In this document: piece by piece, positions 1 to 64,000 of the stretch
Numbering within the stretch: position 1 is the first letter of the stretch
Layout: each line of letters opens with the position of its first letter
Origin: Tribonema minus
Lineage: Eukaryota; Sar; Xanthophyceae; Tribonematales; Tribonemataceae
Assembly: GCA_017506865.1 (NCBI GenBank)
Contig: JAFCMP010000520.1
Span: 248,001 to 312,000 of the forward strand
Direction of reading: 5' to 3'
Length of the DNA: 64,000 nt
Program-made: the position numbers and the translations under genes
Notes under the pieces: model-generated
Databases searched by the model: none
What the model was told of the DNA's origin: nothing
What the model saw: only the letters and a program-made list of their open reading frames with translations

Positions 1-3000
1 GCGCCTGCGCGTTCGCCCAGAACGCCGCGTCGCCGCCGCCGCCGTCAAACACGCCGCCTGCGCTGCCGCCGCAGCCGCCGGGAAAGGAGGGGGCGCTGTG
101 GGCGTAGGGGCGGCCGTCCGCCGCCGCTGCTGCCGCTGCCGCGCGCGCCTGCGCCAGCTGCGCCTGCCGAGGGAGACGTACAGTGCGATGCGCTGTGAGT
201 TTGCGGGCTGCGGATGGGCGGTAAGCTATGGATGCATCCATGCGTCCTGCAGGTGCATGAGCTGTACCGCAGCTGCCGCGGGGCACGCTGGTGCACTGCT
301 GCCAAGCGCAGCGACGGGGGTCATTGCTCAGGTGTTGGCGACATGGCAGTAAGCGCCTGCTGACCAACTGTGATCTGCGAAGCATGTGACTGCGTTAATG
401 GATGCACGCACCATGCGGGCCTCTGCTGAGGTACGCTGCTGCAGCGCTGCGGCAGAGCGTGCGCGTGGGCGGTGGTCACAACTGGAGCTGTTGAGGTGTG
501 CGCACCATCGTGCACGCTGCAACGCACTGCAACCTAGGTAGCCTGTCAACAACAGCAATGCTGGGCGGTTGAGGTTCATGTTAACGCTATGGTCCTTTGC
601 CGGCAGCGCGCGCTTGCTCTGCAGCCGCGGCACCTGGCACTGTAAGACTCGCTTTGGCAAACGCCACACCACCAGCATCACCTGCGCGGGCGCTGCATGC
701 AAGCAAGTGCGCCATGCACCACCTTGCTGGACTCCTGTTCATGAAGATGGATGCAGAGTACGCCAACCGGGCGACTCATTCATGCGCGCGCCTCTGACCT
801 GAGCGTTGGCGTGCTGGCTCTGCAGCCGCTGCAGCGCCAGCGGGTCCGGCGGCGCCACGTTGACCGGCGACGGAGGCGCCGGCAGCGGCCGCACGTTCGC
901 CGGCGGCGATGAGATAAAGTCTCCACCGCCGCCGTATGTCACGTGGTTGCCGTGGTGCCCGTAAGGCTGCGCCGTCCACGCCTGCTGCTGCTGCTGCTGC
1001 CGCACGCCAGCGCCGCCGCCGCCAAACCCCGCCGCGCCGCCGCCGCCGCTGCCGCCACTGCCAAACTCCCCCACGCCGCCGCCGCCGCCGCCGCTGCTGC
1101 CGCTGCGCGCCCGCGGCGGCGCCGTGGAGAATGCCGTCAGGTCGGGCGTCTGCTGCTGCTGCAGCCCGTACGCCTGCGCGATGACCGTCGCCGGCGGCGG
1201 CGGCGCGCCCAGCAGCGGCGGCGGCGGCAGCGGCCGCCGCCCTCCCGTCCCCCCTCCTCCCCCCCCATCGCCGCCCCCCATCGCTGATATGGAGGCCGAG
1301 CGGCGCATGTTGGACGGCTCCGGGCCTCCGCCTCCGCCGCTGCCGCCGCCGCCGCCGCTGCCCTGCGACTGGTGCTGCTGCGGCGGCGACGGCAGCGGGC
1401 GCCCGAGGCTGTGCCGCTGCGCGAGGTAGGCGGGGGCGCCGGGGGAGGGGGGGCGCGCGGCGGCGGCGGCGGCGGCCGCGGCGGCGCGCGACGACATGGC
1501 GAGGCTGTCCTGCACCGCCTCGATGAGCGCTGCTGCCTCGGGGCCGCCGCACAGCGTCGCGCGCACGACCTGCTTGCGGTGCCTGTGGCGCATGGGGCGG
1601 GCGGCGGAGAGAAGAAGATCATGGCTGAGAACGTTGAGAAATCGGATGATTGCTGGCCATTTGGGACCGAAAATGTGGATTTGTAAAGACCTGCTTGCGG
1701 TGCCTGCGGCGGACGGAGCCGACGGCGGAGCCGTCAAATCAATTCCATCAGGAGCTGGTTAATTGCTGGTCTGATTTCGGAATGGACGTGTGAAGTTGCG
1801 CTAAATCGGCACGGTCATCGCGCGCGCGCGCAGCGCCGTCGTCGTCGAGAAGTCGTCAGCGGCGGGGGGCGCAGGGGGTGCAGGCTGCAAGGCGGCGATG
1901 GTGGGAGCACATGCGCACAAGCGACATATTCCCTCTCTCGACGACAGCTTGCTGCAGACAGAAACTCTCTTTCAATGCCATGACACCACTCAAGCAGCAG
2001 CTGCGGCAACGGCATGCACATCCACATCCATACGTACCCCGGGGACCCCGGCGACCGCTGCGGGTGCCGCCGCGGCGGCGGCGGCGCGGCCGCGGGCGGC
2101 GGCGGGCGCGCAGCCGGCGGCGCCAGTGCTGCCGCCGCCGCCTGCGGCTGCACCGCGGCAATGTGCGCGGGGCTCCTGCTCATCCACTGGTTTAGCCCCT
2201 CAACGAGCGCGAGGGAGACGGCGCGCTTGACCGTCTCAAGCGTGCGCGGCGACGGCGTCGCGGGCTGCGCGAGCGCGGCGAGGACGGCGCCGCTGATGCA
2301 CTTGAGGTAGTCAAAGACCTGCGTTGAAGGGGGGGGGGGGGGGGGGGGGGGGGGGGCGCAGCTGAGTCACTACTGCAGGCCCGACGAAGCTCCTACGCGT
2401 GCGTGCAGCGCACAGATGATGGCGGGACGTATGCGTGCGTGCTGCAGCGAGCACTGCTGCGGCGGTGGCGGCCTCTGCACTCCGGCGCCAGCCACCGCCG
2501 CTGCCAGCATGCTTATCTGCACGCGCTGGCAGCAACGGCATCAGCCAGCGAGGCACGTCGCGCATGGGCGCTGCGTTGCACCAGCTGCGGCGTGGGGCGC
2601 CGCCGCCCGCCAGTGCAGGTGCACGCGCGCTCGCAGGGGCAGTTTCCGGTGATGACCAGGGCAGCACTCATCGCCCGGGGGGCCGGAGCGACAGCTGCTC
2701 CTTATTTTACCATCAAAAGGCAGACTGTGCCAGGCATCACAGGGACTGTACAGCCAGCTGTGCATCACAGTGTGATTGTCCGCCGCGCTCACTCCGCCCC
2801 CCCTGCTCCCCCTCGTGCGCCTGCCCCCTCCCTGCCGCCCTCCGCCCTCCATGCCAGCGATGGACGCTTGCAGCAGCAGCAGCAGCAACAGCAGCAAGAA
2901 GCAGCCACGGCAGCAGCACTAGCAGCAGCCGCAGCAGCAGCAGCAGCAGCAGGCGCAACCGCAGCAGTACATAGTAGCAGTAGTAACAGCAGCAGCAGCA

Positions 3001-4266
3001 GCAGCAGCAGCATCAATGGTGGCGGCAGGAGCACCCGCACCAGCTGCAGCAGCAGTCACAACAGCAGCAGCGGCAGCAGCAGCAGCAGCGGCGGCAGCTC
3101 ACCCGCTCGCCGTCCGAGGCGCTGTCGTCGAGGCACAGGAACACGAGGCCGGTCGCGCTCACGAGCTGGTTGAAGAAGTACTGGCCGCACTCGTAGCGCA
3201 TCACCTGCGCACGATCGTCCGCGAGTCCGCGTTGCTTCTGCGAGGGGGGGGGGGGGGGGGGGCGGTCAGGCGCGTGGCGTGATCTATGATGATGCATCGC
3301 TGCAGCCTTGTTGGTATCTAATGCGTTGGCTATCCCGGGTTCGGTGTAGGTGCCCTAGCTATCTGAGACGTGTGGCAGCGCGCCTTTGTCGAAACCAGAT
3401 TTGCCGCTTGCTTGTGTGGCCTGCAGACCATGCAGTGGTGCTGGCGCTGATGCAGTGAGCTGCTGCACAGCAGCGCATTGACTGCTGCCCGCGTGGCTCG
3501 TGCGCAATGCACAGAAACACCGTGCCGTATGCAGCAGAGAGAGACACACAGGTTGTACGCATGTCACTGTGCCAAGCTCAAAGAAAGACTCCCAGCGAAA
3601 ACACAATGACCAACACTGATGGATGATTCGGATGATGTTGAACATGGTACTGCGCAACTTTGCAGCCTTGCGTCAGCTGCAATGCGGATGTCGTGCATGG
3701 TTGCAGTGTGGCACGCCACTGAGCGTAATTGGATCCAACAGTCGAACTCCGAAAGAAAGGCTGTGCAAGAATTCCATGCCTGCCAAGTCGCTGGTGAAGC
3801 GCGCACTGATGATCACCAGGCACCATCGCAACAAGCTTTGTCTGCTACATGTGCCGGACGGGGTCCTGAAGCAAATGTGCCATTAATTTACTGTTGCATG
3901 ATGTCATCGCATAAGCCTGACTGTCTGCAATAGCATGTGCCAGGCATAAAACCAACAAATCAAGAGCTGCACCTAAATCAAGAGCTGCACCTGCACAGGT
4001 ACGTGGTGCTCACAGACGTTGATGTTGAAGGCACGCGACTGATTACGCACCTGCGCAGGCGGCGGCATAGCGTCGATGAGACGCCTGGCCACCTCGTGAA
4101 AGTTGCCACTGAAAGTAAGAGCGGTGTAGCTAGCCAGGATCTCTCGCCCACCTCCGCTGAGCAGATCAGGCGGCAGCGCGGATTTCGCGCTGCTGCTAGG
4201 CTGCTGCGCCGCCTGCATCGTCATTTCCAGGGGCGACAGGCTCGCCACGGCAGTATAGATGAACAT
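1..4266 (-). CDS. Longin-domain (VAMP7-like) protein with low-complexity tail, 3' end beyond the window
   Basis: Longin domains are the N-terminal regulatory domain of R-SNAREs such as VAMP7 and Sec22. Exons in order: 4051-4266, 3103-3204 (or 3103-3237, see findings), 2038-2318, 799-1582, and 1-163 (partial). All junctions are GT-AG and phases agree (0, 0, 2/1, 0). The longin core shows an MFIYTAVASLSP start, then ILASYT and GNFHEVARRLIDAMPP, then RYECGQYFFNQLVSATGLVFLCLDD, then VFDYLKC: the order and spacing of VAMP7. After the longin fold come Ala/Pro-rich sequence and a 261-codon exon rich in Gly, Pro, Gln and Ser. No SNARE motif or membrane anchor is visible, so either lies beyond the left edge or is absent. 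The ATG at 4264-4266 is the natural start, but the frame is open a little further upstream. The promoter is probably shared with eL29. Family call firm at domain level; exact function inferred. Confidence 0.75.
164..798 (-). other. Intron of longin gene
   Basis: Intron between exons 799-1582 and 1-163; donor GTCAGA, acceptor CGGCAG. I see no gene, repeat array or RNA in it. Confidence 0.55.
1688..1722 (+). repeat. Echo of the 799-1582 exon acceptor
   Basis: CCTGCTTGCGGTGCCTG, found at the real acceptor (about 1569-1585), recurs here about 120 bases away with following GC-rich sequence. A single junction echo, inside the intron 1583-2037. Confidence 0.55.
2319..3102. repeat. Longin-gene intron with poly-G run and CAG/GCA microsatellite
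   Basis: Holds a poly-G run of about 27 at 2330-2356, which on the sense strand is a poly-C tract just before the acceptor at 2319, and an interrupted GCA/CAG tract from about 2869 to 3100. The plus-strand frames here that encode poly-Gln, poly-Ala or poly-Ser are products of the microsatellite. No gene seen. Confidence 0.7.
3238..4050 (-). other. Intron of longin gene
   Basis: Intron between exons 4051-4266 and 3103-3237 (or 3103-3204). Contains a poly-G run at about 3244-3260, a poly-C tract just before the acceptor on the sense strand. Nothing else recognised. Confidence 0.5.
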
Positions 4267-4598
4267 TTCGGAGTCCTCGCGCCACGGCAGGGTCTACGAC
4301 AGCAGCTAGCAGGGAGTTCGCCGGCAGCACGCGACGCCTCTTGGAGTGCAACTCTTCAGAGCAAGTACCGCCGCACCCAGCGCCATGGCTGCGTGTTGCA
4401 GCCCTGCTCCAGCGCTAGGGGACGCCGCCATAAGCGCTCCTGACTGCTGCAGTACACACTGCAGGTGAAAACAGAGTCCCTCAATTGAAAATTGGACAAT
4501 CTCTGCTTGACGCCTTATCAAGGTGGTTCAGGAAACCTATTATTTCGATTTTTACTCTTGATTGGTTGGCTGCACATCGGCTAGGAGGGGGGAGCGCT
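4267..4598. promoter_or_regulatory. Divergent promoter interval between longin gene and eL29
   Basis: These 332 bases separate the first ATG of the minus-strand longin gene from the ATG of plus-strand eL29, so they should hold both promoters and both 5' leaders. The part nearest eL29 (about 4525-4565) is AT-richer than its surroundings. I see no certain TATA box or other named motif. Confidence 0.4.
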
Positions 4599-5361
4599 AT
4601 GGTTAAGGTCAGTCTGCGTAGCGAATGCGCTCAGCATTGGACAGTGTTGTTTCGACTGCCGCTGTTGTCAGAAGTTGACAGTGCACTGTGCTCTAGCTCT
4701 GCTGATCCATTTGTCCTGCTTTTGGTTCGGTGCCTGTAACCTGCAGCAAAAGAACCACACCGGGCGCAACGCCAGCGCCAAGGACCATGCCAACGGCATC
4801 AAGAAGGCTCCCCGCTTCAAGTACAACTCTCTGAAGGGGGTGAGTATGTGCCTTCGGTGGTGCGGTGCGCTGTGATGTTTCGCACGCCATTGCCCATCCG
4901 CCGCTGAGTTAATGCATTGAACGCACGAGGAATGACATGTTCTTGCTTGCAAGCGTGTCCTTTGGTCCAGATCATGTCGCAATACACTGGTCGAGTCCGT
5001 ACCACGCAACTCATCTGCTACTTGACATCGGTCACAAAGCTCCCACGCAGGGGCTGCACCTCGAGTTTCTGATATCGCTTGGTCTCGAATACAATCCACT
5101 TGGATACCGTCACCAAACTCATTTCGATCAATTACATGTGTACTCTTCAGGCGTGGTTAAGAGTCATACTCCCTTTCCACAGCCAACTTCAGTAGAACGC
5201 ACTTGGGCTCACCTCCAGTAGTTCACCTGCACAATCACATCACTGCATCCTTGCTTCCCCCGCCGCTGCCGCAGATGGACCCCAAGTTCCTCAGGAACCA
5301 GAGGTACGCCAAGAAGAAGAACCCGCGCAAGGCGAAACGCGGCGCGGCGGCGGACGCATGA
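4599..5361 (+). CDS. RPL29: Cytosolic 60S ribosomal protein eL29 (L29e)
   Basis: eL29 is a small basic protein of the eukaryotic large ribosomal subunit. Exons: 4599-4607 (only ATG GTT AAG), 4747-4839 and 5275-5361, joined at GTCAGT...CTGCAG and GTGAGT...CCGCAG, giving 62 residues. Exon 2 gives KNHTGRNASAKDHANGIKKA and then SLKG; exon 3 gives MDPKFLRNQRYAKKKNPRKA, a Lys/Arg/Ala tail and TGA. These are the family hallmarks (KNHT, NGIKK, LKG-hydrophobic-DPKFLRN). The usual MAKSKNHT or MVKSKNHT start is MVKQKNHT here: Q replaces S at the exon 1/2 junction. The three-codon first exon was found by matching family spacing to an ATG followed by a good donor. Its introns carry none of the junction repeats seen in the giant gene. 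Confidence 0.93.
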
Positions 5362-6890
5362 TCGCGCACCCCCCCGCTGCCGAGCGCTGCTGCTGACTGA
5401 CGCGCCGGCGGCGGCAGCAGCAGTGGCGGCGGCGCGCGCGCGCGCTGAGCTCCGGCAGGTGCCTCAGCGCGCACGCTGCTCCGCTGGACTGTGGCGGAGG
5501 CGCAGCGCACTGATGGCGTGTCACGCTTCGGAGTGCACGGGTCGGTGGCGCGGAGGGGAATGCGTGGAGCAGGGGGGTCTGGGTGCGGTTTTATGGTGCA
5601 TGCGGGCGGCGGCGCGGCTCTCTTGCGTTTCGCGCCGCCCCCCCTCTCTCCCCCCCCTTTTCCGGTGAATGAAACCCCCAGTGCCCCCCTGTGGTGTGGT
5701 GCAGCGCGGCGTCGGCGTGCATCTTGCTTGTTTGCTGGTGCTCGTCCCGATGTTTGCATGACCTCTGCCTTGTGATGCGATGCCACCATCCCCTGTACCT
5801 CCTGACCATCAGCAACAGCGCTCGGTGTGACAGAATGAACAATGCAGACGACGGATCAAAGGACCATGTTGCCCTCGGTATCGTAGGTACCTTCACCGAC
5901 GGGGCTCGCATGCTTGCCGCTACAAAAGGCCGTGTAGCCGGCATCCCATCTGCTAGTGCGTTGCAGCTGCCATGCATCCCATCTGCTAGTGGCAACGAAT
6001 GTGCTGTTGCACATTCGGCACAAATGCTGTTCTGCGGGCCTGGTGGGGTCTTGAGCATGATAACGCGGGGCGCAGAGCAAGTTACAACGGCTGCCGAAAC
6101 GGTCTGCATGCTCACGTGCTGCAAGCAGGTCATGGCCATTACCTGGACGTGGCCTCCATGATCAGTGGCCCTGCACAGTTTGTGGGTTTGGCGGAGGGCC
6201 GCAGCGGTGCGGAGGCTGGAGTGCGATTCGCGTAGCTGATCGTCGCGTTCATTTGCCTGGTGTGCCTCCTTCGGTTTTGTTGCGATCGTCAAAGAACACC
6301 GGTACGGCAGTGGGCTGGAAACAGGTCTGTATATGCATGCAAATTCTTGAGAGTCATGCTATACTGCAATTGGCTCGTGAACCATGCAAAATGCTGCGTC
6401 ACACAGCCATCCACAGCAGCAGCAACGTAGAGGACAGACATCAAATTCAAATGTCATCATACATGTACAAGCGTTGAATTCAACATGCAGCCGCAGCTGG
6501 CGTGTGTGTGCGCGCGCGCAAAAACGCCTTGCACCCAGCGCAAAAGAGAACCCTTTGAGCCCCTCCCTCGTTGCATGCGCCATTGGCGGTAACTGAGGCA
6601 GCGCTGGGGGGGCATGTATGTATCGATGCGGCAGCGCTCAGCACGGCAGTGTGCGCGCGCGTGCTGCGGGTACATGCGCGCCGCCGCCGCCGGCCGCGTT
6701 TACTTGACAGCAATACTGTACATGTGTGTCTGTGTGACGGTACGATGGTACAGCGAGTGGCTGGGTCCCCCCTTGCCAGCCCCAGGGGCATGGGTATGTA
6801 GAGGTGCATGTTGTTGCGCTGACAATAGACCCAGCAGTGTTGAGAATCCCGAGGGGAGGGGGGGGGGGGGGGGGGGGGGGGGTCGCGTCC
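5362..6890. other. Convergent intergenic region, no gene seen
   Basis: Lies between the eL29 stop (plus strand) and the stop codon of the giant minus-strand gene, so it holds both 3' untranslated regions. A poly-G run of about 25 bases at roughly 6857-6882 is a poly-C run just after the giant gene's stop on its sense strand. Several frames are open only because of GC content and tandem CCC/GGG tracts; none has recognisable protein features. Confidence 0.5.
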
Positions 6891-9074
6891 TCACAAAGAC
6901 GTGCGCGACGCCCTCCCCGAAGCCCCCAGGGAGCTGACGGCCTTGGAGGCGCTCGAGCTGGTCCGCGACAGCGCCACCTGATTTGCGGAGGCCAGCAAGC
7001 ACCGACACGGTGGTGCGGTCATCTGGCAGGCGTTGGTCAGGTGCCAGGGCGTTCAGGGCTAGGGTTAGGGTTAGAGATGGCAACAGAAGTTCAGAACCAG
7101 CGCGTCCTTGGATGCCTAGACCTGTCCATTGCGAGCGCGGATTCAATTGCCACAATGGCACTTGTGTGGGCCGTTTGTTGCGCATTGGAGCACACAGAGC
7201 ACTGCCGCAATGAACCGCTGCGGCGCGGCACTCGATGCGCGGTCCAGATGCTGCACTGAAGTTGGTCGTGCTCACATGTATGCACACAAGTTGAGCACAA
7301 CGCGACAGGCAAAGTTGCACATGCGCGTTGAACCGCCACACAATGAGCTTCTATGGAGACTGTGGAGACATTGGCTGCGATAGGTGTGGCTCAGACTGGT
7401 TGCCGCTGTGTCTGCCCCCACTAGTCTAGTACTTCAAGCCTGCAACACAGCCTTAAGGCCCACCGAAGTTGATGTTTTGGACAAGTTTCCTCAAACTTGG
7501 GGCTTTTATAAATGCAACATCACAAGTACCTACCTGTTGGAGTACCTACCTGTCGTTTCATTGGTTGTCATCAAGACATTTTCAGGCTGTCTCATGACAT
7601 GTAAATTCCGTAGAGCAAGCTTAGATGCCATTCATCTGGGCTTTTTCGCGCCCTGAGCGAGAATTAATAAAAAGTACCTACCTGAGGCTCTGTGATGGAG
7701 GGTTTCTCGGCGTCCCCCTCTGCGGAGGCAGGGGGCGCCCTGGGGGGGTGCGCCACGCCGCTCAGGCCCTTGTACAGCACCATGTTGACGTGACTGCACT
7801 TGTAGGCGTGGTGCTCCGCTGAGAGGCCCTTGTGGTCCAGGAGGTCCTTCTGCGCACCCGCCTGAATGAGCTGCAGGGTTCGGACAGGGGATGCGAAACG
7901 TTGTTGTTCTTCAGAGTCGTGCATGCGCACGACGAGTCAAAGCGTACGCAACAGTACGGTAGCGCCAAGACCTGCTCGTCGACTTACAATGCCGTGCGAA
8001 ACACAGTGATTGAGGTCCTTCTGCGCCCGCCTGAATGAGCTGCAGGGGCGGAGGAGCCAGAGCCGAGATTCGGCCCCGTGTAATTTTCATCATTGCCACA
8101 TGTGCGCACAAGTAGTGAAAGTGGCGCTGGTTTCTTTCGCATGCAAAGCCTCTATTTTGTACCTGCACAGCAAGGCGGCAGCGCCGCTTGCAGGCAGTAT
8201 GTATTGTCGGGATCTGGCGATTGTGTCTAGCCCTAGCCCTAACCCTAGGTTCCCTGGAGGCGCTCGCCATTCCAGGGCTTTGTAAAAGACTGGTGCAGGA
8301 TACCGGTTGATGGTGGAGTCGACTGCTCTACACAACTTCACCATAGTCGTGTAGCCCGCCACCGCAGCAATTTGGCCCAGCTCATCTCATGCATTAATGA
8401 GCACACTAGTGTCGAGCACAAAGCGGAGCGTCGAGGATCGCGTACCTTGCGGCAGATGCCCAGTGCGCCGGCCTGACAGCACCACACAGGAGAGCAACAT
8501 GCAAGTTCAAAGAAAAGGGGTGAGGGTGATGTACCAAGCGACTGATTCAGCTTCGACTGCGCATCCCTCTGGGTGGACGCTTGCGCGATTCAATGTGAAG
8601 CCCCGCGGTCACACTGTTGCATCGGCAGTCGCTCATAGATCATGTCATTGACCTCCGCAAAGAGATGAGTCCCATGCCCGCGCTAGCCACCCAGTTCACC
8701 CCTGGGCAATGTGCACCGTCTCGCCTCGCCTGAGTACATGCCGGTACACGGAGATTACATACAGGTACATCATGCATACATCAGTCATGACTGCCACCTG
8801 TTCCGCGCAGAACGTGCAAGAGTACAGGCTGGTTCATTGAGAGTACGGGCTCGTATATCAACAGGACTGACTGGTACATGAGGGTACATTCTGGTACATC
8901 TAGAGTACAGACTGGTACATTGCAGCAGCGCTCACCTGAGCGGCGCGCATGAGCGCCGTCTCGCCGCGCCGGTTCCTCTGGTTCACGTCAACGCCGTCCT
9001 GCTTGAGCAGCAGCGACACCATGCGCTCGTGGCCGTTGGCGCACGCCGCTATTAAGGGTGTTCCGTAAGGGCAC
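6891..9074 (-). CDS. Giant gene, exons 51-54: last ankyrin repeats and Ser-rich C-terminus
   Basis: Exons 8936-9074, 8446-8472 (27 nt), 7682-7870 and 6891-6977. Exon 51 reads YGTPLIAACANGHERMVSLL and GVDVNQRNRRGETALMRAAQ; microexon 52 gives AGALGICRK; exon 53 LIQAGAQKDLLDHKGLSAEH then a Pro/Ala/Glu tail; exon 54 VALSRTSSSASKAVSSLG and a short Ser/Arg end with TGA at 6891-6893. The microexon restores the ankyrin register exactly (ALMRAAQ-AGALGICRKLIQAGA), good evidence that it is real. All four exons join in phase 0. Confidence 0.85.
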
Positions 9075-12000
9075 CTGCGCCGCAGCAATGGCGAAAAAGG
9101 GAAGAGCGCGCTTGTGAGTGGCGCAGGAAACCATGATTGTGAGCGATCTGTTGCAAGAGCCGTGCCTCGGGCAAAGGCGGCGCAGGGGATGCGTGCTGCT
9201 GCATTGCTCCACACAATGTACACTGCGGCTTTGGCAAGTGGTGGTGCGGGTGTCTTCATTGAATACAACTGCAAGTGACACCGCCGACTGCAAGAAGGGG
9301 GCGGCAGGACTCGCGGTTGCTGCACAGCTGCACATCCCCGCCCCCGGCCTCCATGTTCTGGGTTTGGAGAGGGGGGTCTGCAGACTTACTTCACCGTTCA
9401 ATGTCAAGTGTCGAGTGAAATTGATCGTGTCACGTGCACAAAATGTGTCGTCAGTGAGCATCATTGACACCGCCCGCCCTCTTGCCTCGAGTCGCTGTCA
9501 GCCGCGGCAGCGCTCACGCCCTGCTTGAGCACAAGCTAGCCCTCCGCTGCGGCCGCGGGGCTAATCCATCATACTCCAATATCATGATTAAGGTAAAGCA
9601 TGTCACATGCAAAAACGTATCGTGATTGAGCATCATTTAGCATCATTGACGCAAAACGCCCTCTTGCCTGGAGTCGGTGTCGGCCGCGGCAGCGCTCACG
9701 ACCTGCGTGCCACCAGCTTGCCCTTCGCCGCGGCATCAATGCTACTTTGTCATGAACTGCAACATCATGAGTAAGGTGAAGCATGTGCAAAACAATCGAG
9801 CATCGTCGATATTGGATGTCCTCTTGCCTCGAGTCGGTGTCAGCCGCGGCAGCGCTCACGCCCTGCTTGAGCAGGCCCAGCGCCAGCACGAGCTTGCCCT
9901 CCGCCGCGACCTCCACCAGCGGCACGCGCTCGGGGTCAGCGTTGATGATGCCCGCAATCTGGCACAGTAATAGCGGCAACACAACCATGTTCGTCGTTCA
10001 GAAACAATGTGGTTGCGACTATGCAGGCAGGCGACAAATAAACAAGCAAGCGTAAATAACAGTTGAATCTGCAAGGTACACCACCGGGGTGCTTCAACAG
10101 AGGGCCGTGCAGCGCCCTGTGTGATGCTGCCTGCAACGTGGCACCGAAACAGCAGCAACGAACTCGTCGAACCTGCAGCACCTTATTGATGCTGCATGTG
10201 AGCGCATCGACCAGGGGTTGCTGCACCAGCAGATGTTGGGGCCCAAACAGCAGTGCCGCTCGCTTCGCGTTAGCGGACCAGCACCCTCGATGGGGCGATG
10301 CTCCTCAGGGAGAACTTGCGATTACATAGCCCCAGATTCGCTGCTCCAGAGCTTAATCTGTCAAGTCGTGATCGCAAACAGCTGTACTCAGGCTTGCAGC
10401 ACCCGTACTGCGAATTTGAACGGCATTGCTCCACAGCGTGCACATCTGACCCTAGGGATGATGATTTGGTCTGCACTTGCAGTCTTGCCCAACCCTCCGC
10501 CCCCTCGCGCCAGTTTCAACGCTATTGCTGAATTGCCACTGCTGTAGGAGTCGCGTCAGCCATGCAAGGACCTGCGTTGGCAGTCTCGTATGGTCAGCCA
10601 CCCCCCGGGCGTTCCGCTTGTAGCCCCAAACCCCACCCTGCCCCCGATCCCCCGATGCCGACCCTACTCGTACCTGATGAAATGCGAACGCACTAGGGCT
10701 TACGTCAACAACAACTATGGCCTGTCTGAAGTTGTATGACCAGATCCGCCGCAGTGCGCCGCCGGGTGTGCCGCGTTTAGCCCTGACCCAGTTTACCCCA
10801 AATCCCAGTGCCTACTCTATCCCTAGTTCATGAAACGCGGCTGCGGAAGCGCTTACGTCAACATCAAGTAGGGCTGACCTGCAGTTGGCCGACTTGTATG
10901 GCCACGCGCGTTGCGCTGATGGCCATAACCTGACCCTACCCCCAATGCCTACCCAACCCTAGTTGCCCAATCCCAATGGCTGCAACTAGGAATTGTGGCG
11001 CTGACCTGCAGTTGGCCGACTTGTATGGCCACGTCCGTCGCGGTGCGCCCGCGCGCGTCGCGCTTATAGCCCTCACCCACTTCTACGCTGCCCAAAACCT
11101 ACAGATCCCTCGCTGATGAATCCCAATGGCTTTAACTAGGGCTTGTGGGGCTGACCTGCAGTGGGCCAACTTGTATGGCGAGGTCCGTTGCGGTGCGCCC
11201 GCATGCGTCGCGCTTGTAGCCCTCACCCTACCGTCAGACTCTACTCTACCCTCCCCCTACCCTGGTTGGTGAAACGCGACCGCGCCAGGGTTCGAGTTTA
11301 CATCAAGTAGGGCTGACCTGCAGTTGGACGACTTGTATGGCGAGGTCCGTCGCGGTGCGCCTGCGCGCGTCGCGCTGACAGCCCTAATCTGACCCTCCTC
11401 CCAATGCCTACTTACCCATAGCTGGCCAAAACCAATGGTTCTAACTAGGGCTTGCATTTCATGGGGCTGACCTGCAGTTGGCCGACTTGTATGGCCAGGT
11501 CTGTAGCGGTGCGCCGCCGCGCGTCGCGCTTGTAGCGGTGCGCTCCCTCGTGCAGCAGTGTGAGCACCGTGGACTCGTTGCCGTAGCGCGCCGCCAGCAT
11601 CAGCGGCGTGCGCCGCATGTGGTCCCTGCAAAGCGCGCACGCGCACGCGGATGCGGCGGGGGGGGTGCAAGCGTGTGTTTCCATCAAAGGTACTCTGCAC
11701 TTGCGGACACACTTGCCATCGTCCGACATGCCTGAGGTCAATCTGCCCATGCAACATTTGGTGGATAGCTGGGGGCTGGTCAATGAAATGCGATGTGAGG
11801 CGCGCCGAGTGTACGTCGAGGCGCTAGATGTGTTCGAATCAGTGGGAGCTGAGCGTTGTGCACCCTCGCTGCCGTGGCGCGCCGTCAGCGCAGTGCAACA
11901 ACACTCTCTTGGTGACAGTACACCTATGACAGCATCTCGGATCAACGCCCGGGTGGTGGTTGCCGCTGTGTGTGATACTGACCTACCTTGCATCAACGAT

Positions 12001-15000
12001 GTCTTGTGACAGTGCAACAGTACCCATCAACGGTACAACAGTACATGTGTACTGGCGCGTACATGTACGTACCTCGTATCAACGTCCAGGTGGTAGTCGT
12101 CGCTGCCGAGAAGCCCTGTCACCACGGCGTTCCGGCCAAAAATTGCCGCGGCTGCAAAGGCGGGGGGAGCGGGCGACCATCCGCATTGGTGGTGAGGGTG
12201 CAGTCACAACGCGTGCGAAGTCGATGCTGGCATATACTCGCGGGTGTGAATGCAGAGTTTTGGGGCACTGAAAACTCGTCGTGACCGAGTGTTAATGAGG
12301 TTCCACTGGACATGGCGACCAAGCACCGTCGTGTAGGCAAACCACCGTGTGTGAGCCGCTCGCAGCACTTTGCCTTTCTTGTACCAGGTCCAGGTGATGT
12401 GCAATGCTGCAGGGTTAAGGTTAGGGTTAGGGCTCCGTTTAATGTGTTGCAAGCTTAAGGCGGCGCCGGCACATCTTCACGCAAGTTCACAAGCACACTG
12501 CCATTGCAAACCAGACAGCACATGGTCACGTGGCCAACAGCAGGTCCTGAACAAAACTAAGCTTGCATTTGTAAAGTATGCGACAGGCTCTGTGATGATG
12601 CTTCGAGTCTGATGTTCGCCGCTGCTTCCGATGTCGAAATACAAGCGGAGCCACGGTCTGCTGGGATGATCAAATGGGACTGAGGGAGGGTCCCTGAGCT
12701 CACATCATGATTCATGATGAACTAGGGTATGAAGTAGGGTTTCAACGCTCACCTGCGAGGGGCGTGAGCGTGCACACCGGCGGCTCGAAGCTGCGCTTGA
12801 ACAGGTTCGCCTGCGCGCGGGTGCGGAAAATGATGCAAATTTTGCGCGCTGAGTGTGGCCGAAGCAGCAGCGCGAATCTCGCCTTAGTGCATCTCTGTGC
12901 AACACCTGCTGAACGGCGCTGGCGAGCTGCTGTATCGGGCGATCCTTGTAGCCAAACGCTAAGGTTCTGACATCTGCGCGTGCCTCAAGTACGAAAAAGC
13001 CTGCTCTTCTGCTTGAGGATACATGACGACAGTGCAGAAAACGCTTCGATCACTGCTTCTTGACCCGCGTCATACTTCAAAGCGCACAAAGTTTATGCAC
13101 ATACGCAGGGTGTACTAGGCACAACCTCGCGAATGGTAATTAGCAAGAAACTAGACACAAACATGTCACTGATACAAGGTGGCCAGATGGGCCAGGGGAA
13201 TTAGGGTTAGGGCTCGGCCGCTCTCACCTTGCCGGCTATGTCCGGCACGTTGCGCGTCTCCGGCGACTCAAACAGCTTGAGCATGTCTGCGCAGAGCAGC
13301 AGAACGGGGCATTGCACGCGCAGCAGGGAGTCCCTGTCAGCGAGATGCCTGATTGCGATGCACCTATAATTGCTGAGAATTGCCACTGACACGTCGACGG
13401 TGCCTGGTTGCCCAGTGCGCACGCCTGCAAGTTTAACCCTATGTCTACCTTAGCCCTAACCCTAGCCCTACCCGAAAAGGCAGATGAGCGCTGCTGCGGC
13501 GCGGACCGTCAGTGCAAGTGCACCGCTCCTGACCCCAACTCCTCACGTTTTTGACGCGGATTGCCGCTCCTTGACTGGCTTCATGCGCACATACATGTGC
13601 TGCCCCATGAAGGCCGCACGGGTAAGCCGTCTGCCATATACATTATGCTCCATGACTGACACCAATTTCAAGAAAGAAATGGTGTGTGTGTGCTGAACTG
13701 TCTAATTTTGTGGCGTTCGCCATCATGCATGACTTGAGGGACAGAGAACCACAGCGTTACTCATGTTAGTCCACCAGTGATGGTTCAGTCATGCTGTTCC
13801 TTGCATCAGCGCCTTCATACTTCCTAAAAAAACACTCGAATGCTACAAGCTTGTACACAGAAGTCTTTTTGACTAGTGGATACGGGGGCGCTGTTTGACT
13901 CGTGGCCATTTGCTGCAGCAGCGGCGACCACGGTTATTGGTGGAAGGCACTTGCGGCTAACCATCCCTTGTCACCTAGAGCTCTACGATCTTTTGATTCA
14001 TTTTCATTCTTTGCAAATCGAGCTTGTCTTGGTCAAGCGCTGTTCTGCACTGCTGCATCAGGTGTGTCCCACTCTGCCAACATGACAACATACTTCTGTC
14101 AGAGGGTGGGGATGTGGGTTGGGGACAGCTGCGGTTTGAATTAGGGTTTGAGGCAGCGTTAGGGCTAGATTCTGACCTATTGGCCGAGCCTCGTCAGCGG
14201 CGACACTTGGGCTGGGCTAAAGGCTAGGAGCTTCAGGTGGGCTCTGAGTTGGGGCCAAGGTCATGTGCACACGATCTCCCCCCTGGAGGGGCTGGAAATT
14301 TGGGCTGGATTTGGGATCGCTAGGGTTTGAGCTAGGGGCAGGTTCGCAACTAGGGCTAGCTTCTGACCTGTCGGCCGCGCCTCGTCCGCCGCAAACCCTG
14401 GGCTGGGTTTCAGGCGAGGAGCCAAGTGGCTCTGAGTACATCGAAGTATTTGAGCTTGGGTCAGGATCGCTAGGGCTTGGCGTAGGGTTGGAGTCAGTAT
14501 CAAAGCTAGCTTCCGACCTATCGGCCGCGCCTCGTCCGCCGCAACGCCCTGAGCTGGGTGTAAGGCTACAAGTTACAAGTGGGCTCTAGGTTGGGGCCAC
14601 CCAGGGGCTAGGGATGTGGGGTTGAATTAGGATTGCTAGGGTTTTGAGTTAGAGACAGGTTTATAACTAGAGCAAGCTTCCCACCTATCGGCCGCGCCTC
14701 GTCCGCGGCGACGCCCTGGCGGATGAGCGCCCAGACGTCGTCCATCGCGCCCGCCGCCGCCGCGACCTGTATGTGTCGCTTAGCGGGGTCCACGCGCAGT
14801 ATCGACGCCAGCGGGCTGTGCCCCGACACGGTGCACCACCAGCTGGCCGTGTGCCCCTGCGCGCGCGGCGAGTATGGAGATAGTCAACTTCAAGGCACAA
14901 CTTCAACCTGCAGTATCGACGAGCAGTATCATGCGAGCAGGCTGTGGCCCGACATGGTGCGCCACCAGTGCGCACTTGCAGTCTGCGAATTATAACAGCA

Positions 15001-18000
15001 GGCGATGCTCACGCTGAAACTCACCTGCGCAAAGAAGCTCAACTGCATGCAGAGGCGACTCACCGTGCCGTCCTGCAGGTTCCTCACACTTGCAAGTTTG
15101 CCAATTGTAATAGTGAATGAAAATGAATGAGCGACACTCAGGCCAACGTTCAAGTGCGTAAGAAGTTCAACTGTGACTCACCGTGCCGTCCTGCAGGTTT
15201 CGCGCGGCGCCCGCCTTGAGCAGCCGCAGCAGGACGTCCTCGTTGCCGCCCGCGGCCGCGTACATCAGCGGCGTCTGCGCGCTCGCAGCAGCAGCAGCAC
15301 AGCGCTCAGATCAGATTCAAAGTACAACTTAAATTTACGTTGACTGCGGCGTCTGCGCGCTCGCAGCAGCAGCAGCAGACTGCGCTCAGATCAACTTCTA
15401 TGTACACTCTAACGCCAGAGAGGCTCAGCATTCGCGACGCATTGCTGAAACAGACTGCGAGGGGCGTCGAATGCCGTCCAAATGCGTGAGGCAATACTTT
15501 CCTACGGACCTGCTTTGCAATTACTTCTAGAATTATGAACAGATAATACATCATACACGAACATGGGCTTCAGTACACTCCTTCATGGAGTGTGACAGTA
15601 TGACACGTGTGAGTGCACAACGTCTGTATGCTTTGAAGTAAGGACTTTAAAGTGTACTTGAAAGTATAGAGTTACCTGGCCGAGCACGTTGGGCATGTTG
15701 ACCTCAATGCCCACGTGGCCCAGCAGCCACGACACCACGTGGACGTGCTTTGCGGTCAGTACTTGAAGAATATGAATACATCCCGCACGAGCATGCGCTT
15801 CAATACATTCTTTCATGAAGTGCTAAAGCATGACGCGCGCGAGCGCATCACAACATACCCACGGTTTGAAGTCGGTACTCTGAAGTGTGCTTTGAAGTTC
15901 GGAATTACCTGGCCGAGCAGGTTGGGCATGTTGACCTCGATGCCCACGTGGCCCAGCAGCCAAGACACCATGTGCAGGTTGGCGGCGCTGCAGGCTGCAA
16001 TGAGCGGCGAGTAGAGCTCGTGGTGCCAGCCAAAGTGATCGCGCCGCCTGTGCGACACAGCACCGGGACACCGGGAGTCTCACATGTCAGCAACAGCAAC
16101 AAGGCTTGATGCGTACAGTCCATCTGTGCGAGCAAGCGTCCCAGACGCAATCACGTCGTATTGGTCCCATCCCGTCGCCCCCCTTCTCGGTGACTATGAG
16201 CCCTCAGTCATTTCCGCCCCCCCATCTGACCTATGCCTGGAGGTAGCCCTGACCCTAACCCTAAGCATGCGGCCCCAGAAGAGCGAATGAACCAGTGACA
16301 GCGTGCCGTTTGACAGATGTGCCTGGCGAACCAGCAGCCCTCGCTGATGCATCTCCCCCTATCTGAGCTGTGCCTGGAGTTGACGCCGATGCCCTCTTCA
16401 GGCATTGCGTCAACGTCATAGCACGTCGTCGCAGTTGGCGCAACGTCACGCTGCTCAAATGAACCAGTAATAGTGGCACAGTGCCCCGCCCCATCGGCAG
16501 ATGTGCCTGGCATACCAGCCCTCACGGCCTTATTCGTTTACAACCTTCTTCCCTCCTGTCGCCCCTCTTCTTGGCGACAGTACCAACCCTCATTGACTTC
16601 CTCCCCCTGTGCCTCACCTGTGCCTAGAGTTGACGCCAATGCCCTGCTTCATCAGGGCCTCCACGTCGCCAATGCCACCTTCACGGGGCGACGCGGCACC
16701 CCAACAACACGTCAACGCAAGCTGGCGTCACGTGTGTTGCGTCGCTTCGCAGCAGCACCATGGCCTTGGCAGAGGTGCTATAGAAAGAAGAGCCCCTGCT
16801 GAGTCCCCCCCCAGATCCCCCTCACCTGTGCCTGGAGTTGACGCCGATGCCCTGCTTCATGAGGGCCTCCACGGCTGCGCCGTCGCCGGCCGCTGCTGCC
16901 GCGCACACGCTGAGCCTGCACAGTTTTCAACGCAACAAGGTGGCGACGCGGCGTGGCTTGAGCGTGTCAGGAGCCAGTGATGCACATGCGCGGCAGCCAG
17001 TGATGCGCATGCGCGGCAGAAACAATGCGCTTCTATAGTGTGCTGACGAATATCTGCTCGGACGCTGCAGCCGCCGCCGCGCACGCGCTTAGCCTGCAAG
17101 GGTTAAATACGATAGGCGAAAAAGCGAGAGCGTTGACTCAATGTGCACTGTGGCAGGCAAGATGCTGCGCTGTTGAGCAGTGTCGTAAGCGCTTGTTGCC
17201 GCGCAAACCAATCATATGGCAGCCTTCAAGCATTGACAGAGAAGCAAGGAGGTTGGTGATGTGCCAGCGCTCCGGGGCGGCCCGCCACGCGTAGAAAAAT
17301 GTTCATGAACCTCAAAGTCGATGTATTCTTCTGCGAAGCGTTTCCCTACGCTACAGCGAGTGCCTCCGCACGTGCACAATCTGTCATGATATCCCACTCC
17401 CGTGCCTGCGAGCAACCTTGCCATGCCGACTCACCCTGACAGAACCCTGCCACTTGAAACAGACGCAAGGGTGTGTTTTGTCTGCTACAGTACATGCAGC
17501 GCAAAAATAAATTCAAAAATGCACACTCGACCTGCAGAATTCAACTTCACCTGTGCGGATCGTGGCGCAGCATGCCCTCCACGCCGCGGTACCCGCGCAT
17601 CCCCGCCATGTCGAGCGCTGTCTCGCCCTGTTAGGGTTGGGATTAGGGCGCAATTGCAAAAGGGCGTCAAACATGTGCAGCACATCTCTGAAATGCCTTC
17701 ATAGCGGCGTACGTGCCTTCTGCATGGCTATGTCTAGAGCGATGTAGAAGCGACGCCCTCTGGCAGCTGCGTGAACCCCCTGTTGATCACTGTGCCGCGT
17801 AACGGCTTGACGCACTTGGAAGGAGTACGGCGTGTCTGCGCAAGGTCTTCCTACTGCCATGCGCGCATGCTTGGCAACATCTGACACCATGCGGCAGTTG
17901 CGCACGTGCTCGCTGACCTTGTCGATGGTGCGATAGCGGTCCGCACGCAGGCTTAGGGTTAGAGTTACTGTCTGCACAGTGCTCCTCGCAGCCTCATGCG

Positions 18001-21000
18001 AGTGGCTGGCAGTGACACCAACAGTTGCGCGCGCGTTGTCTGACCTTGTCGTTGGTGCGGTAGCGGTCCGCGCGCAGGCTGAGCAGTAGCGACACCATCT
18101 TCTCGTGGCCGGCCTGTGCGCGACAGCAGCGATCAACGCATTCACAGCAACGGGGCAGCAGCGATCAGCGCACCACACCACTACTGCGCAGCAACGCTCC
18201 GGCATAAGTACATTGCTATCGTGTGGCTGGCTGACACACGAGTGCTCTGCCAGCGACACCACCTTCTCGTGGCCGGCGTGCATGCGACATCAGTGATCAA
18301 CGCATTCACAGTAAAGGGGGGGCAACGACGATCAGGCAGTGCTGCGGGGATAACAACATGACCTTCTCGTGGCCGGCCTGAATGCGACTTCAGCGAACGA
18401 CGCATTCACAGCAAAAGGGGGGCAACAACGATCAGCCAGTGCTGCGGCGATAATAACATGACCTTCTCGTGGCCGGCTTGCATGCGACATCAGCGATCAA
18501 CGCATTCACAGCAAAGGGGTGGCAGCAATGCTCAGCCAGTGCTGCGGCAGTAGTAAAATGACCTTCTCATGGCCGGCCTGCATGCGACAGCAGCGATCAA
18601 CGCATTCACAGCAATGGGGCAGCAGCGATCAGTGCATAACACCACTACCGCACGGCAGCGCTCCAGCAAAAGTACATTGCTTTCGCGTAGCTGGCTGACG
18701 CACGGCTCATGTCAGTGCTCTGACAGCCGGTACCGTCACTGTCTCGTAGCCACGGTGCGCACCGCAGCAGCAATCAGCAGCCCACATTCGTGCAGCAGCG
18801 TTCGGAATACATGTGCGGCGCTGCGGCAGTTGACACACGCACCCCAGTCAGTTCTCAGAGCTGTGTCTCATCACTGGCAGTGTTGCGCTGACATCACTGG
18901 GATATGTCACCTGTCAGTTGTGTGCACCAACAGACGCCGAGCTAAGGCGTATATACTTTGAGGTTCAAAGACAATGTACTTGAAGTATGCCGCTCCGCGG
19001 TGACGCACCTGCGCGGCATACATGAGAGGCGTCATGTCGTGGCAGGACGTGATTGACCGTGAAGCACAGCGCGAGGCGCACATACTTTGAAGTTCAAAGA
19101 GATACACTTGAAGTATGCTGCTCCGCAGTGACGCACCTGCGCGGCATACATGAGAGGCGTCATGCCGTGGCGCCCGGGGCAGTTGACGTCCGTGCGGAAG
19201 CCGCGCCTGCCGCCCGGCAGCAGGGCGCGCACCATGTCCTCGTCCTGCACGCGGGAGCGTCGCAGTTGATGTAAGATACACTTCAACAGCCATCACAGTT
19301 GGGCAAGACACTTGTTGTGTGTTCGGCACATTCTGCGGTCTCCCGCTCGATGAGGCCTGCCCTTGATCAAGTTTGGCAGCAGGGCGTGCACCACGTCCTC
19401 GTCCTGCGTGCGGGAGCGTTCAGTTGAAGCAAGGCCATGTTGGGAGCGTCACAGTTGAGGGGAGACAGTGGCGCCACGGAGCTGGCGCGCCAACTTGCCG
19501 TCGCCCATTCGGTCAGGCGTGCGCGATGTGCTGCTCCGCAAGCGCGCACGCGTTGCGCACTCGTTGCAGGCATGCACACCGAGCGGTTGCACCACCAACG
19601 CGATGTCACTTGCCTGGTGCCGAAAAGCATCTAACCCTAACCCTGCCCTCACCCTAACCCTTGCCCTAACCCAGAATGAGCTCCACGAGGGCTATTTGCA
19701 GTGCACAAGGTCCGGTGTTACGCTGACTCTTAGCCTATGCAGTGACCTGCATATGAGCCGTCTGCAATGCACAGGGCCCGGTGCTACTTAGGCCATGTGT
19801 TCAATATTTTCTTCGACATCATGGATGCTGTGTCGCAAGGGCGCGGCCAAAGTGCAGCATGGCATTGAATGAGCGCAAGACGTCACTAAGCTCCACATGC
19901 TCATGCATCCACAACATCAAGCGCATCTCAGCAGCGTCGTCCTGATTTGATCCGAACCATGTTCCTTATCCTGACGCAAATTTCATAACATACATCCAGC
20001 AGGCATGGCGCCACAAACACTTCATCTCATCAGCGTCACCGACAGCAGTGGCGGACAAAACTTTACTACTTCCCGCACAAGCACTATGCATGTGCTAATG
20101 TGTAAACGCTGCATCAGATTCAGTTAAACACGAGCGGTCCTAGCCCAACTGCGACATTAGGCTGCAGGGCTGAGCTTGCAAAAGGCCAGCTCGCTGAAAC
20201 TTCCTACTCAAGCACCGCATTGGTCCGTGCGTTGTGGTGAGTCAACCTATTCATGTTGCTCGTCATGATGTTTCCTCAGGCTCAGGACTGGGGGCATTGC
20301 CGACAAGGTATGTAGGGCATGGACATGGTACATTTGCTCGGAGACAATGAGCGCCATGTACCCCCTGCGCAACTCAACTAAATCCCTTACCCATCATAAA
20401 TCAATGCGGCATCAGATCCTTCCGAACACGAACGTTGAAGGTTCAGACGAGTCGCCCTGCAGGGGCGCCAAGTACAGAATGCCAGCGCCCAGGGCTTGCT
20501 GCAGGCACCGACCTGATTGAAGACAGCGGCGACGAGCGCCGTGTACCCCCTGCGCGGGCAGCGCGCATTGGGGTCAACGCCCTGCGCCAGCAGCGCCAGA
20601 ACGCCCCTCACGTCGCGCTCTTTTGCCGCCTTGTACACCTCCACCTGAAGGAACAGAGAAAACACACCGTTGGTGGCAAACAACATAGTAGCGGTGCGTT
20701 CTATGCACCTAGTTTGAAGCTGGTTGCTCAAAACGCCTAGTTGGGGGATGCAGATGGTAATGCTTTGTGGCCTTGTGGACCTCCTCCTGTGGAGGAACAG
20801 CAGCGCACCAGCAGAGGATGAAAGGGTTTGTCTGAAGGAGCGGCGCTCGAAATGTCTGATTGGGGGGGACGCCCCTGACATCGCGCTCTTTTGCCGCCTT
20901 GTACACCTCCAGGTGGTGCTGCGGGACTCAAGCAATGACATGAAAGCGGTGCGTTCTGATGCACTGAGTTTGTGACGCTAGGTGCAAGTAGCGCCAGGAC

Positions 21001-23015
21001 GCCCTCGGTGTCGCGCTTGTTTACCAAGTTGCACACCTCCACCTATGGGGGGAAATACGCACTGGCGCTCACAAAGATATAGGAGCTCTTTTGCGACCTT
21101 GTATACCTCCACCTGTGAGGATCGAAAAGCGTGCCTGTATGTAGCAACAAATAACATGAAACGTTTCGTACCGATGCACTTTACTTGAGAGTGGTGCTCG
21201 AACGCCTAGTGGAGGGGGGGGGGGGGGGCAACGAAGGCAGATGGTGATGCCAGTGCCGCCCGAACCGCGTGGTTTTGTGAGCTTCAACACGCACCCCCAA
21301 ATGTATTTCGAGTATATTTGTGATGCAAGCACTGTGACAAGCATCATGTGGCGATGCGCCTCAGCTGCGACCATTGGCACAACCCCCCCTGCGCAATAGC
21401 GTACTTCACAAGGTACTTCCAGTTGGCAGGGACACGCTGGTGTGCGCGCAAGATCATTGCAGACGGGGGGCACATTTTCAAGTAGCTCAAAGTTGAAAGA
21501 TATCCTTCCCTTACCCTTTTGGGGTCGTATTTGAGTATGTCGCCCAGCTGAGCGCTGCCAAACCTTTCTGCCCAGTCCAGTGCCGTACGACCCTCCATGT
21601 CCCGCTGATACCTAAGGTTCAGTGGGGTTGGAGGTAGGGGTGAGGTTAAGGTGGTGCCAGACGCGACGGGCAGCAGGGAGCGCAGAGCAACAAGTTGTCG
21701 CAAGCCCATCGAAGCAGCTGTTGTTTCAGAGCCCACAACAAACATGGCTGCGTCGTCAGATCCGATGTACATGCATGCGCTCAATGCGCAAACGCTGCCA
21801 ACGTGAAGATGCGACCGCGCTTGCCAAACAGCATGTCTGCAACCTCAAATGCAGGGCTGAGTAAGTTCACAACTTCGAGACCATTGGCTGGGAGCTGGTG
21901 CGCTGTCATGGTGCAATGTGTGTAATTCTTGAACTTGTGGTTGGTGGCGGAAAACCAGTGAAACTGCACCTCCACGGGATGAGTACAGTGATGTGCTAGC
22001 TTATGCGTATTACTGATTATTGATTGAAGCGGAGAAAAGCCCAGATGTAATGATGTCGAGCTCGCGACCAGCATAAACTTTACAGAGCAGCACACTATCA
22101 ATACATCTGGCGCCGAAGAGTGTGTGATTGTCGGTTTGGCCTTGGCGGAACAACATCACAAGTCTTTGTCACCTCACAGTATGAGTACAGTGATGTACCA
22201 CCGTGTACTCTAAGTAGTGCAGTTCGCTACCCACATAATTATCCGCTCTGTGTGCAAGCAGCTTGACGGCGAAGGCCACCTGCTGCAAGTATCGGTCCAG
22301 GCCTTGGTGGCACAACATTACAACTCCCTGTCACCTCACAGTATGAGTACAGTGATGTACCACCGTGTACTCTCAGTAGTGCAGTACACATACCTGTCAG
22401 CGCCATGCGCGAGCAGCTTGACGGCAAAGGCGACCTGCTGGTGCGGCGCGGTGCGCCCCTCCCTGCCCATGCAGTACATGAGCGCCGTTTCGCCTGCGAT
22501 CACGCGTCAACGGAACTGATCAATTCACGTTCATTGATGAATTGCATTGAGCGCCGTGCATTCACGTTCATCAACGAAATGCATTCAGCGACGTGCTGGC
22601 TGAGTGGCCTCCCTGCCCATGCAGTACACGAGCGCCGTCTCGCCTGCGATCACGCGTCCACGGAACTGATTGGTTCATGTTTGTTAACTGAGTCCTTGCA
22701 GTTCCAGTGCTGAATGAGTGGCCTACCAGTCTATGCAGTACATGAGCGCCATTTCGCCTGCAATCACGCATGCATGGAGTGAATGAATTCATGTTGATCA
22801 ACGCAGTTTTGATTCAATCCATTGTTGATGGGCAGTGCAAATGTGACGGCACATGAGCGCGCAGCAGCTGAGAGTGTCAGGAGTACATGGGTACTTGACA
22901 TGAAGTGCGGTCTAAATGTATGCCTGCACTTTGTTATAGAACACTCGCTTTAGAATAACTTCAAAAACCTGCACAGTACATACATTCGTGTTCTGGTGCA
23001 AATGGCGGAGTGCAC

Positions 23016-23046
<31 letters not shown>

Positions 23047-26000
23047 ATATTTGGGGATGCGGTGGCGGGAAGGATGGCATTTGGCAATGTCGTTCAGAAG
23101 TTATAGTCGATGTACATCAAGACACTATCACATTTCCACAAGGCACATGCAGACTCCGATACCAAGCTTGACATCAGCAATCTGGGCTTTTTTGACCCCC
23201 CGGCGATACTTGAATTGATGGAATACACTTTGGAGGGTGCGGGCACCTCTTGCGTTTTTGCGGCACACATTAGCGCTCCCGTCCCTGAGCAGCACGCAAA
23301 TGGTAGCGATGGTCGCGATTGCCCTGCACAGGTGGCGCATCCGCGGCTCACACGATACCTATGCCCCGTGGGGGGACAAGCTCGAGGCTAGCGCATGCGA
23401 CTTTGCATAAGCGAGCAACGGCTGAGACCTTCAGGAGTACGTGCGTACTGCGAGGTGCATGGGAAATGCGGGTACCGCTTGCCACGCTCACTCCCTGCAC
23501 ATACTTCTACCTAAGCTTTGAGTGCAGGGGCATGTAGATATGCGCATGTACCTCTGGCGTTTCTTCGGCACACGTCAGCGCCCCCCTCCCTGAGCAACAC
23601 ACGAATGGTAGCGATGCTCGCCATCGCCCTGCACAAGTGGCGCACCTGCGGCTCACACGATGCCCATGCCCCTTGGAAGGCCAAGCTTGAGGCTAGCGCA
23701 TGCGACTTTGCATAAGCGAGCAAGGGCTGAGCACTTCAGGAGTACGTGGGTACTGCGAGGTGCATGGGAAATGCGGGTACCGCTTGCCACGCTCACCCTC
23801 TGCACATACTTCTACTTCTACTTCTGAGCATTAGGTGCAGGGGCAAGTAGGTAAGCGCATGTACCTCTGGCGTTTCTGCGGCACACGTCGGCGCTCCCCT
23901 CCCTGAGCAGCACGCGAATTGCAGCGATGCTCACCACCGCCCTGCAGAAATGGCGCCACCGCGGCTCATGCGGTGCCCGTGTCCCGTGGGAGGACAAGCC
24001 CGAGGCTAAGGCATGCGACGGTACATGGGCGAGGGTCTCATGCGTACGTTTCAGGTACATGGATATTGTGGGTACCTCTTGCGTTTCTGCGGCACACGTC
24101 GGCGCTCCCCTCCCTGAGCAGCACGTCCGCGGCGCCCATCTGCCCCTGCAGTGCCGCCACAATCAGGGGCGTGAACTGCAGCAAAAGCAGAAGAGGAGGG
24201 GGGGGAGGCACGGGAGGGTAAGTTCAGCGGCACGCGGCGCTGCTGCTCTTCGATCTGGCTTACGAAGACTGCTGGTCACTGTCACAGTACAGTACTCTTG
24301 AAGTTGCGCCATGTGAGAAGCCACGTGGTGCCTGGCAGCGCAGTTTGCACACACACAAAAAAAGCGTACACATTAGAGGGCCGTTGCGTGACTTCACCTG
24401 CCTGGCAGTGCATGATAAAGGGTGAATCGAGCGGGCAAAAGGGTCATTGCACGGCCTCACCTGCCCTGTTGCATCGACAGCTGTTTGCATCACAGCCCTG
24501 CCTGAGCAACGCGCGCTCATACGGCAGCGTTGTCACTGCCTGGCAGTGCTCTACAATAGATTTCTTTCTTTGTTGATTGATATTTAACTTAATATACAGG
24601 AACCAATCCGCATTTTTGTTACGTTTTAGTCACATTTGTCTTTATTCACTCTATGGATCAATTTGATTTTAGTGAGTGCAGAGAACATTTTACAGATGTT
24701 TGTTGGTTGAGGAGGTGACGGTGTGTGTTCATATTTGTTATTTGATATAAATGAAGTCTTCATCGAAGGGTGATCGCATGGCCTCACCTGCCCTGTCGCG
24801 TCGACGGCGTTCGCGTCGCAGCCCTGTCTGAGCAGCGCGCGCACGTACGGCAGCGCTCCGGCGGCGACGGCCTGCGTCAGCCCAACCCTGTCGGGGTCTG
24901 CCAGCAGTATGGACGCCACCTCCTGAAAGCGTGAGCACGGGGAGGGGGAGGTTGCAAGGGGTGGGGTGGGGGGGTGGGGGGGCATTTTCAGCGAGGCTGC
25001 ACATCAGGCCGGATGTCTATTGGGTCAGCAGCATGTTGCGAATTGCAGCGTTCAACAAGAAAGCTAGGCAACCACAAAAGTGCACGCATTGCGAAAGAGT
25101 GTTGCGCGTGTGGGCCGCACACTGAGCATCTGCAGCAATCAGCGACCTCGGTTGCAGTTTGCGAACATCATGTTTGACATCGAAAGGCTGGCACAGAGGT
25201 CAAGATGGCAGCGCTCAGCAAGCTTGCCTTGTGCCCGCCCTGCAGCGCGTAGTCGACGGCCTTGAGGCCCTCCGCGCACGTCACGCCGCGGTTCACGCCG
25301 CCGCGCCGCAGCAGCAGCAGCACCTCGTCCAGGGAGCCACGCTGCGGCGGCAGCAGCAGCAACAGCAGCGCACGACGGCACAGATCAGGGCTCTTTTCAG
25401 TGTTTCAGAGGGTTGCACGCGGGCGGCATATCAGCGCGGTGGTGCGTCTGACGCAGTGGCAGCGCTAGACAAGAAGATCATTGTCGCAGCAGCGGCAGCA
25501 CCTCATCCAGCGAGCCGCGCTGCGGCAGCAGAACCGTGCGCGCAGCAGCGAATTGGTGCCCCCGTGCACGGTGTCATATGGTCTTCAGGCGCGCTGAGGA
25601 AAGACGCAGCAGCGCGTCTCTTGCAGTGGCAATGCTCGAAAGGATATGTACTTGAATAGAGTTGCACTACATAGCGGGAGCGGAATCGCGCTACACTTAT
25701 CCACCTCGTCCAGCGAGCCGCGCTGCAGCAGCGGCAGCAGCAGCAGCGCGCAACGGCACAGGCGAGGCATTTCATCACGGCGGGCGGCAAATGGGCGCGC
25801 CGGTGCATCTGATGCAGTGGCAGTGCTCAACGAGACAGTCTACGTCCTTCAGAAGTCTGTGTGCGTATCCATGCAGCGCTGCTTCGCAGTAGCGCCAGCG
25901 AAACTGCACTAGGTACACCCGCCCACGGTGCCGTACGCGAGTGCAGGCGCACGCCACAGTGCGCCTGTCACAGCAGCACCGCTCGATCGCGGACGCTGAT

Positions 26001-29000
26001 GGCAGAGGCGCAGAAACACATCATTGCAATGCTGCGTTTTGCAGTCGCTTTCAAACGAGCACTTTTGATGCGCAGTTTGGGCGGAGAAACGCTTCTTGTG
26101 CTGCCGCCTGAGACACCCAGCGTAGTATATATCTTTTGTTGTTGATGACATGCTATATTTCATGGACTTCTCATAATCGGCAGGGGAAAGAGCTGCTGAT
26201 GCGCTCTCAGGTCCCCAATGTTCGCTCACCTGAGCGGCCAGCATCAGCGCAGTGCGCCCCCGGTTGGGGCCGTAGTTGGGGCAAACGGTTACGTTGGGGT
26301 CCGTGCTCCTGCGCGCGATGCAATGGTGGCAGCGATCAGCAGCGGCAACCAGCAGGCATACGCAGCGAAGAGGTGGCAGCGATCATCAGCGGCAACGAGC
26401 AGGCGCATGCAGACTTCTCAATCCTTATGTAGGTCTGGTCCATATCTCAACGTCCATACCTGTTGCATCGCACGGCAAGGCGTGACCAGACAAAGCGTAC
26501 GAAGCGATACTTGCAGATGGAGATCTGACTGATGAAAGGCACATCACTGGCCATGAGAGCAATGGTGGCAGCGAGCAGTTGCGCACGCAGACCATGTCAC
26601 AGCGCTTATGCAGCACCAGTGGGGACGCGGGTCTAGATTAGAAGCGACAATGGGTTGGACAACAGCAATCGGCGAGCTGAGTCCAGACAACAGCGATCAG
26701 CAGCATCAGCGAGCCGAGTTAGCAAGCCGCAGCGTGTGCAGCTGTGGCGCTGACTTGCGCACGAAGGGACGCAGAGTGAAACGGTGCGTAAGCGCATGCA
26801 GACAGCCACTGCCACGTACCTCGCAGCTCAAGTCAGTGTGATCGATGTGCGATGCGAACGTCACCGCAAGAATGTCTACGCATCGATACATCATGCAACC
26901 GAGACACCGCACGTCAAAGAGTGCATAGCAAGTTAATGACAGTGCTCGACGATACTTCGTGCAACCTTCAGGTTTACCTCTCCTCAAGTTGAGTGCGCAC
27001 CTGTGTTCCAGCAGCACCTTCATGACGTCGAGGTGGCTGCCCAGCACAGCCGCGGTCAGCGCTGCGCGCGTACACAGGGCATGAAACAGGTGCGCAGTCA
27101 GGCGGGGGCACACATCAGCTGCGCTCATAAACGCCGCAAGTTCTCATCGTAAACGCAGGTTGGCATGCCATGGACAGTCTGCCCACGACTGGCAGCACAG
27201 TTCTTTCTGACAGCAACTTTCAAAAACGTGTCTTTAAGAGCAGCGCAAGTTGTGGTTTGCAAGACGGTGTACAAAGTTTGAGGCACCTGCGATGCATGCA
27301 GTGTCAGGCCAGGCAAGCCGACGCGGCCGGTGTTTGCATGTTTAGTTCATTGGGATTACTGTACCAGCTTGGCTTAAGAGCTACACTGTGAATACCTGTG
27401 CTGAGACCACTGAGGCTGCCGCCTCACCCTAACCCTGCGCTAGCACATACGTTGATTTCATCAAATTACACGGCAGCATACTTGGAGTAATTTCAGAGCA
27501 CTGAACGCATGCTGCAGAATTACCTATTCGCAGTACATCCATCACGGGAGTGCACACAGGCGTACACAGGACAAGGTGATCACAACGACACCGTCCGTGA
27601 TGCGCTAAACGCAAAGCGTATCTAACCTGTGTTCTGCTGGTCAGTGCTGAGGCCGTTGGGATCGCCGCCTTCTCGCAGCAACTCCGCCGCGCGCTGCAAC
27701 AGGCGGGTAGGTAGGTAACAGCACGCACAGGTGTCAGATGTGGCGAAGTAACAACAGCTCAATCAGAATACGCAGCAGCTCCGCTGCGTGCTGCGACGCG
27801 CAAACGGGCGACAAGCGGGTGATCATGAGCGCCAGCAAAAAGAAGTACTTGAAGTAACATACTTCGACGTACTTCAAAATATATGTTGAGAATAGAGTAT
27901 GATGCGCCACACGCGCGTTGCGCACCTGGAGAGCATCTGCAAAGTCGAGCGCTGGGCACAGTAAGCCTAAACCCTAACCCTGACCCTACCCTGAGCTTTG
28001 CGGGTCTGAACGAGCACATGCAATTGCGACACACGCGCTGGCGGCATGCAGATTTTAGCGGCATGAGACCCAGGTTGCCAGCCCCTTAGCTGACATTAAA
28101 GTGTGCTTCTTGTCTGTTTTGGTTTTTGCACACCAGACAGTCAATTGCGCGACTAGCGTGGACCCGGCTTTGATTGCTGCAGACCCTCGAGAGGCACCAT
28201 CATACTCCTGAGCAGATGCTTTCCAGCCCTGTGCAGAGCAGACAGGCATGCACACCTTAGACGACATCATGTCGCGACATGGTCGACCACACGACATGAA
28301 GTCTGAAAGGCATGTCACGACATGGTTGTCCAGAACGACACGGTTCTCAGATGAAGCAGTCGACATATGTTGCCTGAGCGACATGAAGCATGGCAGGCAT
28401 GTCACGACATAGTCGTCTAGACAACATGAATTATATCAGCAGCAGTCGACATTGTCGCGACCACAACGACATACAACGACATAGTTGAAGCTAGGAAGTT
28501 GAAGTATGATAATGACCGTTATTGCAGCTACATATTGCCTGCCACGACTGCTGCAGAAGTGGTGTTATGCTATGCCAGCCTCACACCAATTTCCCTCTGT
28601 CAAAAAAACGTCATGTTCGAACTAGTTCGTTCAATGACGTTCTCTCTGACCCGCGACCCCAGAATTGGGCTTTGAATCGCTCTGCTGCAAGACGCTTGGG
28701 GTGTTGGGGGCTGCATTTACTGCAAGGCACATTCGGGGTGTATCGCTGCGCCACCAGCACTACCAGCTTACTTTAGCGTCTTTCCTCACGCCGTTGCGAT
28801 AGAGCTGACCCTTTTCGGGTTAAGTAATAAATACACCGAGGAGGAGCTTCTATGTATGGCCTCGAGGATGTAAATGAGCAGAGCAGAGCCTCTTATAGGA
28901 GACTCTCTGCGGCGCGTCACCGCAGAATTGCTCCTGTGTGCACTGCTGTGCACACACGACATGCTCACGACATACGCGACATAACACGACATGAAGTGCA

Positions 29001-32000
29001 GCAACCTTGAGTCGACATGGTCGTGTAGGACGACATGAAGTAAGCGAGCCGTGCGCAACACCGTCGTCTGAGACGACATGAGCCTAGCAAACGGTACGCG
29101 ACACCGTCGCGACATGATTTCTGGCTGCACCGTCGCGACATGTCGTCGCGACTATGTCGTGAAAGCATCATGTCGTCTAAGGTGTGCAGGCATGCCTAGC
29201 ATTCCTTGTGGCTTTTTTGCGGCAGGCTAAGCGACGTGAGCGGCTGGGTATGTAAGCGGCACTGTAGGCCTAGGGTTAGCATTACAGTCAGGGTAAGACT
29301 GAGGTACCTGAGCATTGCCAGCGAGGCTGGCCTCAATCATGGCCTGCGTGGTCGCGTGCGCGCGGATACCAGATTCCAGCTGCGGGCGGCGTGCGGGCAA
29401 GGGGACGAGGCATTTGACGCAATGAGTCATCAATATTGCATTGAAAGCAGATGGCTCTACTGTAGCGCAGCTGAGTGTCGTGCGTTGCAGGAGCATGGCC
29501 TGCGCGGTGCCCAACCGCAACTGGGGGCGGCGCGCAAGCAGTGCAAACAAAACAGTATTGGCAATGTGAGTGATCGGGGCATGTTCAGCGTGACGACTGA
29601 GAGGCAGTGAGCACGCTAGCACACGCAGCGTGGTCTGCTGTAACCCTGCAGCACATGAATATGATAGCCATCTCACGGAGCGCATTGAGGTGATCCGACG
29701 AGCAGGTCGCAGTTAGTCTGCGGGAATGGGGGGGTGGAGCGCTAGTGACAATGTGTCAGCTCAGACACGTCGCAAGAGCGCGGCGAGCCATGCTTCTTGT
29801 GCTCTTTGAGATGTCGGAGAGAATGCTATTAGGTGATCTGCTGGTGCAGCATGCGCCAATGTGGCGTTTTTGCAGTCCGCCAGCGGCATACGCTCAGCGT
29901 AGTGACAACCTCAGTGCATGGCGTCATTGCCAGTAGGGGCGAGCTGCGCGGAGGGCAACTCACAGATGCTGATCCTCTGCGCTCCTACCAGAGCCCTGTG
30001 AGCATCGTGTGATTGATGGAGCACCTGATGCGGGCAGCAAAATGCAGCTACCTGTGTTGAGGATTGGAGCATGGGCCAATGAACTGTGGCTGCACCACTT
30101 TTGTTCAACGTCACATTTGCTGTCGTGATAATTGCGCCGTTCTGCGCGCTGATGAATACGATGCAAGGCAGTTGTGAATTACCAATCATGGTGGTGATTG
30201 TGCAGTACTTTTTGAGATTTTCATCTTATTTCACTACGACATCAGGCTACAAATATTGCGTTTCTCTAAGTAGGGATGCCATCGCTCACCTCCTCCTCTG
30301 TGATGTCCGCAAGGACACTGGCGTCGCACTCCTTGGCAAACTCCATCGCACTGCAGCGCGACATCACAGCAGCACAAGCACCGACTTGAGCTTGACTCTC
30401 ATACCGGCACGCAGACAGTGACTCTCACATGCGGCAGTTGCGTGCAACGCGAGCGGAGGTATAATGCGGCAGGCGACGAAGTCGAGTGCAGTGATGACAG
30501 TTCATGTACCTCAGATAGTGGTTTGACCGAATACTTCATTCAAGCTTTGCCCAAGTACCTCAGCGGTCAAAGTCAATAAACACTACAATCACAAAATAAG
30601 TCATACTGATTATGTATGCCCAGGTCAATCTATTTCTCAAGCAGAAGCATGGGGTAACAAGTGCTGCATTGCCGTCAGCCCCAAGCTGGTAGTGTCTTAG
30701 CCAAACGTGCAAAGTAGTCGATGGTTCGATGCAACTGGCCAAGCGCTGCACCGCGCATGTCACAAGCACTACTGAACTTGTTGCAGTTGAAGCTGTATTC
30801 AGCAAACACGGGGTCAACAGTACGCATCCTCCCTGCTACACTGACCAGTCAAACTCAAATTGGCTGCCGATGACATCGAATAAGGATGCTCGGCGCACAC
30901 AGTTTTGCGACGCCCCTTTTTACTCACAACAAATAAAGTACATCACCACTTCAGTCGATGGCAAGCTGCATGAGGCAGTAGCCGCCGTCGCCACACAGCA
31001 AGATCAAATGGTGCATGGCACCCCATGTGAGGCAGTAGATGCCCTCGTCAGTGCCCTAATAATCAATCCCTCGCCGATGCCCTCGGGGTCATCCTGGCGC
31101 ATGAAGTACGCCATGAACCATTCATGAATTTCCGACAATGTTTCTTCACATTAGTAATTGTTACACCTCACCTGGCAAGCTGCGTGAGGCAGTAGCCACC
31201 CTCGCCTATGCCCTCGGGATCGTCCTGGCGCATGAAGTACGCCATGAACCACATCCGGCTCGCCAGCCTGCGCAAACGCGCAGCCAAGCGCGCGCATGCC
31301 ACAAAGATTGAGCGCTGCTGCGGTTTTTATCAGTGCGCGCGCTGTTTGTCATCACAGTTTTCAGACAGTGGTCACCAATAAAACTGCTTACTCTTGTCTA
31401 CAGTCTGCGGCTTGCCGACCTGCGTAGGCGCACGCGCGCATGCCTCAGGGATTGAGCGCTGCCATATTTCCTATCAGTGTGCACGCTGATCGTCATCAAA
31501 TTGTTCAGCGACCGTCAAACAACTGCCTACTTTTGACAACAATCTTGGAATCAGCGGCCCGAATGAGAGGCCGGAGCCGGAGCTCGAACCACTTGGCGAG
31601 AGCATGCAGCCAGATTGCACGGCGTCGCTCTTCTCAACAGGGAGCCTTGCGCAGCTCCAGCGGAAACCCTAGCCCTAGCTGACCGCAGCAGATGGTTGTC
31701 GTCGCATGCCACACCCCACATGTGCCCAATGCCCGCCCTCTACGTTACCTGCCCCCCCCCCACACACGCGCACTCGTTGCCCATGTTGACTATGTCTTGT
31801 AATGACGGCCTCCTGGCAGTGCTCACTTGGGTGGTGAGGGTAAATGTTGACCATGTGGTGCGGGAGGAGAATGCCCACAAGCGCAGGCGGGTCATGCGGC
31901 CACTCCACATGAAAATTGTGCGCTGGAATTGAACAGCAGCAGCGGCAGTTGTGCCTCCCGGTACCACCACCCTTGAGGTCAAGTGACAATCAAAGACTAG

Positions 32001-35000
32001 TTTAGACAATTGCCCATGAGGCTGCCGCTCCGCGCACCAACTCGGCCATCGCAACCGGGGAGTGAGCCGTTTCATGAAGCCTGTGAAGCGAAGCCTGTGT
32101 ACCTCCTCGCTCCCCGGTGGCAACGGTCACAGGCTTCGTTTCACAGGCGAAACTCTTTGCTCCCCGATGGCAGCGGTCGCATTGGTGCACAGACGGGCAG
32201 CCTCATCTTGGGCAATTGTTGAAACCAGTCTTCGATGGACAATTGACCTCAAGAAAGTGCCGGAAGAAATACTGCCGCCGAAGCGAAGCTTCATGTGGAG
32301 TGAACCCACGGCCTCTCGGCGCTTGGGGGCGTTTTTCTCCCGCAAGACATGGTCAACGTCGCCCTCGCCACCCAGGTACGCGCTGTCGGGAGGTCGTCAA
32401 AACACCTGACGTCTACCTGCCGTACGTGCTTATCTACGGCATGTGGGGCAGCTGGACGCTTTTCCTACGTTGGAGGTTGGCCTGCAGCACCACCCGCATT
32501 AGCACTGCCAGGAGGTCACATACCTTGCATACCCTGCAGCGTGGATTCCCACTGTCTGCGATACCTACTTACGCCATGCATACATGCCTTACCTCGGAGG
32601 GTTGGCCTGCACCACCACCCAGGTGAGCGCTGCCCCCAGTTCATCATATGAAAAACGAATCAAAAAGATCGTTGAGCTCTAGGTGACAAGGGATGGTTAG
32701 CCGCGAGTGCCTTCCACCAATAACCGTGGTCGCCGCTGCTGCAGTCATTGGCCACGAGTCATATCTTACATACCCCTGCAGGCTGGATATCTACCATCTG
32801 CAGTACCTACGCCATGCATATATCTGTGTCCTACCTTGGAGGGTTGGCCTGCACCACCACCCACGCGAACGCGCTGCCAGGAGGCCACATACCTCATATA
32901 CCCCAGGCTGCATATGTACCGTCTGCAGTACCTACACCATGCATACTTCAAGTATGTGTCCTACCTCGGAGGGTTGGCCTGCACCACCACCCAGGTGAGT
33001 GCTGCCAGCAGGTCGTCCGCGCCGAACACCACGCTCTTCTGGCGCTTCGCCTGTCAGCGCAACAGACGGTTGCGCGTACGCACGTTGCTTAGCGCTGGTG
33101 ACCACTGGTGCGCATAGCGCGGTGCTTGCTTCGGAGGCAACAGGCACACCCAGATCCGTAAACGGCGGTGTCATGGAGCTCTGAGCATGCCTCACTTTGC
33201 TGAGCGCTGCTGGCGACGTGCGCTGTGAGTGACGCTCCTGCTGCAAACCAGCACCAAATCTAGAGGAATGTGACCCGACTGTGTGGAAAAAATGTGGAGC
33301 GCTGCCAACTGCTCGTCATGCTGACCTCCACGCCTAGACTACCGCCATGACCAGCAACCGTCAAAAGGACGCGAAATGCTCAGGAGATCACAAGTGTTCA
33401 CAGCACGGTCGGCCGATCAGGGCCTGATCCTTGACAATAGGCATGCTTGAAGCGCTGCAATGCGCCTACCATGCCGGCTCAGCGCCACAACCTGCAGTTT
33501 TTGATGGACGAGACGCGCTCAGACAGCTGCAAGCCATCACAACATGACCCTGACAGTGTGCATGCATTGAGCGCTGCCGCATGCTCACCATGCTGGCCTC
33601 CACGCTCAGCGCCACACAGAAGTCGACTAACCGAGTGATACGCTTAGGCAGCTGCAAATCATCACAGTACGCTGATCAGTCAAGTACTGAACCTCAAGTG
33701 GCTGTGCGCAAAGTGTGGAGCGCTGTCATGCGTGCTCACCATGCTCGCCTCCACGCTCAGCGCCACGAGCCTCACGCACGCGCGGATGCAGCCCATGAGG
33801 TCACGCGGGCACTTGTACTGCGGCAGCGAGCAGCAGTAATTGATGCACAGCAGGGGTCAGCGTGAGGGTTAGGGTTAGGATTAGGTTAGGGTTTCACTTG
33901 CACTGCGGCAGCGAGCGGCGAGAATACACACACGCGCTGCGCCTTCGTGAGCGAGCGCAGCGGGGCGGGCCAGCAGTCTCGCATGCTTGTGCATGTGCTG
34001 CTGACGGTGCTGCAGCGGTTGGCGCCAGGCGAGGGGTGATGCGTGTTCTCACGATGGTGCGTAGCGATGGCGGTGCTATCACTTGAGCTTACACGGGCGG
34101 TACGGACGCCAAAACCGTTTGCTCAACCGTTCTCATCAAAATAAGAATTCACAGGCAGTTCCTTGAAGCGACCAACTGGGGTTAAATAACGCAGATAAAG
34201 GCCTTGCAAAATTTTCAACAAACCCAACAGAAATTTGTAAGGAAAGCGCTACTTCCAGCAGAAGCATGCATGGCTGCCTGCGACGAACGTACACAATCCT
34301 GCACAGCTCGCGCCGCTGAGCTTCCACTGGCGCTCATAGCCGTCGCTGTTGTCCATCCTAATCCTCATGATTTCACGCTGCACCTGAACTCTGTGGTGAT
34401 CTCATTCCTGAAGATGATCAATTTAAAGCACTGTGTGCCAAAGGCTTGTGGTCGACTGACAACGTGCATACAAGATCCTGCACAGTTTGCACTGCGCGAC
34501 TAACTAACTCATGCCTGTGACCACCAGTTCTGTCTACACTGTCCGGTACAGTGCTGCTGTTGAGTACAGTGATTGTTTGCGGCTTCAAGACTCGAAAAAC
34601 GCCTTCTCATGGCCAAATTGCCACTCACATGTACGATCCTGCACAGCTCGCGCTGCGGGAGCTCCCACTCGCGCCCGTAGCCGCCGCCGTCAATTATGCT
34701 GTCCCTTATATTTGACGCTGCAACTGCAAGTGTGTGGTGGTCTCGATTCTTGATACTTTTGAGTATATGATCATATGATCAATTGTGCGAGCATCTGAGT
34801 TGTGCGGCCAGCAACGTACATGTACAATTCGGCACAGCTCGCGCTGTGCAAGCTCCCACTCGCGCCCATAGCCGCCGCCGTCGTCCAGGCTGTCCACGCA
34901 CCAGTGGCGCGGGCGCAGAAAGCGCAGGCTCGCAAGGCGATATGCAATGGCTGCGACGGCGCGCAAGAGCAGTACAAAGTGAGTACAAGTGGGGTACGCA

Positions 35001-38000
35001 GCGAGTATACTATGGGTGCAGTACGCGCTCGCTGCGGCAACGCACGAGGGGGGGACACAGCGAGTACAAGAGGGGTACACAGGAAGTACACAAAAGTCGT
35101 TGGTTGCGCAGCAGGTCCCCCCGTGCGCGTGTCGTTTTCTTTTGTGGCATCGGCTGCGCTGCTGACGCTGGCCATGTCCCTGCGCAGCAGAGGTATGCAT
35201 GCACTTGACAGCACACGGCAATGCAGGTGGTGGTGCGATGATGTTTCCTGCACAGCCAGAGGCCAGCCATCTGATAGAGGTGCCGCCTTGCCCGTGCAAA
35301 ATTGGCCAGTGCACGCAGATCTTCTCCGGTGCTATCAGCCCTTCCGCTGCTGTGGCTGCCACGCACACTTTGACCATCACCCTGGTTTGAGCGGCGGCCG
35401 GCAAGCTGGACTCTGCTGCAGCTGTGTGCCTGTCATTGCTGGTCTGTGCCAAAAAAAAGTGATGCAAATGCCGCTGCACAACCTGGGCCTCTTCACAAAT
35501 CCCCTCACACCCTGTACGCCTATTTCCCCTTGACCCTTATGCTCATCTGGTGAACGACGTGTGAGGGCTGTGCAGATATATATGAGCGCATATCACTTTT
35601 GTAGTGGTGAGCTCACCAGCATCGCCCTCGGCGTACTCCGGCGCGGCAGTGAGGCAGCGCTCGAACACCTATCGCAGTGAATGAAGCACATGTTTACGGC
35701 TCAGCGTCATCCTCAAGTGATGCATAATCTATATGGAGACATGCGCAGCGGTGAGGCAGCACTGAAACACCTACGGCAGCGCATGCATCCAGCATACGCA
35801 TACGGCTGAGTGTCATCTGCAAATCATACTACTGTGAAGTACATGTATTTGACCTCAAAACACGTGCAGTGGTAGTTAGCGCTTAAACACTTGCAGCAGT
35901 GCTTCGTGCAAAGGCGCACGGCTGAATGCCATACCGCCGACCCATCGTGCCGCGTATTGTGAGCGGGTATCACTCACGACTAGAAAAGTGCTAACAAAGT
36001 CGCTGCAAACCTGTCCCTTACCCTGACCTTGAATCACATCCCTGCGCAGCTCATATTCCTGTCACCCAACAGCTTGTGGGCGAAAAGAAATACCTGCGAC
36101 GAATGCGGCCTACCATCTGAAATACCTGCGAACAATTGCAGCCTACTTCAACTGACCATATTAAAAAAGTGACGCTCCAGGTGGTGCTTGACGTCCTTCA
36201 GTTCAGCCGACATCCATTGCAGTACAGCTTACGGCTCAAATATCACCGACTCGACGGCTAAAAACTTCAACTGACCTTGTCAAGATGTGACTCTAGGCGG
36301 TGCTTGACCTGACATTCTCAAAGCACTGTGTTGTTCTACATCAGTTGCCGTGCACTTCAACTGACCATGTCAAAGATGTAACGCTCCAGGTGCAATAGCT
36401 TGGGGGGGGGGGGGGGGGGGGGGGGGCTATCTGGCTGAAACGCCCCCAGGGTATTGATTAATTTATTACCGCTTGCTCCCAGTACTTATACTTCCTCTGT
36501 CCCATAAGTATGTTTCCCTTAAAGTCGCCTCAAAGCTAACTTTTGCTAATCACCCAATAAAAATGTGAAAGTATGATCAACTGAAAGCCGACTCCGTCAC
36601 CGTCCTGTACATACTCTCACATTTGAAAACGATTACATTCACGGACCGTTACAGACCGTTAAACCCCGCAAAACCGGTTTCGGGTCCTGATTTTGGCGGC
36701 AAAACCCTCAAACTGAAGATTTTGAAAATTTTGAAAACTTTGGTGAAGACACAGAGAGCTTGGCCATGCTCGCCACGACGCCTGAGAGGAGGCCTGTGAG
36801 CTCGTGGGGGAAAGAAATGCCAACAGCTGAGCGTATTTCATTATGCCACGAGTACGCAGTAGCCACTGCACGAGGAGCTAAGGCCCAGATTTGCCGAGCT
36901 TACAAAATCACCAGGCAGGGAGCACAGAAGCTTGTGGCCAAGTTCCGTGGCCAGGTGCGCAGCACGGGGACCATCGAGATGTCACGAGTCAAGAGAAAGG
37001 GTCGACCCTCTGGTCTTCACAAGGAGGGAGCGTGGGAGGGCGTGCTGGACAGCCTGCCTGTGTACAAGAGGAGGCACTATCGGAAGTGGGCGAAAGCAGC
37101 AGCCATACCCAAATCGACCTTACACCGCTGGGCCAAGGCGAAGCAGGTGCTGAGGCGTGCTAGATACATCAAGCCATTGCTAACCAAGAAGCACAAGCTG
37201 CACCGCATGGCCTTTGTGCTTAGACGCATAGATGCAACCACTCTCAGCTCACGCCACCAGCTGTTTGTCGACCATTTCAACATCGTCCACGGTGACGAAA
37301 AGTGGTTTGTGAAGCTTAAGGACGGCAGTCATGTGCTGGTAGCACCGGGAGAGGAGCTCCCCGACCCCCCAAGGTGCAGCACAAGTCCCACATCCCTAAG
37401 GCCATGTTCATCGCCCTCACGGCGCGGCCCAATCCGGCTCGCAAATTTGACGGCAAAGTGGGCATTTACTCCTGCACTAAGATAGTGGAGGCGCAGCGCA
37501 ACAGTAAGAACCACGCAGCCGGGGATTTGATGGAAGTGGATGTGTCAATCACTGCAGAGTATTATCGGGAGATGATGGAGGAGAGAATACTGCCAGGCAT
37601 CATAGACGCCATGCCGTGGGCTGGTAAGGGGGGGCGCACGCTAGTCTACCAGCATGATGGCGCTACACCGCACACGGGGAAAGGCAATGATGAGTATTGG
37701 CCGCAGATGGTGGCGCGCAAGTTCCCTGGACGTAGCATCAAAGTTGTGACGCAGCCAGCGCAGTCCCCCGACCTCAATACGCTGGACTTAGGCTTTTTCA
37801 ACTCGTTGGCCCATTTGGCTGATGACACAGACCCAGAGAGCCTTTGTGAGTTGTTGGATGCCGTAGAGCAGTGCTACTGGGATTATGACTCGGATACGCT
37901 GGAGAGGGTGTGGCAAGCGCAGTTCAACGTGTACAATTGCATCCTTGAAGCTAGGGGTGACAACAACTTCAAGTTGCCACATACGGGGGTGCGCAAGCGG

Positions 38001-41000
38001 CAGCGCGCTGGTGAACTGCCCGTGCAGGTGGCCGTAAATCGGCGCGATTATTTGGCTTGTACGCAATTGGCCGCCGCGTAAGCAGATTGAGGAGTTGAGA
38101 ACCCAGATTTTGACACACGACGGACCTGGACATAATAAACAAGTTTGCTTATGACTCTGGATTTTGATTCGAGTGATTTCATGTTTGTCTGCTATGTTTG
38201 TACAATGGGAAACATACTTATGGGACAGAGGAAGTATACGATACCGTGGGGGGGGGAGGCTATCCGCAGGTGAATATGGTACCTACGGCAAGTGCGGCCT
38301 ACTTCAACTGACCATGTCGAAGATGTGACGCTCCAGGTGGTGCTTGACGTCGCGCCACTGCAGGTCCCCCATCACTGGCAGGCCGCCGCCAGCCTTATGA
38401 CTGTTATTGAACACGCCGAGGCCCTGCAGTTCCTGTGTGGAACAGGCGATGGGCGAAGGTGGGGGGGGGGGGGGAAGGGTAAAACACACTTGTATCATGG
38501 GGATATGGAAGGCAGGGGTGTGGCGTGGCGCGAAGCACGCTGCACGCTAGCACGTTGAACAACTCGGCGTTGCGCTAGTAGGCAAATGGTCCCATTGCTG
38601 AACGCAGCCCGTACACGTGGTCATGGCGCATGCAATCGCAAAACTCACACGTAAAATGGGCTGTTGCAAACAAGCAGAATACATGTACACTTTTGTCAAT
38701 GTACATAAATTAAGGTCAGGCCTCCACCTGTACGGTCCAGCGCACGAGCCTTTAGAGCCCAACTCAATCTGCACACCTGAGCATAGATGCACGAAGTCGT
38801 ACAATACGCGTGTCTTGTGCGCCGATTGGCACAATGTGAGGCGGCTCTCTACCCGTTCGGCCCAGCACACAAGCCTCCATGGCCCGACGCGGCCTGCAAA
38901 CCTGAGCGCAGATGCGTACGCTCACGCAACGCGTGCCACATGCGCGGCGTGGCAGGCAGCAAAAGGCGACGCTTAAGCTGTTGTGTCCAGCGCACGAGGC
39001 TCCACACCCCTTGGCGACCTCATATCCTGAGCATAGATGCACATGCGCATGTGACACGCGTGGATTTTGCGCCGGTTTGAGAACGCAGCAAGGAGGCGAG
39101 TCTCTACCTGTTCGGTCCAGCGCACGAGTCCCGAGCATAGATGCACTGTTACATGAGACAGATGTGACACGCAATTCGGTCTGAAAACGAACAAGCAGGT
39201 GGGTAGACTAATCACCTGTTTGGTCCAGCGCACGAGTCCTGAGCATATTTGTACACTTTTACGCGACGCACGTGACATGTAATTCGGTCTGAAAACGAAC
39301 AAATGAAGGTGGGTAATCACCTGTTCTGTCCAGCGCACGAGGCTCCAGAGCATGACGGGCGGCGCCCTGCTGTCCTTGCTGTCGGGGCCGTATAGCTCGC
39401 ACTGCGCCTGCAGGTCCTGTTACGCCCAAGGAGCATGGGCGGCGACGCACACAAAAGCGTCATTGGTGGAAGGAATTCAATTTGACGGCTAACCACATCT
39501 TGTCACCTGGAGCTCTACGATGTTTTGATTCCTTTCCAAAGTAATTGAATATGCAGTGCTTGCCGTCGGGGCCGTAAAGCTCGCACTTAGCTTGCAGGTC
39601 CTGTCGCCGCCGAGGAGCATCAGCAGTAACACACAGAATGAAGGTAAGATTGAAGTTCAGGTGTTGTCAGAGGAGCGCTGGCGATGCGCCGTGTTGAAGG
39701 TGAACTTGAAGTGCTGCTGCACGCATCCCGCGACAGCTAAGACACAGAGGAGAGCGAAGCGCTCGGGCCTGCAACAACTGAGGAACAAAAGCGGTCGAGC
39801 ACAAAACCATGTCGAAGCTAATGTTGAAGTGCTACACATCAGGTGGAATCGCTTTGGCCGAACATCGCAGTCCGTTGCACCCAGTGACGTTGAACTCGGG
39901 TGATCATACTGCCGATGAAGCTGACCACCATGATATGATTGATGCAAGCATTGCTTATCATCTAGCCTGCTATGTTGCACATTAATCACAAATCTGTGCT
40001 CGATGCTCGTGCCATAATGCTGTACTGCACACCAGTAACCTACGACAAGGCGGCTGCTAATGGCCTAGCGCGCCAGTCTCAGGGTTAGGGATTGGGGTTA
40101 GCCTTAATGCTAAGCAAGCGCGCAGGCAACTGACCTGGTCCAGAAACGCCTCCATCCACTCCGCAATCTGCTTGCGGAGCCGTGACGCGATGGGGTGCGA
40201 CAGCTTGAGCTCGAAGGTCTGCGAGAGGTTGACAGCACGACATTGAGAGACGGGGAAAAAGGGTCGGTTGAGCGCAGCCTGGAGGCATGCCAGGGCGTGC
40301 AATGGCAAGCGGACCAGTTGTGATGCAAGGCCGCTCTAGCTCCAAGCCTGACACTTTCGTATGTGCATACGCCACTTGCCGTTTATCGGGTCTCGCTGTG
40401 ACAGCACTCAGCGCTGCGTACGCCCCTGGACTCGAGGTGAAGCGCGTATGGCACCTGAGTTTGCAGCGTCCGATTGATGCCGCACTCATGCGTATATGTG
40501 GCGAGGCTGTGACAGTGCTCAGCGCCAGACTTGAGGACAAGCACGCACGGCACCCAAGCTCGTCGAGGTCCTAAACCGGCCCTACCCCTAACCCCAGCCT
40601 GAGAGTCCATCTCAGTGATCCTACTGCCCAACTCTGTAGAATCACCCTTTTTTCTTTGCCTGCTTCTGCAAGTGCTGCGGGAAATGCTGCGTCCGCAGAC
40701 AGCGTGCTGATTACCTTGTATAAGCACACGAATATGTATTTCAGCAAGTACTCGGACACTGAACGACCCCAGCGCTCAGCACAGCACCCCCCCCCACCCC
40801 CCCCGCATGCACGCACCTCCTTGGCGATCTTCTGCCTCATCTCCACGAGTGAACTATCTCACGTACAGCTTCATTTGAGGTGTCGCAGTGCTCACCACCC
40901 CTGCACATTACCCCCCCCCCCCCCCTCACGCACCTCCTTGGTGATCTTTTGACGCATCTCCGTCTCCAGGTGGTGCGTGTGGAAGATGGCGTCCCAGCTG

Positions 41001-44000
41001 TCCACAAACTCCAGGACCAGCGGGCGCTGCAGCATCGGGCGCAACAGTACAATAGCAGAAATATGCATCAGAAGGGCTGCAGCAGCGCTTAGGTGCAACT
41101 GCAAAGTTGTACTTTTTGACTTCCTTATATTCTGGAAATCACTTTCGTTCCAGCTGTCCACAAACTCCAGGACGAGCGGGCGCTGCAGCAGCGGGCATAA
41201 ACAGCGGCAGAAGTAAGCACTAAGAAAGCTGCAGCAGCGCTCAGGTGCAACTGCGAAATTGTACGTTTTACTTTGTTACATTCGATAAACCACGTTGGCT
41301 CCAGCTGTGCACAAACTCCAGGACTAGCGGGCGCTGCAGCGACGGGCGCAACAGTAGCAGAAGTATGCAGTTGAAGTGCTGCAGCAGCGTTCAGGTGCAA
41401 CTGCAAATGTGTGCGTTTTTACTTCATTATATTTTAGAAGTATGAACCACTTTGGGTTTCAGCTGTCCACAAACTCAACGACCAGCGGGCGCAGCAGCAG
41501 CGCGCAGGGCAGTGCCACATAAGAACGCATTGAAAATGCTGCAGCTGCGCTCAGGCGCAACGGCAGAGAAGTACATTTATCGCAAATGCGGTCGTCACGG
41601 CGACAATGACAGAGCACAGGATTGATGCCAACTTGGAAGCCGAGCCGCTGTTGGCACACATCATTGCTGATTACTGCCTGGACGCACAAGCCTGAACCTG
41701 CGCGTAAGCATATCTACGACTCTCCTTCACCATGAAAGCTGCGCCGCGGACGGCTACAAGCACGCAAACTGCCCAATGTGCAACTGTGTCCAAACAAAAA
41801 TGAAGTGCTTCGCCACAGGTGCCATACAAAACAGGCACCTTGACGCGTGCAGACTCGTTTGACAGTAGCGATAGTTGTCCGAGATCGGATGCGCAAAAGA
41901 GCGTAGTGCAGCAGTGCTCAGCACGACGCGCACCTGCTGCGTGCTTTTCATTACTTGATCAATTGTCTTGTAATTAAAATACTATCTCAAATGATGCCAA
42001 GGAGCAAGTCGGGCGCGCTAGGAGCGCAGTGCAGCAGCGCTCAGCACGGGCGCGCACCTGCTGCGTGTGGAGCAGGTCGATGACGTTCTGAAAGCTGAGC
42101 CATGCTTCATCAAAACAAGATTGAAGTACCTCACCACAGGCGGTACCCAGAAAACGCACCTTGAAGCGCGTACACTCGTGTCACAGTATCCGAGATCGGA
42201 TGCGCAAAGGAACATAGTACAGCAGCGTTGTACGGCACACACCTGTTGCGTGTGGAGCAGGTCGATGACGTTCTGGAAGCTGAGGCCCTGCGTGCGCACG
42301 CCGTTGACGGAGACCAGCACCGCGCCGACGCAGGGGGCGCGCTCCCCCTCGCCGTGCGCCTGTCGGCATGGCATCAGGCATCAGAAACAGCGAATCAGAT
42401 GGCTTGAAAGGCGGCTGGAAGGCTCTTTGTAGCAAATTATTTGAAAGTAAAATAAATCAAATCATCCATCCGCTTTAAAAATTATCACCAGACCAGTGGC
42501 GCGCTCCCCCTCGCTGTGCGCCTGCAGGCACGGTATCAGGCATCAGAAAAGTGATTCAGATGGTCTGAAAAAAAGTGAAACCAGGCGACTGGTAGGCTCC
42601 TTGCAGCAAAGCAGGGAGCGCGCTCACCGCCCCCGTGCGCCTGCGAGGCATCACAGTGCTGAATCAGGCGATCTGAAGGCTCCTTGAAGCAGTTATGCAA
42701 TAATCATGCAAGCAGTAACTTCAGTGACAGAGAAAGCAGATGGGGCGGGATCATTTTCGCCGTGTACCTGTCAGCGCGGTCGTGAGCATCATAAAATGTA
42801 AGCAGGTGGTACCAAAAACGAGTCCAAGTGACTGGAAGGTGCTATGCGGCATCTGTTACACAAGACAATGGCCCGGTTTCGGGGGGCGCTCCCCCTCCCC
42901 CTGTGCCTGTAGCCCCTGCTTTGGGCATCAGACAGAGAATCGGGTGATTTGGAGGCTCTCGATAGGATCCGCCGCATCACATTCATACCTAGGCAAAGCC
43001 AGCTTACTGGAGCATCCTCCTGCTACCCCTGCGCTTGCGGAATGCGGCATCAGGATTGGGCGACGGAAGGCTCTTTGCCGGCATCACATCGGGGCTTTGA
43101 TTGCTCTCGTGCTCCCATTGCGAGGCCGATGGCTGCTCCATTTAGAATTGAAGCCACTGCTAAGCACCAAGGCAAGCTTTCCTCGATGCTATCCTGACAG
43201 TCGGTATGCGCACAAGGATGCAAAGTTACTGCATGAATTTGAATACATTCAAGGTTAAGCTGATGGTACTTTTCTTGCAAACACCGTACCTCTGGTCCAG
43301 TAGGTGACTGCGGCGGCGCCGTGCTTGAGCCCGTGGCATTGCTCGACCCCGTGGCAGCGCTGCGCGCCGCAAGCGCCGCATCAGCAGCTGCCGCAGTAGA
43401 CGCCTTGCTGTGCGCTGCCGGCGCCGCACCGCCAGCGCCCTGAGAGGAGCGTCACCGCAACATGCGCGAAAGAGATCTTCAACGCCTCGACGAGTTGACA
43501 CACTGGCAGGCATGTGGAAACAGGAAATAAGCGCAGTTCGAGTTCCCTCGAGGCGGTGACTTTGAAGTTGCTGAAGTGACCGACCTTGGGTGTGGAAGAA
43601 TCCGCCGTGGAGCATGGCAGATGCGTGCCAACGAATTGAGGTCATACATCACTGATCCAGAGCATAGGGGACACAGTGCGGCACTTCAAGATCATGGCAC
43701 CGCGCAGGATCGTGGTCCCGCAGCGGCGATGCTCAAAAGACAACGCGCATGCGCGTGCACAGCATCTCTCATGTGCGGGGACACCTCTTTGTGGGCAGGC
43801 CAGCAGTGCGATTACATCTCAGACGAGGCTAGGTGGCATGCAGCTACGAGATGCCTCGTGAGATCGCTCTGCACGGGCAACAACTACAAGATAACCTCCA
43901 GGAATGGTGGAACGGGCAGCCCTTGGCAATCCCCCCCCAAGTCACTTGACAGCGAGAGGAAGCGCATCTGTACATTTGCAGCACTCCTCGCCCACGCGGC

Positions 44001-47000
44001 AGCACCGACATCTGCTGCTGCATGCATTCAACATTTTAAACGGTTAAAGTACACACGTTCAGAAGGACACGCACCTCATCCACGGCCACAGACAGCCGCG
44101 TCGGCGCCAGTGTCCCGGGGTCTGTGGCGCGTGCCGGCACAAGCGACTCCGAATCAGACGGCGCACGCTCTGACGCCGGGCCTTCGGACGCCTCAGAGGC
44201 GTCGCTGGGGGGGCCGAGGGGGTCCTGGAAGAGCATGTGTGTGTGTGTGGGGGGGGGGGGAGGGGGGGCGAGACAAGAGGTCCGCCAATTAGCGTTGACC
44301 TTTGACCATTGTTGATCCGATCTCAGGGATCAAGGATGCACGATCTCAAGTCCTATCATACTAAATCGGCAAAATTTACTACCATCTGTAGGCCTTGATG
44401 AAAAATGCAAGTTCCTTCTTCTAAAACACATTTGCATGGGCATTCGAGCATGGCATGTCCATGCATCAGTGCTTTTCAGTGCGTTGGAGGCATTCGCTAA
44501 CTTGGCAGCTAAGGGGGTGTCGCTGCTGCCGACCAAGCTCGCGCGCTCCAAAGGCCGAGGCAGTGAAACGAGGCGAGAGGGTCAACGGCGGCGACCGGAG
44601 TTGCAGAATGCGTTTGATGCACTCGTCACGTCTCCACACTTGATACAGCAACCTGCATCAGGCTTGCCAGAGTGCACCTGACCGAGGGGGTTCTGGTCCC
44701 TTATAAGTCATGGACTGCCACAAAAAGTGCTCCAAAGTCACTATTTTCTCGCCGTCTCAGCAATAGTGTCAACCAATCGTTAAGTCAGTGGTTCTCATAA
44801 CAGACATGCTCCATAGATACACAAACGTCGTGCGAATGTGCGCTTACATAGTCTCCCTGGATCTCGTCGTCCAGGGGCCCTTCCCCTGCGCCGTCCTCAC
44901 TGCCCCCCTCTCCGTCCCTGCCCCCTCCAGCCTGGCCCATGTCGTCTCTGGGTTCGTCCGGACGCATCCGCTGCAGGGTCCCGCCATCCTCGTCCAAGCC
45001 CCCTTCTGCTTCTGTCCCTGACGCAGAGCCCCCCGCAGTACTGCCATCCCCAGTTTCACTCGCCTCCGAGCCAATTCCAAGCAGATCAGCACCCGCAGCA
45101 GTGCCCCCCTCATCCCCCCCCTCTGATGAATGCGCCTCATCACTTGCAACCCCCTCGGTTGCCGCCGTCGCTGCCGGCAGCGGCAGCGCTTCCGCAGGCT
45201 GCGACGGCGACACCGACGTGGCGCCCTCCACCTCCGCAGCTTGCGCAGCCACCGGGCTATGGCTTGGGTGAGCATTGGGCGGCTGCGGAACCCTCGCCTC
45301 GCCGTCAGTGTCCGCTTCCAACATTGCTGCAGTCGCTGGCATTTCCTGCACCTGCGCGGTGTGCGGCGGCGGCGGCGGCGCTTGCCCTTCGCCCTCGAGC
45401 GGTGACGCCCGCTCTTCATGCGTAAGCTGCGGCGCCGGCGGCGGCCCGTCATCTTGAAGCTGTGAAAGCGACAGTGGTGTCCGCGCTCCTCGTTCACCAG
45501 GTGACGCTGCGGACTGCGGGCCGGGCGGGGTTGACAGCGGAGGCGGTTGCAGCGCGTCTGCCGCCGGCAGCTGCGTTGGCAGCAGCGGCGGGTCCAGCGG
45601 CAGCGGCGGCGACGGCGGCAGCGGCAGCGGCGGCGGCGGCAGCTGCAGAGCTCTGCTGGAGCCGCCGCCGCCGCCGCTGATCGCGTGCAGCCGCTCTTGA
45701 AGCGCGCCCATCTGTGCCGCGGCAGCGATGAGCGCTGTGTCAGATGTCAAGTTGCGCTTTGGCGGCAGCGATGCAAGCGTCACCTTTGAAGCTGTGTGAT
45801 GCGCAGCGGCAGTGTGGCGGCGGCGACGATAACGACAGTGCACTGCTGCTGGCGCCGGCGCTGCCACATGCTCGCCCATGCACGCAGCCGCGGTGGACAG
45901 CCGGCAGCATAACAGCGAGGCTGCGGCAATTGCACACTCGCTGAGTCGGCCGCAGATGCAGGAGGTCGGTGAAGGGCGAGAAAATCATTTCAGATGCACA
46001 AATGATGACGCGCTTCACAAGGCCTTGCAGCAGCGTGCAATTGACTCGTAATGACAGAGGTGGGGAAAAATCGGGCTATTGCTGCCGTCGACTTGACGTG
46101 CTGCCGCTGTTGCTGAACCACAACTCGGGCAGGCGCAGAGCGCAGCAGAAGAGGAACGCCATTGTCACTATGACATCATCAATCCCGGGTACATGCATAT
46201 CCAGGAGCCGTTCTGCGCTGCGTCAACACTGCGCGCGCGCAGTGCAGAAACGCCATGCTCCCGTGTGAGCAACGGCACCTCAGCTGCAAGACTAGAGAAG
46301 CGAATACCCCTTCCTTACAAAGTTAATGACTACAAGTTTCTTGTTGTCGCAAACGCACACAATGCCCATACATTGTGCAACCAAGTAGGTACCTGCTCTC
46401 TGAGGCTCAGCACGAGGGGCACGCCCCCAGTCCCCCCTGCCTGCCCGCTATCTGCCGCATGCCCAGGTTGTGGCTCCAAGTCCGCAGGCTGGTCGTCTGC
46501 CGCCTCAGCGCCATCGTCAGCGAGCCTGTGCGGCGCCGCTGCAGCAACAGCGGCAGCATCCTGATGGCCATGGCTGGGGTGTGCGGCAACGCCTGGCGTG
46601 CTGCCAACGCCGTCGCTGCCGTTGCCATCGCCGCTGCCAGCGATGCCCGCATCGTCGCCGCTGTTGTCACTGCTGCCAGCGCTGCCGCTGCCGCCGTTAC
46701 CAGAGCCGCCACTGCCATCATGAGCAGCGGCCTCTGCCTCAGTGGCAGATGGGTCAGCCGCAGCGGCTGTCTCTGCGCTGACAGCATCATCGGCAACTCG
46801 TTCATCGTGTAATTGCAATGGCTGCTCGTCAGTACCGCTGTCCGCCTGCTGGAACGTTGGCTGTTGCGCTTGCGGTTTTGCATCAGGGGCAGCGACGCTC
46901 CCCATCTCGTCTTGTTCGGCATGATGTCCGCCCGTGGAGGCGCCGCCATCGGGAGGCGCTCTTTCCGCTGCGCCGCTGCCATGTGCGACATCGGCACTGC

Positions 47001-50000
47001 TGCTGCCGCCGTTGCGATCGTCAGCATCGTCGCCAGCTGTGTCAACACCTGTAGCAGCATTGAACCCAGCTGCCCCTTCATCAGCCTCAGCGCCGAGCGC
47101 CGCAGGGACTGCTGCCGCTGGCACATCTGCTGCTGCTGCTGCTGCCGCTGCCTCGCCTTCCGCCACCGGCACATCTGCCGCCGCTGTTGCGCCTGTTGCC
47201 GCAGCTGTGGGCGACGGCGGCGGTTCGGAACCACTCTGCGGCGCATCAGCATCGGCGGCAGCTGTCGCGGTCGTGGCGGATACAGCAGGTATCATCGCAG
47301 TGTCGACTCCCTCTGCTTCAGCGGCGGCAGCGGAGGATGATGCTGCTGCGTCGTCATGCTCTGCTGCCGCACCACCGGCCGAGCCTTCATCTACATCAGG
47401 CGTGTCACCTCCGAACTCAGGCAGCATCGGCGGCGGTGGCGCAGGCTCTGACGCCTCATTGGCAGCGTTCGCCCCTTCCTCTTGCTCAGCTGGCTGCAGC
47501 AGTGCCATCGATGATGCATCACCCGCTACTGGCGCAGGCGCGTTGTGCGCGTCAGCGGCGTGCGCCGCCGCAGCTGCCGCACCTGTCACCGAGTCAGCCG
47601 CTGCTGCTGCCACTTCCGCCGCCTCCAGGGCAATTGCCGCAGCCTCTGCGCCAGTCGCTGAAGGCGCTGCCGCTGCTGCGGTGGCAGCCGCATCCGGCGG
47701 TGCTGTAGAGGCAGCATCTGTCGCTGTGTCGGCCGGCGCTGCTGCCTCCGCTGCTTCTGCCGCGGCTGCCGCTGCCTCTGCGGCAGCGCTCATCACACCA
47801 GGCACCGCCGCCTCCGCATCAGCACCATCTGCAAGAGTCCCTTCTGCCACAGCAACAGTTGTCGTCGCTGCTGCGACAGCCGTCTCAGCCGCTGCCTCAG
47901 CTGCCGCCCCGTCAGTCACAGCGGCGGCACCCTGGATCGCCTCACTGCCGCCGCCGCCGCCGCTGCCGATATCAGCGCCAGCGTCACCTTCTTCTGTGCC
48001 GCGCTGTGCATGGGCACCCGTATTGCCACCAGTGTCGATGTTGCTGGCGTTGCTGCTGCCAGCCCCATCATCGGCATCGCTGTCGCCATCATCAACAGCC
48101 GTAATGACCCCAGCGTCGCCGCTATCGCTGCCGCCAACAGCACCGTTGCTGCCATAGCCGCTGGCCGCGCCATCGCCGTCATCGCCGACACCGTCGCCGC
48201 CGCTGCTTTCTCTACCACTGCCGTCAGCGGCACCGGCACCCTCCGCACCTTCCGCGCGCTCTGCCACAGGCGTCAGCACTCCGACGCGCCTCTCACCCCC
48301 CTCAGTCCCCCCCAGCCCCGCCTCCGCGTCAGTAACAGGGGCCGACCCCCCCGCGCGCTGAGCCGTGAGCGCGAGGGGCGCTGATGGGGGAGGGGCAGGG
48401 GGGTCGTCGTGGGTTGTGAAGGGGCCCACGCTGCGGTCCTCCTCGTCCTCCACCTCAACGTGCGCAGGGAGGGACGGCGGGGGCGCAGCGCCGCTGCCGG
48501 AGCGCGCCTCGCCGGGCATCTCCACGACGAGGCGCTTGCTGCGCAGCGACAGGAAGTCTGCGAGGGGGGGGGGGGGGGGTGGCGTGGGGGGAATGAGCGG
48601 CAATCCAAGCGCTCATGCTAGGGAGACATGCGAGATGCTAAGGCGTTTCATGACGAGATGCTCGCTGCGCAGCGATAGGAAGTCTGCGGAGGACAGGAGG
48701 GGAGCCCGGGGGGGGGGGGGGGGGTGAGGAGGGTGCGCGCCCTTACGCTAGGGCATGCGAAATGCGCGGAGGCATCTTTATGCCGGGCGCTTCCTGCGCA
48801 GCAAGGGGAAGTCTGCGAGGGGTGGGAGGGGGGGAGGGGGGGGGGGACGTGGGGGGGCAAGAGCGGCGGTCCAGATTCTCGTGCTACAGTAGGGGGCATG
48901 CAAGACGCTCAGGTATCTAGACGACAAGACGTTCGTTGCGCAGCAATGGGAGGTGTGACGGCCTGGGTGGGGGGGGGGGCGGAGGGGGGAAAGGGGGGGA
49001 TGTGCTGAGCTCCAACCCCCAATGCCAGGTACCCACATGTGAGACAGGGTGACGCCACAATGAGATGAGGGCTGCGCACAGGATTCGAGCGTTTAGCGGC
49101 AAATGACAGGCGAGGGTTGAACACGAAGGCCCATATATACCCCTCGTGCCAGGGTACATGATGACGCGCATGCTGCAGGCGTCAGGCGTCTAGTGCCCAA
49201 TGACAGACAACGCCCGCACTCACCCTCACCCTGACCCTAAACCTAACCCCAGGCCCATACACGAATATCAGCAGGACTCACCCGGCCACGCTTCCAGGTC
49301 AAGGCTGACTTGCTCACGCTCCTCGGGGTCCAGATACGTCAGCGTCAGCCGCTCAACAGCTTCCTGTTGTAGGGTTAGGGTCAGAACGAGGGCAGGGGTT
49401 GTGTCAGTGCAATGCGCGTGTAGCGGCCGCTGCCGCTGGCGCCAGCGCTCAATTCCCGTGCACAGGCGAAGCAACGAGCGCGGTGCGCAGTGGTGACGCA
49501 ACTGCAGCGGTACGGTGCGCTACATCAGTTTACGAATTTCAACGAATGAAATACGGCAGGACGAAGAGGGCCTCCGCAGGTGAGGCGGCGCAAGAGTCTG
49601 TGCAAGAGCTTCACGTGAGTAGAAGGGAATTACGCGGCGTGCAGTAGAGTCTGCCCGTACCGGTGGCGCTGCGCGTTGCATGCATTAGTGCACCGGAAGG
49701 ACACATCAGCAACGCCAGGGCCTGCGCGACTCCCTGGGCACCACTCGGCCGGCAAGGCGGCGCACAATGTGGTGCAAAAACATAAAACTTGACGTGAAGC
49801 AACTGACTACCATCTGAAGGCAGTGGCAACTCTGCTATCGAGTGGCTCCTGCAGACTGGACACTTTTTGACCAGACACTTTATTCTCTAATGCTACGGAG
49901 CAGGCCTCAGCGTGAGGTGGAGGCTAATTTGACCTGCGCACGCTGCTGGAAGCGCATCATTGTGGGTGCGGCACTTCAGGCGGACATGGCATCTGCCGCA

Positions 50001-53000
50001 CGATCCTTTAGACTGCGACGTAGTATCACAGTCACCAGAGGTCGCAAACCCGACGCCACTGCTGCGCGCTGCATCTGGGCGTTTATGAAATTGAGCTACG
50101 ATGACGCAGTGGCATGTGCTGATGGTGAGCAGTGTGACAGTGAGTGGTTATTACGCAGCAGCACTGCTCCGCAGCTCTCACCTTTGCCTCGGCGTCGTCG
50201 CCGCCTGACAGCGCGGATAGCAGCAGCGACGGCAGCGCAAAGCGCGTTGCATCGTGAGTGCGGTGCGAGGTATGTGTACAACGACGGTATGTTTGCAACG
50301 GCAGGGGAGCCGCAGTACGCGGCGCGGGTAGCGCAAACAGGAACGCCAAGCACGCAGTCTCTTGCTGCATGGTGCAGCAGCAAGCCCAGTGCGTCATGTG
50401 GGCAGCGCCCATGCAGTTCGCGAGATTCAACAAGTGTCGGGGCATTCGCGCTTGCATGCTGCTGGCAATCTAAAAGAGCACACTACGTCACAATTGAAGC
50501 CATCACCGTTGCTGCTGTGAGTGCACAAGTGCGGCCATGGGACCAGCGCATACCTCACGCAGATGCTGCACTGCGCACGGCCTGACCCTGGTACATGACT
50601 GCAAAGTACCGACATCCACATGCAGAACAGCTTGACAGGTGCTTGGTTTGCACGACTGTTCACAAGACTCCAGATCGCTAAACCCACACGAGAGAAACAA
50701 ACGGTTCTCTACTTTGACTGCACGCTGTTCACACTTCAAATCGAAACACCCACATCAGACAACCACAATTTGCTGCTTGGAGTCATGTGCGACACAACAA
50801 GCGCCGGTTGAAGTTATTGCTTGAAGTTACCTAGCGCAAGTCGCCTGGCCAGCCCGAGCATGAAGAGCGACAGGCCCTTGGGCCCCTCCAGCTCGTCCTG
50901 GTCGCAGCCGGGCTTCCAGCGCCAGAGCTGCAGCAGCGCAAGAGGCATCGAATCTTGAACTTAAACCGCAAGCAGCATCACAATTCAGTTGGTAAGCTGT
51001 AGTTGTTGCTGTTGGGCACCAGTCGGCGGTGCGAGTGCGCAGTGTGACATGTCGCTACGCCCCCATAACTCTCATGCTGCAATGTGGCCCCCGTAGCTTG
51101 TCGCGGTCGCAGCCAGGCTTCCTGCGCCAGAGCTGCGGCGTGCAAGAGGGAGAGACACTTCAAGTTGGACTTCAACTACATGCAGCATGGCACAAAAAAC
51201 CTGCATGCGTTCACCTTCACAGCAAGCCGACAGGACAATACGTGTGCATGAGGCAAATTACTTGATTACGCTGCACAATTCGCTATTGGGCGCCAGAAGT
51301 GATCATCGGCGCAAGCAACTCCACAATGTGACATGCCACCTCCTTGATGCCAGGGCCAAAGACGGCAGTGGCGCGCCACACGATGCTCTGGAACTGCATA
51401 TTGAAGTACAGCTCAGGGCTTGTGCACTGGCCTTCCTCACGCCGATGTACACATCGCAGCGCACGCTTCAGTGGTCTTAAAGTACGCTTTGAAGGAGCAT
51501 ATCATCACTTGAAATGCATGCTCAAGTAGTGCGAACTCACCTTCGTGACGCCGAGGCTGAAGATGGCTGCCCTTGAAGTGCACATTGAATTACAATTCAG
51601 CACTTGACTATGATCATACTGAGGTACAGCACGGTAGTTCAATACCGCACCTTCTTGACGCCAAGTCCGAAGATGGCGGCGCACTGCACGATGCACTTGA
51701 CCGTCGGGTCCAGCGAGTACAGGTCGTTTGAGTCCAGCGCGCTGCCCACAAGCAGAAGCAGAAGCAGCAGCAGCAGCAGGAGGACACAGAAGATTGAGGA
51801 GGTCAGTACAGGGCGGCAAAGACTCGCGCCATCGCACTCTGGCTCTGACTCTGGCGCTCATTGGGCAAGTGCCCGTGAACTAGGCACTTCGCAGCAGCAG
51901 CGGCGGCAGTAGGGCGCAGGAGGGCATCACTGGGGGGCGTCAATTCGTATGCAATCAGAATTTGGGCAGCGCCAATGTGGAGGAAGCGAGGCAAGGAAAC
52001 CCCACTGAGCTCATGTCGACGACAGCGGCTCACAGCAGCAAAGCTCCCCATCTGTAGATGGGTTAGCGTCGTGACTGGAGCCTTGCATTAATTGCACCTG
52101 CTGCACTCCGTGAGCGTCCCCGTGCCTGTCAGCGTCTGCAGATCGCCGACGCTGCCAAGACTGATGTCATGTTGACGTTAAACTGATGCTGACGTGTGCC
52201 TTCAGAAGTGGTGCGCGTCAATAGGGGGGGGGGGGCTCAGGGCCAAAGTCAAAATTAGGATCAGGCCTCATATCTCATCGCACCTGCTGCGCTCCGTTAC
52301 CGTCCCCGCCCCCGTCAGCGTCTGCAGGTTGCCGGTGCTGCCAACAGACTCATGTCATGCTGACATCAAACTCACGGTGACGTGCGCATTAAGCAGCAGC
52401 AGAGTTCCCCATCGGTAGCACGGCGGGGAGGCGGGGATCAGGGTTACAGTTGCACGAAAGTATATTGAGCCTCGTACATACATGTACATCGCACCTGCTG
52501 CACTCTTTGAACGTCTCCGCCCCCGTCAGCGTCTGCAGATCACCGGCGCTGCCAACAGACTCATGTCATGCTGACATTGAACTCATCGTGACGTGCACCT
52601 TGAGCAGCAGTGCTCCCCGTCGATTACCCGCGGGCAGCGATCAAGGTCACAGTTGAAATTTGAACTGGTCCTCTTGTACTGATCGCACCTGCTGCACTCC
52701 GTGAAGGTCCCTGCACCCGTCAGCGTCTGCAGATCGCCGGCGCTGCCCACGGACTGGCGGCGGTCCAGCGAGGGGGGCCCCCCAGACCCGCCCCCCCCGC
52801 TCCCCGCGCCGCGCGCGTCCTCGGCGTGCGCCTCCCAGTGGAAGAAGCCCTCGCCTGCGAGCTGCTCGTCCTGCATGAAAGGCAAGAGGCGGCGCTCTCT
52901 TTGAGGATCCCGAGATGCTTCAGTTGAGGAGGGACGTGCACCGTGCCCCCGTCCACCAGCGGGGGGGGTGGGGGGGGGGGGGAGGGGCTGGACACGCTTG

Positions 53001-56000
53001 CGGGGATTCAGGCTTGCTGCAGGCGTACCCATGATTCAGGCAGGCAAGCAGTGTTGAAGTCCGTGGTTTCAAGCTGAGGGCGCCGAGCACATCAGCATGT
53101 TGCGGTAGTCTTATGAAGCTTGTAGACAAGATGTGGTGGGGCAGTAGCGGAGTAGGGCGTGCCCCACTCGCAGAAGGGGTTCAATGCAGCTCTGCAGGTA
53201 CGGTGTTGCTGCGCGCACGTGAGCCTTTCTTGCAGCACAGGATAACATGAGAAACGAGTGCGTTTTGATGCGTCCTGCACAGTGAGGCCCCAAGCACGAG
53301 TACTCCTGCTAGCGTTCAGGTAACAGTTGCAGCCGCAGCTCACTGCAAGCCCTGAGCCCGGCATGCAAGGCCCGGCTGGGGCCATGTGCGTTTATAGAGT
53401 TAGGGCTAGGTTGGTGATGCTGTTGCGCCTCAGGCATTACACTTAAGGTCAGAGCGCGTAGGCATAGAATTAAGTTTAGCGATAGGCCCAGGCCGCCGCC
53501 GACGGGTATGGCGTGCCCGTGATTTAGGCCAAGCAAGCAGTGGTGGAGTCCGAGGTGTCGAGCTGAGCGCGCGGAGCACGTCAGCATGTTGCGGTGCTCT
53601 GGTGAAGCTCCAACACAACACTTGCTGGGCAGCAGAGTAGGGCGTGTCCCACTCACAGGGGGAGGTTACCCTGAGCGTCTGCTACCCATACATGCCCCTG
53701 CCTTTCTATGCTAGCCTACCGGCTAGTACTCTGTGGCATATCCTAAGCGACCGTTACTAATATACCTCTACCCCTTACTGCACAAAGTTCAAGTTTGTAC
53801 CTCAGCCTTGGCGCCCCCCTTTATAGCGCGGCGGAACACCTGGAGGCCGCCGACGACGGGTATGCCATGGAGTTGAGAGGTGGAAGCACACACCCTAAGT
53901 GACCGCTACTCGGATACCTCTACATACACTTCACTGCACAAAGTTCAAGTCTGTACCTCAGCCTTGGCGCCCCCCTTGGTCGCGCGGCGGAACCCCTGGA
54001 GCCCCCCGACGACTGGTATGCCGTGGAGGTTGCGCAGCTGTATGCCGAGGCGCGCGCGCGGGAACGCCACCGCGTACGGCTGCGCGTGCAGGCGCGGAAG
54101 TGCGGACAAATGAGGGAGAGTTGCAGGTGATGTACAATTGGAGGGCAGTTGAAAGATGCGGACATCGCGATGTCATCATTATGATACCGGAGGGAGCTGT
54201 TGAAAAATGCCGGCATCGCGATGTCACGATTATGACGTCCCAAGGGCGCTGACACGGCACGGCTGCGGCCGCAGAGTGAATGCATGCGCGGTGGCTGCTC
54301 GCAGACTGCGTCGTCGTGATGCTGCCGCGACTGTATGCCGAGGCGCGCGCGGGGGGAACGCCACCGCGTACGGCTGCGCGCGTAGGCGTGCAAGCACGGA
54401 CCAATAGGGATGAGTCACAGGTGAATCACAATTGAGCTTGTCGTGCAAGATGCGCGCATCATGTTGTCATCCTTACAGTATTGCGAGAACGCTGATGCGG
54501 CACCACGCTGCGCGCGCAGGGGGCTTACGAACGCAGTCGAACAAGCCAGTGTGAATGCATGCGCGGTGGCTTTTTGTGGGTAGCATTATCATGGTGCTGC
54601 CACGATGCACGCCATAGACTGGCGGCCGTCGTGTGTGTGTCGCTGTGCCCAGCGGCAGCCACGGCGGCGCTCAAATCTGATGCCTCGCGCGCCGCCGCCG
54701 CCTTCAATACTCCAAAAAACCGTTGAACGGTCCTCCAATTGTGGAGGTTCACCTTCAACCGGACAAATGCCGGACAACGTCCAGACACATGGAAGCGTCT
54801 ACAAGAGTATGTAGCAAGCCGTGCACAATTCCAATCACATGTAATCCCTGCAGCACGGAGAACACCGATTGGAGCATGTGGCGACTGGACGTGTCCGAGG
54901 CCCTCCAATCATTGCCCTTGCGCTGCAGCTCATCGTCATCCTAGATAACGCGCACGACGATGATGCCAATTTTTCGACAAATGACCTGCACATCACCGCA
55001 AACTCAAGGCCATTCACAATACATTTTACATATTTCGCTCGAAGTATTATTATTTGGCCCTTTTGAGGCAGGGTGGGGACGACCCGCCAGCGGCTTTGCT
55101 GAAGTTTGACGCTTGAGTTTGACCTGTGGCAGGCTTGGCGGAGTCAGCCCGTGGTTAAAATGCATGCCTTCAGATTCAGCACGTCATGGGCACGTCTGAC
55201 GTTAACTCGCGTGCCGAGAGGTGCCGAGCCGCATGACTACGCGCTGCGTTTGCGACGTCTTGCAGGCGGGCTTTTCCTCCCTTCTCGCGCAGTTGAAAGC
55301 CGTGGATGTGAAGCGGCTCACAACGCGTTCCCCACTTTGCGCGGTGATGTATCATGATAATTACGAGCTGCGCGTGCTCGATGGCACTAACCTACATTGA
55401 CTGCCCTTGTTCGCTCGCGCAGGAGCGAACGAGAAAGTGGTGCAGACGAGGCGCCTTTTGGCGCGCGCGGGGGCGCAGTCTCGCCAACTGCGACCTCTGC
55501 TGCTGCCGCGGCGCCCCAGTCGTCTGGGGTCTTGCATATGGATGTCGATACCCCCGCCCTTCCTTCCACACTCCAGGGCGCGCGAGCCGGCGGCGTTACC
55601 CAGGGCGAGGCCGTTTTAAAAGCCGAGCCTCGGGAGGCGCGCCAGGCAAGTGACGCACCACCCCTAATCCCATCATTTGAGATGCGGCAACGGTATGGAG
55701 GTACCGTCCGCGAACAAGCAATCTCAGTCGCGAACCTGCGGCGTTCGGATCGTGCCACATATTACTCTTGTGACGATCTGGAAGCCGACGAGGCGGACTA
55801 TACAACAGAAGACGCTGATGACGCTACCCTTCATGACTTGCCTTCATGACTTGCCTTCATGACTTGCTGAAGGGTAGCGTCATCAGCGTCTTCTGTTGTA
55901 TAGTCCACCTCGTCGGCTTCCAGATCGTCACAAAAATAATATGCGGCACGCTCCGAACGCCGCGGGTTCGCGACTGACACTGCGTGCTCGCGGACGGTAC

Positions 56001-59000
56001 CTCCATACCATTGCCGCATCTCGAATAATGAGATTAGGGGTGGTGCGTCACTTGCCTGGCGCGCCTTCAGAGGCTCAGCCCTTAAAACGGCCTCGCCCTG
56101 GGTAGCGCCGCCGGCTCGCGCGCCCTGGAGTGTGGAAGGAAGGGCCGGGGTATTGACATCCACGTGCGAGACCCCAGACGACTGGGGCGCCGCGGCAGCA
56201 GTGGTATGCATTACATGGCGAAGCCACCCCCCCCCCCCCAATCAAATCGCAATGGATGATACCGCCACTTTTGGCGGCGGTAGCGACACCGCAGCCTCAC
56301 CTGTCGACCCCACTGCCACACTGGCTCTCGGCGGCAGTGCCTCCACCGCACCATCGTTCAATGGCCAGGTCTCTGCCATGCATTCAGTCAACGCCGCCGC
56401 GTTCCAAAGCGCGGCTCAGGACACAGCCACAAGCGCAGCAGTGCCAGCGGCAGCAGCAGCATGGCAGAGACCTGGCCATTTAACGATGGTGGGGTGGAGG
56501 CACTGCCGCCAAGGGCAAGTGTGGCGGTGGTGTTGACAGGTGAGGCTGCGGTGTCGCTACCGCCACCGAGAGCGCTGCCGCCGCCATCGATCGTGGGTGT
56601 GGCGACACTGCCTTTAAGCGCGCAGTACGAGTGCTTGCCGCTTGACCAACGAGCCCCTCCTGATACAGGGTCTCTTCTGTTAAGATGGTCCCTGTACCTA
56701 TTGTGTTTGTTTTGTCTATACTGTGGACCTATGCGGTAGCCTGTATCGAAGCCAACAGCATGTGCCACGCGCGGGTTGTTCGACACCGCTCTAGCAGTGC
56801 TCGCACCCAGCGAATGGCCAGTCACGACTACTCTGTATTCTGGTGGAATACTGTTTATCATCCTGTTAAATCCGCAACGCGTTTATCGTATTTGACCCAG
56901 CCTGTTCCAATAAGTGCATCTGAAGCAAGGCCTTCCATACGATGTACATGAGTTCCTCTCGCTGCTAAGACCACAGTCTTTGTGCCAGGAATTCCCCACA
57001 CTGTCCAATAAATTAATCCGAATAATGACGGACCCATGGATTGTCGCCAATGCCATACAGCTTCACATCAAGTCCCAAGACGTGATGTATGAAAACGGTC
57101 ACGAATTGCTCGCAAAACTTCTTGAAAAACGACGGCTAGTATTATAGGTCGTCGTATCTATATTGGGATTTAATGTATAGTTGTGCCTTTAGAGGAGGCC
57201 GCTTATGCTGTAAAACCACCCGCGATAGAGTTACCAGGCACACCAATATCAACTTCAATACTCCAAAAACCGTTGGACGGTCCTCCAGTTGTGGAGGTTC
57301 ACCTTCAACCGGACAAATGCCGAACCACGTCCGGACACATGGAAGCGTCTACAAGAGTGTGTAGCAAGCCGTGCACAACTTCAATTACATATGAAAACAC
57401 CCCCTTTAAGAAATACCCTGTGGTACAAGAAATGGCTTCCACAGTACCAAAAGGTGTTGCTTCGTTACATTACAAGTTTATGGTCATCGGAGGGGACTCT
57501 CTCTGTGGGAAGACACAGTACGCTATGTCTTTGTTCAAGAATCCACATCAGCACAACTCTGATATACTCTGGGATGACTTTGATCCAGCTGTGCATGACG
57601 CTGTTATTTTCATGACATCAACAACATCAAGGAACATATCCTGGTACGTATCTACTAATTCTTCGATGAGCAGCCACTGCGTTTTGCATAACTGTGTTAC
57701 ACACATCCATATCTTGTCACAATTGAATTTTTTTTCAATTGTACATCACAATTGTACATCAAACATGTCTGGCTCTGTGTACCATGGCAGGCCGTGAGGC
57801 TAGCCCTATGTTGGCATTTGCAACGACCCGTGGAATGTGCCCGCTGCAGGTATACCAGAAACCTACGCAGGTGGTACAATCCCACTGATGCTACGCCAGA
57901 GTGCGGCACATAACACTGAAACTCAGACATTTCTATCAGACAACCAATATATCGGTTTCTGCTGACGTGTATTCATATGTGTTTAAAAGGTGAAAACCCC
58001 GAAGGGGTTTTTGCCTTCCAAATCACCACCGGCGCTTGGTGTACGTACACTTCTTCGCGGACCACTTTCTCATTCCAGATTGCGTAGGACGAACGGCTCT
58101 GGCGGCGCATTCATATTTGTTGAGGTTGCGTGCAGTTGCAGAAGGGCGTGCACGTGCAATTGACATCATATCAACGCTGGCTGATATGATATGGAGCGTT
58201 CCTGGGAATACTCTAAGTGCGTTCTAGATCACGGCTTGTTTTTAAAACTGTGATACAGCATTGTTGTAATGCCTGTACGAAATTGATTGGCTTTTGCAGG
58301 CTTCGACGAGGGCACGCGCCGCGTCTGTGCCGACGCGTGCTGCCACGCGGATCTTGACGGCGGTTGCGGAGTTGCGCGCGCGCAGGACGATGATCGCAGG
58401 CGTTTCATGCGGATGACGCCCAGCACCAGCGCGTTTGAGGTCGACTTGTCATGCTGGCTCGTCACGCTCATGACATTGTCACAGCGATGTAGCACATACG
58501 CTGCATGGGCAACAGCGCAGCTGCACGCGCGCACGCACCGTCTGCTGCTGCTGCTTGGTGGGGTGCGCCGCGCCGTGGGCGCTGCCCTCGCCGCCGCTGC
58601 CGCTGCCGCCGCCGCCGCCGCCGCCGGCCGCATCGGCGTCACCCGCCGCGCCGTCGCCGCTGCTGCCGCGCGCGTCGCCGAGGCCACCTTCTGTGCCCGC
58701 CTCGGACTCCTCGCTGCGCGGCGCAGCATCGTTCAGCAGGGTCACGAGGGGGGCCACATTTTGCAGCGTGAAGAGGCATCACAAGGGGGGGATGGGGGCA
58801 GTGAACACACGTTTCTACCCACGCCTCTGGCAGTGAACACAAGTTTCTACCGATGCCTCTGGATTGGCAGCAGCGCTGGACAGCTCGCGGCTATCTTTGA
58901 CGCTAAGTACTGACATGGCACATGCTGTCACCCACTAAAACATACTTCTTTGTGCTTCAATGGCCCGTGTTGCTGCTCTGCCCAGCGTCCCCCCTCCCCA

Positions 59001-59278
59001 AACACATTGATGATGGCCTCTGCGATGAACACGAGGTCCTCGAGCATTAGCGACTGACCGCACTCCTTGCAGCGCAACAGCGCACGGCGTCACACGGACC
59101 TGAACCCAACCATACCCCTCACTCTGGATTCTGACCCATGACTGCTACCTTACACCTAGCCTTGATTTTCCACCCTACCCCTAAATAACAGCGCGCTCAC
59201 GTGAGGCTGCCCTCCTTAATGAGCGGCATCGCATCGCTGGCAATGCTGGCCGTATCGGCAGCGTCGCCAAATGCGCCC

Positions 59279-59310
<32 letters not shown>

Positions 59311-62300
59311 CGGCACCAGTGTGCTCGCCTCGCTGCCGGCGTCGCCGCCGCCGCCGTTGCGGCGCTCGCGCAGCTGGCTCAGGTCGCGGAGCTGCGCGCG
59401 CGGCGCAAGCCACAAGGATTGAGGATCATTCACACACCGAACAAAGGTGCGGTTTGTGATGCGGTTTTTGATGTAATGTTGCCCCCTCGTGGAGTACGTG
59501 ATGCATGTTTGCTTGAGGGGCGAAAACACCTAAGTATGTGGAGCACGACTCTCTGACTGGACTTCCTCACGTGTGGGGCTTCTGTCAGTGAGATGTGGCC
59601 CAGAACATCGCCTTCATGCGCAGTCTGGTGCGCTCAAGACACGGTGAGCGACAGCTGGTGCTTGCTGAGCGCAGCTAGATGTAGATTCTATGTTGTGAGA
59701 ATATCTCGCAACAGATCAAGATTCCCTGTCCATAAAATTATAGGAATAGATTCATAGTTTTCGAAAAGTGAGTACATTTTGTGCCATTCGTGCAGGAGTC
59801 GTACGGACGGCTGGGCAAGCAGAAAAGCCTTTTTGTTAAGGACTTGGCAATGCACTCAGCACTGTGCTCAGGGGGGGGGAAGGCAGATGTGTTACGCAAG
59901 GCCGGGTTAGCTAAGCGTCAGATCCACATTGAGCTGAGCATATCGCTGGCGCGGGAGTTGGCGGAGCGCGTCATGGCATACACACGTGGAGCGCGAATGC
60001 TGGGCTGTGTTGCGGCGCCGGTATCCAAACTCCTAGGGCACAGCGCAGACTAGGCTGCTGCGTTGACGCAAGCTTTTCGATTGCATAGGCAACCCGGCCT
60101 CCCTTGGGCCTTTATAAATACAAGTCCATACGTACAATGTGTCCAAGAATAGAAATAGAAATAGATTGGTTTCTGTTGAATGGTTAAAAATTTAATGAAT
60201 TTTTAAAGAAAAAAATACAATTTATGGAATCAACTAAAATCATTACTTCGTAGTAGCAAGCACACACATTTTAGTAACAGAAGAACCCCTTGAAGAGCAG
60301 CTCGGGTAGGGTGTGAGTCAGAGATTATGTGAATGTCGCAGGTGCGGCTCTCCGATGTCGCGGTTCTGCGAGGCGCACGGTGGGAAAAGGGAGGGGCTCG
60401 TGATGCCTCACAATAACGAAGCACGCGGACACCATTCGAGATGCACCGACGATCCGGCCATGCATCAGGGGCGCTCGAGTCTTGCCTGCTTTAACCATGT
60501 GGGGCCGTCTCCTTTGGATCGGGGGTCAGGAAGAAGCCCACTCTAACCTGCCCCGTACCGTTAATACCCTCAAAATTTCACCCCCTCCGGACATACAACG
60601 ATATCTCCGTACGCTCAGGGTCAAGGCTGTGCTGACGCACATGAATGTGTCATCCCACTTTGGGGTTACAGTAGGGTCAGGCCAGCTCACATACTCAGCA
60701 TGGAGGTTCGGCGAGCCCTGACCCAGATCCCTAATTTTTTCTGCTCAATCCCAACCTTGTAAGTTTAACCTCAAACCCAAACTGCAACCCTGAAACAAAC
60801 TCTCAACCTGCTCGAGCCACGTCGGATCGTCTTCTTCGGCGCATGCGAGCGCCTCTCTCTCATGGACGTGTCTTCCGGTTTCAGGGTTGAGGTGAGGCTA
60901 GCTCACATACGAGGGTTGGGCGAGCCGCGCCCTGATCTCAACCTGCGCTCACCTGCTCGAGCCACGTCAAATCGGCTTCTTCTGTGCATGCAAGCGCCTC
61001 TTTCTCCTGCTGAACCCTGACCTCACCTACCCTATCCCACACTTTAAACTACTCTTAAACTGACTTTCACTTGCTCCAGCCACGTTGGATCGTCTTCTTC
61101 GGCGCACACAATCGCCTCCTTCTCCCGCTCAACCCTAACCTTATCTCTGACCCTAACACACACTCTCACCTGCTCCAGCCACGTCGGATCGTCTTCTTCG
61201 GCGCACGCGAGCGCCTCTTTCTCCTGCCACGTGCCGCCCTCCTCCTCCAGCCACCGCGTCAGCCGGTCGTTGACCTGCAGAGGTTGAAATTGTTAAAAAC
61301 AGCACGGCAGTTGAGCGGTTCAGGCGCGGCACATTTAGCGTTCACCATCGACCTGCAGAGGTCAAAGATGGAAAACAGCACGGTGGTCACGTGGTTCAGG
61401 CGCGGTACATTCAGAGTTCACCGCACGCCGGCCTGATTGTGCTAGTCCAGCCGATATGGCGGCATTGGTGAGGACACGTCGGATTCGGTGCAATTAAGTG
61501 GACCAGGCACAGTGCGCCCATATTCACCGCAGTGCGCATGGGGTCACGGCCCTCCGTGTCCAGTGCGTTGCGCAAGGTCAAGCACGGTCGAATGGCCTAA
61601 CGCAGTCTACGGAAGGTTGACAATGTTGTCGTGCAATCCATGCACACGGGTAATACGTACTTCATGGCAACAAGTGGTCGCATGCAGCATAGCCGTGTTT
61701 TTATTTTGTAGTTAGCAATAACAGTAATTTAAATGACGCACTCGCTATGTTATTTGCTGTAAACTTTGGTTTTCACACCTTATTACTGAATCTAGCTTTT
61801 GATATAGACGTATATGGGCTTTTCGGATGCAGGGGAAAATACAAAACATTTTTTGTTGTACGGCATGATGCTGGTGAGGACGAATGAGGCTTGTTGCCAC
61901 GGTTCTATCCAGCATGCCCCCATCATTCTTTTTTACACTTAAGCAGCTTTGGCGACGTGCTTGTTTGCTGGCTCCCACCTCTGCACATTATTTGTCTCGA
62001 TCCACGCGCATCAGCCGCAGCCGCAGCTAAAGAGCCACCTTGACAAGATTGCGAATGGCAGCAATGAGTCATTTTAGCATTGATAGCAATGACACAGGCG
62101 GGATGGTAGGTATCAGGTCGCCTTACCTTGCCCCAGTACTCTTCGGGCAGTCCTCCCGGGTGATCAACATAATCCAAGGGAGCGACCTCCGGGGCGATTT
62201 CGGAGTCCTGCGGCGTGCAGCGCGGTGGCATGGCTCAGTTGTGTCAGCGCACGTCAGCGCACAGATCTGATGCTGAGCACTGCACCATTGCGGCGCGAAA

Positions 62301-63755
62301 CTGCGACAGCACGGAGCGACCTCCATTATGAGAATTTTGCAAAGCAGCGCAATTGCATCGCTCTAAAGGCTATGGTAGCGTGTGTCAGCGTTCAAACATG
62401 ACGCTGCGGACCATACAAACAGCGACGCCGAATACTGAGACGTGCGGCGTGAGCATGGTAGCAAACAGGGCCCGTCAGTGCTCAGCCAAAGGAGCAGTGC
62501 CTAAATAAAAAAAAGTGGTGCACGAGCATGTGAACCGTCTGGTGGAGGCAGGCGCGCTGGCTGGGTTGGGTCCTCACCCAGACTCTTGATTCCATGAGTG
62601 AGCGCTGCTGTCGTCTGCTGAGCGTGCAGGCAGTCTCGTCAGAAGGGATCATTGGGCTGCATGAGTCGCAATGGCATCTGAGCCAATCATATTGGCGTTG
62701 ATGATGATGGTAGTGATTGACGCGTTGTTGAACCTGACTAAGGGGCAGCATTCCACTACTTCAACTCCACATTTGCTGACTTCAACTTTGTAAATGCGGC
62801 ACCGCTGACTCACCTGGCTCTCCACCAGCACGACCTCGCCCGGGGAGTCCCCTGTAGTGGAGGACGCAAGGCGCAAAAAGTGGGGGTTGCGTCAGCGGGA
62901 TGACAACCCAAATGGCGACTATGTGCCCAAATTACAGCCGTCACTCAGCAAAAATCATGATTTAGAAATATGCAGAAAGTAGTGAACGGTGAGTCCCATA
63001 CTGCAGAGCACTGCCACGTGTTAGCAGGTACATACCACGTTACATAAGCGCGACGCCATGTTCTTATTGCCATAGTTGAGGTGCTATGAACCATGCTGGA
63101 GAGTTTAGTAGAGCAGGGTGGTGCACGCGTAGCCTCAGCCGCAGCCCTAGCCCGATTGCCTGCATCTAGGTGTCACTGTCGCTGCGATTGCCGCTAGATG
63201 TTTCTTGATCATAGGTGGCTCAGCGAATGCCCTCGCATGCACGGCGCATTGAGGCACGTGGATTCGACAAGTTAGTAAACCAAAGGGGCTCCGGGCTTAT
63301 GCGCGGACTCTTACGGTGCCAGCGACAAGACCTCATGCGTCAGAGGGACGTCCACGCGAACGGAAGGTGCCATCATGAACCCGCACTTCGCTGCCCCCGT
63401 GGGCACTGCATACTGTGAATGCGGTCGTGCGCGATGGGTCAGTGCCATTATCCCCATGCGCTCGCCGTGCCTGAGCACATGCCGTAATCATGTCCTGCTG
63501 AGCGCAGCTGCGCCTGTAGAGGTGACGCATGTAGCCAATTGACACTTCAAGCGTGATCCACGTATCCAGCTCCATGGCGACCAGGTGTGTCGCCCTACGT
63601 ACCGCTAGCCCAAAATGCAACAAAACCTGCCAGAAAAATTTGTTTTACTAAAAAAATTTCGAAGCAGCATTTATACTGTGTTCTGATGGGTGCTTGCCTG
63701 GCATGGTGGTCGCAATGTCGTCGGGGATGAAGGTCTCAAATGGGCCGGGGTGCAT
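6891..63755 (-). CDS. Giant PDZ-like / VPS9 / ankyrin-repeat protein, 5' end beyond the window
   Basis: One gene reconstructed from 54 exons, described in the next eight entries. VPS9 domains activate Rab5-family GTPases on endosomes; ankyrin repeats and PDZ folds bind partners, so the product is probably an endosomal scaffold and Rab exchange factor (inference). In-window coding length is about 8,190 nt. Single-gene evidence: every exon has AG/GT (twice AG/GC) boundaries, phases match at 51 of 53 junctions including those with split codons, and domain motifs continue across junctions, for example ANPP ending one VPS9 exon and RLASRMW starting the next, or TALMRAAQ joined through a 27-nt exon to LIQAGAQKD. 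Two junctions are unresolved: 27951/29308 and 9074/9860. Four exons are under 40 nt. The tail ends in a Ser-rich stretch and TGA at 6891-6893. The first seen exon (63698-63755) starts in phase 0 after an acceptor, so upstream exons lie to the right. Confidence 0.82.
8014..8046 (+). repeat. Echo of exon 53 acceptor side
   Basis: GGTCCTTCTGCGC...GCCTGAATGAGCTGCAGG repeats the segment at about 7846-7877 (start of exon 53 plus its CTGCAG acceptor) with one two-base deletion, about 170 bases into the upstream intron. Confidence 0.7.
8750..8925. repeat. GGTACAT / GAGTACAG short-motif cluster
   Basis: TGGTACAT, GGTACA and GAGTACAG-type words occur about ten times in 175 bases just downstream, on the sense strand, of the donor of exon 51. 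An irregular intronic cluster of unknown role. Confidence 0.5.
9470..9958. repeat. Three tandem copies of the exon 50 donor region
   Basis: Units start near 9475, 9657 and 9825 (spacing about 170-185). Each has a CCTCTTGCCT-CGAGTCG-GTGTCAGCCGCGGCAG core followed by GCTCAC and the exon end. Only the third copy (9860-9958) has an intact exon; the other two lose the reading frame but keep GTGAGCGCTGCC. Clearest echo array in the window. Confidence 0.85.
9860..18113 (-). CDS. Giant gene, exons 40-50: ankyrin repeats, second block
   Basis: Exons 18045-18113, 17551-17627, 16826-16915, 15909-16047, 15182-15274, 14685-14856, 13228-13286, 12753-12810, 12073-12151, 11472-11625, 9860-9958. Signatures: AGHEKMVSLLLSLRADRY; GETALDMAGMRGYRGVEGML; GDGAAVEALMKQGIGVNSR; YSPLIAACSAANLHMVSWLL; TPLMYAAAGGNEDVLLRLLK; GHTASWWCTVSGHSPLASIL; MDDVWALIRQG; LTPLAAAAIFGRNAVVTGLL; RTPLMLAARYGNESTVLTLL; VPLVEVAAEGKLVLALGLL. 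All ten internal junctions agree in phase, including four where AG or G at the donor completes a codon with the next exon. The acceptor of 17551-17627 lies directly after a CCCAACCCTAA tract. The last exon ends in phase 0, but the next recognised exon (8936-9074) needs two bases, so one exon between 9075 and 9859 is probably missing here. Confidence 0.85.
10690..11480. repeat. Five tandem copies of the exon 49 donor side
   Basis: The phrase GCTGACCTGCAGTTGG-CGACTTGTATGGC recurs at about 10870, 11009, 11150 and 11310 before the real exon end at 11472, with a more decayed copy near 10700. Spacing is 140-160 bases. Each unit also carries a CCCTAACC-like stretch and a CCCAATG-like stretch. Confidence 0.85.
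12414..12435. repeat. TTAGGG-like interstitial repeat
   Basis: AGGGTTAAGGTTAGGGTTAG in the intron between exons 47 and 48. Confidence 0.85.
14110..14684. repeat. Tandem copies of the exon 45 donor side
   Basis: GACCTATCGGCCGCGCCTCG-like segments at about 14173, 14364 and 14515 repeat the real exon end at 14685. Units of about 150-190 bases are filled with TTAGGGTTTGAG-like and GGGCTAG-like sequence. Decayed acceptor-side copies follow at about 14925-14985. Confidence 0.8.
15677..15750. repeat. Half-exon duplicate of exon 43
   Basis: CTGGCCGAGCACGTTGGGCA and following bases match the donor half of exon 43 (15909-16047) at most positions and stay open in the same frame with a GTAACT donor, but no acceptor in the right place precedes it. 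About 230 bases from the real exon. Confidence 0.7.
16200..16690. repeat. Tandem copies of the exon 42 donor side
   Basis: Decayed copies of ACCTGTGCCTGGAGTTGACG at about 16213, 16367, 16500 and 16616 precede the real one at 16825. An acceptor-side copy (GCACGCGCTTAGCCTGCA) is at 17075-17095. Spacing 115-210 bases. Confidence 0.75.
17895..18620. repeat. Echo copies on both sides of exon 40
   Basis: Donor side: GACCTTGTCGATGGTGCG-like copy at about 17910-17950. Acceptor side: ACCTTCTCGTGGCCGGCCTG followed by ATGCGACATCAGCGATCAAC recurs at about 18258, 18360, 18462 and 18562 with a period near 100 bases, next to the real acceptor at 18113. All copies keep the CAG acceptor. Confidence 0.85.
18985..19070. 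repeat. Echo of exon 39 donor side
   Basis: CGCACCTGCGCGGCATACATGA with its flanking AGTATGC-GCTCCGC is repeated about 130 bases from the real exon end at 19137. A copy of the acceptor side lies at 19378-19425. Confidence 0.8.
19137..27951 (-). CDS. Giant gene, exons 29-39: ankyrin repeats, first block
   Basis: Exons 27926-27951 (26 nt), 27627-27693, 27001-27061, 26230-26308, 25228-25341, 24788-24922, 24076-24175, 22394-22493, 21515-21611, 20513-20644, 19137-19244. Ankyrin signatures run across junctions: NTALTAAVLGSHLDVMKVLL; GRTALMLAAQ joined to RGSLDEVLLLLRRGGVN; FTPLIVAALQGQMGAADVLL; NARGETALMYCMGREGR; GRTALDWAERFGSAQLGDIL; VEVYKAAKERDVRGVLALLA and QGVDPNA; GYTALVAAVF; GMTPLMYAAQ. Split codons agree throughout (G/CG, AG/G, G/GC). 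The intron after 25228-25341 has a GC donor (GCAAGC). Exon 29 starts with CG and needs one base from an exon not identified between 27952 and 29307. A 13-nt piece at 28921-28933 would fit by phase and splice sites but has no protein support. Confidence 0.85.
19245..20512 (-). other. Intron with TTAGGG-like cluster
   Basis: Intron 38/39 of the giant gene. Contains an acceptor-side echo at 19378-19425 and a run of CCCTAACCCTG-type units at 19632-19672. From about 19800 to 20400 I see no gene or repeat. Confidence 0.5.
19632..19672. repeat. CCCTAA-like interstitial repeat
   Basis: About six degenerate CCCTAA units in a row in the intron between exons 38 and 39; the longest such cluster seen. 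Confidence 0.85.
20760..21125. repeat. Tandem copies of the exon 38 acceptor side
   Basis: Copies of GCGCTCTTTTGCCGCCTTGT-ACACCTCCACCTG at about 20765, 20883, 21013 and 21085, beyond the real acceptor at 20644. Spacing 75-130 bases, each keeping the CAG. Confidence 0.8.
22165..22390. repeat. Duplicated segment at the exon 36 donor
   Basis: CACAGTATGAGTACAGTGAT followed by GTACCACCGTGTACTCT occurs at about 22176 and 22336 as near-perfect copies, and the exon-end text AGCAGCTTGACGGC occurs at 22257 and 22411. The duplicated unit is about 160 bases and spans the junction. Confidence 0.8.
22535..22785. repeat. Copies of the exon 36 acceptor side
   Basis: CCCATGCAGTACATGAGCGC-CGT-TCGCCTGCGATCACGC appears at the real exon (22467-22505) and again at about 22615 and 22727, plus a fragment near 22550. 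Period about 115-150 bases. Confidence 0.8.
23235..23985. repeat. Three near-whole copies of exon 35
   Basis: Segments 23238-23345, 23550-23660 and 23860-23985 each match the donor two-thirds of exon 35 (24076-24175): on the sense strand they keep VLLREG-ADVCR-NAR and a GT donor. Units of about 310 bases also share AGTACGTGGGTACTGCGAGG. The copies are open, but their acceptors would enter in the wrong phase, so I treat them as duplicates rather than exons. Confidence 0.8.
24390..24530. repeat. Copy of the exon 34 donor half
   Basis: GGCCTCACCTGCCCTGTTGC and following bases repeat the real exon 34 end at 24781 at about 330 bases distance, with several substitutions, including the CAGCCCTG-CTGAGCA-CGCGCGC text. 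Confidence 0.75.
25480..25745. repeat. Two copies of the exon 33 acceptor side
   Basis: CACCTCATCCAGCGAGCCGC-GCTGCGGCAGCAG at about 25499 and CACCTCGTCCAGCGAGCCGC at about 25701 match the real exon start at 25321-25345. Period about 190 bases. Confidence 0.8.
28240..29195. mobile_element. Foldback / MITE-like element rich in CGACATG
   Basis: The left end (GCATG-CACACCTTAGACGACAT near 28245) and the right end (ATGTCGTCTAAGGTGTGCAG near 29165) are inverted repeats of each other. Inside, CGACATG or CATGTCG words recur some thirty times in both orientations, in two clusters (28260-28480 and 28955-29170) around a plain centre. No coding sequence is seen, so a non-autonomous element is likely. It lies in the intron where one exon of the giant gene could not be found. 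Confidence 0.6.
29308..40218 (-). CDS. Giant gene, exons 19-28: VPS9 domain (Rab5-family guanine exchange)
   Basis: Exons 40135-40218, 39321-39407, 38313-38423, 35617-35668, 34826-34950, 33740-33817, 32965-33050, 31172-31267, 30290-30350, 29308-29379. VPS9 domains catalyse GDP release from Rab5/Rab21-type GTPases. Landmarks in order: HHLERHIFDMVFERCLTAAP; GDAAIAYRLASLRFLRPRHW; WELAQRELCRI then YKCPRDLMGCIRACVRL (family PRDKL--I); VVFGADDLLAALTWVVVQAN then PPRLASRMWF (family GADE-LP-LIYV-I-ANPP); GEGGYCLTQLASAMEFAKE (family GE-GYY-T---SA--FI). The Asp of GADD and the Tyr of GGYC match the family's catalytic Asp and Tyr. Exon 28 ends TTQAMIEASLAGNAQ, leading toward the ankyrin array. A mariner element sits in the intron between exons 21 and 22. 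Confidence 0.85.
29480..29540. repeat. Echo of exon 28 acceptor side
   Basis: CATGGCCTGCGCGGTGCCCA...CAACTGGGGGCGGCGCGCAAGCA repeats the start of exon 28 and its acceptor (29340-29400) about 160 bases further into the intron. Confidence 0.6.
30955..31125. repeat. Echo copies of exon 26
   Basis: GATGGCAAGCTGCATGAGGC (30958), a second GTGAGGCAGTAG copy (31026) and CTGGCGCATGAAGTACGCCA (31093) repeat exon 26 (31172-31267). On the far side, ATTGAGCGCTGC with its acceptor-proximal flank is repeated at 31302 and 31452. Confidence 0.8.
31805..32400. repeat. Inverted duplication of a VPS9-exon-like segment
   Basis: Arms of about 290 bases (31805-32099 and 32117-32400) pair with each other at moderate identity, with matched landmarks such as AATTGCCCA-GAGGCTGCC, GTTTC-GAAGCCTGTGAA, TTGACCATGT and CTCCACATGAA in mirrored order. 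The outer ends of both arms resemble exon 25 text (GACGACCT-CT-GCAG-GCTCAC-TGGGTGG), so the palindrome is an inverted copy of part of this gene. It lies between exons 25 and 26. Confidence 0.7.
32460..33010. repeat. Tandem copies of the exon 25 donor half
   Basis: GGAGGGTTGGCCTGCACCAC-CACCCA recurs at about 32471, 32597 and 32837, ending with the real exon at 32965-33010. Units of 125-240 bases also share CATGCATA and GTCTGC-ATACCTAC. Sense-strand text keeps GTAGG donors. Confidence 0.85.
33300..33625. repeat. Tandem copies of the exon 24 donor side
   Basis: GAGCGCTGCC...CATGCTGACCTCCACGC-type copies at about 33302, 33452 and 33571 precede the real one at 33718-33765; period 115-150 bases. 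A small acceptor-side echo (CACTTGCACTGCGGCAGCGA) is at 33894-33913. Confidence 0.85.
33864..33893. repeat. TTAGGG-like interstitial repeat
   Basis: GTGAGGGTTAGGGTTAGGAT followed by TAGGTTAGGGTTTC, just upstream of exon 24 in the sense direction. Confidence 0.85.
34285..34700. repeat. Copies of the exon 23 donor side
   Basis: GATCCTGCACAGCTCGCGCT...GAGCTCCCACTCGCGCCCGT-AGCCGCC at about 34633, a more decayed copy at about 34291 and a fragment at 34470 repeat the real exon end (34820-34880). Period about 165-180 bases. Confidence 0.85.
35740..35915. repeat. Echoes of the exon 22 acceptor side
   Basis: GCAGTGAGGCAGCGCTCGAA-CACCTA at the real exon (35644-35671) recurs decayed at about 35747 and 35872; period about 105-120 bases. 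Confidence 0.7.
36160..36400. repeat. Copies of the exon 21 donor side, split by the mariner element
   Basis: CTTCAACTGACCATGTC-AAGATGT-ACGCTCCAGG segments at about 36158, 36267 and 36354 repeat the real exon end at 38303. The mariner element at 36491-38234 lies between the copies and the exon, so it inserted into the array after it formed. Confidence 0.85.
36402..36426. repeat. Poly-G run
   Basis: About 25 consecutive G on the plus strand. One of at least ten long G or C runs (also near 2330, 3244, 6857, 21215, 23017, 38461, 44249, 48558, 48709, 48831 and 52965), nearly all in introns. Confidence 0.85.
36491..36518. repeat. Left terminal inverted repeat of the mariner element
   Basis: Begins CTTCCTCTGTCCCATAAG and ends TATGTTTCCC; exact reverse complement of 38207-38234. 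Confidence 0.92.
36766..38081 (+). pseudogene. Mariner transposase, one frameshift
   Basis: Cut-and-paste transposase of the mariner group. From the ATG at 36766: an N-terminal helix-turn-helix region (AKAQICRAYKITRQGAQKLV), then HGDEKWFVKL with the first catalytic Asp. The frame then breaks at a run of six C (about 37365-37370) and continues one frame over with SHIPKAMF, YQHDGATPHTGKG (second Asp) and QSPDLNTLDLGFF (third Asp); stop at 38079-38081. The second and third Asp are 37 residues apart, a DD37D triad. A single missing base in a homopolymer may be a real lesion or a sequencing error. Everything else looks intact. Confidence 0.88.
38207..38234. repeat. Right terminal inverted repeat of the mariner element
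   Basis: Perfect reverse complement of the left end, followed by TA (38235-38236). Confidence 0.92.
38725..39280. repeat. Five tandem copies of the exon 20 donor side
   Basis: CTGT-CGGTCCAGCGCACGAG followed by CCTGAGCATAGATGCAC recurs at about 38728, 38855, 38977, 39108 and 39219, ending at the real exon (39321). Period 110-130 bases. An acceptor-side copy (GTCGGGGCCGTAAAGCTCGC) lies at about 39566. Confidence 0.88.
40795..41515. repeat. Copies on both sides of exon 18
   Basis: Donor side: CACGCACCTCCTTGGCGATC...CTGCCTCATCTCC at about 40810 matches the real 40928-40960. Acceptor side: CAGCTGTCCACAAACTCCAG-GAC-AGCGGGCGCTGCAG recurs at about 41152, 41301 and 41460 beyond the real one at 40995-41031. 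Period about 150 bases; units also share CAGCGCTCAGGTGCAACTGC. Confidence 0.88.
40934..42359 (-). CDS. Giant gene, exons 17-18: PDZ-like domain, C-terminal half
   Basis: Exons 42243-42359 and 40934-41026, both phase 0 at each end. Exon 17 reads AHGEGERAPCVGAVLVSVNG then VRTQGLSFQNVIDLLHTQQ; exon 18 continues RPLVLEFVDSWDAIFHTHHL and ETEMRQKITKE. The series G-A-V-L-V-S-V-N-G-V, GLSF--VI-LL and RPLVLEFV is what PDZ domains show for strands 3-4, the second helix and the last strand (typical text: GD-LLAVNG, SF--VI-LL, PLVL-F). The carboxylate-binding GLGF loop would fall in the Ala/Ser-rich exons before it and is not evident, so this is PDZ-like rather than a certain peptide-binding PDZ. Confidence 0.7.
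41920..42930. repeat. Copies on both sides of exon 17
   Basis: Donor side: GCGCACCTGCTGCGTGTGGA-GCAGGTCGATGACGTTCTG at about 42051 and a short copy at 41929 match the real 42239-42282. Acceptor side: GCGCTCCCCCTCGCTGTGCG-CCTG-AGGCA recurs at about 42500, 42620, 42755 and 42885. Confidence 0.85.
43290..48557 (-). CDS. Giant gene, exons 13-16: long acidic Ala/Gly/Asp/Glu-rich disordered region
   Basis: Exons 46393-48557 (2,165 nt, the largest), 44848-45711, 44075-44224 and 43290-43439. Exon 13 opens with DFLSLRSKRLVVEMPGEARS (the D codon is split with exon 12) and then runs for about 700 residues of Ala, Gly, Asp, Glu, Ser and Thr, ending VPLVLSLREQ. Exon 14 begins MGALQERLHAISGGGGGSS, so the join gives a short helical patch, then Pro/Ala/Glu-rich sequence ending in DDEIQGDY. 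Exons 15 and 16 are Ser/Glu/Ala-rich. The composition predicts intrinsic disorder. Plus-strand frames of up to 407 codons over exon 13 are shadows of its GCN/GNC codons: only the minus frame joins neighbours in phase. Confidence 0.75.
45712..46392 (-). other. Intron between exons 13 and 14
   Basis: Intron with donor GTACCT at its high end and acceptor GGCACAG at 45712-45718. I see no gene or array; a plus-strand frame over 45.9-46.5 kb has no family features. Confidence 0.5.
48558..49010. repeat. Tandem copies of the exon 13 acceptor side with poly-G runs
   Basis: GCTGCGCAGCGACAGGAAGT-CTGCGAGG at the real acceptor (48537-48565) recurs at about 48663, 48793 and 48933, each followed by a run of 8-17 G. 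On the sense strand each copy is a poly-C tract followed by CAG and the exon start. Period 115-140 bases. Confidence 0.88.
49207..49252. repeat. CCCTAA-like interstitial repeat
   Basis: CACCCTCACCCTGACCCTAA followed by ACCTAACCCC, in the intron after exon 12. A second tract in the opposite orientation (49370-49385) lies directly at exon 12's acceptor. Confidence 0.85.
49282..54079 (-). CDS. Giant gene, exons 7-12: first PDZ-like strand and conserved unknown region
   Basis: Exons 53957-54079, 52689-52870, 51651-51741, 50831-50927, 50182-50204 (23 nt) and 49282-49363. Exon 7 gives PYAVAFPRARLGIQLRNLHG then IPVVGGLQGF, resembling the opening strands of PDZ domains (hydrophobic-Gly-hydrophobic after a Y-x-V-x-F strand); a tentative call. 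Exons 8-12 encode non-repetitive sequence: GEGFFHWEAHAED, a Gly/Ser linker, TFTECSSALDSNDLYSLDP, KCIVQCAAIFGLGVKKLWRW, GPKGLSLFMLGLARRLAL, then GGDDAEAK and EAVERLTLTYLDPEEREQVS. I do not recognise this region. The 23-nt microexon is supported by phase on both sides (G/GC then phase 0) and by an AG-free stretch before its acceptor. The acceptor of 49282-49363 follows a CCCTAACCCTA tract. Confidence 0.75.
49364..50181 (-). other. Intron between exons 11 and 12
   Basis: Holds the CCCTAACCCTA acceptor tract of exon 12. The long plus-strand frame from 49842 runs straight across exon 11 and has no recognisable features, so I read it as a chance frame. Confidence 0.5.
51085..51145. repeat. Echo of exon 10 acceptor side
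   Basis: GCTTGTCGCGGTCGCAGCCA-GGCTTCCTGCGCCAGAGCTGC repeats the real 50892-50932 at about 200 bases. Confidence 0.75.
51335..51585. repeat. Echoes of the exon 9 donor side
   Basis: CACCTCCTTGATGCCAGGGC-CAAAGACGGC (51340) and CACCTTCGTGACGCCGAGGC-TGAAGATGGC (51539) match the real exon end CACCTTCTTGACGCCAAGTC-CGAAGATGGC at 51648. Spacing about 110-200 bases. Confidence 0.8.
52090..52570. repeat. Three copies of the exon 8 donor side
   Basis: CACCTGCTGCACTCCGTGAG-CGTCCCCG and CGTCAGCGTCTGCAG-TCGCCG recur at about 52096, 52281 and 52491 beyond the real exon end (52687-52745). Period about 185-210 bases. Units also share ACTCATGTCATGCTGACAT. Confidence 0.88.
53495..53885. repeat. Copies of the exon 7 donor side
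   Basis: GTACCTCAGCCTTGGCGCCC-CCCTT...CGCGGCGGAACACCTGGAG at 53797-53866 matches the real exon end (53953-54020) with a GACGACGGGTATGCC tail; a smaller copy (GCCGCCGACGGGTATGGCGT) is near 53492. An acceptor-side copy (TATGCCGAGGCGCGCGC) is at 54333-54395. Confidence 0.8.
54703..54840 (+). repeat. Upstream copy of a Rep-associated direct repeat
   Basis: About 137 bases, roughly 90% identical to 57254-57390, starting TTCAATACTCCAAAAA and including CCGGACAAATGCCG. Read in the frame WRFTFNRTNA and RPDTWKRLQEYVASRAQ it resembles the start of a replication protein, but it is interrupted upstream and leads into no domain. Confidence 0.75.
55501..56201. repeat. Long palindrome with 330-base arms and a 13-mer loop
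   Basis: Arm 55501-55831 is repeated inverted at 55870-56201 at about 90% identity. The loop is made of tandem TTCATGACTTGCC units. Both arms stay open in matching frames and encode variants of the same peptide (ALPSTLQGARAGG, RQASDAPPLI, YGGTVRE, DDLEADE-DYTTEDADDATL), with differences at third positions as well as replacements. The peptide loosely resembles linker regions of Copia-type polyproteins; I do not recognise it firmly. Confidence 0.85.
56273..56567. repeat. Second palindrome duplicating the lipase tail
   Basis: Arms 56273-56380 and 56460-56567 are inverted copies (about 90%) around an 80-base loop. The right arm is the end of the minus-strand lipase-like frame (GGGSDTAASP, TATLALGGSAS); the left arm encodes the same text on the plus strand. 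It lies about 70 bases from the first palindrome. Confidence 0.8.
56388..57035 (-). pseudogene. Class-3 lipase-like alpha/beta hydrolase relic
   Basis: Lipase-like hydrolases of this type occur in Polinton-like viruses and large algal viruses. On the minus strand one frame reads TKTVVLAARGT and ASDALIGTGW (the strand and oxyanion region of class-3 lipases). After a frame change near 56862-56866 a second frame reads YRVVVTGHSLGASTARAVS, GFDTG, DPVS and GKHSYC. GHSLGA is the nucleophile elbow; the later Asp and His are candidates for the rest of the triad. The C-terminus is a Gly/Ala/Thr tail taken up by the second palindrome. The frame change makes it a relic unless the base count is wrong there. 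Confidence 0.65.
56914..57147 (+). other. Small open frame opposite the lipase relic
   Basis: 77 codons with balanced composition (DPWIVANAIQLHIKSQDVM, HELLAKLLEKRRLVL). Part of it overlaps the upstream lipase frame on the other strand. I do not recognise it; it may be a chance frame or a relic of the same viral element. Confidence 0.25.
57254..57390 (+). repeat. Downstream copy of the Rep-associated direct repeat
   Basis: Matches 54703-54840, 2.55 kb upstream in the same orientation. This copy leads directly into the P-loop frame, so it looks like the original context. Confidence 0.75.
57432..57797 (+). pseudogene. Rep-like superfamily-3 helicase fragment
   Basis: The frame gives KGVASLHYKFMVIGGDSLCG, KTQYAMSLF, then DILWDDFDPAVHDAVIF. 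A Walker A motif (GGDSLCGKTQ) followed by a Walker B-like hydrophobic strand after D-DP--H-A is the arrangement in rolling-circle Rep proteins of small DNA viruses and related elements. No clear C-terminal motifs follow, and the upstream repeat reads best in another frame, so it is a decayed or rearranged copy. Which virus family it derives from cannot be told by eye. Confidence 0.5.
57800..57965 (+). other. Short relic frame, possibly structural-protein tail
   Basis: After a stop the plus strand reads PYVGICNDPWNVPAAGIPET then YAGGTIPLMLRQSAAHNTE and ends at TGA (about 57963). The composition is unlike the host low-complexity exons. Not recognised; listed because it adjoins the Rep-like fragment and may belong to the same element. 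Confidence 0.25.
57993..58013. terminator. GC stem followed by T-run
   Basis: AAAACCCCGAAGGGGTTTTT is a perfect stem with a three-base loop and T tract. It resembles the simple hairpins used as transcript ends in compact viral genomes. Role inferred. Confidence 0.3.
58539..63755 (-). CDS. Giant gene, exons 1-6 seen: N-terminal acidic and Gly-rich segment
   Basis: Exons 63698-63755, 62814-62851, 62127-62207, 61170-61274, 59201-59391 and 58539-58713. Peptide landmarks: MHPGPFETFIPDDIATTMP; DSPGEVVLVESQ; DSEIAPEVAPLDYVDHPGG then EEYWGK; VNDRLTRWLEEEGGTW; LRDLSQLRERRN followed by a run of 12 Gly; EESEAGTEGG with Ala/Gly tracts and PTKQQQQT. Junctions with split codons agree (G/GG, AC/C). The donor of 63698-63755 is GCAAGC, a GC-AG intron. 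The acidic WLEEEGGTWQ and LRDLSQLRER stretches look helical, but I recognise no domain. The exon 59201-59391 acceptor and the exon 58539-58713 acceptor were each chosen as the first AG after a pyrimidine-rich stretch, and the phases then fit. Confidence 0.75.
59781..60053 (+). pseudogene. Possible 3' end of a non-LTR retrotransposon ORF2
   Basis: The frame reads PFVQESYGRLGKQKSLFVKD, then LAKRQIHIELSISLARELAE and ends LLGHSAD with TAG. The ESYGRLG start and a late AREL stretch resemble the end of reverse-transcriptase proteins in algal LINE-type elements. It is followed by sequence with CCTTTATAAATACAAGTCC and AT-rich text that could be a 3' tail. No reverse-transcriptase core is present, so it would be a 5'-truncated copy. 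Confidence 0.35.
60805..61110. repeat. Tandem copies of the exon 4 donor side
   Basis: CTCGAGCCACGTCGGATCGT-CTTCTTCGGCGCA...GCGAGCGCCTCT at about 60812, a decayed copy at 60956 and one at 61074 repeat the real exon end at 61170-61215. Period about 100-145 bases. Acceptor-side copies (ACCTGCAGAGGT) follow at about 61350. Confidence 0.88.
61275..62126 (-). other. Intron between exons 3 and 4
   Basis: Two short copies of GGTTCAGGCGCGG-ACATT-A-GTTCACC at about 61317 and 61394 form an acceptor-side echo. The rest, including the AT-rich 61.7-61.9 kb, shows nothing recognisable. Confidence 0.5.
62852..63697 (-). other. Intron between exons 1 and 2 (GC donor)
   Basis: Begins GCAAGC at its high end and ends CTACAG. 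No gene, echo or repeat seen. Confidence 0.5.
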
Positions 63756-64000
63756 CTGCGAGGCGCCGGACAATAAACACACAGCACAAAATGCACGTAA
63801 AAAACAACATCATACTTTGCAGTACTGTATGCGTTCGCGTCAGATGCCGTGGCTAGGCTCAAACGGCGTGACCGCAAAGCACGCACGTCAGCAGCATCCC
63901 CCACAAGCACAAAATAGAAAATGCCCCTCCTCCCCCCCTCCCCCCTGCGCTGTCAACCAGCATTCAATAGCATAAGATTTTGGGTCTTGATCTGTAGCGC

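Follow-up and report, generated by a model that had tools for sequence, protein, structure and literature searches.

Serial tandem copies of exon edges accumulate at the splice junctions of a giant VPS9-ankyrin gene and of several other genes of Tribonema minus

The origin of intron sequence and the lengthening of introns are long-standing questions, and few source sequences have been identified. Introners and introner-like elements are dispersed families common to many genes and represent a recurrent, intron-building process. In the potato RdRp gene, a single tandem duplication across an intron-exon boundary made a new intron (Ma et al. 2016; PMC4974935). The same article also cites the AGGT-duplication model (Rogers 1989) and the ATP2A1 case (Hellsten et al. 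2011), in which an exonic unit makes a new intron, and the 24-bp AGGT arrays of fission yeast, which are spanned by introns in two genes (Zhu and Niu 2013).

The repeats of T. minus reported here are direct copies of an exon edge within the adjoining intron, in the following termed echoes. They share with the potato gene (PMC4974935) that a boundary-crossing tandem duplication leaves a copied exon edge within intron sequence, but there one event created a new intron in one gene, whereas here donor and acceptor junctions of several genes bear serial copies within pre-existing introns. As in the Rogers model and ATP2A1, a neutral duplication is tolerable through splicing (PMC4974935), but the unit is mostly intronic instead of exonic. 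The multiple tandem copies with splice signals resemble the fission yeast arrays as outlined in the same source; in contrast to their short exonic unit, we found junction units of ~155 bp at 71 of the 156 junctions of five loci. Like introners, the process is recurrent and intron-building, but the repeats are mostly local (108 of 136 pairs), and a genome-wide search with two 1-kb array stretches, one from the giant gene and one from a myosin gene, retrieved self-matches only and no second copy. Similar sequence in the introns of many unrelated genes was found neither in this search nor in the self-comparison of the window. Single junction-crossing duplications are hence known, and within our limited literature search serial junction-biased arrays in several genes tentatively look new.

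The window is the whole analyzed stretch of 64,000 nucleotides (contig JAFCMP010000520.1, positions 248,001 to 312,000). The exons of its giant gene were called with our own gene finder, whose initial output of 432 exons was an over-prediction and was rebuilt with stiffer penalties. The curated set comprises 43 exons from the 7-62 kb interval; the predicted "exons" 15676-15747 and 52284-52337, which both resemble echo copies, were dropped before counting, and exon 61065-61274 was cut to 61170-61274. The original prediction had counted 54 exons, so that the curated minus-strand set lacks some. Pfam searches with the joined exons of the middle part returned VPS9 (1.2e-20) and Ank_2 (3.1e-49). 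The gene and its echoes are located as follows:

7682..61274, minus strand, giant VPS9-ankyrin gene, 43 curated exons (own gene finder); the gene ends may lie farther out
7841..8047, minus strand, acceptor-side echo, exon 7682-7870
9428..9873, minus strand, donor-side echo array, exon 9860-9958
10602..11536, minus strand, donor-side echo array, exon 11472-11625, at least 4 echo copies
14142..14719, minus strand, donor-side echo array, exon 14685-14856
15057..15199, minus strand, donor-side echo, exon 15182-15274
15268..15406, minus strand, acceptor-side echo, exon 15182-15274
15545..15974, minus strand, donor-side echo, exon 15909-15987, most of the exon without its acceptor end
16167..16873, minus strand, donor-side echo array, exon 16826-16915
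17895..18704, minus strand, donor-side echo and acceptor-side array (period 100, 4 echo copies), exon 18045-18113
18945..19171, minus strand, donor-side echo, exon 19137-19244
19216..19433, minus strand, acceptor-side echo, exon 19137-19244
22852..24125, minus strand, donor-side echo array, exon 24098-24175, 305-bp period, 3 echo copies, the nearest 98% alike over 53 bases
24439..24855, minus strand, donor-side echo, exon 24788-24922
25321..25835, minus strand, acceptor-side echoes, exon 25228-25341
32463..33017, minus strand, donor-side echo array, exon 32965-33050
33289..33766, minus strand, donor-side echo array, exon 33740-33817
33810..33919, minus strand, acceptor-side echo, exon 33740-33817
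34273..34895, minus strand, donor-side echo array, exon 34820-34950
35641..35817, minus strand, acceptor-side echo, exon 35617-35668
38722..39353, minus strand, donor-side echo array, exon 39321-39416
39368..39638, minus strand, acceptor-side echo, exon 39321-39416
40793..40961, minus strand, donor-side echo, exon 40934-41026
40990..41578, minus strand, acceptor-side echo array, exon 40934-41026, ~151-bp period, 3 echo copies
41789..42284, minus strand, donor-side echo array, exon 42243-42359
42330..42941, minus strand, acceptor-side echo array, exon 42243-42359
48515..48989, minus strand, acceptor-side echo array, exon 47799-48557
50881..51149, minus strand, acceptor-side echo, exon 50831-50927
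52082..52755, minus strand, donor-side echo array, exon 52689-52870, 3 echo copies
53742..54028, minus strand, donor-side echo, exon 53957-54079
54038..54571, minus strand, acceptor-side echo array, exon 53957-54079
60787..61227, minus strand, donor-side echo array, exon 61170-61274, 3 echo copies

The self-comparison of the window (bits >=36) revealed 108 direct repeat pairs at distances below 1 kb; the remaining 28 comprise 18 direct pairs that are farther apart and inverted pairs, two of them under 1 kb and eight beyond. At 38 of the 86 junctions of the giant gene (24 donor and 14 acceptor junctions), the edge of the exon recurs in direct orientation within the adjoining intron, and the copy includes more than 10 exonic bases. 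Echoes had been predicted around at least 27 of 54 exons; they are present at 29 of 43, and the observation is real and stronger than first stated. Echoes on both sides of one exon, which were likewise predicted, occur at eight exons of the gene (starting at 15182, 18045, 19137, 33740, 39321, 40934, 42243, and 53957). The echo lies within 400 bp of the junction in 37 of the 38 cases and at 1.9 kb in one. In the five loci, the shortest period at a junction ranges from 65 to 233 bp with a median of ~155 bp, apart from six exceptions of 268 to 1947 bp, and the exonic part of the nearest copy measures 3-107 bp with medians of 48 bp (donor) and 38 bp (acceptor). A unit of ~155 bp is accordingly exonic for ~45 bp and intronic for the rest, and 130 of the 181 echo matches in these loci comprise at least three bases on both sides of an existing junction. 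The vicinity of the adjacent eL29 gene, for which no echoes had been noticed, is indeed repeat-poor: repeats cover 1.2% of window positions 1-7000 (eL29 piece at ~4792, plus strand) versus 24% of intron positions.

The giant gene contains 46 local repeat arrays, 39 of which touch an exon and 31 of which span a junction. Our null model, a forward simulation of junction-blind tandem duplication with protected exons (four parameter sets with 24 replicates each), produced a mean of 17-25 arrays with 4.8-5.3 touching an exon and a maximum of 10. The arrays are hence junction-centered well beyond random tandem duplication with protected exons (39 of 46 versus ~5 of 17-25), and an independence of position from junctions, as for an ordinary minisatellite or random duplication, was not observed in this gene. 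Because the simulations contain too few arrays (17-25 versus 46; in the other genes 4-6 versus 6-15) and match the coverage only roughly (0.30 simulated versus 0.54 real for locus L044), touching fractions are a fairer comparison than counts. Short ancestral introns were rejected as a null, since the touching fraction (8 replicates each) was at most 0.74, and this only at a coverage of 0.69 and a median intron length of 168 nt, compared with real values of 0.85, 0.24, and 888 nt, respectively.

A first test with masked exons returned a near-junction coverage of 0.217 versus 0.205 under the null (p 0.38), and the enrichment was taken for pure detection bias. This reading was overturned by the forward simulations and a pseudo-exon control, because under the null the junction edges are depleted by masking as well as by selection. 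With exons masked, the coverage of the 30-nt junction flanks is 0.223 versus 0.123 (sd 0.039) in the control, none of whose 60 draws reaches the observed value, and the simulated flank coverage is ~0.04 at similar intron coverage. With a circular-shift null the excess was smaller (37 of the 86 junctions versus 20.8 expected, sd 3.7), but it was judged too lenient because it allows arrays over whole exons. The coverage of donor and acceptor intron halves (0.22 versus 0.14) does not differ significantly (p 0.21).

Repeat units that ignore the splice junctions of other genes had been named as a refutation in the original prediction, but 33 of the 38 arrays in four further genes touch exons (9 of 9, 6 of 6, 13 of 15, and 5 of 8). 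The corresponding simulated fractions are 0.34, 0.40, 0.48, and 0.45, and the observed number of touching arrays was reached by 0, 0, 0, and 2 of 40 replicates. In the genes for myosin and cohesin STAG and a third gene taken together, 28 of 30 arrays touch exons; for L047 alone the excess is not significant. The gene models are backed by Pfam matches to myosin head (8e-140), STAG (1.3e-9), and PB1 and ZZ, while L041 has no Pfam match. Two 10-kb stretches, L053 and L054, contain zero arrays, and L053 holds the beginning of the myosin gene named above as judged by reading of its predicted protein. In 35 small loci centered on ankyrin, kinase, or LHC matches, Pfam-matched exons carry echoes at 4 of their 19 donors and 3 of their 25 acceptors, and 18 of the 32 arrays there touch a predicted exon. 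An LHC protein of the genome matches PDB chains labeled ACPI, CAC, FCPI, and LHCI, which suggests the red-lineage type; the matches to the rubisco model did not resemble rubisco. In a haplotype comparison, L056 and L057 share 95.6% of their sequence along 3.8 kb, and no echo-rich gene was seen there. Echo arrays are not universal among the genes of this genome.

The exon part of the copies has diverged by 0.096 and the intron part by 0.199 (ratio 0.48; 68 pairs with at least 20 columns each), and the mismatches at codon positions 1, 2, and 3 amount to 7.6, 7.1, and 17.3%. Such a pattern would arise when substitutions in the exon are largely confined to synonymous sites but occur throughout the echo, and it fits a divergence of the echo copies like that of neutral DNA. 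The divergence between pairs is over-dispersed (chi2 161 on 68), so that conversion or constraint may have acted on some copies, and the youngest class (95-100% alike) is thin with 3 of 69 pairs versus 13% in the simulation. The copies had been described as decayed but often keeping GT or CAG, and we found GT retained in 61 of 67 and AG in 34 of 39 echoes, i.e., one or the other in 95 of 106. Echo sites still resemble splice sites, as had been proposed: 57% of echo donors exceed the lower-quartile score of real ones versus 3.3% of all GT, and 54% of echo acceptors do so versus 7.2% of all AG.

Could ordinary, junction-blind duplication mimic the enrichment because the conserved exon copy keeps old junction duplications visible? 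The exon-echo divergence of about half the intron divergence and the intron coverage, which looks flat with junction distance once exons are masked, point in this direction. However, the simulation includes this conservation bias and still yields ~5 touching arrays versus 39 seen, and the flat masked coverage is an excess by pseudo-exon masking because masking truncates the edges. The intron parts of the arrays were moreover found with exons masked at a mean identity of 80%, so that wholly intronic arrays of like age should be visible, and we regard this explanation as unlikely. Slightly less likely again is selection in favor of junction-spanning copies, either because clustered sites recruit the spliceosome better or as regulated decoys. 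The frequent retention of GT or AG and the high site scores are compatible with it, and since the retention is somewhat above the ~79% predicted for a dinucleotide from 89%-alike exon columns, mild retention may occur; the codon-position pattern and the exon-to-intron divergence nevertheless fit neutral echoes, and the use of decoys would put intron sequence into the mRNA.

An origin of echoes by exon duplication, as real alternative or mutually exclusive exons, is improbable, because all 146 echo matches that include 10 or more exonic bases stop short of the far exon end, the exonic parts of the nearest copies remain short (3-107 bp, with one longer match of 205 bp inside a 405-bp exon), and mutations fall on all codon positions. 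In its favor, the reading frame is open in some echoes, which also have AG and GT at their borders, such as three 54-nt copies located between 52098 and 52548; true cassettes were nevertheless considered and set aside. The poorest candidate is the birth of the introns by AGGT duplication with echoes as its remnants. Introns can be created by tandem duplication (PMC4974935), but the model would place the tail of the upstream exon across the intron, at its acceptor end, whereas echoes adjoin their own junction and contain intron sequence within the unit. The matches spanning existing junctions into the intron do not correspond to a new intron from the first GT to the second AG, and in the four introns of the window with an array at each end the self-comparison detected no match between the two arrays.

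The junction bias of the duplications is itself likely in our judgment, and tandem duplications probably arise preferentially across splice junctions, with the exon-proximal site staying in use and the copies drifting. Duplications of ~155 bp have accumulated where the unit straddles a splice junction in several intron-rich genes, and they would leave the mRNA unchanged if the outermost donor or the exon-adjacent acceptor stays in use. The extra copies would then be intronic, drift, lengthen the intron, and leave competent-looking decoy sites. Wholly intronic duplications are rare though they should be at least equally harmless, so that the bias would most simply be mutational, with duplications starting preferentially at splice junctions. 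Since only RNA carries the exon/intron border sharply, an RNA-DNA hybrid would be the likeliest trigger, for example an R-loop formed by the spliced mRNA or the excised intron, whose edge at the junction could invite staggered nicking and fill-in. This R-loop step is speculative and rather doubtful, and the recognition of the junction at the DNA level is our inference.

The original prediction also stated that introns grew by serial junction duplication, which agrees with the junction-centered arrays, while the lengthening is hinted at: the median intron length is 666, 888, and 1216 nt for zero, one, and two echoed ends (n = 11, 24, and 7), a trend with a rank correlation of 0.30 (p 0.052). 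The addition of new copies at the exon end is hinted at in the same way by the higher similarity of the nearer echo in 43 of 70 comparisons (p = 0.07). The excess of copies at junctions hints at an unexplained way in which introns can gain length from their splice sites. Conceivably, albeit short of probable, junctions are read at the DNA level, through RNA-DNA hybrids or splicing during transcription, by a mutational process that makes tandem duplicates of nucleosome-sized pieces across them; introns would then extend from their splice sites and become filled with decoys that look functional. At dozens of junctions in one genome, the source, the junction, the period, and the age of the copies are readable, which makes the mutation spectrum of intron growth measurable. 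The echoes represent a natural graded series of decoy-like splice sites for testing the choice of the spliceosome, and if the duplications really start at junctions, RNA processing would feed back on DNA mutation.

The genome harboring the window (eukaryotic, 158.2 Mb, 554 contigs; the window comprises bases 248001-312000 of contig 517) contains at least 92 light-harvesting family matches among those listed, thus indicating a photosynthetic alga. One light-harvesting protein resembles PDB chains named ACPI, CAC, FCPI and LHCI, which we take to reflect a red-lineage alga. Exons were called with a purpose-written gene finder, for which Pfam-matched exons from this genome served as the training set; it places the giant gene on the minus strand. 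When the exons of the gene's middle part are joined, Pfam assigns VPS9 (1.2e-20), ankyrin repeats (3.1e-49) and a weak PDZ match under its cut-off. Two echo-like predicted exons were taken out and one was trimmed beforehand, leaving 43 exons in the 7-62 kb interval.

The repeats of the window are predominantly local and direct (bits>=36): 108 direct pairs are less than 1 kb apart and 18 farther, compared with two and eight inverted pairs, respectively. In the giant gene they form 46 arrays, of which 39 contact an exon and 31 enclose a junction with at least six matching bases on each side. Echoes, i.e. direct copies of an exon edge inside the adjoining intron, were sought junction by junction. 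Those containing over 10 exonic bases occur at 38 of 86 junctions and 29 of 43 exons; one of these 38 junctions has its copy 1.9 kb distant. Other repeat features of the gene are listed separately.

Other repeat features of the giant gene (window coordinates)
13896-14004, 32652-32761 (inverted), 39459-39538: dispersed repeat of ~110 bp, two inverted copies 94% alike, third copy 80%; looks like a small transposable element
54702-54840 and 57253-57390: 139-bp repeat in direct orientation, copies 93% alike and separated by 2.55 kb within one large gap between called exons; differs from the local arrays
54600-60700: ~6 kb without local arrays, two called exons (58539-58713, 59201-59391); the remaining gene is array-rich
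7060, 8230, 12410, 19631: scattered short TTAGGG/CCCTAA runs, as if telomere-like repeats had seeded intron sequence

The association with junctions exceeds chance. Shifting the repeat footprint covers 20.8 junctions (sd 3.7) versus 37 observed, but this null permits arrays to swallow exons. The stricter forward simulation combined uniform tandem duplication, substitutions, small indels and compensating deletions with conserved exons; duplications confined to an exon or enclosing an entire one were rejected, and those spanning a junction counted as neutral. Four settings were run with 24 replicates each. The mean number of arrays was 17 to 25; on average 4.8 to 5.3 of them touched exons (never more than 10) and 4.1 to 4.3 spanned junctions (never more than 8). 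At similar coverage the real gene has more arrays than this, and fractions therefore provide the fair comparison: between roughly a fifth and a third of the simulated arrays touch exons versus 39 of 46 observed. With shorter starting introns and no deletions (8 replicates each) the fraction reached at most 0.74 versus 0.85 observed, and this maximum was obtained with introns starting at 120 nt, where coverage was 0.69 (0.24 observed) and the median intron ended at 168 nt (888 nt observed). Because the conserved exon copy aids detection, intron sequence was also tested alone. With exons masked, 0.223 of the 30-nt flanks of real junctions is covered versus 0.123 (sd 0.039) for pseudo-exons placed in introns, none of whose 60 draws reached the real value, and versus ~0.04 in simulations of similar overall intron coverage; the interpretation that the masked data lack enrichment was accordingly rejected.

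Outside the window, eight 10-kb stretches, three of them from its own contig, formed the first sample, and their repeat coverage ranges from 0.027 to 0.499. Four stretches were chosen as best gene models, and eight echo-like or spurious predicted exons were removed from the other-gene models before arrays were counted.

Arrays in other stretches of the genome (for L041, L043, L044 and L047, touching means an exon overlap >=10 nt, and simulated replicates contain fewer arrays than observed)
L041, no Pfam match: 9/9 touching, simulated 0.34, observed value reached in 0/40 replicates
L043, cohesin STAG protein: 6/6 touching, simulated 0.40, reached in 0/40
L044, myosin (Pfam 8e-140): 13/15 touching, simulated 0.48, reached in 0/40
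L047, PB1-ZZ protein: 5/8 touching, simulated 0.45, reached in 2/40
L042, weak gene model: seven arrays, 6 touching on one strand's model, 1 on the other's
L045: three arrays, 1 touching
L046: two arrays, 1 touching
L048: one array, 0 touching
L055: five arrays, 2 touching
L056: three arrays, 1 touching
L057: two arrays, 1 touching
L053, L054: no arrays

The myosin piece has echoes at 14 of 18 junctions, and the giant gene pooled with the four chosen stretches (five loci) at 71 of 156 junctions (51 of 78 exons). Counting against universality are the lack of arrays in L053 and L054, the array counts of L042, L045, L046, L048 and L055-L057, and a survey of small loci. In this survey, with 35 of 44 examined, nine omitted and 26 matched exons called, echoes were present at 4/19 donors and 3/25 acceptors, and 18 of the 32 arrays make contact with a predicted exon. 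The neighboring stretches L053 and L044 (contig 1) form a complete contrast of 0 versus 15 arrays; both contain myosin-like exons, and Pfam was run for L044 only. Dense arrays at L045:3782-4887 and 8853-9679, of which one set lies outside the predicted exons and the other in an open frame, are perhaps, as a guess, a mobile element or a repeat protein. L056 and L057 (contigs 90 and 179) share a 3.8-kb stretch that is 95.6% alike, and these contigs carry matching kinase and ankyrin matches hundreds of kb apart, reflecting either haplotypes or a young duplication.

The anatomy of the echoes was read in the five loci at the nearest copy with at least three exonic bases (42 donor, 34 acceptor junctions). 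Apart from six longer values, their period is 65-233 bp (median ~155). Donor-side echoes include 10-83 bp of exon and acceptor-side echoes 3-107 bp. At least three bases on both sides of the junction are included in 130 of 181 echo matches, and all 146 matches that contain 10 or more exonic bases stop short of the exon's far end. A single echo match is present at 31 junctions, while 15 junctions have two, 17 have three, 5 have four and 2 have five. The nearer echo is closer to the exon sequence in 43 of 70 comparisons (p 0.07), a hint that arrays grow from the exon side. Median intron length is 666, 888 and 1216 nt for echoes at 0, 1 and 2 ends (n=11, 24, 7), a trend toward longer introns where more ends have echoes (rank correlation 0.30, p 0.052; three-group test p 0.15).

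Divergence in 68 exon-echo pairs is 0.096 for exon parts versus 0.199 for intron parts, with mismatches of 7.6, 7.1 and 17.3% at codon positions 1, 2 and 3, and between-pair scatter exceeds the binomial expectation (p 2e-9). Such a pattern is expected where the exon is conserved and its echo drifts freely: positions 1 and 2 would record one neutral branch, introns two and third positions nearly two. The splice dinucleotide is kept in 61/67 donor and 34/39 acceptor echoes. More than half of the echo sites outscore the lower quartile of real splice sites. The divergence data can be accounted for without selection for echoes.

A single tandem duplication across an intron-exon boundary in potato is described in PMC4974935, which also reviews the AGGT model and multi-copy arrays of fission yeast. 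Serial, junction-biased arrays across genes were not found in a limited literature search, which is weak evidence of absence. A donor-crossing duplication would produce the order exon-tail, GT, intron, exon-tail, GT, intron; with the first donor still used, the mRNA would remain unchanged, and acceptor-crossing duplications would be the mirror case. The extra copy would thereafter be intron sequence and drift. Wholly intronic duplications should be at least as harmless, yet they are rare, which argues that junctions are tied to the birth of the duplications rather than to their survival. Chromatin at exon edges is one candidate trigger, because the echo period is close to that of the nucleosome. 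The preferred candidate is an RNA-DNA hybrid whose edge would lie at the junction, since spliced RNAs terminate at junctions, and staggered nicking followed by fill-in may then give rise to the duplication.
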